A DNA stretch of 40,042 nucleotides from an uncultured Eubacteriales bacterium (GTDB taxonomy: Bacteria; Bacillota; Clostridia; Lachnospirales; Lachnospiraceae), in contig OMVU01000040.1 of NCBI GenBank assembly GCA_900314565.1, positions 1 to 40,042 on the forward strand. Reading direction: 5' to 3'. Below are positions 1 through 40,042 of this stretch, piece by piece. Numbering within the stretch: position 1 is the stretch's first letter; each line of letters opens with the position of its first letter. The notes beneath the pieces are model-generated. The model had not been told where the DNA came from. It saw nothing but the letters and a program-made list of their open reading frames with translations, and ran no database searches. The position numbers and the translations under genes were made by a program.

Positions 1-3
1 GCT

Positions 4-104
4 TTTATTCTTCATCGCGAGATTGTACTCACGATGAAGCCAGATTTCACTTTGCGCGCGTATCTCATGTCTGAAGACACGGGTATTGCGCGATGAAGAA
101 TAAA
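4..104. repeat. 16-bp perfect inverted repeat with 69-bp spacer
   Basis: Bases 4-19 and 89-104 are exact reverse complements (core ATTCTTCATCGCG). A third, shorter copy of the arm core (CGATGAAG, 32-39) can pair with the left arm (10-17), so two alternative stems are possible. No gene is seen in bases 1-120. The structure sits at the window edge, so what lies to its left is unknown. It could be an RNA structure at the end of an upstream transcript or a short mobile-element remnant. Confidence 0.6.
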
Positions 105-122
105 TATAAGATTAACAGCAGG

Positions 123-156
123 CCGCCGGAGAAGAGAAAATCGCTCCGGCGGTTTT
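123..156 (+). terminator. Rho-independent terminator of a gene left of the window
   Basis: An 8-bp GC-rich stem (CCGCCGGA at 123-130 pairing with TCCGGCGG at 145-152) is followed by TTTT on the plus strand. It would end a plus-strand transcript entering from the left, and lies back to back with the minus-strand terminator at 157-200. Confidence 0.65.
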
Positions 157-200
157 CAAAAAAACGCTGTCCGCGGGGCTTTTGCCTCACAGACAGCGTT
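157..200 (-). terminator. Rho-independent terminator of the PPIase-like lipoprotein gene
   Basis: Read on the minus strand, AACGCTGTC (200-192) pairs with GACAGCGTT (171-163) and is followed by a run of T. It lies about 80 bp beyond the stop of the minus-strand gene at 282. Confidence 0.8.
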
Positions 201-281
201 CTTTGTTTCTATTTACTGTGTTGGACTGCTCTTTTGATTCTCAGCTGCTTTGCTGAACTGCTCTCTGATTGCGTGCGTTCT

Positions 282-1262
282 TTATGCGACATAAAGCATG
301 ATCAGTTTGCCTGCCGCAAGCTGCTCGACAGAGTTCACCATCCAGGTCTGCGGAATGCCGGCTGCAATTGCATCGTCGACCGTCGCAGCATTATTTGCCG
401 CAAGGATCTCATTGATGGCATCCACGTAAACTGATTCGCTGGCTGTCAGAGGATCGGCGGTATAGACGCCTTCCTTGATGAGGATGGCTTCTGCGGCAAG
501 CCTGCCCTGAAGGATCCTGCGTGTCTCCAGTTCGGTATTGATTCCGTTCATGGAGATGAATTCATCGTACTCCATTCCGTAGCCTTCTGCATAGGACTGG
601 AACTGCGCCTCGACGAATTCCTTTGTCTCGTCGTAGAGTTTCTTCGGGAAAGATTTGATCGTGGAGGCCTTTGAGACACGGTTCAACAGATAGTACTCTT
701 TATTGACGATGTCGTTGATCGTGACAGTCCACTTTGTCATCTTTCCGGAGAGATCCTCGTTGTTGGTGTAGGGATCCGGGAAAGCAAGGTCAAATTCTTT
801 CGTCTCACCGATCTTCATGCCGACCAGCGCGTCTTCAAATCCTTCGATGAAGCTTCCTGATCCGATTGAAAGATCGGTAGCGTCACTTGTCATGCCGTCT
901 CTCGGTGCATCCTCGCCTTCCACAGTTCCGGAAAATGCGATATTCGCAGTCACGCCTTCCTCCACGACGAGCGGGAGCCCCTTGTATTCGCCGAGCTCAA
1001 TGATCCCGTCAACGGTGTCGGCGTTGAACTCTGTATCCACGACTTCGAGGGCCATAAGTGCTTTCTCTTCGTCCGTGAGTTCCGGCGTCGGCATCGGCGT
1101 GACGGATTCGGTTCCTGCAGAAGCTTTGGATTCTGTTTTGGCAGACTGAGTCGCTGCAGAGGATGTTGTGGAATCAGTGCCTTTGGACGAGGAACTTCCG
1201 CATGCGGATGCTGACAGTGCAAGTGCGCTCACGAGAAGGAGCGCAAGAAACTTCTTTTTCAT
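282..1262 (-). CDS. FKBP/trigger-factor-like peptidyl-prolyl isomerase lipoprotein
   Basis: A 326-residue exported lipoprotein. The N-terminus has a positive start (MKKK), a hydrophobic stretch and a lipobox-like ASAC with the lipidated cysteine at residue 21. A Ser/Thr/Ala-rich linker follows (22-60). Residues about 95-185 resemble the FKBP domain of trigger factor, with the pattern GSGSFIEGFEDALVGMKIGE (134-153) that also occurs in the tig product of this window; the C-terminal part is helical. By family knowledge such proteins act as peptidyl-prolyl isomerases or chaperones on the outer face of the membrane; activity here is inferred. The start at 1262 is supported by AAGGAG a few bases upstream on the minus strand. 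It appears monocistronic, with its own promoter (1419-1447) and terminator (157-200). Confidence 0.82.
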   Translation of the reverse strand: MKKKFLALLLVSALALSASACGSSSSKGTDSTTSSAATQSAKTESKASAGTESVTPMPTPELTDEEKALMALEVVDTEFNADTVDGIIELGEYKGLPLVVEEGVTANIAFSGTVEGEDAPRDGMTSDATDLSIGSGSFIEGFEDALVGMKIGETKEFDLAFPDPYTNNEDLSGKMTKWTVTINDIVNKEYYLLNRVSKASTIKSFPKKLYDETKEFVEAQFQSYAEGYGMEYDEFISMNGINTELETRRILQGRLAAEAILIKEGVYTADPLTASESVYVDAINEILAANNAATVDDAIAAGIPQTWMVNSVEQLAAGKLIMLYVA

Positions 1263-1418
1263 AAAAATGAATCTCCTTTTTAAAAAACTGACATCACAGG
1301 CCGGGACAGCACAGGGAAATGTCCGTACATATCCGCCTGTGATACATCAACGCTGCTGCCGAAGCAGAAACAAAGTAAGGTGAACTCTGCCGGATCGAGT
1401 TCCGGCTGATATTCATCC

Positions 1419-1447
1419 ATAATACAGCGGGAACCCGGAATTGGCAA
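1419..1447 (-). promoter_or_regulatory. Sigma-A type promoter for the PPIase-like lipoprotein gene
   Basis: On the minus strand TTGCCA (1447-1442) and TATTAT (1424-1419) are separated by exactly 17 bp. The predicted transcript starts near 1412, leaving a leader of about 150 nt. Confidence 0.55.
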
Positions 1448-1595
1448 CATTATTATCTGTGATAAATGTGTGACGGAAAGATCAGGGATGTTAAGTATAT
1501 GGCTTTGATCAGATCTCTGGCTGAGATGCTCATGCCTCAGAGCAAAGCATGGTCTGGAGCATCAAATCGGCCGTATTCGATACACTTCGAACCGC

Positions 1596-1624
1596 TTGCC
1601 TTTGAGGCGCAGGCGTAATACAAT
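1596..1624 (+). promoter_or_regulatory. Sigma-A type promoter for the ClC transporter gene
   Basis: TTGCCT (1596-1601) and TACAAT (1619-1624) lie 17 bp apart, about 70 bp before the chosen start of the ClC gene. Confidence 0.5.
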
Positions 1625-1695
1625 AAGAAAAGCATATTCGAATAAGTGCAATGTGCCATGAATTAGCTTGCAGACTCAATGAAGGAGGACGGAAA

Positions 1696-2958
1696 ATGAA
1701 GCTGTTTCGCCAATTCGGGACAATGGGAAAAGCGGTTTTGAACCTTGTTCGCTGGGTCATTCTCGCGACGATCACGGGCGCTGCAGTCGGATTTCTGACA
1801 GGCCTTTTCGGAATGGCGATCTCGGCCGTGACGGAGTTCCGCCTTGCACACTCGATGATGCTTTTGGGGCTGCCTGCAGCAGGTCTCGTCATTGTATTTC
1901 TGTACAGACGGTTCGGCCTTGCAAATGATACCGGTACGAACCGGGTCATTAAGGCGATCCGTGAGCAGAGAGATATCCCGATCGCAGTTGCGCCGCTCAT
2001 TGTCATGGCGACAGTTTTGACGCACGCCTTTGGCGGCTCCTCCGGGCGTGAGGGTGCGGCGCTTCAGTTTGGCGGGAGTCTTGGAAATTTCGCGGCGCGA
2101 AAGCTGAAATTCGATGCGAGCAGCACGGAAATCATGGTCATGGCAGGCATGAGCGCTGCATTTTCCGCTCTGTTCGGGACTCCGCTTGCCGCCACGATCC
2201 TTCCGATGGAGTTCGTGAGTGTCGGCGTCCTGTATTACGCGGCTCTGGTGCCCTGTGTTATTTCTGCATTCACCGCGCATGCGGTGGCAGTACAGATGAA
2301 TGTTCAGCGCCTTCAGATACCGTACGAGGTGACGGATGTTCCGGCCCTGTACTCACCTGCATTTCTGAAGGTCATTTTGCTGGGAGTCATTTTTGCAGCC
2401 GTCGGGATCGGTTTTATCGTCTGTCTGCACACGAGCGGACATTACTTTAAGATCTGGTTCGAGAATCAGTATATCAGAGTCCTGTTCGGCGGTGTATCGG
2501 TCGCTGTGTTTGCCCTTCTTCTCGGGACACAGGATTATATCGGTCTGGGCTCGAATGTGATCCACGCGTGCTTCGACGGGAAGGCGGTCTGGTATGCCGC
2601 GCTCCTGAAAGCAGTGTTCGTATGTCTGACGCTGGAGACCGGATATAAGGGCGGCGAGATCGTCCCTTCATTTTTCATAGGCGCGGTGGTCGGATGCACG
2701 CTGTCACGAGTCCTCGGACTTCCTCCCGATATCTGTACGGCATGCGGAATGTGCAGCGTTTTCTGCGCGGTCACCAACAGCCCGATCTCAGCCCTGTGCG
2801 TGGCGTTCGAACTGTTCGGATTTGACGGGATGGGGTACTTTGCGATCTCAATCGCGGTCAGTTATATGATGTCCGGATATTACAGTCTGTACGGTGCACA
2901 GAAAATCATGTATTCTAAAACGGAGACAAAATATATCAACAGGACGACCGGAGAGTAA
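1696..2958 (+). CDS. ClC family chloride channel/transporter
   Basis: A polytopic membrane protein of 420 residues. The selectivity-filter motif GREGA (117-121) corresponds to GxxGREGP of ClC proteins, with the gating glutamate at position 119; it is preceded by the Gly/Ser-rich GGSSG. A second conserved block, LFGTPLAATILPMEF, lies about 45 residues later. By family, it moves chloride (or fluoride) across the cytoplasmic membrane as a dimer, either as a channel or as an anion/proton exchanger; which one cannot be told here. A longer reading frame opens at 1651, but the ATG at 1696 has the strong Shine-Dalgarno GAAGGAGG and begins the usual N-terminal helix, so it was preferred. It is close to the typical length of short bacterial ClC proteins (about 400-450). 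Confidence 0.9.
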   Translation: MKLFRQFGTMGKAVLNLVRWVILATITGAAVGFLTGLFGMAISAVTEFRLAHSMMLLGLPAAGLVIVFLYRRFGLANDTGTNRVIKAIREQRDIPIAVAPLIVMATVLTHAFGGSSGREGAALQFGGSLGNFAARKLKFDASSTEIMVMAGMSAAFSALFGTPLAATILPMEFVSVGVLYYAALVPCVISAFTAHAVAVQMNVQRLQIPYEVTDVPALYSPAFLKVILLGVIFAAVGIGFIVCLHTSGHYFKIWFENQYIRVLFGGVSVAVFALLLGTQDYIGLGSNVIHACFDGKAVWYAALLKAVFVCLTLETGYKGGEIVPSFFIGAVVGCTLSRVLGLPPDICTACGMCSVFCAVTNSPISALCVAFELFGFDGMGYFAISIAVSYMMSGYYSLYGAQKIMYSKTETKYINRTTGE

Positions 2959-3017
2959 TTCGGAAAAACGAACAATCGAACAATTAAATTTCGTTTATAA
3001 GTAAAGGAGGGATTAAT

Positions 3018-4721
3018 TTGAACTGGATCAGAACAGAACTGAAGGCAGAGGCGAGAGCAGCCCTGTCGAAAGGATATTGGAGAACTGTGCTGGTAGCGCT
3101 TATTCTGATGATGGTCGCCGGATCAGGGGTATCTGTAGGAAATGCGCCGAGTTCGTTCTCGACCGTTTACAACAGCGGCAGCAGCTATGAGATTCACGGC
3201 AGTTCCGGCAGTGATTTCGATCTGGACCTGGATTTCCTGGATGATCTCTCAGCGGAGGAAGTGGCAGGAATCATCGCAATGATCAGCGGGATCATTGTCA
3301 TCGCGCTCATTATTTCCATTGCGCTCAATCTGTTCCTCTTCGGACCGCTGACTGTGGGCTGCGCCAGATACACTGAACTTGCGATAAAACGCCCGGCTGA
3401 TTTTAATCTGGGCAGAGGGTTTTCGCCTAATTACTGGAACGTTGTAAAATCGATGTTCATAAGAACACTGTTCACTGCTCTGTGGGCGCTGCTTTATGCT
3501 GTGGTTTATCTCATCCTGACGGGGATCATAGTCGGTGTGATGATTGCTTCGGATGCGTCGGGAGGAGTAATCGTCTTTTTGATGTTCCTTCTGTTCCTGA
3601 TAGGTCTGGCAGGAGGATTTTTACTGGCGCTGAAGCTGTACGAATACAGAATGATCCCCTATATTCTGGCAAGCGACCCGAATATGGCACGCCGCGATGT
3701 ATTCCGCATTTCGAAGGAAATGGTGAAAGGTGAGCGGCTTAATATTTTAGTCCTTGATTTATCCTTCATCGGCTGGATCTTGCTGGCAGTCCTGACATGC
3801 GGAATTTTGATGATTTTTTATGTCAATCCGTACAAGATGCTCACGGAAGGCGCGCTTTTCCATAAGCTGTGCGAGAAAGTGGGCTTCAGGGTGGATATGA
3901 ACGGGCAGTTCCTCGCTCCGGCAGGCGGTAATATGGGGGGCGGTAACGGCGGTTATTATAATGGAAATATGTATAACGGCGGTTACAACAATGGCGGATA
4001 CAATAACGGCAGTTATAATAACGGCGGTTATAATAACGGCGATTTCAGTAAAGACGGCTATGGCAGCGGCGGTTATAATAACAGCGGTAACAACAATAAC
4101 GGCTATGAAAACGGCGGTTACCTGACCGGCGGCAATAATAACGGTTATGGCGCCGGTGGCAATGGCGGTTATAACGACGGCAGCTATAACAATAACGGTT
4201 ATGGGGCCGGCGGCAGCGGCTATAACGACGGCGGCTATAACAATAACGGTTATGGAGCCGGCGGCAGCGGCTATAACGACGGCAGCTATAACAATAACGG
4301 TTATGGAGCCGGCGGCAGCGGCTATAACGACGGCAGCTATAACAATAACGGTTATGGGGCCGGCGGCAGCGGCTATAACGACGGCAGCTATAACAATAAT
4401 GGCTATGGAGCCGGCGACAGCGGCTATAACGACGGCAGCTATAACAATAACAGCTATGGGGCCGGCGGCAGCGCAGGCAGTGGCAATAATAACGGTTATG
4501 GCAGCAGCTACAGCAATTCTGACAGTTATGGCAGCAACTACAACAACAGCGGCAGCGGCGAACTGGAATACAAAGGCTCGGGAAGCCGGGAGAATGGACC
4601 GCAGAACACCGGCAGTTCCTATGAAGAGTATGATTATACGGTCGGATATGGACATCCGTCGACCGGACACGATCATGATCCGAAGAAAGACCAGGACGTC
4701 GATAACATTGACTTTACCTGA
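3018..4721 (+). CDS. DUF975 integral membrane protein with long Asn/Gly/Tyr repeat tail
   Basis: 567 residues starting at TTG 3018, placed directly behind AAAGGAGG (3003-3010). Residues 1-300 are a DUF975-type membrane domain: the N-terminal motif KAEARAALSKGYWRT, then several hydrophobic segments (about 22-40, 84-108, 150-178, 183-206, 243-268) and the conserved end FYVNPYKMLTEGALFHKL. Residues 301 to about 540 are low complexity, rich in Gly, Asn, Tyr and Ser, including six near-perfect 17-residue repeats (about 376-478). The end is charged and His-rich (GHPSTGHDHDPKKDQDVD). DUF975 proteins have no established reaction. The tail looks intrinsically disordered and prion-like and probably lies in the cytoplasm or at the envelope surface; this is inference. 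The DNA repeats that code for the tail are themselves tandem and likely unstable in copy number. Confidence 0.82.
   Translation: MNWIRTELKAEARAALSKGYWRTVLVALILMMVAGSGVSVGNAPSSFSTVYNSGSSYEIHGSSGSDFDLDLDFLDDLSAEEVAGIIAMISGIIVIALIISIALNLFLFGPLTVGCARYTELAIKRPADFNLGRGFSPNYWNVVKSMFIRTLFTALWALLYAVVYLILTGIIVGVMIASDASGGVIVFLMFLLFLIGLAGGFLLALKLYEYRMIPYILASDPNMARRDVFRISKEMVKGERLNILVLDLSFIGWILLAVLTCGILMIFYVNPYKMLTEGALFHKLCEKVGFRVDMNGQFLAPAGGNMGGGNGGYYNGNMYNGGYNNGGYNNGSYNNGGYNNGDFSKDGYGSGGYNNSGNNNNGYENGGYLTGGNNNGYGAGGNGGYNDGSYNNNGYGAGGSGYNDGGYNNNGYGAGGSGYNDGSYNNNGYGAGGSGYNDGSYNNNGYGAGGSGYNDGSYNNNGYGAGDSGYNDGSYNNNSYGAGGSAGSGNNNGYGSSYSNSDSYGSNYNNSGSGELEYKGSGSRENGPQNTGSSYEEYDYTVGYGHPSTGHDHDPKKDQDVDNIDFT
4143..4451 (+). 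repeat. 51-bp in-frame coding tandem repeat (six copies)
   Basis: Inside the DUF975 gene, a 51-bp (17-codon) unit encoding GYGAGGSGYNDGSYNNN is repeated six times; the first copy has one additional codon. Copies differ by only a few bases, so the array is young. The multiple-of-three unit keeps the frame at any copy number. Confidence 0.9.
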
Positions 4722-4723
4722 CG

Positions 4724-4883
4724 CATGACAGGAAACTGCGTAATACGTAATGCATGACAGGAAACTGCGTAATACGTAATGTATGACAGGAAACTGCGTA
4801 ATACGTAATGCATGACAGGAAACTGCGTAATACGTAACACATGATATGAATCTGCGTAATACGTAACGCATGGCATGATTCTG
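4724..4883 (+). repeat. 29-bp tandem array after the DUF975 gene
   Basis: Five copies of a 29-bp unit (4724-4752, 4753-4781, 4782-4810, 4811-4839, 4840-4868) plus a partial sixth (4869-4883). The array begins two bases after the stop codon. Each unit contains TACGTA and the phrase CTGCGTAATACG. Copies 1-4 are nearly identical; copy 5 and the partial copy are diverged. No unique spacers occur, so this is not a CRISPR array. Confidence 0.92.
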
Positions 4884-4888
4884 AATAA

Positions 4889-4960
4889 GCGGGCCGCCTC
4901 ACCTGCCTGCCTCCGTGATCTATGACGGATTGAGCGGGTGCGGCGGCCGCTTTTCGCTTT
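4889..4960 (+). terminator. Terminator-like hairpin before the M20 peptidase gene
   Basis: A GC-rich arm (GCGGGCCGCC, 4889-4898) can pair with GGCGGCCGC (4942-4950), followed by TTTTCGCTTTCTTTTTT. The loop is long (about 43 nt), so this is a moderate call. The remaining stretch to 5114 shows nothing recognisable except the Shine-Dalgarno site of the next gene. Confidence 0.5.
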
Positions 4961-5114
4961 CTTTTTTGCTGATCCGGAATGCGCCGGCAATCTCACAGCT
5001 GCTGAGAATAAAGACAGTCTCGGCGTTCCGGCCGCAACGCGCAGGTGTAAGGCACATTTCTCTCTGCGCGGCAGCAATCCGCCGAAAACGACCGGATAAG
5101 CATGGAGGTTTTTT

Positions 5115-6440
5115 ATGGCACTTAAAAAGAGCAAGATAATCGATGATTTCCGGGATATGATCCGTCTCCGCACGATCTCCTGCGAAGACATGTCGCAGGC
5201 CCCTCTCGACCAGTTCGAGGCTTTCCGCGAGCTTCTGCGGGAACGCTTTCCGGCGCTTTTTGGAGCGGCGGAGGTCAGATATCCCGGATTTAACGGGATC
5301 CTCCTGAAAATAAAAGGCAGGATGGAAGGTTCTCCCTCCGTTCTCATGGCACACTATGATGTCGTCCCTGTTGATCAGGACGGATGGACCTGTGATCCTT
5401 TCGGTGCGGAGATCCGGAACGGCCGGATCTGCGGGCGCGGTACGCTGGACACGAAGTCGACGCTCTGCGGCATTGTCGAGGCAGTCGAGGCAAATCTCGT
5501 GGAGGGGTGGCAGCCCGTGCATGATCTCTACCTGTCATTTGGAGGGGAGGAGGAGACACACGGCGATACCTGCCGGGAAATCGTGCGGACGCTTTCGGAG
5601 GACGGGGTAAGACCGGCATTTGTCCTTGACGAGGGCGGTGCAGTGATCCCTGAGGGCGTTCCGGGACTGCGAAAAAAAGCCGCAATGGTCGGGATTGCGG
5701 AAAAGGGAACCGCCAATTACAGGATCACGGCCTTCGGGAAGGGAGGACATGCTTCCACGCCTCCCCGCCATACTGCAGTGGGAAAGCTGGCGGAAGCCGC
5801 TGTCCGGATCGAGAATCATCCGTTCCCGGCAAGAATTTCGGAACCGGTCTATGTGATGTTTCGGGAGATCGCGAAGCTGGTGCCGGTGTACGAGAGATTT
5901 GCATTTGCCAATGTGAAGCTTTTTGCACCTGCAGTCAAGGCGGCTGCCACTGTGCTGGGGCCGACCTTCAATGCGATGGTGAGGACGACACAGGCCCTGG
6001 TCACGGTAGACGGCGGCACAGCGTATAACGTGCTCCCCGACCGTGCGTCCTTCGTCGTCAATCTGAGGATCCTTCCGGGCGAGACAATGGAGAGCGCGGA
6101 GGCTTATCTGAGGAAGATCATTAAAGATCCGGAGATTTCGGTCGAGCTCATCGACGGAACGGACCCGACGCCTGTCTCGGAGATCGACTGTCCGCAGTGG
6201 CAGATGCTTCGTGAAGTCTGTGAGGAGACATGGCCGGATGCAGTCTTCGCTCCGTACATGCTGAACGGCGGGACGGACAGCCGTTTTTATCATGAGATAT
6301 CGGAGCACGTATATAAGTTCTCGCCGATGGAGATGACGGCAGAGGAGAGAGGGATGGTGCATGGACCGGACGAATCTATCGCCATTGAGAATCTTCTGAA
6401 AACAGTGATTTTTTATAAAAAGCTTCTTGCGAAGCTGTAA
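5115..6440 (+). CDS. M20 family metallopeptidase (carboxypeptidase/deacylase-like)
   Basis: 441 residues, start supported by ATGGAGG about 8 bases upstream. Zinc-site motifs of the M20 family are visible: MAHYDVVP (His80, Asp82), GRGTLDTKSTL (bridging Asp112), the catalytic pair in GGEEETHGD (Glu145/Glu146) and FVLDEGG (Asp172). The middle part (GKGGHASTPP) is the start of the lid/dimerisation domain, and a late His (MVHGPDES) fits the last metal ligand. The family hydrolyses peptide or N-acyl-amino-acid bonds in the cytoplasm using two zinc ions; the actual substrate cannot be told. It resembles the PM20D1/carboxypeptidase-S branch. The NUDIX gene follows after 39 bases and could be cotranscribed. 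Confidence 0.88.
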   Translation: MALKKSKIIDDFRDMIRLRTISCEDMSQAPLDQFEAFRELLRERFPALFGAAEVRYPGFNGILLKIKGRMEGSPSVLMAHYDVVPVDQDGWTCDPFGAEIRNGRICGRGTLDTKSTLCGIVEAVEANLVEGWQPVHDLYLSFGGEEETHGDTCREIVRTLSEDGVRPAFVLDEGGAVIPEGVPGLRKKAAMVGIAEKGTANYRITAFGKGGHASTPPRHTAVGKLAEAAVRIENHPFPARISEPVYVMFREIAKLVPVYERFAFANVKLFAPAVKAAATVLGPTFNAMVRTTQALVTVDGGTAYNVLPDRASFVVNLRILPGETMESAEAYLRKIIKDPEISVELIDGTDPTPVSEIDCPQWQMLREVCEETWPDAVFAPYMLNGGTDSRFYHEISEHVYKFSPMEMTAEERGMVHGPDESIAIENLLKTVIFYKKLLAKL

Positions 6441-6479
6441 AAATGATAAAGCCGGGAGTGCTTAAGGAGAAAAAAGAGT

Positions 6480-7088
6480 ATGGGAACGATCCGAAAAATC
6501 AATGCACAGACAAAAAACCGCTTTTTAAATATGTATGAACTTGAGGTCACAAAGAAGACCGGCAGCGAGGGACGGTATTATGTGTCCTCGCGCGCCGAGG
6601 ACGAGAAGGATCTGAAGCTCGTGACGCATGAGAACAGGGCTGACGGGGTCATCATTTTCGGCATCACACCGGACCTGCAGAAGGTCCTGCTTGTCCGCCA
6701 GTACCGGTATCCGATCGACGCGTATGTCTATGAACTGCCGGCCGGGCTGATTGATGCGGGAGAGACCTACAGAACGGCAGCGGTCAGGGAAGTCCATGAG
6801 GAGACGGGCCTTATGCTCGAACCGCTTGATGTGGACCCGATGTACGAGGAGCCCCGGTTTACAACGGTAGGGATGACGGACGAGAGCTGCGCACGCGTCT
6901 TCGGCTATGTTTCCGGCAAGATCAGCAGGAAGTATCAGGAGGAGTCTGAGGAGATCGAGGCAGTCCTTGTGGACCGTGCGGAATCCATGAGGATTCTCAG
7001 GGAGGAGTATGTCGCGGCTTCCTGTGCTTATCATCTCGAACGATTTGCGGTCACGGAGGACCCGTTCGCGGATTTCAGGAGAAAATGA
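6480..7088 (+). CDS. NUDIX hydrolase, ADP-ribose pyrophosphatase-like
   Basis: 202 residues. The full Nudix box is present from Gly89: G-x5-E-x7-REVHEETGL, with metal-binding Glu104, Glu107 and Glu108. The N-terminal extension, YELPAG just before the box and overall length fit the ADP-ribose pyrophosphatase (NudF-like) group, which splits ADP-ribose into AMP and ribose-5-phosphate. Substrate choice is inferred from this resemblance. The ATG at 6480 follows AAGGAG at an appropriate distance. Confidence 0.85.
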   Translation: MGTIRKINAQTKNRFLNMYELEVTKKTGSEGRYYVSSRAEDEKDLKLVTHENRADGVIIFGITPDLQKVLLVRQYRYPIDAYVYELPAGLIDAGETYRTAAVREVHEETGLMLEPLDVDPMYEEPRFTTVGMTDESCARVFGYVSGKISRKYQEESEEIEAVLVDRAESMRILREEYVAASCAYHLERFAVTEDPFADFRRK

Positions 7089-7383
7089 GGTTCCGGCGAT
7101 CCGTTCGGAGCCTGTATCTCAGATGGGAATCGGATCTCGCGTGAGATTCAGCTGCCGGACCGCCTGCGCTTCGCCTGGAGAGGAGGCATTTCCCTGCGGG
7201 ATATACGCCAGGCCTGCCTTGACTTATGCGGAAACTTTAGCTTATACTTACACGCAGACGTCGGCATAGCGCGACAGCGCGGCATGAGCATGGAGCGGAA
7301 GCGGAATGCGAATGGTACCGTCAGATAAACAGAGATTTCTCCTGTCTGACTGCAGGCAGGATCTTTAAGAGGAGGAGCAGATA
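7089..7383 (+). other. Leader region of tyrS, possible but unproven T-box
   Basis: These 295 bases lie between the NUDIX gene and tyrS. Near 7310 the sequence GAATGGTACCG resembles the T-box core (TGGNACC) and is followed by a stem (GTCAG pairing with CTGAC about 30 bases on). Clear stem I landmarks and a convincing specifier loop with a TAC codon were not found, and the spacing from the only plausible TAC (about 7248) is short. Tyrosyl-tRNA synthetase genes of Firmicutes are often T-box regulated, so this is plausible, but the sequence does not prove it. Confidence 0.25.
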
Positions 7384-8607
7384 ATGCAGATTTATGAAGA
7401 ATTGAAGGCGCGCGGCCTGATCGCGCAGGTGACAGATGAAGAGCAGGTCCGGGAACTCATTAATTCCGGAAAGGCTACTTTCTATATCGGTTTCGATCCC
7501 ACTGCGGACAGCCTTCATGTAGGACACTTTATGGCGCTCTGCCTCATGAAGAGGCTTCAGATGGCCGGCAACAAGCCGATCGCCCTTCTCGGCGGCGGCA
7601 CAGGCATGATCGGTGATCCGTCCGGCAGAACGGATCTTCGCAAGGTGCTCACAAAGGAGACGATCCAGCACAATATCGACTGTTTTAAGGAGCAGATGAG
7701 CCGCTTTATCGATTTCTCGGACGGCAAAGCCCTCATGGTCAACAACGCTGACTGGCTGCTCGACCTCAACTATGTTGAGTTCCTGCGCGAGGTGGGTTCT
7801 CATTTTTCGGTAAATAACATGCTGCGGGCGGAATGCTACAAGCAGAGGATGGAAAAGGGACTCACATTCCTTGAGTTCAATTACATGCTGATGCAGGCAT
7901 ATGATTTCTACAAACTGTTCCAGGATTACGGCTGCAACTTCGAGTTCGGCGGCGATGACCAGTGGTCCAACATGCTGGCAGGTACCGAGCTCATCAGAAG
8001 AAAGCTCGGCAAGGACGCCCATGCGATGACCATCACGCTGCTCCTCAACTCAGAGGGCAAGAAAATGGGCAAGACGGCGAGCGGAGCAGTCTGGCTCGAT
8101 CCGAAAAAGACGACCCCGTACGAGTTCTACCAGTACTGGAGAAACATCGGGGACGCCGATGTCCTTAAGTGCATCCGTATGCTGACATTCCTTCCGCTTG
8201 AGCAGATCGATGAGATGGACAAGTGGGAAGGCGCTGAGCTCAATAAGGCGAAGGAAATCCTGGCATATGAGCTGACGAACCTTGTCCACGGTGAGGAAGA
8301 GGCGAAGAAGGCACAGGATGCCGCGAGAGCACTGTTCGGCGGCGGTCCGGATGCAGAGATTCCGACGACAGCCCTTCATGATGACGATTTCGAGAACGAT
8401 GAGATCGGTATCATCCAGGTCCTTGTCGCAGCCGGTCTTGTAACGTCCAACGGCGAGGCGAGACGCGCGATCCAGCAGAACGGCGTTGCGGTCAACGACA
8501 CCAAGGTCACGGATCCCTTTATGAAGCTTTCTAAGGTGGAACTGGCCGGAGGCAGCACGATCGTTCGCAGAGGAAAGAAGAATTTCAGAAAGATCATCGT
8601 CGAATAA
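7384..8607 (+). CDS. tyrS: Tyrosyl-tRNA synthetase
   Basis: 407 residues, typical length for bacterial TyrRS. It charges tRNA-Tyr with tyrosine using ATP in the cytoplasm. Class I signatures are seen: HVGH (45-48) as the HIGH motif, KMGKT (227-231) as the KMSKS motif, and between them the tyrosine pocket (YMLMQAYDF and GGDDQWSN). The C-terminal part (about 340-405) is an S4 RNA-binding domain that contacts the tRNA. The start follows AAGAGGAGGAG. The KMGKT variant is usual in TyrRS of Firmicutes. Confidence 0.97.
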   Translation: MQIYEELKARGLIAQVTDEEQVRELINSGKATFYIGFDPTADSLHVGHFMALCLMKRLQMAGNKPIALLGGGTGMIGDPSGRTDLRKVLTKETIQHNIDCFKEQMSRFIDFSDGKALMVNNADWLLDLNYVEFLREVGSHFSVNNMLRAECYKQRMEKGLTFLEFNYMLMQAYDFYKLFQDYGCNFEFGGDDQWSNMLAGTELIRRKLGKDAHAMTITLLLNSEGKKMGKTASGAVWLDPKKTTPYEFYQYWRNIGDADVLKCIRMLTFLPLEQIDEMDKWEGAELNKAKEILAYELTNLVHGEEEAKKAQDAARALFGGGPDAEIPTTALHDDDFENDEIGIIQVLVAAGLVTSNGEARRAIQQNGVAVNDTKVTDPFMKLSKVELAGGSTIVRRGKKNFRKIIVE

Positions 8608-8681
8608 TTATCTCCTGAAGCGAGCGAGACTTGAAACAGATCGCGGTAAATGAAATTCTTCCAGAGAAGGAGAGTGAGAAC

Positions 8682-8849
8682 ATGACCGAACGCGAGATCA
8701 CAAAGCTGGCGTCCGACCTCTATGATGAGGGCCTGCGCGCGGTGGACAGAGAGAAGATCGCTGAGAAGACGGATCTTTCGGAGAAGGAATTTGAAAAGGT
8801 GACAGATCTTCTGGCTTATTATCAGCAGCTGGAGGGTCTGGAGCACTGA
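8682..8849 (+). CDS. Small acidic hypothetical protein
   Basis: A 55-residue protein, charged and predicted helical, beginning MTEREITKLASDLYDEGL. An in-frame ATG at 8631 would add 17 residues, but the ATG at 8682 is preceded by GAGAAGGAG and was preferred. The gene starts 74 bases after tyrS and is followed directly by a terminator (8866-8900), so it probably ends the tyrS transcript. No family is recognised. The spacing of Leu/Ile and a DLSEKEFEKVTDLL segment suggest a small helix-turn-helix-like or dimeric helical fold, which is only a guess. Confidence 0.6.
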   Translation: MTEREITKLASDLYDEGLRAVDREKIAEKTDLSEKEFEKVTDLLAYYQQLEGLEH

Positions 8850-8865
8850 GCGTGCTATAAGTCTG

Positions 8866-8900
8866 TGGGACAGTCATGGAAATATGGCTGTCCCATTTTT
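8866..8900 (+). terminator. Rho-independent terminator after tyrS and the small gene
   Basis: TGGGACAG (8866-8873) pairs perfectly with CTGTCCCA (8888-8895), followed by TTTTT. It ends the tyrS transcription unit. Confidence 0.88.
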
Positions 8901-9077
8901 GACGTGCCGCAGGAGTTCTTCGTACACTATCCGGTTGCATCTTCTCCCCAAAAAGAGTAAAGTACTTTTCAGAATGCCCTGCTGATTTAGCGCTGTATCA
9001 AAGTAAAGAGAACGGATCATCCGGGGCATTGTGAAATAATGAAATAATTTAAGAGAGCGGTCTTTAAGGAGGTATAT

Positions 9078-10268
9078 ATGATTTCCGAGAAAATGAAAGG
9101 CTACGTCGCCAACAGTTCCGTCATCCGTGCGATGTTCGAGGAGGGCAAGAAGATGGCTGCCATTTACGGCGCCGACCACGTCTATGACTTCAGCCTCGGC
9201 AATCCGAACGTTCCGGCTCCGGAAGCTGTCAAAGAGGCGATCAAGGATATTCTTGACAATGAGGATCCGCTTCTGGTCCACGGCTATATGAGCAATTCCG
9301 GATATGAGGATGTCCGCGGCGCGGTCGCAGAGCATCTGAACGGCCTTTACGGAACAAAATATGCCGCGGAGAATCTGCTCATGATCGTCGGTGCAGCCGG
9401 CGGCATGAATGTCTTTTTCAAGACGCTGCTGAATCCGGGTGACGAGGTGGTCACATTTTCCCCGTTCTTCACGGAGTACAGATCTTATGTCGGAAATTAT
9501 GACGGAAAGCTTGTCGAGGTCCCGACGGACCCGGTCACATTCGAGCCGGATCCGGAGAAGCTCGCAGCTGCTGTGACCGCGAAGACGAAGGCGGTCATCA
9601 TCAACTCCCCGAATAACCCCACGGGCGTCGTCTACTCGAAGGAAGTCATCGCGAGGATCGCAGAGCTCCTTGAGGAGAAACAGAAGGAGTTCGGGACGAC
9701 GATCTTCATTTTCAGCGATGAACCTTATCGCGAGATCGTTTACGGTGATTACGAAGTTCCGTGGCTCCCGTCTTTCTACAGGAACACGGTCGTCGGCTAT
9801 TCCTACAGCAAGTCTCTCTCGCTCCCGGGCGAGCGGATCGGCTGGCTGCTCTTCCCGTCGGAGATCGATGATTTTTCCGATATGACGGCAGGCGCAAATG
9901 TCGCGAACCGTATCCTCGGCTTCGTCAACGCGCCGTCCCTGATGCAGCGCGCGGTCGCAAGATGCCTGGATGAGAAGACGGATGTCGGATATTATGCCGA
10001 GAACCGTAAGATGCTCATGGAAGGGCTCGCAGCGGCAGGATATACATTTGTCGAGCCGCAGGGAGCTTTCTATCTCTGGCTCAAGTCTCCGGAGGCGGAC
10101 GAGAAGGCCTTTGTCGCGAAGGCGAAGGAGAAGCAGATCCTGATCGTTCCGGGATCAAGCTTCGGATGTGCGGGATGGACGCGCGTCGCTTACTGCGTAT
10201 CCCATGATACTGTCCGGAACTCACTGCCCGGTTTTAAGGCGCTCGCAGAAGAATACGGGCTCAGGTAA
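9078..10268 (+). CDS. PLP-dependent aminotransferase, class I/II
   Basis: 396 residues, start behind AAGGAGG. Fold-type I aminotransferase features: NSPNNPTGVVYSKEV (PLP-binding Asn and substrate loop), FSDEPYREI (Asp contacting the PLP nitrogen), and SYSKSLSLPGERIGW with the Schiff-base lysine at 245. By family, it transfers an amino group between an amino acid and a 2-oxoacid; the close match to the aspartate/aromatic class does not settle the substrate. It is followed by hisC, another aminotransferase of the same fold, but the two are separated by about 165 bases containing a duplicated segment, so they may not be one operon. Its 3' end, including the stop codon, appears to take part in that duplication. 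Confidence 0.9.
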   Translation: MISEKMKGYVANSSVIRAMFEEGKKMAAIYGADHVYDFSLGNPNVPAPEAVKEAIKDILDNEDPLLVHGYMSNSGYEDVRGAVAEHLNGLYGTKYAAENLLMIVGAAGGMNVFFKTLLNPGDEVVTFSPFFTEYRSYVGNYDGKLVEVPTDPVTFEPDPEKLAAAVTAKTKAVIINSPNNPTGVVYSKEVIARIAELLEEKQKEFGTTIFIFSDEPYREIVYGDYEVPWLPSFYRNTVVGYSYSKSLSLPGERIGWLLFPSEIDDFSDMTAGANVANRILGFVNAPSLMQRAVARCLDEKTDVGYYAENRKMLMEGLAAAGYTFVEPQGAFYLWLKSPEADEKAFVAKAKEKQILIVPGSSFGCAGWTRVAYCVSHDTVRNSLPGFKALAEEYGLR

Positions 10269-10412
10269 ATGAAATAAGCCGGCACAGGGCGCCGGATGCG
10301 GCAGGTCTCTGCCTGCAGCGTTATACAGACAGGCTGGAGAAAATGTGAAATGCAGTGCTCCGGGCGCCGATTGCGTCAGGCCTCTGCCTGCAGCATAACA
10401 CAGACGAACTTA
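10268..10412 (+). repeat. 75-bp imperfect tandem duplication between the aminotransferase gene and hisC
   Basis: Two copies offset by 75 bp. The best-conserved blocks are GGGCGCCG (10287 and 10362) and CTCTGCCTGCAGC (10307 and 10382), followed by ATACAGAC/ACACAGAC. The first copy seems to begin at the stop codon of the aminotransferase gene (AAATGAAATA versus AAATGTGAAATG). The copies are diverged, so the exact ends are uncertain. Confidence 0.75.
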
Positions 10413-10432
10413 GGAAATACTTGAGGAATATT

Positions 10433-11488
10433 ATGAGCTGGGAAGAAAATGTGCGGAAAGTCGTCCCTTATACGCCGGGCGAGCAGCCGAAGGTCACCGA
10501 CATCGTCAAATTGAATACCAATGAGAACCCGTATCCTCCGTCACCGAATGTGATGGAGGCGCTCCGGGATCTTTCTGAGGGACGCATGCGTCTCTATCCG
10601 GATCCGAAAGCGGAGGAACTGGTCCATGCGATCGCTGAGGCGTATGGGCTGAAGGATGAAGAGGTCTTTGCCGGCGTCGGATCGGATGATGTGCTTGCGA
10701 TGTGCTTTCTGACGTTCTTTAATTCGAAGAAGCCGATCCTTTTCCCGGACATCACGTACAGCTTCTATGATGTCTGGGCGGATCTCTTCCGCATACCGTA
10801 CGAGACGCAGCCGCTCGATGAGAATTTCCACATCGTGCCCGCTGACTATCTGAAGGAGAACGGGGGGATCATTTTCCCGAATCCGAACGCGCCTACCGGC
10901 GTGGTTCTCCCGCTCGACACGGTTCGGCAGATCGCAGCCGCCAATCCGGACAGCGTGGTCATCGTCGACGAAGCTTATGTGGATTTCGGAGCAGAGAGCG
11001 CTCTGCCGCTCATACACGAGTATGACAATGTGATCATCGTCCAGACGTTCTCGAAATCGAGGAGTATGGCGGGACTTCGCATCGGTTATGCGATGTCGAA
11101 CGCGAAGATGATCAAATATCTGAATGATGTGAAGTACAGCTTTAATTCCTATACGATGAATTATCCGTCCATTAAACTCGGCGCGGCAGAGGTGCGGGAT
11201 ACAGAACACTTCAGAGCTGTATGTGACAAGATCATTGCGACGAGGACGTCTTCGGCGAAGAGATTCCGCGAGCGGGGATTTCAGTTCGAGGAGTCCTGCT
11301 CGAATTTCCTCTTCGTGCGGCATGAGAAAGTCAGCGCGAAGGAGATCTTTGACTATCTGCGGACGCAGAACATATTTGTCCGCTGGTTCAACAAGCCGAG
11401 GATCTCGAATTATCTGCGCGTGACGATCGGGACGGACGAGGAGATGGATAAGCTGTTTGCGGCGCTTGACCGGTTTCTTGATCGCTGA
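10433..11488 (+). CDS. hisC: Histidinol-phosphate aminotransferase
   Basis: 352 residues from the ATG at 10433, which follows TTGAGGAA and begins the conserved N-terminus (MSWEENVRKVVPYTPGEQP). An upstream in-frame ATG at 10355 lies inside the duplicated spacer and was rejected. Features: KLNTNENPYPPSP, the Asn of FPNPNAPTG, VDEAYVDF, the PLP lysine 208 in TFSKSRSMAG and RIGY. It converts imidazole-acetol phosphate to histidinol phosphate in histidine synthesis. No other his gene is nearby; isolated hisC-like genes can also act on aromatic amino acids, so specificity is not certain. The stop codon is part of a 54-bp duplication. Confidence 0.85.
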   Translation: MSWEENVRKVVPYTPGEQPKVTDIVKLNTNENPYPPSPNVMEALRDLSEGRMRLYPDPKAEELVHAIAEAYGLKDEEVFAGVGSDDVLAMCFLTFFNSKKPILFPDITYSFYDVWADLFRIPYETQPLDENFHIVPADYLKENGGIIFPNPNAPTGVVLPLDTVRQIAAANPDSVVIVDEAYVDFGAESALPLIHEYDNVIIVQTFSKSRSMAGLRIGYAMSNAKMIKYLNDVKYSFNSYTMNYPSIKLGAAEVRDTEHFRAVCDKIIATRTSSAKRFRERGFQFEESCSNFLFVRHEKVSAKEIFDYLRTQNIFVRWFNKPRISNYLRVTIGTDEEMDKLFAALDRFLDR

Positions 11489-11557
11489 CGCAGAATGCTC
11501 CTGATTTCAATCGTGAGATCAATGCACAAAGAGAACTTCTGACGCAGAATGCTCGTG
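11485..11557 (+). repeat. 54-bp-offset duplication of the hisC 3' end
   Basis: The phrase CTGACGCAGAATGCTC occurs at 11485, spanning the hisC stop codon (11486-11488), and again at 11539, an offset of 54 bp; both are followed by a GTGAT-like or CTGAT stretch. Only the start of each unit is well conserved. Confidence 0.7.
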
Positions 11558-11613
11558 ATGTAAAATAAAACAGTAAGGCCCGTGGCCCTATATACGTAAA
11601 CGGAGGATTAGAT

Positions 11614-12102
11614 TTGCAGGTAGTAGTTGATTGGTTTCAGACAAATCTGGGCTTTCTGCCCCCACAGCTTCTCGTGACGCTGGTCTCGATGCTGCCGCTC
11701 ATTGAGCTGCGCGGCGGCATTCCGCTTGCGCGTCTTCTGATGCTGCCCCTGTGGCAGGCGCTGCTCTTTTCGGCGATCGGCAATATTCTGCCGATTCCGT
11801 TCATTCTCTTTTTTATCGAGAAGATCTTTGACTGGCTTCGTCCCACGAAGCATTTTGGGGGAATCGTTAAAAAGCTTGAGGCGAGAGCCCTTGGCAAGTC
11901 GGATGGGATCCAGAAAGCTGAATTCCTTGGTCTGACACTCTTTGTCGGGATCCCGCTGCCGGGAACAGGCGGATGGACGGGAGCTCTCATTGCGTCGCTT
12001 CTCAAGATCGACAGGAAGAAGGCCTCTCTGGCCATTCTGCTCGGCATTGCACTTGCGTCGACGATCATGTCTTTCATTTCCTACGGCGTGTTCGCGATGT
12101 GA
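11614..12102 (+). CDS. Small multidrug export family membrane protein (COG2426-like)
   Basis: 162 residues from a TTG start at 11614 with CGGAGGA upstream. Strongly hydrophobic, about four membrane segments, with the family pattern LIELRGGIPLA near residue 30 and GIPLPGTGGWTGALIAS near residue 110. Such proteins are annotated as small multidrug exporters, but the transported substrate is not established. It stands alone between hisC and a promoter/terminator region. Confidence 0.82.
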   Translation: MQVVVDWFQTNLGFLPPQLLVTLVSMLPLIELRGGIPLARLLMLPLWQALLFSAIGNILPIPFILFFIEKIFDWLRPTKHFGGIVKKLEARALGKSDGIQKAEFLGLTLFVGIPLPGTGGWTGALIASLLKIDRKKASLAILLGIALASTIMSFISYGVFAM

Positions 12103-12142
12103 TAAAGATTGCCGCGGTGCACTCACCTGGATGGGATAATGA

Positions 12143-12171
12143 TTGCCCAAGGCGCATATAATTAGTATAAT
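12143..12171 (+). promoter_or_regulatory. Sigma-A promoter upstream of the alpha/beta hydrolase gene
   Basis: TTGCCC (12143-12148) and a perfect TATAAT (12166-12171) with a 17-bp spacer. The transcript would start near 12178, directly ahead of the hairpin at 12182-12206, about 65 bases before the hydrolase ATG. Confidence 0.7.
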
Positions 12172-12181
12172 GGTTTTACCG

Positions 12182-12206
12182 GGGCGGCCCAGGCCGCCCT
12201 CTTTTA
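12182..12206 (+). terminator. Terminator-like hairpin inside the hydrolase leader
   Basis: GGGCGGCC (12182-12189) pairs with GGCCGCCC (12192-12199), followed by TCTTTTATT. It may end transcription coming from the membrane-protein gene, but it also lies just downstream of the promoter at 12143-12171. Confidence 0.65.
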
Positions 12207-12245
12207 TTCAGTTCAGTGGATAACGGATGCTGACCGGAGGACATA

Positions 12246-13211
12246 ATGAGGAAGAGTATGATAGCTGGAATTTTGGGGGGAGCAGCGGTTTGCGGAGGCG
12301 CCGTCGGAACATTTATCGCCTATCAGGTTTTTAACGGATTTTTGAAGCGCAACAGTGATATCCGTATGGATGATGAGCCTGCGGACGAGCGCTATACAGG
12401 CCCGGATCTTCACGAAGCCTACATGGAAGGCTACAGATATAATAAAGCCCTGCCGAAGCAGGATGTCACGATCAAGGCAGGGGATGGGATCACTCTTTTC
12501 GGATCCTTTATACCGGCCGAAGGAGAAGCCGTTCGTACGGTCCTGCTCGCCCATGGTTATCACAGCAGTCCGGACAAGGATTTCTCCGGTATCATGCAGT
12601 TCTATCATGAGAACGGCTGCAATCTGCTCGCGATCGAAGAGCGCAGTCATATGCGGAGCGGAGGGACTTATATCACGATGGGCGTCCGTGAGAGCGAGGA
12701 CGTGAAGCGCTGGTGCGAGTATTTGAACAGAGAACGCGGGGCGGACAGTATGCCGCTCTATCTGCACGGCGTTTCCATGGGGGCTGCGACAGTCATGATG
12801 GCGCAGGGAGAGGATCTTCCTCCAAATGTTGCCGGAATCATCGCGGACTGCGGATTTACAAGCCCCTTTGACATTGCTGTTGCGGTCATGAAGACAAAAA
12901 TGAAAGGCCCCGTCAAATTCAGCGTCGAATGGGTCAACCTGATCACGAAGAGAATAGCCGGGTTCGACCTGAAAGATAAGAGTACGGTCGATATTCTGAA
13001 GAACGCGAAGATTCCGATGCTCTTCGTCCACGGGACCCTGGATGACTTTGTTCCGGTCCATATGACGATCAAGAGCTATCACGCATGCGCGGCTCCGAAG
13101 AGGATCATGCTGGTGGACGGCGCGACGCATGCGATGTCCTGGCACATCGATACAGAACGATATAAAGAAGCGATCCTGGAGCTTTTTCAGGAGAACGATG
13201 CAAGGATCTGA
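12246..13211 (+). CDS. Alpha/beta hydrolase with N-terminal membrane anchor
   Basis: 321 residues, start preceded by CCGGAGGA. An N-terminal hydrophobic segment (about residues 5-25) suggests an uncleaved signal anchor, so the enzyme domain probably faces outward. The alpha/beta-hydrolase core shows VLLAHGYHSSP (oxyanion region), the nucleophile elbow GVSMG with Ser177, a later Asp in VHGTLDDFVP and the catalytic His in DGATHAMSW. Resembles COG1073 hydrolases such as Bacillus YqkD. Substrate unknown; esterase or peptidase action is inferred from the fold. Confidence 0.85.
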   Translation: MRKSMIAGILGGAAVCGGAVGTFIAYQVFNGFLKRNSDIRMDDEPADERYTGPDLHEAYMEGYRYNKALPKQDVTIKAGDGITLFGSFIPAEGEAVRTVLLAHGYHSSPDKDFSGIMQFYHENGCNLLAIEERSHMRSGGTYITMGVRESEDVKRWCEYLNRERGADSMPLYLHGVSMGAATVMMAQGEDLPPNVAGIIADCGFTSPFDIAVAVMKTKMKGPVKFSVEWVNLITKRIAGFDLKDKSTVDILKNAKIPMLFVHGTLDDFVPVHMTIKSYHACAAPKRIMLVDGATHAMSWHIDTERYKEAILELFQENDARI

Positions 13212-13248
13212 AGACGGCCATAAGACCGGCAGGATGGAAATGCACATG

Positions 13249-13352
13249 TGACTGCAAAATAGTCATACAGTGTACGCTATTTCACTAAGCTGTACGTTTA
13301 CGTGCAGCAAGTGAAATATGTGTCCGAGGCCATTAAGTCAGATTTCAAAACT
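13249..13352 (+). repeat. Repeated leader element, copy 1 (before uppS), with 57-bp insertion
   Basis: Shares with 23785-23830 the blocks CTGCAAAATAGTCAT and GCCATTAAGTCAGATTTC (then AAAACT), placed just ahead of the Shine-Dalgarno site of uppS. Compared with copy 2, bases 13267-13323 are an insertion of 57 bp that can fold on itself (ATTTCACT pairing with AGTGAAAT). Confidence 0.8.
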
Positions 13353-13373
13353 ATATGTTGGGAGGAGGAAAAA

Positions 13374-14078
13374 ATGGCTGAAAACATAGTAAGGCATCTC
13401 GGTGTTATTATGGACGGAAACCGCAGATGGGCGAGAAAGCACATGTTCACGTCCGTCATGCGCGGTCATGAGAAGGGCGTGGATACCTTTATGGATATCT
13501 GCACGTGGTGCCAGGATGAGGGAATTCCCTACCTTTCGGTGTATGCATTTTCCACGGAGAACTGGGAGAGGAGCCGGCAGGAGGTCGCTGACCTTTTCAA
13601 ACTGATGGAGCGCTTCTTCCGGGATGAGGTACAGACCTGTATCGACCGGGATATCCGCGTCGTGTGCGTGGGGAATCTTGACATGCTCGACGAAAGCTCC
13701 AGAGAAACGATCCGCAAGGCGGAGGAGATGACGAAAGGCTGCACAAATCTGATCGTCCAGATCGCTCTGAGCTACGGAGGCCGGGACGAGATCCTTCGCG
13801 CAGTCAGAAAATATGCGGAGGATGTCAGATCCGGCGCTGCGAATCCGGAAGCGCTCACCGAGTCAGTCTTTGAACAGTACCTCGATACGGCCGGCGTTCC
13901 GGACATTGATCTCGTGATCCGTACAGGCGGGAACCGACGGCTGTCCAACTTCTTCCCATGGCAGACAGTGTATTCGGAGATCTGGTTCACGGATGTACTC
14001 TGGCCGGATTTCTCGAAGGAGGATCTGAGAGAAGCGCTCGATTATTACGAGACGATCAAAATAAATAAGGGTAAATGA
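13374..14078 (+). CDS. uppS: Isoprenyl transferase (undecaprenyl diphosphate synthase)
   Basis: 234 residues from ATG 13374, which follows GGGAGGAGG; the longer frame from 13302 lies in the repeated leader and was rejected. Signatures of cis-prenyltransferases: VIMDGNRRWARKH with catalytic Asp14, YAFSTENW, SYGGRDEI and the C-terminal RTGGNRRLSNFFPWQ and ELWFTD-like block. It condenses farnesyl diphosphate with isopentenyl diphosphate units to make the C55 lipid carrier for cell wall synthesis, at the membrane. Followed by a trans-prenyl synthase gene, giving a small isoprenoid cluster. The leader shared with clpX suggests common control or merely a shared repeat. Confidence 0.93.
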   Translation: MAENIVRHLGVIMDGNRRWARKHMFTSVMRGHEKGVDTFMDICTWCQDEGIPYLSVYAFSTENWERSRQEVADLFKLMERFFRDEVQTCIDRDIRVVCVGNLDMLDESSRETIRKAEEMTKGCTNLIVQIALSYGGRDEILRAVRKYAEDVRSGAANPEALTESVFEQYLDTAGVPDIDLVIRTGGNRRLSNFFPWQTVYSEIWFTDVLWPDFSKEDLREALDYYETIKINKGK

Positions 14079-14166
14079 CGGCCGGGAACGAAGAGCCGTT
14101 CTTGAATTTTTGAGGAATGTCGGAATCGGGAAAGAGTATTTATGCCCTTCAGGGCGGAGGTATCTT

Positions 14167-15315
14167 ATGGCAGGAAAACGAACTTCAAAAAACCTTCAGA
14201 AATTCTATGATTTTTACCGGGCCTCCTATGGCAGACTTGGAAAGTGCGCCGCTTCTTATAACAGAGGGCTGAAGAAAGAAAAGAATCCCGTCATCAGGGT
14301 CTTCATGGAGGATCTGGCGGATCTCAATACCGGAGGGAAGATGCTTCGCGGGATGCTGGTCAATCTGGGATATCAGATCGCGCGGAGAACTGCGGGGGAA
14401 GAGGTGGATGTTTCGCCGAGCGACGCGCTCGCGCTGGCCTTTGAAATGTTTCAGACCGGTGTCCTCGTGCACGACGATGTGATCGATAAGTCCGGGACGA
14501 GGCGGGGAAAATACACGATTCATCAGCGTTTTCTACACAGAATGGATGTGCGCGGGATCCAGATGCCCGCTCAGTCCGAGAAGCCGGATCATATCGCGAA
14601 TTCAGCGGCCATCTGTGTCGGCGACCTGGGTATTTATTTAGCCAACAGGCAGATCGTGGACGCCTACCGGTCAGAGCCGTGCCTTGCAGAGATGCTGGCT
14701 TACTTCGATGATGTCGTGATCCGGACGATCCGCGGAGAACTGCTGGATGTCGTCCTTCCCAGTGAACTGCAGGATTCCGCACGGTCCGAGGAGGAAAAGA
14801 AGGCTCTGCTCGAGAAGTCGGTGTGGGATATCTATTTTATGAAGACTGCGGCCTATTCGATCATCGGACCGGTCCACCTCGGGATGATCCTCGGCGGCGC
14901 GGATGAGAAAGAGATGAAGGCGATGGACCGTTTTGCGGAGGAGCTGGGAATCGCCTACCAGATCATGGATGATATTCTCGGGATCTATGCGGATCCGGAA
15001 TATCTCGGGAAGGATGTCGGGTCGGATATCGAGGAGTTCAAGCAGACGATCCTCTATATGTATGTCCACAATATGAAGCCGGAGTACCTTCCGGAGCTGG
15101 AGATCTACTACGGGCAGAAAAATATCAATCTGAAGGAACTCGCTGAAGTCCAGAGGATCTTCCGGGAATCCGGAGCGCTCGCCTATGCGCAGGAGATGCT
15201 TGCCCTTCGCTTTGAACAGGCAGAAAAACGGCTTGGACGTATGAAATTCGTAGATGCGGAAGATAAGGCGATCCTGCGAGGCTTTATCGAGTACTGCAAG
15301 GGGCGGAGAAAGTAA
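14167..15315 (+). CDS. Polyprenyl (geranylgeranyl-type) diphosphate synthase
   Basis: 383 residues from ATG 14167 (GCGGAGG upstream); a longer frame from 14110 has no better signal. Trans-prenyltransferase motifs: GKMLRGMLV, first Asp-rich motif HDDVID (Asp103, 104, 107) followed by KSGTRRG, and the second motif DDILG (from Asp268) with GKDVGSDI. The DDILG form and GKDVGSDI resemble GGPP synthase-like enzymes. It joins isopentenyl diphosphate to allylic diphosphates using magnesium. Product length cannot be judged. Placed directly after uppS and before dapF (32 bases), probably in one transcript. Confidence 0.86.
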   Translation: MAGKRTSKNLQKFYDFYRASYGRLGKCAASYNRGLKKEKNPVIRVFMEDLADLNTGGKMLRGMLVNLGYQIARRTAGEEVDVSPSDALALAFEMFQTGVLVHDDVIDKSGTRRGKYTIHQRFLHRMDVRGIQMPAQSEKPDHIANSAAICVGDLGIYLANRQIVDAYRSEPCLAEMLAYFDDVVIRTIRGELLDVVLPSELQDSARSEEEKKALLEKSVWDIYFMKTAAYSIIGPVHLGMILGGADEKEMKAMDRFAEELGIAYQIMDDILGIYADPEYLGKDVGSDIEEFKQTILYMYVHNMKPEYLPELEIYYGQKNINLKELAEVQRIFRESGALAYAQEMLALRFEQAEKRLGRMKFVDAEDKAILRGFIEYCKGRRK

Positions 15316-15347
15316 GAAAATTCGAATAGGTGTGGAGGAGTACGTAT

Positions 15348-16208
15348 ATGCGGTTTACGAAGATGCACGGTATCGGCAACGATTATGTTTATGTCGACTG
15401 CACGAAGACAGAGCTTCAGGATCCGGCAGAGATCGCCAGATTCGTGAGCAACAGACATTTCGGAATCGGGTCTGACGGGCTTATCCTGATCAAATCGTCG
15501 GATGTCGCGGATTTTGAGATGGAGATGTACAATGCGGACGGCAGCCGCGGAAAAATGTGCGGGAACGGGATCCGCTGCGTCGGAAAGTATGTCTATGATC
15601 ACGGAATGACCGATAAGACGGTCGTGAAAATTGCGACGGGAGCAGGCATTAAGACCCTGACACTTACGGTGAAGGACGGGAAGGCGGAGCAGATCCGTGT
15701 TGATATGGGCGGAGCGATCCTTGAAGCTTCGGCGATTCCGACGACGCTCACGGATGCATCCGGAAGGACGGCGATTCTTGCGCCGATCGAGATCCTCGGG
15801 AAGGAATACCGTCTGACCTGCGTCTCGATGGGAAATCCTCACGCTGTCTGCTTCATGGAGAACCTTTCTGACGTGGAGGAGCTTGAGATCGAGAAGATCG
15901 GACCGCATTTTGAACATGCGGACGTATTCCCCGACAGAGTAAATACAGAGTTTGTCTGTGTGGAGAACGCGCACAGCATCCGCATGCGCGTCTGGGAGCG
16001 CGGCAGCGGTGAAACGGAAGCCTGCGGGACCGGTGCCTGCGCGACGGCTGTCGCAGGGATCCTTACAGGGAAGGTGCAGAGTCCGGTGACTGTCCGTCTG
16101 AACGGCGGGGACCTTCTGATCGAATGGGACGGTGCCGACAGCTCCGTCTTTATGACCGGTCCGGCGGTGGAGGTATTCCGGGGGGAGATCGATCTTACGG
16201 AAAGATGA
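15348..16208 (+). CDS. dapF: Diaminopimelate epimerase
   Basis: 286 residues from ATG 15348, preceded by GTGGAGGAG; six extra upstream codons in the frame were rejected. It interconverts LL- and meso-diaminopimelate for lysine and peptidoglycan synthesis. The two catalytic cysteines are present: Cys71 in GKMCGNGIRC and Cys226 in EACGTGACAT. The N-terminal FTKMHGIGNDYV and the duplicated beta-barrel architecture fit the family, with normal length. Confidence 0.95.
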   Translation: MRFTKMHGIGNDYVYVDCTKTELQDPAEIARFVSNRHFGIGSDGLILIKSSDVADFEMEMYNADGSRGKMCGNGIRCVGKYVYDHGMTDKTVVKIATGAGIKTLTLTVKDGKAEQIRVDMGGAILEASAIPTTLTDASGRTAILAPIEILGKEYRLTCVSMGNPHAVCFMENLSDVEELEIEKIGPHFEHADVFPDRVNTEFVCVENAHSIRMRVWERGSGETEACGTGACATAVAGILTGKVQSPVTVRLNGGDLLIEWDGADSSVFMTGPAVEVFRGEIDLTER

Positions 16209-16583
16209 TCCCGATCTGTCCGGGAGTATGGTACACGTCGGACGGAACGTCCTGAATATTCGACAGATTCAGGGAAGTGCCTGCGGGAAGGAAAATACGA
16301 AACTAAAACTTCCCACATTGCTGAGTTTTAGGCTCCCGGAATAAATATTTCCAAGTCGGGACGCTCCCGCTCGCCTCGAAAATGCATATGGGAAGTTTGA
16401 GTAAGAGAAATATAAAGACGGAAAAATTGTGAAGTTCGTCGCGAAAAGATTGACAATTCATTTGCAAATATGAAATAAGTCGCACAAAAAGATTAATCAG
16501 GCATGGTTTACAGGACAGACGGCGGTTGATTTTTCATTTTTTTGTGATACAATAGCCCGAAATGTAATCAACGGGGGACAATC
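16209..16583 (+). other. Intergenic region with inverted repeat and promoter
   Basis: 375 bases between dapF and the binding-protein-like lipoprotein. An inverted repeat (AAACTTCCCA at 16306-16315; TGGGAAGTTT at 16389-16398) encloses about 73 bases that themselves contain complementary GC-rich pieces (CTCCCGG, GTCGGGAC). ACTAAAACTTCCCACA at 16302-16317 is identical to 39944-39959. A promoter lies at 16526-16553. No ORF is supported. Confidence 0.6.
16526..16553 (+). promoter_or_regulatory. Sigma-A type promoter for the binding-protein-like lipoprotein
   Basis: TTGATT (16526-16531) and TACAAT (16548-16553) with a 16-bp T-rich spacer, 30 bases before the start codon. Confidence 0.6.
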
Positions 16584-17843
16584 ATGAAAAAGAGGCTTTA
16601 CGCCCTGGCAGTGACACTCCTCCTTCTCCTGCTGACAGCGGGCTGTGCGGAAAATGTACAGCTGATAGAAACTGACAGCGGTTTTTTCGGTGAATCAAAG
16701 AAACCGGAGCCGATCTCGATTCCGCCTGATGCGGAGCTCGTCGAGGTAACACCTACGCCGCAGGCGGAGGAAGCGGGCAGACTGGTCTATCTGATCCTGC
16801 CCACGGAGACCGGACTGTCACTCAGGGAGAAGGAAATTATAACGGAGACACTCGGGGCATCTGATATAACTGTAGAGGTGCGAACGCACGAGTATGAAGC
16901 GGAGACCCAGTCACAGCTCTTTCTTGAGGCTATTGAGGCAGGTGCCGATCTTATCCTCTGCGACAACGCGGATCCGGATACGACCGTTGCGGATGTCACA
17001 GCTGCCTATGAGGCGGAGGTTCCGGTCATTCTCATGAATCGGGGAACGATGTCGATCGGGAGTGCTTCCGGTCAGCTCGTGACGGACCGCTTTTCCTGCA
17101 TGGGCAAGCTGATCGAAGTTTTCGCGAAGCGGGAGGAAGGGTACAGCAGATACGCTCTTCTGTGCGACAGATCCAATATGGAGGATTCGGATTCGGCGGA
17201 TTCATTCCGGGATACGATGTTCGCTTACCCGGATATGGTCTGCCAGGTCGATGAAGACGTGAGCGGGCAGGACATGGAACAGATGAAAGAGACTGTGCGG
17301 AATATCCTTGCCGCAAACCCGTACATTCATGCTTTCGTCTGCGCAAATGTGGACGAGACGCAGGCTGTGTGTGAGGTACTTTCGGAGGAGAATATTTCCC
17401 GGACGGTCATCTGTCTTGACGGAAATAAAGACCGGGTCTACGAGCTCTGCCGAAGCGGCGACGTCTACGCGACGATCGTTAAGCCTGCAGAGGCGATTGC
17501 CACGAAGGCATGCGAGGAGGTCCTTCATTTCTTTGAACATGGATCTACCGGGGAAAATGAATTCCGTTACTTCGCCGGCGTCATCATTACAGTGGATGAT
17601 ATAGCTGCAGAGGACCAGGCCGGGACGGCGGGACCGGAGATTCCGGGTGAACCGCATCCTGAACCTTCAGCAGTTCCCGAACCGACCCCGGAGACAGAAA
17701 GTACAGAATCCGGCGGGGCGGAGAGTATTCCCTCTGAAACACCGGGGGAATCTAAAGGAGAGATGGCTGACTCCGACATCTCTCCTGAACCGACGGTTTC
17801 GCATGTGACCGAGACCGTGACGGAGAGTGCGGAGTCACATTGA
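16584..17843 (+). CDS. Periplasmic-binding-protein-like lipoprotein with Pro/Glu-rich tail
   Basis: 419 residues. Signal peptide with a long Leu run and lipobox LTAGC, lipidated Cys21. Residues about 65-345 resemble sugar-type periplasmic binding proteins (two-lobed; segments such as LILCDNADPDTTVADV, VPVILMNRG and VICLDGNKDRVYEL). After residue 345 the sequence becomes a Pro/Glu/Ser/Thr-rich tail (GEPHPEPSAVPEPTPETES), probably disordered. No transporter genes lie next to it, so it may be an orphan sensor or binding protein. The start follows GGGGGACAATC. Its last 50 bases, including the stop, are duplicated immediately downstream. Confidence 0.8.
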   Translation: MKKRLYALAVTLLLLLLTAGCAENVQLIETDSGFFGESKKPEPISIPPDAELVEVTPTPQAEEAGRLVYLILPTETGLSLREKEIITETLGASDITVEVRTHEYEAETQSQLFLEAIEAGADLILCDNADPDTTVADVTAAYEAEVPVILMNRGTMSIGSASGQLVTDRFSCMGKLIEVFAKREEGYSRYALLCDRSNMEDSDSADSFRDTMFAYPDMVCQVDEDVSGQDMEQMKETVRNILAANPYIHAFVCANVDETQAVCEVLSEENISRTVICLDGNKDRVYELCRSGDVYATIVKPAEAIATKACEEVLHFFEHGSTGENEFRYFAGVIITVDDIAAEDQAGTAGPEIPGEPHPEPSAVPEPTPETESTESGGAESIPSETPGESKGEMADSDISPEPTVSHVTETVTESAESH

Positions 17844-17914
17844 AAAAATGAAGTTTCGGTTTCGCATGTGACCGAGACCGTGACGGAGAACGCGGAGCTA
17901 CATTGAAAAATGAA
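17794..17914 (+). repeat. 63-bp-offset tandem duplication of the lipoprotein gene 3' end
   Basis: CGGTTTCGCATGTGACC starts at 17794 and again at 17857. The first copy runs through the stop codon (ending CACATTGAAAAA), and the second ends with the similar CTACATTGAAAAA. The copies differ at only a few positions over about 50 bases, so the duplication is recent. Confidence 0.93.
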
Positions 17915-17939
17915 CTATGCTTTATGATCGGAGGATGAA

Positions 17940-18734
17940 ATGAAAATATCAGTTATCGGATGCGGAAATATGGCCGGCGCGATCATGGGAGGCATGATAA
18001 AGAACGGACTTGTCTCTCCGGAGGAAGTGACAGCATCGGACGTGTTCGAGCCTGCAAGACAGAGGGTCCGGAATAACCTCAGGATCAATACTGTCTCTGA
18101 TAACGCGGATTGTGTGAAAGGCGCGGATCTTGTGCTCTTTGCCGTAAAGCCCGGCTCCTTCGCCGGGGCGGCAGCGGGTCTGTCTGAAGTAATCACGAAG
18201 GATCAGCTTGTTCTTTCGATTATGGCGGGTAAGTCGATCGCCGATCTGGAAAGCGTTCTGGGATCGGATAAGAAAATCGTCCGGCTGATGCCGAATACAC
18301 CGGCACTGGTCGGGGCGGGGATCACGGGTTACTGCCCGAACGGCAATGTCTCGGAGGAGGAGATGCCGGTGGTCCGCCGGGTGATCGAGTCCTTCAGCGA
18401 GGCGGAGCAGGTCCCGGAAAGCCTGATGGGCGTCGTGACGTCTTTGAGCGGCAGCTCTCCGGCTTACGTCTACATGTTCATAGAGGCGATGGCGGACGCG
18501 GCGGTCGCGGATGGGATGCCGAGAGATAAGGCATATCATTTCGCAGCGCAGACGGTGCTCGGCAGTGCCAAGATGGTCCTTGAGACCGGAAAGCATCCGG
18601 GAGAGCTCAAGGATATGGTGACTTCTCCGGCCGGGACGACCATCGAGGGCGTGGCCATGCTCGAGAAGAAGGGCTTCCGGAGTGCAGTGATCGAGGCTGT
18701 GCGGGCGTGCACGGATAAGGCGCTGCATATGTAA
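17940..18734 (+). CDS. proC: Pyrroline-5-carboxylate reductase
   Basis: 264 residues, start behind CGGAGGA. The Rossmann nucleotide-binding motif VIGCGNMAGAIMGG opens the protein; AVKPGSF, RLMPNTPALVGAG and the C-terminal helical dimer domain with VTSPAGTTIEG complete the signature. It reduces 1-pyrroline-5-carboxylate to proline with NAD(P)H, the last step of proline synthesis. The 3' end, including the stop codon, recurs downstream and appears to be the seed of the repeats in the following 950 bases. Confidence 0.95.
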   Translation: MKISVIGCGNMAGAIMGGMIKNGLVSPEEVTASDVFEPARQRVRNNLRINTVSDNADCVKGADLVLFAVKPGSFAGAAAGLSEVITKDQLVLSIMAGKSIADLESVLGSDKKIVRLMPNTPALVGAGITGYCPNGNVSEEEMPVVRRVIESFSEAEQVPESLMGVVTSLSGSSPAYVYMFIEAMADAAVADGMPRDKAYHFAAQTVLGSAKMVLETGKHPGELKDMVTSPAGTTIEGVAMLEKKGFRSAVIEAVRACTDKALHM

Positions 18735-18802
18735 AACGGATGATTGCGAATTATGCGTTGAGTTTTGCGAGCGCCTGCATATGTAAAACAGGTAATTGCG
18801 AA
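18724..18802 (+). repeat. 52-bp-offset duplication of the proC 3' end
   Basis: CTGCATATGTAAAAC, containing the last codons and stop of proC (TAA), occurs at 18723 and again at 18775, followed by GGATGATTGCGAA and AGGTAATTGCGAA. Related but diverged units continue as the 43-bp array at 19250-19450. Confidence 0.8.
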
Positions 18803-18932
18803 ACGCTGTTCTCACAATTCCATTTCGCACAGAGTTTCGCAGGCGCCTGTTATGTTAAAGAGCGTAAGGGAATTCAGATCTTCTGTGCGGAAGAAAAGGG
18901 ACACGAGTGGCAGGAAAATGAAAAGACCTGCA

Positions 18933-18984
18933 AAAAGGAGCTGGGGCATCGAAATGATTGATTCTGATGCCCCAGCTCCTTTTG
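18933..18984. terminator. Strong 18-bp hairpin, bidirectional terminator
   Basis: AAAAGGAGCTGGGGCATC (18933-18950) pairs perfectly with GATGCCCCAGCTCCTTTT (18966-18983) around a 15-base loop. The A/T ends supply a U-run in both directions. It can end proC transcription from the left, or read-through of the CYTH gene from the right. Confidence 0.85.
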
Positions 18985-18989
18985 TGTTC

Positions 18990-19235
18990 ATACATAGCAG
19001 GCAATTGCGAAAGTCTGTGCTTCATGGAATTGCATGAACATTCAAACGGCTTCCGCGCCAGGAACTTCTAACATTCACTCAAGATGTGGAAAAGCATTCG
19101 CAAAAATCGTTAACTCGCTGCGCTCAGACAAAACGGTTTTTGCTCATTCCACATCTTTCGTAAGGCTTGTGCAGATTGTTTGAATTGTTCATACAATTCC
19201 ATTTCACACAGAGTTTCGCAAGCGCCTGTCATACA
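18990..19235. repeat. Long imperfect inverted repeat, MITE-like
   Basis: The arms pair over roughly 55 bases. The best parts are 19025-19047 (TGGAATTGCATGAACATTC...) with 19178-19201 (one gap), and 19006-19020 (TGCGAAAGTCTGTG) with the region 19208-19220. A second internal stem is AAGATGTGGAA (19081-19091) with TTCCACATCTT (19147-19157), continuing as GCAAAAATCGTT/AACGGTTTTTGC. No coding capacity and no obvious target duplication. The right arm is present a second time at 18811-18860. Confidence 0.7.
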
Positions 19236-19249
19236 AAGCCGGAAATTGC

Positions 19250-19450
19250 GGAACAGTACTCCTTTTGTGTCCATACATATTCAAGTAATTACGAAACAGT
19301 GCTTCTTTTATGCTCATACGTAGTCAGGTGATAGCGAAACAGTGCTCCTTTTATGCTCATACGTAGTCAGGTGATAGCGAAACAGTGCTCCTTTTATGCT
19401 CATACGTAGTCAGGTGATAGCGAAACAGTGCTCCTTTTCGTGCTCATATG
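19250..19450 (+). repeat. 43-bp tandem array (five copies)
   Basis: The phrase GAAACAGTGCTCCTTTTATG recurs at exactly 43-bp steps (19250, 19293, 19336, 19379, 19422), each followed by a CATACGTAGTCAGGTGATAGC-like segment. The inner copies are almost identical; the outer two are diverged. The CATAC...TAG...GATAGCGAA part resembles the proC gene end (CATATGTAAAACGGATGATT), suggesting common descent. Confidence 0.9.
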
Positions 19451-19485
19451 ATAAGTTCACCTTTGCATTGAGTCTTTCAGGCGTC

Positions 19486-19710
19486 TGCCATACAAAGAAA
19501 GTGTCATGGCCTGAACTGGGACATCACCGAATTCGTAGAAAGACAATGTCGTGGCCTGAACCGGGACATCACCGGATTCGTAGAAAGACAATGTCGTGGC
19601 CTGAACCGGGACATCACCGAATTCGTAGAAAGACAATGTCGTGGCCTGAACCGGGACATCACCGGATTCATACAAAGCGAATGTCAGGGCTTCGTCTGCG
19701 ACATTACTGA
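19486..19710 (-). repeat. 45-bp tandem array derived from the CYTH gene 3' end (five copies)
   Basis: Units begin at about 19486, 19531, 19576, 19621 and 19666 (ATTCGTAGAAAGACAATGTC and so on). The last unit (19666-19710) overlaps the final codons and stop of the minus-strand CYTH gene (stop at 19684-19686), so on the minus strand the array is a tandem expansion of the gene end into the spacer. The three inner units are almost identical. Confidence 0.93.
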
Positions 19711-20139
19711 ATTATGATAAATGATGTCGTAGGTCACGTCCTTCCCGAACCAGTCCGGAGCAGCGTATGCATTCGCTTCTTCCACGGACGGGAATTCGAT
19801 CTCTGCCAGATAAAGTCCTTCGTGCGGGTTTTTGAAATGATCAAGCTCAATCTTAAGCCCGTTTTCAAGCGGAATGACATACCTGGTCTTGGAGATCAGC
19901 ACTCCGTCGACCTTCTCCTTCAGATGCTCGTAGGAATCCCTGTCAAGAGGCAGATTGTATTCGACACGCTCCATCAGCCCGCCGCCCTTGTAGGTCAGGA
20001 TGTAGGTGTCATCCTGCCGGCGGATCCTTACGACCGGGCTTGTGTTCAGATAACCCTGCTCGATGACATGGTGAGGGTAGGATTCCAGGTCTTCCGGAAC
20101 GGAGCGGAGGAGCCACTTTCGTTCAATTTCTTTTCCCAT
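19684..20139 (-). CDS. CYTH domain protein (triphosphate tunnel enzyme-like)
   Basis: 151 residues. Starts MGKEIERKWLL, the ExExK signature of CYTH domains (Glu4, Glu6, Lys8), followed by the alternating charged strands typical of the tunnel fold (VVRIRRQDD, LTYKGGG, LEIELDHFKNP-like, AEIEFPS). Family members bind triphosphate compounds with magnesium and include class IV adenylate cyclases, thiamine triphosphatases and inorganic triphosphatases; which applies is not decidable. The start follows GAAAGGAGACAAACA on the minus strand. The last codons (NSVMSQTKP) lie within a 45-bp unit that is repeated downstream. Confidence 0.88.
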   Translation of the reverse strand: MGKEIERKWLLRSVPEDLESYPHHVIEQGYLNTSPVVRIRRQDDTYILTYKGGGLMERVEYNLPLDRDSYEHLKEKVDGVLISKTRYVIPLENGLKIELDHFKNPHEGLYLAEIEFPSVEEANAYAAPDWFGKDVTYDIIYHNSVMSQTKP

Positions 20140-20156
20140 TGTTTGTCTCCTTTCGG

Positions 20157-20183
20157 TTGAAACGGCGCAAATTATGTTATAAT
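20157..20183 (+). promoter_or_regulatory. Possible promoter for the DJ-1/PfpI gene
   Basis: TTGAAA (20157-20162) and TATAAT (20178-20183) with a short 15-bp spacer, in the divergent region between the CYTH and DJ-1 genes. The short spacer weakens the call. Confidence 0.4.
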
Positions 20184-20302
20184 AACGTTCATCTGATGAA
20201 AAGTATACAATCCTTTTTATCGTAAGCTGCGCTGCAACTTTACTATAACACGCATGAGAAAACGCGTGTATATTCTTTTGATTTTAGATGGAGGAGAAAA
20301 AG

Positions 20303-20863
20303 ATGAGCAGAGTTTGTGTATTCCTTGCGGACGGATTTGAGGAAGTCGAGGCACTCACGGTGGTTGACCTTCTGCGCCGGGCAGAAATAAATGTAACAAT
20401 GGTGTCTGTAAGCGACAGCCTGCAGGTGCGGGGGCGCAGCAATATTGCCGTGATTGCCGATGAGCTCTGGGATGATGCAAAGCCGGCGAAGTCCGACATG
20501 CTCATACTTCCGGGAGGAATGCCGGGCGTTACATATCTTGAGGAACATGAAGGACTCAGAGATCTGCTCGTTAAATTTGCGGAAGAGGGCAAAGAGGTCG
20601 CCGCAATCTGTGCTGCTCCGACCATCCTCGGCAAGCTCGGCATTTTAAAGGGAAAGAAAGCTACGGTCTATCCCGGTGCGGAAGTGATGCTTAAAGGCGC
20701 GGATGTTGTGCTTGACAAGGAAGTCGTCACGGACGGTAATATTACAACGAGCCGCGGTGCCGGCACTGCGATCCCGTTCGCGCTGCGCCTGATCGAGATC
20801 CTCAGCGGGGCGGAGTTGGCTGATAAGATAGGTAAGCAGATCGTCTATTCCTGCACGGAGTGA
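20303..20863 (+). CDS. DJ-1/PfpI family protein
   Basis: 186 residues from ATG 20303, which follows GGAGGAG at the right distance; an ATG at 20288 overlaps that site and was rejected. The family's nucleophile elbow is seen as AAICAAPTILG with Cys103, together with Glu in FEEVEAL and the LPGGMPG loop. Members act as glyoxalase-like deglycases, chaperones or stress proteins of the cytoplasm; the exact role cannot be assigned. The gene end (tyr-ser-cys-thr-glu-stop) begins a 56-bp tandem array. Confidence 0.88.
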   Translation: MSRVCVFLADGFEEVEALTVVDLLRRAEINVTMVSVSDSLQVRGRSNIAVIADELWDDAKPAKSDMLILPGGMPGVTYLEEHEGLRDLLVKFAEEGKEVAAICAAPTILGKLGILKGKKATVYPGAEVMLKGADVVLDKEVVTDGNITTSRGAGTAIPFALRLIEILSGAELADKIGKQIVYSCTE

Positions 20864-21087
20864 GCACACAGGCCCTGAACAGTGATGAAGATAAATTATC
20901 TGTTCCTGGATGGAGTGAGGACTCAGGCCCTGAACAGTGATGAAGATAAATTAATCTGTTCCTGGATGGAGTGAGGACTCAGACCTTGAACAGTGATGAA
21001 GATAAATTAATCTGTTCCTGGATGGAGTGAGGACTCAGACCTTGAACAGTGATGAAGATAAATTAATCTGTTCCTGCACGGAGTAAG
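20845..21087 (+). repeat. 56-bp tandem array starting in the DJ-1/PfpI gene 3' end
   Basis: CTRTTCCTGSAYGGAGT begins at 20845 (inside the gene, spanning its stop), 20900, 20956, 21012 and 21068, that is steps of 55, 56, 56 and 56 bp. Each unit continues with CAGRCCYTGAACAGTGATG. The partial last copy again reads CCTGCACGGAGT like the gene, while the middle copies read CCTGGATGGAGT. Confidence 0.95.
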
Positions 21088-21222
21088 CTGCTGCAGTCCA
21101 CCGAAGGCTTTAAATTGCTTTTCGCATCCAACTCATATTTGTAATTACGAGATTTCGTTTCTTTTCAAAGCCAGACTATATGGTATTTGCAGGAATGAGA
21201 CAGCTTTTGCTTGTCTCCATGC

Positions 21223-21400
21223 GATTAGGTACAGCGGTGGAAATTCCTGAAATTGTTCCCCGTAAGTATGCGCTGTTTTTCAGCTGATTAGGTACAGTAG
21301 TGGTTATTCCTGAAAATGTTCCCCGCAGGTATGCTTGGTTTTTCAGTTGATTAGGTACAGCGGTGACTTTTTACAGATTTGTTCCCCGTGTGCGCTCTGA
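21223..21400 (+). repeat. 63-bp tandem array (three copies)
   Basis: GATTAGGTACAG starts at 21223, 21286 and 21349 (steps of 63 bp). Each copy continues with TTCCTGAAA-like sequence and TGTTCCCCG. The third copy is truncated. Shares two short modules, in inverted orientation, with the array at 21433-21646. Confidence 0.9.
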
Positions 21401-21432
21401 TATCTGGAGAACAATTACTTGAAATCTGCCTC

Positions 21433-21646
21433 CTGTGCCTAAACGGCTCGCAGAGACGGACTTTCCTTGGGAACATCCGATGAAAAATTGTCTTCTGTGC
21501 CTAAACGACTCACAGAAACGGACTTTCCTGGGGAACATCCGATGAAAATTTGCTCCCTGTGCCTAAACGGCTCGCAGAGACGGACTATCCTGGGGAACAT
21601 CCGATGAGAAATTGCCTCCTGTGCCTAAACGGCTCGCAGGGACAGA
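21433..21646 (+). repeat. 62-bp tandem array (four copies)
   Basis: CTGTGCCTAAACGGCTCGCA starts at 21433, 21495, 21557 and 21619 (steps of 62 bp), each followed by GACGGACT and GGGGAACATCCGATGA. The fourth copy is partial. On the minus strand the unit contains TGTTCCCC and TTTAGGCACAG, like the neighbouring 63-bp unit. Confidence 0.92.
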
Positions 21647-21672
21647 ATTCTGCGTCAGAGAGTAAAAAAAGA

Positions 21673-21702
21673 TTGTGATTTATGAGACTCCTGTGCTATA
21701 CT
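21673..21702 (+). promoter_or_regulatory. Promoter of tig
   Basis: TTGTGA (21673-21678) and TATACT (21697-21702) with an 18-bp spacer, 66 bases before the tig start codon and directly after the repeat arrays. Confidence 0.55.
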
Positions 21703-21767
21703 GTCTAAATGTCTGTATGATGAGATAATCGGAGCAAATATCCGAAGTTTTAGGAGGATGCATTTCC

Positions 21768-23054
21768 ATGAATACACAGGTAGAAAGACTTGAACATAGT
21801 ATGGTCAAGCTGACGGTCACTGTCCCGGCTGAAGATTTCAATAAGGCGATCACCAAGGCTTATCATAAAACCAAAGGCCGCATCAATATTCCGGGTTTCC
21901 GTAAAGGAAAAGCACCGCAGCAGATCATTGAGCGCATGTATGGTCCGGAGATCTTCTACGATGACGCAGTCAATTTTGTGATCAATGACACTTATTCTGA
22001 CGCAGCGGACGAGGCAGGGATCGAGTTCACATCCAGACCTGAGTTCGATGTTGAAAATGTAAAGAAGGGCGAGGACCTCGTCTACACAGCGCTTGCAGCA
22101 GTCCGTCCGGAAGTTGTTCTCGGCGAGTACAAGGGCCTCGAGATTCCGAAGTTCGAAGCGGAAGTCACAGACGAGGATGTTGAGAAAGAACTCCAGAGTG
22201 AGCAGAAGAAGAACAGCCGCAAGATCGATGTCACAGACCGCCCGGTAGAGAACGGCGACTCTGTGATCCTTGACTATGCGGGCACGATCGACGGTGTCGC
22301 ATTTGACGGCGGTACAGCGGTAGACGCGCCCCTGAAGATCGGCTCCGGCACATTCATCCCGGGCTTTGAGGAGCAGCTGATCGGCGTATCCATCGGGGAG
22401 GACAAGGATGTTGTCGTGACATTCCCGGAGGATTACAACGCAAAGGACCTTGCCGGCAAGGAAGCAGTCTTTGCATGCAAGATCAAGAAGATCCAGAAGG
22501 AAGAGCTTCCGGAGCTCGACGACGAGTTCGCACAGGATGTCTCCGAATTCGATACGCTTGACGAGTACAAAGAAGATCTCAGAAAGAACCTTCTGACAAG
22601 GAAGCAGGAGCAGGCGAAGACAGCACGTGAGAACGCTGTCGTTGAGAAGCTTGTTGCCGCGACCGAGATCGACGTACCGGAAGCGATGAAGAACTACGAA
22701 GCAGAGAAGATGTTCGAGGAGTATGCACAGCAGCTCCAGAGCCAGGGCATCCCGGTCGACATGTACCTTCAGTATCAGGGACTTGACGCGGACAAGTTCA
22801 AGGAGACCCTGATCCCGCAGGCAGATCAGAGGATCCGCACACGCCTTGTCCTTGAGGCAGTCGTGGACGCTGAGAAGATCGAGATCTCTGAGGAAGAGTT
22901 CGACGCGGAAATCTCCCGTCTTGCAGAGCAGTACAAGATGGAGAAGGATCAGCTGACGAAGATCATCGGCGATTTCGAGAAGAAGCAGATGGAGAAGGAT
23001 CTTGCCGTTCAGAAGGCAATCACTCTTCTCGTGGAGAACGCCACAGAGGCATAA
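21768..23054 (+). CDS. tig: Trigger factor (ribosome-associated chaperone)
   Basis: 428 residues, usual length. The N-terminal ribosome-binding domain carries GFRKGKAP (residues about 43-50), the ribosome docking signature; a central FKBP-type prolyl isomerase domain (about 160-245) has GSGTFIPGFEEQLIG; the C-terminal helical domain forms the substrate cradle. It shields nascent chains at the ribosome exit. Start behind AGGAGGATGC. The position just ahead of clpP-clpX-lon is a conserved Firmicute arrangement linking folding and proteolysis. Confidence 0.97.
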   Translation: MNTQVERLEHSMVKLTVTVPAEDFNKAITKAYHKTKGRINIPGFRKGKAPQQIIERMYGPEIFYDDAVNFVINDTYSDAADEAGIEFTSRPEFDVENVKKGEDLVYTALAAVRPEVVLGEYKGLEIPKFEAEVTDEDVEKELQSEQKKNSRKIDVTDRPVENGDSVILDYAGTIDGVAFDGGTAVDAPLKIGSGTFIPGFEEQLIGVSIGEDKDVVVTFPEDYNAKDLAGKEAVFACKIKKIQKEELPELDDEFAQDVSEFDTLDEYKEDLRKNLLTRKQEQAKTARENAVVEKLVAATEIDVPEAMKNYEAEKMFEEYAQQLQSQGIPVDMYLQYQGLDADKFKETLIPQADQRIRTRLVLEAVVDAEKIEISEEEFDAEISRLAEQYKMEKDQLTKIIGDFEKKQMEKDLAVQKAITLLVENATEA

Positions 23055-23106
23055 TTTTACCGAATATCGCCTGCTGTGGAGAAACTCGTAGTATGGAGGT
23101 ATTATT

Positions 23107-23694
23107 ATGAACAATGTTCTGGTTCCATATGTTATTGAACAGACCCCTCAGGGGGAGAGAAGCTATGACATCTATTCCCGCCTTTTGAAGGAAAGAATCA
23201 TTTTCCTGGGAGATGAGGTCAACGACGCGACTGCACAGATCATTGTCGCCCAGCTCCTTTTCCTTGAGGCGGAAGATCCGTCCAAAGACATCAGTCTGTA
23301 TATCAACAGTCCGGGCGGTTCTGTCACAGCGGGATGGGCTATTTATGACACGATGCAGTACATCAAGTGCGATGTTTCAACAATCTGTGTCGGTATGGCT
23401 GCCAGCATGGGCGCATTCCTCCTCGCAGGGGGTGCGAAAGGAAAGCGGCAGGCTCTGCCGAATGCGGAGATCATGATCCATCAGCCGTCCGGCGGCACAA
23501 GAGGACAGGCGTCCGATATCAAGATCGAAGCGGAGCATATTCTGAAGATCAAAAAGAGACTGAATGAGACGCTCGCGGCGAATACTGGACAGCCGATCGA
23601 AACGATCGAGATCGATACGGATCGCGACAATTGGATGTCCGCTGAGGAGGCGGTCGCTTACGGCCTGATCGACAGCGTTGTAACAAATCGATAA
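23107..23694 (+). CDS. clpP: ATP-dependent Clp protease proteolytic subunit
   Basis: 195 residues. Serine protease triad: Ser100 in GMAASMGA, His125 in MIHQPSGG and Asp174 in [12 protein letters not shown]-terminal VPYVIEQT is the usual ClpP axial-loop start. It forms the 14-mer proteolytic barrel that works with ClpX (encoded next). Start follows ATGGAGG with a short AT-rich spacer. Starts 52 bases after tig; probably cotranscribed, and a terminator follows. Confidence 0.97.
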
Positions 23695-23705
23695 TGTAAC
23701 CTGAA

Positions 23706-23740
23706 GACTCCTGTCCGCTAAAATAGGCAGGAGTCTTTTT
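23706..23740 (+). terminator. Rho-independent terminator after clpP
   Basis: GACTCCTG (23706-23713) pairs with CAGGAGTC (23728-23735), followed by TTTTT. It separates tig-clpP from clpX, at least partly. Confidence 0.88.
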
Positions 23741-23784
23741 ACGAAAATGAGACATATTTTGCCCACGAATGCCTTCGGCATGAG

Positions 23785-23830
23785 TGGCTGCAAAATAGTC
23801 ATCCGACGCCATTAAGTCAGATTTCAAAAC
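23785..23830 (+). repeat. Repeated leader element, copy 2 (before clpX)
   Basis: Same two blocks as at 13249-13352 (GCTGCAAAATAGTCAT and GCCATTAAGTCAGATTTC), here contiguous except for CCGAC, followed by a small AAAAC/GTTTT hairpin and the clpX Shine-Dalgarno. A further hairpin (GAATGCC/GGCATGAGTG region) lies just upstream. Confidence 0.8.
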
Positions 23831-23854
23831 TTCGTTTTGAGAGGAGGAGATAAT

Positions 23855-25168
23855 ATGGCAGGCAGAGTGAAAATGGTACGCTGCAGCTTCTGCGGAAAGT
23901 CGGAAGATCAGGTGAGAAAGCTGATCTCCGGACCTGCAGGAATATACATCTGTGATGAGTGTGTTGAGATCTGCTCTGAGATCATAGAGGAAGAAGAAGA
24001 GAACAATCCTTACGCCGGTAAGGAGAAGGGCGGGATCAACCTGAAAAAGCCGATGGAGATCAAGGCTTTTCTCGATGAGTATATTATCGGTCAGGAGGAG
24101 GCAAAGAAGGTCCTTTCCGTTGCGGTCTACAATCATTATAAGAGACTGCTCGCACCGGAAGAGGTCGATGTGGAGCTTCAGAAATCCAATGTCATGGTGC
24201 TTGGACCGACCGGGTCCGGCAAGACGCTTCTTGCACAGACGCTCGCAAGACTTCTGAATGTCCCGTTCGCGATCGCGGACGCGACGACACTCACGGAGGC
24301 CGGTTACGTCGGTGAGGATGTTGAGAACATTCTTCTCAAGCTCATCCAGGCTGCGGATTTTGACCTTGAGAGGGCGAAGAAGGGTATCATCTATATTGAT
24401 GAGATCGACAAAATCGGAAGAAAGTCCGAAAATGCGTCCATTACCCGCGACGTATCCGGTGAGGGCGTTCAGCAGGCGCTGCTCAAGATCGTCGAGGGGA
24501 CGGTCGCTTCTGTTCCCCCGCAGGGAGGCCGCAAGCATCCCCAGCAGGAGATGATCCAGATCGACACGTCGGAGATCCTTTTCATTTGCGGCGGCGCGTT
24601 CGTCGGAATGGATAAGATCATAGAGCGCAGGATGGAGACGAAATCCATCGGTTTCGGGGCGGAGCTCCGCAAGACCGAGAAGGAGAAAAATGTCGGAGAG
24701 ATCCTCAAAAATGTCATGCCCGAGGATTTCGTGAAGTTCGGACTGATCCCGGAGCTGATCGGCCGTATACCGGTCGTCGTCTCGCTGGATGAGCTCGACG
24801 AGGAAGCACTCATCCGCATTCTCAGGGAGCCGAAGAACTCCCTCGAGAAGCAGTACAGTGCCCTGTTCGCGATGGACGGCGTGAAGCTGACGATCGAAGA
24901 CGAAGCACTGCATGAGATCGCGCATGAGACCGTCATCCGGAAGACCGGTGCCCGAGGACTTCGCGCGATTGTTGAGAAGGCAGTCACGGAGGCAATGTAT
25001 GTGGTGCCTTCCGATGAGACGATCACGGAAGTCATCATTACGAAGGATGCGATTGCAGGAAAGGCTCCTGCGACTTACGTACACGGGGCGCGTGTGCTTG
25101 CGAAAAAAGAAACGAAGGCGAAGGATACCGCCAGGAAGCAGACAAAGCCCGCGAAGAAAACGATCTGA
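23855..25168 (+). CDS. clpX: ATP-dependent Clp protease ATPase subunit
   Basis: 437 residues from ATG 23855 (GAGAGGAGG upstream); six upstream codons of the longer frame were dropped. An N-terminal C4 zinc finger (Cys10, Cys13, Cys33, Cys36) binds substrates and adaptors; the AAA+ core has Walker A GPTGSGKT (Lys123), Walker [10 protein letters not shown], and the IGF loop for ClpP docking (KSIGFGAE). It unfolds tagged proteins and feeds them to ClpP. The end is a Lys/Thr/Ala-rich tail, somewhat longer than in many ClpX proteins. Confidence 0.97.
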
Positions 25169-25186
25169 TTACGAGGTAAATGTCTT

Positions 25187-27511
25187 TTGAACGAAACACC
25201 GTATATGACTACGCTCCCCGCGGTCGCGCTTCGCGGCACGGCTGTGCTTCCGGGGATGATCGTACATTTTGATATCAGCCGGCCCCGCTCTGCGGCGTCG
25301 GTCAACAGGGCTATGCTGAAGGACCAGAAAATTTTTCTGATCCTTCAGAGAGATGTCCATGTGGAAGATCCGGCGATCGATGATGTATGGAATGTCGGAG
25401 TTTACGCGTCCATTAAGCAGGTTGTAAAGCTGCCGAAAAATATGATCCGGGTCCTTGTTGAGGGAATAGAGCGCGCGGAGATCATTCGTCTGGAAAAGAG
25501 TGAGGACTACCTTGAAGCCCTGGTGAGTATTCCGCAGAAATCAACTTCCGCTGATGTCCCGGCGGCCATCCGTGAAGCCATGCTCCGCGGGATCCGGGAG
25601 CTGTTTGCCGAATACTGCAGGGAGAATGGAAACATCAGCAGAGATGTTGAGGGACAGATCATGGAGATCGACGATCTGGCCGATACACTCAGCCAGATAT
25701 CGATCAATCTGCCGCTTCCCTATGAGAAACGCCAGCTCATCCTTGAGGCGATAACCGTAGAGGATCAGTATGAGACGCTGGGAATGCTTCTCGCCAACGA
25801 GACGGAAGTGATCCGCGTGCAGAGGGAGATCCAGGAAAAGGTACGGCAGCGTGTCGACAAGAACCAGCGGGAATATGTCCTGCGGGAGCAGCTCAAGGTG
25901 ATCCGCGAGGAGCTCGGCGAGGATACGACACAGAACGAGATCGACCGTTTCAAAGAGCAGGCAGGAAAGCTTAAGGCGAAGAAGGAAGTCAAGGAGAAGA
26001 TCTTTGATGAGATCATCCGGCTGCAGAATCTCCCGGCCCAGTCTCCGGAGAGTGCAGTAGCCCGGGGCTATATAGAAACGCTGCTTGCGATGCCATGGGA
26101 CAAAGCGGGAAGAGACCGCAACAGTCTGGCGAAAGCCCGTGAGGTGCTGGAGCGCGACCATTACGGCCTGCAGAAGGTCAAGGAGCGTATCCTGGAATTT
26201 CTGGCCGTCCGCCAGCTAACCGCAAAGGGGACGAGCCCGATCCTGTGCCTTGTCGGACCGCCCGGTACCGGCAAGACATCCATCGGCCGCTCGATCGCCG
26301 AAGCGCTGAACAAAAAGTATATCAGACTGTCTCTCGGCGGAGTCCGCGACGAGGCGGAGATCCGCGGCCATCGCCGGACATACGTCGGTGCGATGCCGGG
26401 CAGGATCGCGACAGGGCTTCGCAAATCGGGAGTCCGAAATCCGCTGATGATGCTCGACGAGGTCGATAAGCTGAGCAGCGATTACAAGGGAGATACAGCT
26501 TCCGCGCTGCTGGAGGTCCTTGATTCCGAGCAGAACAGTCATTTCGAAGACCATTATATTGAGATACCCATCGACCTGTCGGACGTGCTCTTTATCGCTA
26601 CGGCAAATGACGCGAATACAATCCCGAGGCCGCTCCTGGACCGTATGGAGGTGATCGAGATCACTTCCTATACCGAAAATGAAAAGCATCACATCGCCAA
26701 AGACCATCTGATTCCCAAGCAGAAGAAGGCGAACGGAATCGAGGAGGATAAGCTGTTCATTTCCGATGAAGCAATCAGCGATATGATCGTGAAGTATACG
26801 CGTGAGGCCGGTGTGCGCCAGCTCGAGCGGGAGATCGCTCATGTCTGCAGGAAGACTGCCAGGATGATCCTGGAGGAGAAGAAAAAGAGTGTGGAGGTGA
26901 CCGGGGAGAATCTCGCTGATTTTCTCGGTACCGAAAAGTACACTGTGAATCCGGCCAACGATGCGGACGAGATCGGTGTCGTGCGCGGGCTCGCCTGGAC
27001 TTCGGTCGGCGGTGTGACGCTGCAGGTCGAGGTCAACCTGATGCCCGGCAAGGGGGATTTTCTGCTGACAGGCCAGCTTGGCGACGTTATGAAGGAGTCG
27101 GCGCAGGCAGGAATCAGTTATCTGAGATCCGTAGCCTCTGAGTATGGTATCGATGAAGATTTCTTTTCGAAGCATGATATCCATATTCATATCCCTGAGG
27201 GAGCGGTCCCAAAGGACGGTCCGTCCGCAGGCGTCACGATGGCGACGGCCATGTTCTCTGCGATCACGAAGAAGCATGTGCGGGCGGATGTTGCTATGAC
27301 CGGAGAGATCACGCTCCGGGGACGGGTGCTGCCGATCGGAGGTCTGCGGGAGAAGCTCCTTGCAGCCGGAAAAGCCGGTATCAGGAAGGTCCTCGTGCCG
27401 GAGAAGAACCGTCAGGATATGGCGGACGTGTCGGCGGAGATTACGGAAGGCCTTGAAATTGTCTACGTGCAGACCATGGAAGACGTGCTCAGGGAGGCGC
27501 TGGCCTCCTGA
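25187..27511 (+). CDS. lon: ATP-dependent Lon protease
   Basis: 774 residues, starting at TTG 25187 (ACGAGGTAAA upstream), 18 bases after clpX; an internal ATG at 25205 is an alternative. N-terminal substrate domain (1-200), coiled helices, AAA+ module with Walker [10 protein letters not shown] (Lys363) and Walker [11 protein letters not shown], then the serine-lysine protease domain with [10 protein letters not shown] (catalytic Ser680) and the lysine about 43 residues later in AAGKAGIRK. It degrades misfolded and regulatory proteins in the cytoplasm. The 3' 54 bases including the stop are duplicated directly downstream. Confidence 0.97.
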
Positions 27512-27571
27512 GCAGATGACGTGCAGACCATGGAAGATGTGCTCAGGGAGGCGTCGCCTCCTGAGCGGATG
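27465..27571 (+). repeat. 54-bp tandem duplication of the lon 3' end
   Basis: ACGTGCAGACCATGGAAGA begins at 27465 (inside lon) and again at 27519. The first copy includes the lon stop codon (27509-27511). The second is 53 bp and nearly identical, with four or so differences and a one-base gap. It fills the whole lon-engB spacer up to the engB ribosome-binding site. Confidence 0.95.
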
Positions 27572-27582
27572 AAGAGGTGAAA

Positions 27583-28272
27583 ATGGCAAAAATTCGGGAT
27601 GTAAAACTCGAGACAGTCTGCGGCATAACGAGCAGGCTCCCCGTCAACGACCGGATCGAGGTCGCTTTCGCCGGAAAGTCCAACGTCGGGAAGAGCTCGC
27701 TCATCAACTCGCTTGTCAACCGGAAGGGGATCGCCCGCACGTCCGGACAGCCCGGTAAGACGCAGACGATCAACTATTATCATGTAAATGCGGGGACGCC
27801 GGACAGCGATACCCGTCTGGAGGAACCCTTTGCGCCGGACGCCTATCTGGTGGACCTGCCCGGCTACGGCTTCGCGAACGTTTCGGTCTCCGAGAAGGCG
27901 AAGTGGGGGAAGATGATCGAGAACTATCTGAGGACATCAAAGATGCTTCAGACGGTCTTTCTGCTCGTCGATATCCGCCACAAGCCGTCGGCCAATGATA
28001 AAATGATGTATGACTGGATCGTGGAAAACGGCATGGATCCGGTCATCGTCGCGACGAAAAAGGACAAACTGAAGAAATCCCAGATTCAGAAAGCCCTGAA
28101 GGTGATCCGGGAGGGGCTTGACGTGAGGAAAGGGACGAAGGTGGTCGCATTTTCCGCGGAGACGAAGGAAGGGCGGGAGGAGATCTGGACGATCATAGGC
28201 AGCTTCCTTCCGGAACCGGAGCTCACGGAGGAGCAGAACGGAGACATAATATGGGAATTATCAAGGCCATAA
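27583..28272 (+). CDS. engB: Ribosome biogenesis GTPase (YsxC/EngB)
   Basis: 229 residues from ATG 27583, placed five bases after AAGAGG; a GTG two codons earlier is possible. G-domain motifs: G1 [10 protein letters not shown]3 DLPGYGFA, G4 TKKDKL and G5-like FSAETKEG. It assists assembly of the large ribosomal subunit. The gene follows lon as in many Firmicutes and overlaps the start of ecfA1 by 22 bases, which implies translational coupling. Confidence 0.95.
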
Positions 28273-29111
28273 AACTCGGATTCGATTATATTAAATACGG
28301 GGAAGACGAGAAGGACAATGAGAAGATCCGGGCGATCGACGGAATCGACATCGATGTGGAGAAGGGCTCTGTCATCGCGATCCTCGGCCACAACGGATCC
28401 GGAAAATCGACCCTCGCAAAGCACATGAATGCGCTGCTCCTCCCCTCGGAAGGGACGATGTGGGTCGACGGGATGGACACAAAGGGCGAGGAAGATGTCT
28501 GGAAGATCCGTCAGAAAGCCGGCATGGTCTTTCAGAACCCTGACAATCAGATCGTCGCCTCGGTCGTCGAGGAGGACGTGGGCTTCGGGCCGGAGAATAT
28601 CGGCGTTCCGACAAAGGAAATCTGGGAGCGTGTCGACCGGGCGCTTGAGCGCGTGGGTATGACGAAGCACCGGAAAAAATCTCCGAACCGTCTCTCAGGC
28701 GGACAGAAGCAGCGCGTTGCAATTGCAGGCGTTGTTGCGATGCGGCCGGACTGCATCGTGCTGGACGAATCCACTGCCATGCTGGATCCGAACGGGCGGA
28801 AGGACGTGCTCGACACGGTCATGGATCTGAACCGCCAGGAGGGTGTGACAGTCATCATGATCACGCACTACATGGAAGAGGTCACACGTGCTGACTATGT
28901 CTATGTCATGGATTCCGGAAAAATCGTCATGCAGGGGACCCCGAGGGAGATCTTTTCCCAGGTCGAAAAGCTGAAATCCTACCATCTTGATGTCCCGCAG
29001 ATCACGGAGCTGGCCTATGAGCTGAAAAAGGACGGCGTGGATCTGCCGGACGGAATTCTGACCCGCGAGGAGCTGGTTGGCGCTCTCTGCGGTGAGCCGA
29101 CGGAGGAATGA
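28251..29111 (+). CDS. ecfA1: ECF transporter ATPase, A1 component
   Basis: 286 residues; ATG 28251 lies inside the end of engB. ABC ATPase: Walker [10 protein letters not shown] (Lys52), Q-loop NPDNQI, signature [13 protein letters not shown], Walker [12 protein letters not shown]. The DES in place of DEP/DEA is common for EcfA1. Together with EcfA2 and EcfT it forms the shared energizing module for vitamin/metal uptake with separate substrate-binding S proteins. No S component is encoded nearby, so this is a group II (shared) module. Confidence 0.93.
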
Positions 29112-29112
29112 G

Positions 29113-29982
29113 ATGCTGCTTGAACTGAAAAATGTCTGCTATACTTATAATAAAGATACGTCCTTTTCCGTGAACGCGCTTGAGAATATCAATCTTCAGA
29201 TCCCTGAAGGACAGTTCGTGGGGGTCATCGGACATACGGGTTCCGGGAAGTCGACTCTGATCCAGCATTTTAACGGGCTCATCAGGCCGACAGACGGCCA
29301 GGTCCTCTATATGGGCGAGGACATCTGGCAGGAAAAATACAATCTGCAGGCTCTCCGCTCCGGCGTTGGCCTGGTCTTCCAGTATCCGGAGAACCAGCTT
29401 TTCGAGACAGACGTGCTGACAGACGTCATGTTCGGTCCGAAGAATCAGAAGTTATCTCCGGAGGAGTGCCGTGAACGTGCGGTAAATGCTCTGCACAGGG
29501 TCGGGCTGAAGGACAAATATTTTTCGGCATCGCCGTTCGATCTGTCCGGAGGACAGAAGCGACGTGTCGCGATCGCGGGAGTCCTCGCGATGAATCCGAA
29601 GGTGCTCATTTTGGACGAGCCGACCGCCGGACTTGACCCGCACGGCAGAGATGAGATCCTCGGTCAGATCAGGAAGCTCAGGGACGAGATGGGCATCACG
29701 ATCATCCTCGTCTCCCACAGTATGGAAGATGTTGCGGAGTACGCGGAACGCCTGATCGTGATCAATGACGGAAAGATCGCTTTTGACGACACTCCGAAAA
29801 AGGTGTTCGCGCATTATAAGGAGCTCGAGAAAATGGGCCTGGCCGCACCGCAGATCACCTATCTCATGCATGAGCTTAAGGAACGGGGACTGGATGTGGA
29901 TACGAGCGCAGTCACGGTCTCTGAGGCGAAGAGAAGTATTGAGAAGGCGCTAAAAGAGCGGAAGAAAAATCGCCGCTCATAA
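29113..29982 (+). CDS. ecfA2: ECF transporter ATPase, A2 component
   Basis: 289 residues from ATG 29113 with ACGGAGGAATGAG upstream, directly after the ecfA1 stop; the frame's earlier start at 29077 lies within ecfA1. ABC motifs: Walker A GHTGSGKST (Lys46), PENQLFE Q-loop, LSGGQKRRVAIAG, Walker B LILDEPTAGLDP. It pairs with EcfA1 to drive transport by ATP hydrolysis at the membrane. The array of short repeats starting 30 bases later separates it from ecfT. Confidence 0.93.
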   Translation: MLLELKNVCYTYNKDTSFSVNALENINLQIPEGQFVGVIGHTGSGKSTLIQHFNGLIRPTDGQVLYMGEDIWQEKYNLQALRSGVGLVFQYPENQLFETDVLTDVMFGPKNQKLSPEECRERAVNALHRVGLKDKYFSASPFDLSGGQKRRVAIAGVLAMNPKVLILDEPTAGLDPHGRDEILGQIRKLRDEMGITIILVSHSMEDVAEYAERLIVINDGKIAFDDTPKKVFAHYKELEKMGLAAPQITYLMHELKERGLDVDTSAVTVSEAKRSIEKALKERKKNRRS

Positions 29983-30016
29983 TGCGTACAGCTTTTCTCA
30001 GTACTGTGGCAGGAGA

Positions 30017-30185
30017 CGATCCGTCAAAGGAGCTGTCCATCAAAGGACCTGTCCGTAAATGGATCTGTCTGTAAAAAGATCTGTCCGTAAATGGATCTGT
30101 CTGTAAAAAGATCTGTCCGTAAAAGGTCTGTCCGTAAAAGATCTGTCTGTAAAAGATCTGTCCGTATAAGATCTGCCTGTAAGCT
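30017..30185 (+). repeat. 15-16-bp tandem array between ecfA2 and ecfT
   Basis: The core CTGTCYGTAAAA recurs with starts at 30033, 30049, 30065, 30081, 30097, 30113 (steps of 16) and then 30128, 30143, 30158, 30173 (steps of 15), plus a diverged unit before. The period changes once inside the array, as expected when a unit with a one-base deletion is itself amplified. The spacer otherwise holds only the ecfT Shine-Dalgarno (AGAAGGGAG). Confidence 0.93.
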
Positions 30186-30233
30186 GAGTGCGAAATTGAT
30201 AAGCGCACACGTGAAATCAGAAGGGAGATTCGC

Positions 30234-31046
30234 ATGCTCCGCGAAATTACTATCGGTCAGTATTATCCGGCTGACTCTATATTACATAAACTGGATCCGC
30301 GCGTGAAGTTTCTGGGAACGATCGTCTTCATTGTTTCGCTGTTCCTGGTCAAGGGAGCTGCAGGCTATGCGCTGGTCACTGTCTGTCTGGCTGCCCTGAT
30401 CATATTGTCGAAGGTGCCGTTCAAATTCATGGTCAAAGGCATGAAGGCGATTTTCTTTGTCCTCATCATCACGATGCTCTTCAACCTTTTCCTGACACCG
30501 GGTGAAATCATCGGACGCTGGTGGATCTTCAAGGTCACGAGAGAAGGAATCGTGCAGGCGGTCAGGATGGGCATTCGTCTCACCTACCTTGTTATCGGAT
30601 CTTCGCTTATGACGCTCACGACGACCCCGAATAAGCTCACGGACGCAATGGAGAGCCTGTTCTCTCCGCTGAAGGTCTTACACGCGCCCGTACACGAGAT
30701 AGCGATGATGATGTCGATCGCTCTTCGATTCATTCCGATCCTCATGGAGGAGACGGATAAGATCATGAAAGCGCAGATCGCGAGAGGCGCGGACTTTGAG
30801 TCGGGAAATTTCATCAACAGGATCAGAAATATGGTCCCGCTGCTGGTCCCGCTTTTCATCTCCGCATTCCGTAGGGCCAATGACCTTGCGCTTGCGATGG
30901 AGGCGAGATGCTATCACGGCGGAGAAGGACGTACGCAGATGAAACCGCTGCACTATGAGGGCAGGGATTATATCGCTTATATCCTTCTGGCTGCTTTTCT
31001 GGCAGCCTGTATCGTACTGCATATATTTGGCGGGGGATGGATCTGA
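30234..31046 (+). CDS. ecfT: ECF transporter transmembrane T component
   Basis: 270 residues with about five to six hydrophobic segments. N-terminal GQYYPADSILHKLDPRVK is the conserved EcfT start; the two coupling-helix motifs appear as IARGADFESG and MEARCYHGG (AR-x forms). It links the two ATPases to exchangeable S proteins in the membrane. Start behind GAAGGGAG. Confidence 0.94.
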   Translation: MLREITIGQYYPADSILHKLDPRVKFLGTIVFIVSLFLVKGAAGYALVTVCLAALIILSKVPFKFMVKGMKAIFFVLIITMLFNLFLTPGEIIGRWWIFKVTREGIVQAVRMGIRLTYLVIGSSLMTLTTTPNKLTDAMESLFSPLKVLHAPVHEIAMMMSIALRFIPILMEETDKIMKAQIARGADFESGNFINRIRNMVPLLVPLFISAFRRANDLALAMEARCYHGGEGRTQMKPLHYEGRDYIAYILLAAFLAACIVLHIFGGGWI

Positions 31047-31138
31047 CTCGAAAACCGCCGCGCGCGTCGCGGCAAGAACGCTGAGGCGTTCCTGAACCAT
31101 CGATTGCAGAAGCGGGGGCTTCCCGCATTGAGATAGAT

Positions 31139-31885
31139 ATGCGAGTTAAACTGACAGTTGCCTATGACGGCACGAACTATCACGGATACCAAAGCCAGGT
31201 CAACGGCGCGTCTGTCCAGGATGTCCTGGAGGAGGCCATTGAAGGTCTCTTCGGTCAGAAGATCCGGACCATGGGGGCGAGCCGGACGGATGCGGGCGTA
31301 CATGCCGAGGGAAATGTCGCCGTCTTTGACGTGGAGACGCGGATGGATCCGACAAAGATCTGTTACGCGCTGAATTCCAGACTGCCGCAGGATGTGCGGA
31401 TCATGGATTCCTGCCAGGTGGCGGATACATTTCACCCGCGGTTTCAGACGACGGTCAAGACCTACAGATACCATATCCTGAACCGGAGGTTTCCGGACCC
31501 GCTCACCAGGAATACAGAGATGCACTATTACTATCCCCTGGATGAGGAGAAGATGAATGAAGCAGCTCATTATCTTGTGGGAGAGCACGATTTCGCTTCC
31601 TTCGCGGCATCCGGGTTCTCTGCAAAGACCACTGTACGCACAATTTACCGCGCGGAGGTCGTCCGCACGGGTGACAGGGTCGTCTTCACGGTGACCGGGA
31701 ACGGTTTTCTCTATAATATGGTACGGATCATTGCCGGAACGCTGCTTGAGATCGGCGGAGGCAAGTATCCTCCTCAGAAAATGAAAGACATTCTGGAGGC
31801 GAAGGACCGTGCGGCGGCCGGCCCGACTGCAATTGCGAAGGGGCTGGTACTTGAGAGGATCGAGTATCCGGAGGCGGAGAGCTGA
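31139..31885 (+). CDS. truA: tRNA pseudouridine synthase A
   Basis: 248 residues. Catalytic Asp51 in GASRTDAGVHA; N-terminal VAYDGTNYHGYQ, YRYHIL and FLYNMVRIIAGTL complete the TruA signature. It makes pseudouridine at positions 38-40 of the anticodon stem-loop of tRNAs. It follows ecfT by 92 bases that can fold into small GC-rich hairpins; the order ecfT-truA-rplM-rpsI is conserved in Firmicutes. The ribosome-binding site is weak (no clear AGGAG). Confidence 0.95.
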   Translation: MRVKLTVAYDGTNYHGYQSQVNGASVQDVLEEAIEGLFGQKIRTMGASRTDAGVHAEGNVAVFDVETRMDPTKICYALNSRLPQDVRIMDSCQVADTFHPRFQTTVKTYRYHILNRRFPDPLTRNTEMHYYYPLDEEKMNEAAHYLVGEHDFASFAASGFSAKTTVRTIYRAEVVRTGDRVVFTVTGNGFLYNMVRIIAGTLLEIGGGKYPPQKMKDILEAKDRAAAGPTAIAKGLVLERIEYPEAES

Positions 31886-32040
31886 CAGTGCTCTTTGGCA
31901 GAAGGAATCAACCTGCCCGGACGGGACAGAAAAGTATGCCGCAGATGATATTGCGTGATGAATCCGGTCATCCCGCTCGGACGGGATGGAAAGGCAGGAT
32001 ACTTTCATTCCTGAAAAGGAAGTTTACTTCGGAGGTGGCT

Positions 32041-32265
32041 ATGTTTGGAAAAAAGAAGAGAGTGATCGAGAAGTTCCCGTATGACCCGAAGAAGCAGGAG
32101 CCTGTGATCCGGGCGAGCATCTGTACGGGAGAGAAAGTCGCGGGATTTCGGGACAGAGACGGCGGGACTCTTCATGAGGTCACGCTGATCCGGGATTATG
32201 AGGATATGAAGGCATTTCTTCAGGCCTATGGCCTTTCCGAGGATGAGGTCCGAACGATTTACTGA
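32041..32265 (+). CDS. Small conserved protein of unknown function
   Basis: 74 residues from ATG 32041, which is preceded by CGGAGGTGGCT. An earlier start at 31888 would add 51 low-complexity residues encoded by a spacer with an internal near-repeat (CGGACGGGA twice), so it was rejected. The protein begins MFGKKKRVIEKFPYDPKKQ and contains ICTGEKVAGFRDRDGG and a C-terminal acidic helix. Small proteins of this look are common in Clostridia, but I know of no proven function. Likely ends the ecf-truA transcript. Confidence 0.7.
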   Translation: MFGKKKRVIEKFPYDPKKQEPVIRASICTGEKVAGFRDRDGGTLHEVTLIRDYEDMKAFLQAYGLSEDEVRTIY

Positions 32266-32299
32266 TCAGGGATCTTTTTCAGAATCGCAAAATACAGGC

Positions 32300-32328
32300 T
32301 TGACATCAAAAATCATGTTCTTTATAAT
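32300..32328 (+). promoter_or_regulatory. Consensus sigma-A promoter of the rplM-rpsI operon
   Basis: TTGACA (32300-32305) and TATAAT (32323-32328) with a 17-bp spacer: a perfect consensus and the strongest promoter in the window. The transcript would begin near 32335, inside a hairpin. Confidence 0.85.
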
Positions 32329-32332
32329 AATT

Positions 32333-32363
32333 CGTGCGGTCTTCCCAAACCGCACGATTTTTT
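32333..32363 (+). terminator. Terminator-like hairpin at the start of the rplM leader
   Basis: CGTGCGGT (32333-32340) pairs with ACCGCACG (32349-32356), followed by ATTTTTT. It can end the upstream transcript, but it lies exactly at the predicted start of the rplM transcript. Confidence 0.7.
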
Positions 32364-32525
32364 GTGCCCGAAGGCACACGCAGTGATGGAAAGGCGTAGG
32401 AGAAGGTAATCTGAGCCCGACCTCCTGCAAGCGCACACAAGACCTGCGGAGGTATTGAGTGCGAGGCAGAGTTCATACCATTGCCCCGGAATGACAGGCT
32501 GCCATGCATATATTCATTTTGACAA
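32364..32525 (+). ncRNA. Putative structured leader of rplM-rpsI
   Basis: About 160 bases without an ORF but with several complementary segments: GTGCCC/GGCAC (32364-32376), GTAGGAG with CTCCTGC, CGCAC with GTGCG enclosing ACCT/AGGT, and GGCAG with CTGCC. Ribosomal protein operons are often controlled by binding of one of their own products to such a leader (an L13 leader is known in Firmicutes), but this sequence was not matched to a known family by eye. It could also be a separate small RNA. Confidence 0.4.
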
Positions 32526-32543
32526 CATCAGGAGGAAATATTC

Positions 32544-32975
32544 ATGAGCACATTCATGGCGAAAGCGAATGAAGTCGAGCGCAAATGGTATGTAGTTGAC
32601 GCTGAAGGCGTTACGCTCGGACACCTGGCTGCTGAAGTCGCCAGCATTCTGAGAGGAAAGAAGAAGCCCATTTTTACACCGTATGTAGACTGCGGTGATT
32701 ATGTTGTAATCGTAAATGCAGAGAAGATCAAGGTATCCGGCAAGAAGCTCGATCAGAAGATCTACTTCCGCCACTCCGAGTATGTCGGCGGTGTCAAGAC
32801 TCTGACACTTCGTCAGATGCTCGAGAAGCATCCGGAGCGTGTTGTTGAGCATGCAGTCAAGGGTATGCTTCCGAAGGGTGCACTTGGTAAGCAGATGTAT
32901 TCGAAGCTTCATGTCTATGTAGGTCCGAACCATGAGCAGGCAGCTCAGAAGCCGGAAGTACTTACAATCAGATAA
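32544..32975 (+). CDS. rplM: 50S ribosomal protein L13
   Basis: 143 residues, typical L13 length, start behind CAGGAGGAAA. Family segments: [36 protein letters not shown], the [17 protein letters not shown] block and [11 protein letters not shown] near the end. It binds 23S rRNA early in large-subunit assembly. Cotranscribed with rpsI, 15 bases on. Confidence 0.98.
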
Positions 32976-32990
32976 TAGGAGGATACGAAA

Positions 32991-33383
32991 GTGGCAAGCG
33001 AAAAGTTTTATGGTACTGGTAGAAGAAAAAGCTCTGTTGCCAGAGTATACCTCACACAGGGAACTGGCAAGATCACGATCAACAAGCGCGATATCGATGA
33101 TTTCTTCGGCATGGAGACGCTGAAGGTCGTCGTCCGTCAGCCGCTTACAGCGATTGACGGTAACGGAAAGTATGACCTGATCGTCACGGTTCATGGCGGC
33201 GGGTACACAGGACAGGCAGGCGCGATCCGCCACGGCCTTGCACGCGCACTCGTAAAGATGGATCCGGAACTTCGCCCGACACTGAAGAAGGCCGGCTATC
33301 TCACACGTGATCCGCGTATGAAGGAAAGAAAGAAATACGGTCTCAAAGCCGCACGTCGTGCTCCGCAGTTCAGCAAGCGATAA
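32991..33383 (+). CDS. rpsI: 30S ribosomal protein S9
   Basis: 130 residues from a GTG start with TAGGAGGATA upstream. Signature [15 protein letters not shown] near the start and [19 protein letters not shown]; the C-terminal [12 protein letters not shown] is the conserved tail that reaches the tRNA P site. It is the last core gene before the accessory island. Confidence 0.98.
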
Positions 33384-33410
33384 TTCACGAGCGAACAGTC
33401 GAACATTCAA

Positions 33411-33450
33411 AACCCTTGAAAGCCTTGTGTTTTCAAGGGTTTTTCTTATT
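33411..33450 (+). terminator. Rho-independent terminator after rpsI
   Basis: AACCCTTGAAA (33411-33421) pairs with TTTCAAGGGTT (33431-33441), followed by TTTTCTTATTTT. It ends the core region; island-like sequence begins just beyond. Confidence 0.88.
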
Positions 33451-33547
33451 TTAATCGAACACAAAATTATTGTGAATTTGTGAGAATTTTTATAGGTAAC
33501 CAACACACAGCCAATCCCTGTATGACTACGAAAAGGATTTCAATGAG

Positions 33548-34687
33548 ATGCGTGGTCCGGAGATCCGAAAGAACCGCCAGGATCGTGAAAATCTGGAACG
33601 GAAGATCGAAGGCCTGCGGGATCGGCTGCGGAAGAAGGGAAGTGAGGAAGCTGAAGCAGAACTATTCGAGCTGGAGGAAGAGCTCGATAATCTGGAGGAA
33701 ATGAAGACCGTCCGTTTTTTCGCGGATGATTGTTCCAGCGAGGCATTGACAAGTCTTCTGGCCAACAACGGCGGAGTCTTCTCCGTGATATCGACCGAAG
33801 GCGGTATCTTCGACATCATGGCTGGCCGGTATTCCAATAAGGCCAATATTGACGTCTGGCTCAAAGGCCATTGCGGAGATGCCATCCGTGTGGACCGTTT
33901 GGGACGGGAACCGGAGTATATTCCCCATCCTGCCTTGTCGGCGATCCTCTCCATCCAACCAAGCGTCCTGGACGAGATTATGTCCAATACGACCATGACA
34001 GGTCGGGGACTGATTGCCAGATTTCTGTATGCCTCTCCTACGTCAAGGATTGGAAGCCGCGTCTTCTGTGCTCCTCCTGTCCCGGCAGACATTGCAAAAG
34101 CGTATAAGGACCTTGTCTACAGTCTGATGGCTATTCCGAGGTCGGAGGAGGCAGAGATGCTCATTTTGTCCGACCGGGCAACAGATATCATTTCGTCTTA
34201 TTTTTCCAAGCATGAAGCGTTCCTGGCAAGTGAGGGGCAGATCATTTCCGACTGGGGCGCCAAGTATATCGGAGCCATACTTCGCATTGCAGGGCTCCTT
34301 TGTGTGGCGGAAGCAGGTGGATTCGCTTCTGAGATTCCTGGTGAGACAATGAGTAAAGCCATCGAGATCGGAAAATACTTTCTGGCACATTCCACTTATG
34401 CTTATTCCATGATGGGCAATGACCTGACCATCAAAAAGGCTCAGTTCTTTCTGGGACGGATCAAGCGTGAAAGGATTACGATGGTCAAACGGTGGGAACT
34501 GGCAAAACTCTGCCGGGGCATGTATTTCAAAAACAGCGAAAGCATTCAGCCGACATTGGAACTTTTGGAAAATTATGGCTATATCCGGATTGAAACTGCG
34601 GAGGATGTGCAGCGGCCGGGACGTAAGTCCGATACGATGATCGTGGTCAACCCCGCGGTGTATTCCGGGAAGAAAAACGATGGATAA
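33548..34687 (+). pseudogene. DUF3987 protein, 5'-truncated
   Basis: 379 residues from the first ATG; the frame is open back to 33500, where a stop occurs. The sequence starts with a charged coiled coil (about 5-60) and continues with the C-terminal two-thirds of a DUF3987 domain (VRFFADDCSSEALTSLLANNGG, STEGGIFDIMAGRYS, a PSVLDEIMSNTTMTGRGLIARFLY block, and a C-terminal winged-helix-like end). DUF3987 proteins usually have another 100 or more residues in front, often joined to primase or helicase-like parts on mobile elements. Here that part is missing and no Shine-Dalgarno is seen, so the gene is probably a remnant cut at the island border. Confidence 0.75.
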
Positions 34688-34740
34688 AAGACAATTACGG
34701 CAATTATGCCATTTACGGCAATGCCTATTGTCACGAGGAT

Positions 34741-34911
34741 ATGACTCTGATGTTAGAATTGCTTCGAACCGGCACAGGCATTTGCTCTCGAAAAGTGTTA
34801 CAGGAAGGGCTTCAGCAGGTACTTTATGACTTTATCATTAAGGGGATAAAGGGTTTTGCCTTTGAAGAACTGACGGATTTGCTTGAGGAAGCCAGCTGGA
34901 TGTCTGAGTAA
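34741..34911 (+). CDS. Possible small protein after the DUF3987 fragment
   Basis: A 56-residue ORF (start MTLMLELLRTGTGICSRKVL, end ELTDLLEEASWMSE) with amphipathic helical character. The frame is open further upstream, so it may itself be a remnant. An overlapping 49-codon ORF starts at 34680 across the DUF3987 stop. There is no strong ribosome-binding site, and neither is recognised. Reported because the amino-acid pattern of this frame looks protein-like. Confidence 0.35.
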   Translation: MTLMLELLRTGTGICSRKVLQEGLQQVLYDFIIKGIKGFAFEELTDLLEEASWMSE

Positions 34912-35071
34912 TCGGACACCCCCTGTTGTGTGACAGGGGATACATATTCTATACGCAGTCCTTATTTTGAAAACACCTCGCTCTATTTCAATCTGGTTGG
35001 TGGTTAACAATTGAATCCGGTGGTTATAAGTGGTAACATATAGCTGTTGATTGTTTTTGACTTCAATACAG

Positions 35072-35186
35072 ATAACTCGTGTATAAAAAACACCGTACCC
35101 GAAGTACCCGAACTGACTCATAGAGTAGTTGAGGGACAGTCATAACTCGTGTAGTGTTCCCAAAGTACCCGAAGTACCTGAACTGA
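35072..35186 (+). repeat. Left flanking modules of the recombinase operon
   Basis: Two direct copies, 70 bp apart, of ATAACTCGTGTA followed by CCCGAAGTACCYGAACTGA. The same module occurs in inverted orientation right after the operon (38687-38762). Candidate binding or crossover sites for the recombinases. Confidence 0.75.
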
Positions 35187-35228
35187 AAGAAAAAGATATG
35201 GATATGAAGGGATGAGTTCCATTAGTAT

Positions 35229-35260
35229 TGCTCATGACTATAAAGAAAGGAGCATGAGCA
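35229..35260 (+). promoter_or_regulatory. Hairpin enclosing the ribosome-binding site of the first recombinase gene
   Basis: TGCTCATG (35229-35236) and CATGAGCA (35253-35260) are perfect reverse complements; the Shine-Dalgarno AAAGGAG (35246-35252) lies at the edge of the 16-base loop, and the start ATG follows at 35261. This could limit translation or serve as a binding palindrome. Confidence 0.65.
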
Positions 35261-36379
35261 ATGCAAGTAGTAACAGTAGAAACCAGCGCTGGGCAGACCC
35301 GGTACTACCTCGCAAATGATGACGGAATACCTGTAGACCCGGTACTACAATACCTGAGGTTCCGGGACAATGGAGGAGCGGCAAGGAACACTCTCCGGCT
35401 GACGTGTATCTTCATGAAACACTTTTTTACGTACCTTGAAAAGAGAGAGCTGCGTTGGCAGGCAGTTACGATTGATGATCTGGCCGACTTTCTGGCCTGG
35501 CTGAAGTACCCGCGGATAGATGAGAAGGTTATTCCGCTGAATCTGGAGCCGAAATATAGAGCTGAGACGATCAATGCTATTCTGGATACCGTATTAGCGT
35601 TTTACCACTATCAGTACCTTCGGGGCGGATTAGATAATAACGTATCCGAGAAGCTTGTCACATTCATCAAGAATCCACATGGGGCGTACAGGAGTTTCCT
35701 TGACGGGATAGCCGACCGGAGGCGGGAAAAGAGGTATCTGCTTAGGCTTCCGATACCAAAGCGTGTTCTTCGTACGGTAACAAAGGAAGAAGTAGAGGCA
35801 GTCATGAAGGCCTGTGTAAACGTCAGGGACTATTTCCTGATGTACCTGCTGTTTGAGACCGGGATGAGGATTGGTGAGGCGTTGTCACTGTGGCTGGAGG
35901 ACTTTGATATATCCGAATGCAGGATCAGAATCGTTGACCGCGGGGAGATGGAGAACCTTGCAGAGATTAAGACGGTTTCAAGTCCCCGGATGATTGACTG
36001 CACATACGACCTGATGGAGGTGTTCACGGAATATATCTGCTACTTCCATACCGAAAGCACTCCTACAAACCATGTGTTTGTGAAGATCCAGGGCAAGAAC
36101 GCCGGTAAAGCCATGAACTATACGGATGTGGACAACCTGTTCCGGCAGATCCGCAGGAAAACCGGGATCTATATCACGCCGCATATGTTCCGCCATACTT
36201 CCTTAAGCATGCTGAGTTCTGCAGGCTGGGAGCCGGAACTGCTCCGGAAGCGTGCGGGTCATAAAAACATCTATACGACTCTGAATACTTACGTTCATCC
36301 GTCAGAGGATGAAGTGACGGCAGCATTTAAGGAAGCTGCGGACAGATTCCGTCTCCCTGGGAAGGAGGCGGAAGAATGA
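35261..36379 (+). CDS. Tyrosine recombinase, Tn554 TnpA-like
   Basis: 372 residues with Shine-Dalgarno AAAGGAG. N-terminal SAM-like/core-binding domain (about 20-135) and C-terminal catalytic domain with the full tetrad: Arg203 (ETGMRIGEAL), His308-x-x-Arg311 (HMFRH), His334 (RAGHKN) and Tyr344 (LNTYVH). It would cut and rejoin DNA through a 3'-phosphotyrosine. Size and order (372 then 645 residues, then a short coiled-coil protein) match TnpA-TnpB-TnpC of Tn554 (361, 630 and 125 residues). Its stop overlaps the next start (ATGA). The catalytic residues are intact, so it may be active. Confidence 0.88.
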   Translation: MQVVTVETSAGQTRYYLANDDGIPVDPVLQYLRFRDNGGAARNTLRLTCIFMKHFFTYLEKRELRWQAVTIDDLADFLAWLKYPRIDEKVIPLNLEPKYRAETINAILDTVLAFYHYQYLRGGLDNNVSEKLVTFIKNPHGAYRSFLDGIADRRREKRYLLRLPIPKRVLRTVTKEEVEAVMKACVNVRDYFLMYLLFETGMRIGEALSLWLEDFDISECRIRIVDRGEMENLAEIKTVSSPRMIDCTYDLMEVFTEYICYFHTESTPTNHVFVKIQGKNAGKAMNYTDVDNLFRQIRRKTGIYITPHMFRHTSLSMLSSAGWEPELLRKRAGHKNIYTTLNTYVHPSEDEVTAAFKEAADRFRLPGKEAEE

Positions 36380-38313
36380 TCACGGAAGGAAGTTCCGCAT
36401 TAAATCTGTCAATCAACCCAAAGCGGGTTGAGATGGAGGCATATCTGTCTGCTGAAGATGGTTACTGGATCAAAAATGATATTTGGGAAACGGACAGTAA
36501 AGCGTACAGGGCGAGCGGGTTAGATGAACCCTATAAAGTCGGTGTGCTTGCAGATTTCAGTTCCTATAGAAGCGGTCTGATGAAATTGGAAATGAAGTAC
36601 TATCTGCTTTTCTCCATGAAGCATAAATGGAAAGCAATAGAGTATGTGCAAAAAAGCCTGAAATCATCGATTGTAATGGCGGGGACACTTCTTACGGAAG
36701 AAAAACCGGATAAAAGCTTTTGCGAGCTGGATACAAGTATCGGCAGGCTTGTACCGGAAGGGACAGCGCCGGATGTGAAGCGTCTGTACAACTGTCTGGT
36801 TGTCGATATGCACCGTTTCTTCCAAGAGTATTATGATGATCGTGAAGAGACAGAAAAAGATATCTGGAATGCACTAAAGATACCGGGAGTAAAGCTTTCG
36901 GCGGCGATGAAGCGTAAACATCCCCGTATGAATTTCCTGGAAATCCCGGAGGCCTATCGGAGATCTGTCAGGCGGTTCATGAAAAGACTGGTCGTACGGC
37001 GCAGCTGGTCTTATTGCGTAGAAATGCTGATGTATATCCGGTATTTCTTCAGGACGTTCTATAAAAACGGGTATACGGATGGCTTTCTGGAAATGTTGAA
37101 CAGGCAGGATGTTGAAAACTATCTCGGATGGGTAGCGGAAGATTATGAAAAGAGGAATGCTACATTTCGAAGTAAGGCGGTCTCCTTTGTACGAAGCTGG
37201 CTTGATTATATCCAGATCGCCGAGTATCCACAGGCACCGCGGCAGAGTATTGAAAGGCTCATTTTCGATGATGATGTCCCTAAGAGGGAGCGTGCCGCTG
37301 ATACAATCGAAAAAGTCCGCTATATCCCGGCACCGATCATTCAACAGATGGATGCCTGTATCGAGCAGATCGAACCGGCAGAGATGCGGCCGGTATACGT
37401 GCTGCTGCGGGAGACAGGATGGCGTGGAACGGATGTGCTGAATCTCCGGTATGACAGTTGTCTTCAATATATATGGAATGCAAAAGAAGTCCGTTCTGTC
37501 CCTTATCTGTGTGCGGAAATCACAAAGGTTGGAATTCCGCAACTGAAGGATCCTATCCGGGATGAAGTCGCTGCAATGGTGAAACTTCTTGCAGAGGAGG
37601 CCGAAAGAGACAGTACCGAAGAGAACAATCCTGACAAGTATCTTTTTAACTGTTATGAAGGCCGATGGATGGGCCTCCCGTATAGCAAGTCTGCGTTTTC
37701 AAGATCAGTCCAGAGGATGATCGACAAAAATGATATCCGGGATGCGGACGGGAAACTGTTTCATTTCAAAGCGCATGGACTGCGGCACACGCGTGCCATG
37801 GAGTATGCGGAACAGGGAATGCCGATCGGTATCATACAACGGCTTCTGGGGCACTGCTCTTTGCAGATGAGCCTGCATTACGCAAAAGTGACAGAGGATA
37901 CGCTTTACCAGAAGTGGAAGAAAACGGAAAAGCTCGATCTTTTCAAGCCCGTGACACCTTCTCCGGGAAAAGAAACAGTCCGGGATGGACTTGTTCATTA
38001 CGAAAAAGTTCGGCCGGGTCTGGACGCAGTAAGGGTACCATTTGGTGTATGCTTTAAACCTTCAAAAGCAGGATGCCGCCGGCAGACGGAACAATGCCTG
38101 GAATGCCCGAGCTTTTGCTCTTCAAGAGAAAACCTGAGCGAATACACTTCAGAGATTGAAAAAGTGCGTTCCATGATCTGCCTGGGCCAGACCCTTGGCC
38201 GGGAAGAATGGGTAGAGAAAAACAAGGAATACCTTGAAAGGCTTATTCAGATGCAGTCGAAACTGACTGAAAAAGGAATCGTCCACAAGAGCGGCTCCAT
38301 GAGGGAGGCGTGA
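36376..38313 (+). CDS. Large tyrosine recombinase, Tn554 TnpB-like
   Basis: 645 residues. A long N-terminal part (1-300) without clear family marks, a core-binding region (about 195-290), and a catalytic domain with Arg350 (ETGWRGTDVL), His467-x-x-Arg470 (HGLRH), His493 (LLGHCS) and Tyr502 (LHYAKV). The tail has a cysteine cluster (559, 567, 574, 577, 581) that could bind zinc. Matches the length and position of TnpB in Tn554-type elements, where both recombinases are needed for transposition. Starts by ATGA overlap with the upstream gene, so the two are probably made in coupled fashion. Confidence 0.88.
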   Translation: MITEGSSALNLSINPKRVEMEAYLSAEDGYWIKNDIWETDSKAYRASGLDEPYKVGVLADFSSYRSGLMKLEMKYYLLFSMKHKWKAIEYVQKSLKSSIVMAGTLLTEEKPDKSFCELDTSIGRLVPEGTAPDVKRLYNCLVVDMHRFFQEYYDDREETEKDIWNALKIPGVKLSAAMKRKHPRMNFLEIPEAYRRSVRRFMKRLVVRRSWSYCVEMLMYIRYFFRTFYKNGYTDGFLEMLNRQDVENYLGWVAEDYEKRNATFRSKAVSFVRSWLDYIQIAEYPQAPRQSIERLIFDDDVPKRERAADTIEKVRYIPAPIIQQMDACIEQIEPAEMRPVYVLLRETGWRGTDVLNLRYDSCLQYIWNAKEVRSVPYLCAEITKVGIPQLKDPIRDEVAAMVKLLAEEAERDSTEENNPDKYLFNCYEGRWMGLPYSKSAFSRSVQRMIDKNDIRDADGKLFHFKAHGLRHTRAMEYAEQGMPIGIIQRLLGHCSLQMSLHYAKVTEDTLYQKWKKTEKLDLFKPVTPSPGKETVRDGLVHYEKVRPGLDAVRVPFGVCFKPSKAGCRRQTEQCLECPSFCSSRENLSEYTSEIEKVRSMICLGQTLGREEWVEKNKEYLERLIQMQSKLTEKGIVHKSGSMREA

Positions 38314-38314
38314 A

Positions 38315-38688
38315 ATGGATGGATCATCGAAGTATCTTGAAAAAAGCTGGAAACGGAGAACGGATGAATCCCGGCGAAAGGCGTTGGAAGCAATAGAGTC
38401 ATTAAAAAAGAAGCATGAACCTGTAAACTTCAGCACCGTTCAAAAAAGAGCGGCGTTTCAAAACACTACCTGTATGAGCATGATGAAATCAGAAAAATGA
38501 TTGAAGCTGCCCGATCAGAAGATGAAGAACGTGCTTCAGCCTGGCATAAAAAATACGATCGTACATCGAAATCCAAAGATGTGTTGATCAGTGCAAAAGA
38601 TAAACGAATAGCAAGGCTCGACGAGGAGAATCGAGAATTGAAAAAAGAATTGGAAACCCTCCGGCGGCTAATATATGAGAAAAAGTAG
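38315..38688 (+). pseudogene. Tn554 TnpC-like coiled-coil protein (DUF6262-like), split by a frameshift
   Basis: Two overlapping ORFs (38315-38500, 61 residues; 38497-38688, 63 residues). Read together with one frame change near 38441, they give one protein of about 124 residues, very close to the 125 of TnpC. The first half has KRRTDESRRKALEAIESLKK and VNFSTV; after the shift, SGVSKHYLYEHDEIRKMIE restores the helix-turn-helix-like part, followed by a coiled coil (LDEENRELKKELETLRRL). Adding one base between GTT and the following CAAAAAAG repairs the frame. It could be a true mutation, a sequencing slip in the A-run, or slippage during expression. Begins one base after the large recombinase gene. 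Confidence 0.75.
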
Positions 38689-38762
38689 TCAGTTCGGGGA
38701 CGGTGTCCCCGAAGTAAAAATGTAGTGTTTCCGGGGCTTTCTGCCCCGGGTACACGAGTTAT
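38687..38762 (-). repeat. Right flanking module of the recombinase operon
   Basis: On the minus strand, ATAACTCGTGTA (38762-38751) and ACACCGTCCCCGAACTGACT (38706-38687) match the left modules at 35072-35118 in inverted orientation; on the plus strand TGTAGTGTTTCC (about 38721-38732) also matches 35151-35162 directly. Two GC-rich hairpins lie within (GGGGAC/GTCCCC and CCGGGG/CCCCGG). The module begins inside the stop codon of the TnpC-like gene. Confidence 0.75.
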
Positions 38763-38780
38763 AAATAAGGAGGAATCACA

Positions 38781-38978
38781 ATGGCCAGACCGAAAAAGAA
38801 CGGCACATATCTGAATGTTTGTATAGAGACTCCGCTTTATGAACGCTTGGAGGCTCTGTGTGAAGATGCCGGTCAGACCAAGACTGTTGCGGTCGAGAGA
38901 GCTCTAGCACTGTATCTCGAAGATTATGAAGAAAAACAGAAGCTGCTACGCGAGCTGAGTCACATCTCTGAGAAATAA
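38781..38978 (+). CDS. Small ribbon-helix-helix-like DNA-binding protein
   Basis: 65 residues with AAGGAGGAATCAC upstream. A short basic start (MARPKKNG), a strand (TYLNVCIETPLYERL), then two helices with QTKTVAVERAL: the arrangement of ribbon-helix-helix regulators and antitoxins. No toxin gene is beside it. It precedes the hsdM fragment by 17 bases and may have been its regulator, or was carried by the same element. The upstream spacer contains the right flanking module of the recombinase operon. Confidence 0.65.
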   Translation: MARPKKNGTYLNVCIETPLYERLEALCEDAGQTKTVAVERALALYLEDYEEKQKLLRELSHISEK

Positions 38979-38995
38979 GAATAGGAGCATCAATC

Positions 38996-39742
38996 ATGAT
39001 TGACACTAAGAAAGAGCAGGAACGTGACGAACTTCACCGAGCTATATGGGCCATTGCCGATGAGCTTCGTGGTGCTGTAGATGGTTGGGATTTCAAGAAC
39101 TACGTTCTGGGCACTATGTTCTATCGATATATCTCTGAAAATCTGGCAAGTTATATCAATACCGGAGAGGCCGATGCGGGTAATCCGGATTTTGACTTTG
39201 CCAGGATGCCGGATGAAGATGCAGAGGAAGCCAGAGAAGGCCTTGTTGAAGAAAAGGGATTTTTCATCCTACCCAGTGAACTCTTCTGCAATGTAAAGTC
39301 CAGGGCTGCAACTGATGAGAATCTGAATGAAACCCTGGAGCGGATCTTCCGTCACATCGAGGAATCGGCAAAGGGCACTTCTTCCGAAGGCCAGTTCGCT
39401 GGTTTGTTTGATGACTTCGACGTCAACAGCAACAAGCTTGGCGCGACCGTGGCCAAACGTAACGAGAAGCTGGTCAAACTCCTGAACGGCGTAGCAGCTA
39501 TGAACCTGGGCGATGTTCGGCACCATGATATTGATGCTTTCGGTGATGCCTATGAATATCTGATGACCATGTATGCCTCCAATGCCGGTAAGTCCGGAGG
39601 CGAGTTCTTCACGCCTGCGGATGTTTCCGAACTGTTGACTAGGCTGGGTACTGTCGGAAAGACTGAGATCAATAAGGTGTATGAAAGCAAGACGCAAAAT
39701 TTGATACAAATTAACGATTGCCCTCTCAGGGGTGTCGCATAG
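38996..39742 (+). pseudogene. hsdM: Type I restriction-modification methyltransferase (HsdM), truncated
   Basis: 248 residues; full HsdM is about 500. The N-terminal helical domain (DELHRAIWAIADELRGAVDG through about residue 170) and the start of the N6-methyltransferase domain (GKSGGEFFTPADVSELLTRL) are intact. Homology stops after EINKVY (residue 229), where DPACGSGSLL would be expected; the remaining 19 residues are unrelated. The SAM-binding and NPPY catalytic motifs are therefore missing, and no hsdS or hsdR follows. The gene has been cut by insertion or deletion near 39682 and cannot methylate DNA as read. Confidence 0.88.
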
Positions 39743-40042
39743 GCTTTAGGGGTGTCGATTTTACAGACCGGCGCGTTTTTGTATATAGGGGATGTAGTTA
39801 TGGCGACGATTACAAAGAAACAGATGGAAGAATATGAACGTCTGCGCCGGGATCGGGCTGTGCGGCGTACGAAAATGATCCTGAGAAGATCGGCATCCAC
39901 ATGTTAGAAATGCTGGCGAAGTTCAGGAATGAAGGTATAATTGACTAAAACTTCCCACACCCAAAAGGTGTGTTGAACCTTGAAAACTCAATAATGTAGG
40001 CAATATAAAAGGCATAGATTCCGTGCCTCTGGTATAATTGAA
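39743..40042 (+). other. Junk-like end region with repeats and a broken small gene
   Basis: 300 bases to the window edge. AGGGGTGTCG occurs at 39728 and 39748 (20-bp step), a broken small gene lies at 39800-39948, then ACTAAAACTTCCCACA (39944-39959, identical to 16302-16317), a hairpin CACACC/GGTGTG (39956-39972), and TATAAT at 40033-40038 pointing out of the window, perhaps the promoter of a mobile element. Confidence 0.5.
39800..39948 (+). pseudogene. Remnant of a small element-associated protein
   Basis: The ORF from 39800 gives 35 residues (MATITKKQMEEYERLRRDRA, stop at 39905-39907). In another frame, from about 39860, the sequence reads NDPEKIGIHMLEMLAKFRNE and ends at 39946-39948. Joined, the two resemble small clostridial proteins of pattern EYxxLRxDR...DPEKIGxHxLE, with the middle missing. 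So it is probably a small gene with a deletion or frameshift. Function unknown. Confidence 0.45.

Follow-up and report, generated by a model that had tools for sequence, protein, structure and literature searches.

The window analysed here is the whole of a 40-kb contig (C77) from a 4.2-Mb draft genome (G000; 191 contigs, 3.84% contamination). Its repeats were checked singly with Tandem Repeats Finder (TRF), a direct-repeat search and the sequence itself, and the window carries the following features.

4715..4883, plus strand: 29-bp tandem array at the stop of a DUF975 gene (3087-4721); TRF 4723-4872, extended match from 4715
10282..10405, plus strand: aminotransferase repeat, two copies, 75-bp offset; direct-repeat search and sequence
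11485..11564, plus strand: hisC stop region, two partial copies, 26 bp, offset 54; direct-repeat search
about 12096..12147, plus strand: stop of a PF06695 gene (11614-12102), two partial copies, 18 bp, offset 34; stop test
17794..17914, plus strand: lipoprotein gene stop (17843), 63-bp unit, 1.9 copies; TRF and direct-repeat search
18718..18802, plus strand: proC end, 33 bp repeated, offset 52; direct-repeat search
18998..19228, minus strand: interspersed MITE-like palindromic element with terminal CAGGCnnTTGCGAAAC and flanks TCATACATAG / TCATACAAAG; limits read from the sequence
19248..19448, no strand: 43-bp array, 4.7 copies, within a spacer; TRF
19489..19713, minus strand: CYTH gene end, 45-bp array (stop 19684-19686); TRF
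20844..21084, plus strand: DJ-1 gene stop (20863), 56-bp array, 4.3 copies; TRF
21223..21388, no strand: 63-bp array within the spacer downstream of DJ-1; TRF
21430..21643, no strand: 62-bp array, 3.5 copies, within the DJ-1 downstream spacer; TRF
27465..27572, plus strand: lon stop (27511), 54-bp unit, 2.0 copies; TRF

A sequence-only reading of this DNA had described seven loci at which the end of a gene, stop codon included, is copied into the following spacer. The repeats are real, and six of the seven units do include the stop. For the lipoprotein (63 bp), CYTH (45 bp), DJ-1 (56 bp, 4.3 copies) and lon (54 bp) genes, units over the stop were confirmed by TRF and direct-repeat search. The offsets given for proC (52) and hisC (54) also held, but only partial copies are present, 33 bp at 82% identity for proC and 21-26 bp at 88-95% identity for hisC, where the copy takes in the TGA and a single coding base before it. 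The exception is the aminotransferase repeat, which lies entirely 3' of the stop (at 10268), its first copy starting at 10282. A copy spanning the stop of the PF06695 gene had been overlooked, and the DUF975 array, which starts at the stop and includes at most 7 coding bases, was absent from the list; three further arrays lie inside spacers. The original list was therefore a selection from a wider spread. The gene called lipoprotein matches a periplasmic-binding domain in Pfam, and the other gene names agree with Pfam.

The copies stand head to tail, with units longer than about 7 bp, as in an intergenic VNTR or minisatellite. The best pair in each cluster is 72-96% identical, with point changes between most copies. 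In the DJ-1 array, copies 3 and 4 are identical and the inner copies are closer to each other than the outer ones, as would be expected if arrays grow from within. The stop triplet is kept in the copies at DJ-1, lon, lipoprotein, proC and hisC; three of the four extra CYTH copies carry CGA in place of the gene's TGA. The 63-bp array at 21223-21388 has relatives in spacers of locus L036 and, near the right end of the array, L061. By eye, the 43-bp unit (19248-19448) looks like terminator-tail-like sequence joined to element-end sequence. A search for known RNA families in the window, L028 and L061 returned only two tRNAs, neither of them in the window.

We next asked how often gene ends are copied across the genome. 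Gene calls came from a simple finder based on coding potential, whose starts were checked only by eye, on the window. In the stop test, the last 45 coding bases and 12 beyond were aligned to the 200 bp that follow, and a match had to use 6 or more coding bases; the start test was its mirror image, chance expectation was taken from swapped spacers, and the main tests sought units from 20 bp up. In 670 kb of G000, 22 of 544 stops reached a score of 24 (1.2 expected), whereas starts stayed at 2 of 549 (1.8 expected). Because the window was chosen for its repeats, the test was rerun after removing the window and five masked or odd stretches. This gave 16/497 stops (2.2 expected) and 2/502 starts (2.5 expected), and outside the window 15 stops with a score of at least 25 were spread over 10 different stretches. 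The sister species, G005, gave 9/202 stops (0.4 expected) and 2/203 starts (0.8 expected), one of the two start cases being the same repeat as that at the lon end. Thus copies at stops exceed chance in both genomes.

The same test at score 24 was applied to samples of other genomes. No stop copy was found in G011 (0/95; 0.0 expected), G009 (0/61; 0.0 expected), G019 (0/73; 0.4 expected), G006 (0/47) or G012 (0/30). Counts elsewhere were 2/82 in G013 (1.0 expected), 1/53 in G018 (1.2 expected), 1/48 in G008 (0.2 expected) and 2/90 in G015 (2.8 expected), the last with one at a score of at least 40 (0.0 expected). G001, pooled with a sheep-ileum Lachnospiraceae MAG (L131), gave 0/43 (0.0 expected), with two stops at score 22 (0.0 expected). 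Repeats made up 8.3% of noncoding bases in this pooled sample and 5.2% in G011, both small samples with few or no stop copies. In a set of 80 named loci, most of them from Lachnospiraceae or other Clostridia, a score of 26 was reached at 12 of 1069 stops, where 3.6 were expected, and at 8 of 1081 starts, where 3.4 were expected, a small excess at stops and starts alike. In sequence searches for relatives, a DJ-1 query returned nothing, and with a ProC profile the best of the 80 loci kept was L131, at 73% identity.

Is the stop itself the target? Anchors of the same geometry as the stop test were placed inside spacers, and on both spacer sides these gave rates of 4.0-8.2% in G000 (window included) and 3.3-9.4% in G005. 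Stops with spacers of at least 150 bp gave 5.1% in G000 (12/234, window included) and 2.2% in G005 (2/91); the corresponding starts gave 1/272 (window included) and 0/101. Anchors 50-110 bp upstream of starts scored at about the same rate as stops. With the window left out and spacers of at least 180 bp, 7/184 were found at the stop and 12/184 at stop+80 (Fisher P 0.35), and 10/214 at start-80 and 1/214 at the start (stop vs start P 0.027). G005 stops with spacers of 60-149 bp gave 5/44, against the 2/91 for longer spacers.

Repeat clusters were also compared with random placement. In G000 with the window, 14 of 50 clusters lay over stops (null 15.8±3.2) and none over starts (null 16.6); without the window, 8 of 37 lay over stops (null 11.3±2.6) and none over starts (null 11.6±2.8). 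For G005 the counts were 5 of 21 over stops (null 6.2) and one over starts (null 6.8). When the null forbade overlap with starts, the 14 G000 clusters over stops compared with 19.4-20.2 expected (P 0.02-0.03) and the 5 in G005 with 8.1-8.6 (P 0.08-0.13); stops may therefore be mildly constrained too. Direct-repeat cover in G005 was 7-8% beyond 50 bp on either spacer side and 1.2% within 50 bp of starts. In G000 the stop side was covered to about 6.5% and the start side to 3.2-3.9%, with 1.7% in the 50 bp nearest to starts; this lower cover along the entire start side could reflect a real bias or promoter constraint. In G000, with the window left out, 36 clusters were distributed over 31 contigs so unevenly that none of 5000 simulations was as uneven; no such unevenness was seen among G005 contigs. 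Possible reasons are a mixed bin, replication position and local history.

Taken together, these results showed that stops are not targeted: the stop signal is the general spacer level, and the anomaly lies at starts. A copy there would give the gene a second start and shift or extend the protein. Favoured in spacers and rare over start codons, the repeats are distributed as intergenic VNTRs or minisatellites are. The sequence-only reading had held that units always sit at gene ends rather than starts, and had proposed asking whether repeats overlap stops more often than starts. Stops do far exceed starts, also in the sampled contigs, but interior anchors equal stops and overlap with stops is no higher than random placement gives. 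The pattern that it had seen recurs in both G000 and its sister; a process placed at gene ends is not supported.

The sister species allowed the arrays to be compared gene by gene. Over window positions 7920-33412 G005 has the same gene order; the stretches that align are 79-95% identical in nucleotides (83-89% for most), and the median protein identity of 42 orthologous pairs is 92%. The spacers have nevertheless turned over: no alignable 60 bp remained after the stop in 22 of 28 genes or before the start in 14 of 31. Among 41 orthologous stops testable in both species, duplications were present in G000 only at 5, in G005 only at 2, in both at 1 and in neither at 33. The one stop duplicated in both is that of lon, with offsets of 54 and 39. 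No copies were detected in G005 at DJ-1, CYTH, lipoprotein, proC or the PF06695 gene, the proC test being short because only about 87 bp of the G005 contig follow proC. Copies restricted to G005 lie at a clpX-like gene (ending at 25168) and at a gene ending at 16208, the latter right at threshold. Of the 42 pairs, 24 come from the window, including all 8 with a duplication, and the other 18 have none in either species. Since arrays differ gene by gene between the sisters, those compared would most simply postdate the species split and have arisen independently.

Several properties of the units and of the genomes bear on how the duplications might form. For 30 arrays with a matched length of 0.85-1.6 times the offset, length minus offset was -5 to 4 in 16, above 10 in 10 and of other values in 4, a mixed picture of junction homology. 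Repeat units showed no hairpin excess over other spacer DNA (mean z -0.70 vs -0.60, P 0.40, 80 units), and a hairpin-driven origin was rejected because the folding z of the units does not differ from that of random spacer. Helical or codon phasing of unit lengths was likewise rejected (Rayleigh P 0.29-0.99 over six periods). Ku gave no match in G000 or the six same-genus relatives searched, and among the 11 genomes matched only in G015; end-joining by Ku was discarded since G000 has no match. Loss of MutS or RecJ was dismissed as both matched in 11/11 genomes. SbcD scored over the cut-off in 8 of 11 genomes, including G000; in G005, which is 81% complete, the match was only weak.

A duplication process aimed at gene 3' ends, such as replication or repair at transcription terminators, would fit the level of stops, well above starts, and the fact that repeats in G000 cover more of the stop side of spacers than of the start side. 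However, interior spacer anchors, including those upstream of starts, scored at about the same rate, clusters over stops did not exceed random placement, the units form hairpins no more readily than the rest of the spacer DNA, and terminator-like sites in 17700-21800 numbered 3, compared with 3.9 in shuffles. We regard such targeting as improbable, and the earlier proposal of a process near transcription termination is not supported by the anchor, cluster and hairpin results. That the copies are retained as spare stop codons or alternative 3' ends, also suggested from the sequence, is very improbable: the triplet is preserved in the copies of five genes, but three of the four extra CYTH copies have lost it, most copies are missing at the orthologous genes of the sister, and similar arrays lie inside spacers, away from gene ends. 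Least probable of all is an artefact of draft assembly. The genome is fragmented and somewhat contaminated, and G005 contigs break within the proC-CYTH spacer; against this, point changes separate most copies (DJ-1 copies 3 and 4 excepted), a second genome has arrays of its own, and the stops duplicated outside the window come from many different stretches.

The direct repeats might instead be target-site duplications of small mobile palindromic elements inserting near stops, an account that we find improbable, a little less credible than 3'-end targeting and more so than retention as spare stops. The proC-CYTH spacer is occupied by the MITE-like element (18998-19228), sequence resembling its ends lies near the proC copies, and inspection by eye places element ends inside the proC repeat and also inside a 33-bp pair in L066. 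Exact CAGGCnnTTGCGAAAC ends number 55 in G000 and 30 in G005; a search of ten other genomes, G001 among them, found none. In the samples, flanking direct repeats of at least 8 bp, often about 12 bp, accompany the element at 15 of its 34 places, 2 of the 15 lying inside the element's own ends. Yet an element end lies within 220 bp of just 2/22 stop duplications in G000 and 0/9 in G005, compared with 29/544 and 16/202 of all stops, as judged with a loose end pattern that also matches shuffled DNA (115 vs 51 matches). The lon, lipoprotein, DJ-1 and CYTH repeats are whole tandem units without an insert, and an element between two copies was not found generally, proC being the exception in the window. 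The G001 sample, moreover, is repeat-rich in spacers, yet G001 has no exact element end. The MITE-like element can account for the proC case, but is a neighbour rather than the general cause. Among spacers of 50 bp or more in G000 and G005, 158 of 584 fall into a single cluster linked by shared sequence, links between orthologous spacers included.

The reading that we favour, at a probability of roughly 80%, is that tandem duplication is frequent, is tolerated in spacers and gene tails, and is purged over starts and coding DNA. Short tandem duplications, with units detected mostly at 20-80 bp, would arise often in this clade, beyond gene ends too. A first duplication would form by short-homology slippage or template switching, and some would then expand into arrays by slippage or unequal recombination, to be decayed by point mutation and eliminated by deletion. 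Selection would clear duplications that harm coding DNA or span a start codon, and the depletion at starts would reflect this purifying selection. With a stop-spanning duplication the gene stays whole, since its full reading frame and stop are retained in the first copy, and such a duplication would persist as one in plain spacer DNA does; the signature at gene ends would therefore be the visible edge of spacer turnover. More tentatively, and with more doubt than belief, a small clade of the genus may carry a hyperactive, regionally concentrated tandem-duplication activity that rewrites most spacer DNA after stops between species with about 92% identical proteins, and the ends that it joins may often share little homology beforehand.

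An apparent gene-end mechanism is thereby replaced by a rule, that duplications build up across spacers, gene starts being the only place where they are missing. The pattern is an active but essentially ordinary one of mutation, and a new mechanism is not indicated on present evidence. The sister pair provides a measure of how fast spacer sequence is replaced, which is relevant to assembling such genomes and to calling conserved regulatory RNAs after genes, and offers a natural system for rates of short duplication. Our literature search found no account of gene-end duplication in such bacteria, although we do not claim that none exists.

Among known systems, the MIRUs of mycobacteria are tandem units of similar length that lie between operon genes and touch stop and start codons. 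MIRUs form one interspersed family; in contrast, the DJ-1 unit, the one searched genome-wide, stands in a single place in G000, although the 63-bp unit at 21223 has relatives in L036. In the available part of a report on archaeal Borg elements, tandem repeats are of independent origin and may start within the last part of an ORF (PMC9879509). Borg units are described there as perfect and A-rich, unlike the copies here, which mostly carry point differences even in their best pairs. The closest parallel is with the VNTRs of Yersinia pestis, for which the available part of the report places 48 of 88 loci in intergenic DNA, with 10 overlapping stops and 6 overlapping starts, one of the latter a CRISPR locus (PMC3689786). 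Its stop-overlapping loci have low diversity and are less variable than the authors expected (PMC3689786). The Y. pestis motifs, mostly 7-21 bp, are polymorphic among strains (PMC3689786), whereas the units sought here are of at least 20 bp, their copies are more diverged, and one genome per species was compared. The asymmetry between stops and starts is nevertheless the same, and so is its explanation, already in print in the part of that report available: changes in copy number over a stop leave the ORF unchanged, and those over a start harm it (PMC3689786).

The spacer between proC and the CYTH gene carries a MITE-like palindromic element, the ends of which were found in the genome of the window's bacterium (G000, n=55) and in that of a sister species (G005, n=30), with no exact ends across 10 further genomes searched. 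Shared sequence also joined 158 of the 584 spacers from the G000 and G005 samples into a single cluster, the hub of which, in the sampled stretch L028, contained further repeated palindromic sequence in addition to the MITE-like element.

Window 18998-19228: palindromic MITE-like element (ends, CAGGCnnTTGCGAAAC) flanked by ~12-bp direct repeats
L028 1174-1933: hub of the shared-sequence spacer cluster

Tandem repeats were also observed inside genes. In the DUF975 gene they lay at window 3973-4473, their periods being 15, 45 and 51 bp (each a multiple of three), and ~31 repeats of a 69-bp unit lay within a long predicted gene in another sampled stretch (L033 9888-12011).

The repeat clusters, groups of short tandem duplications, were unevenly spread in G000, being concentrated in a few contigs (the window, L061, L036 and L069) compared with the other contigs of this genome.
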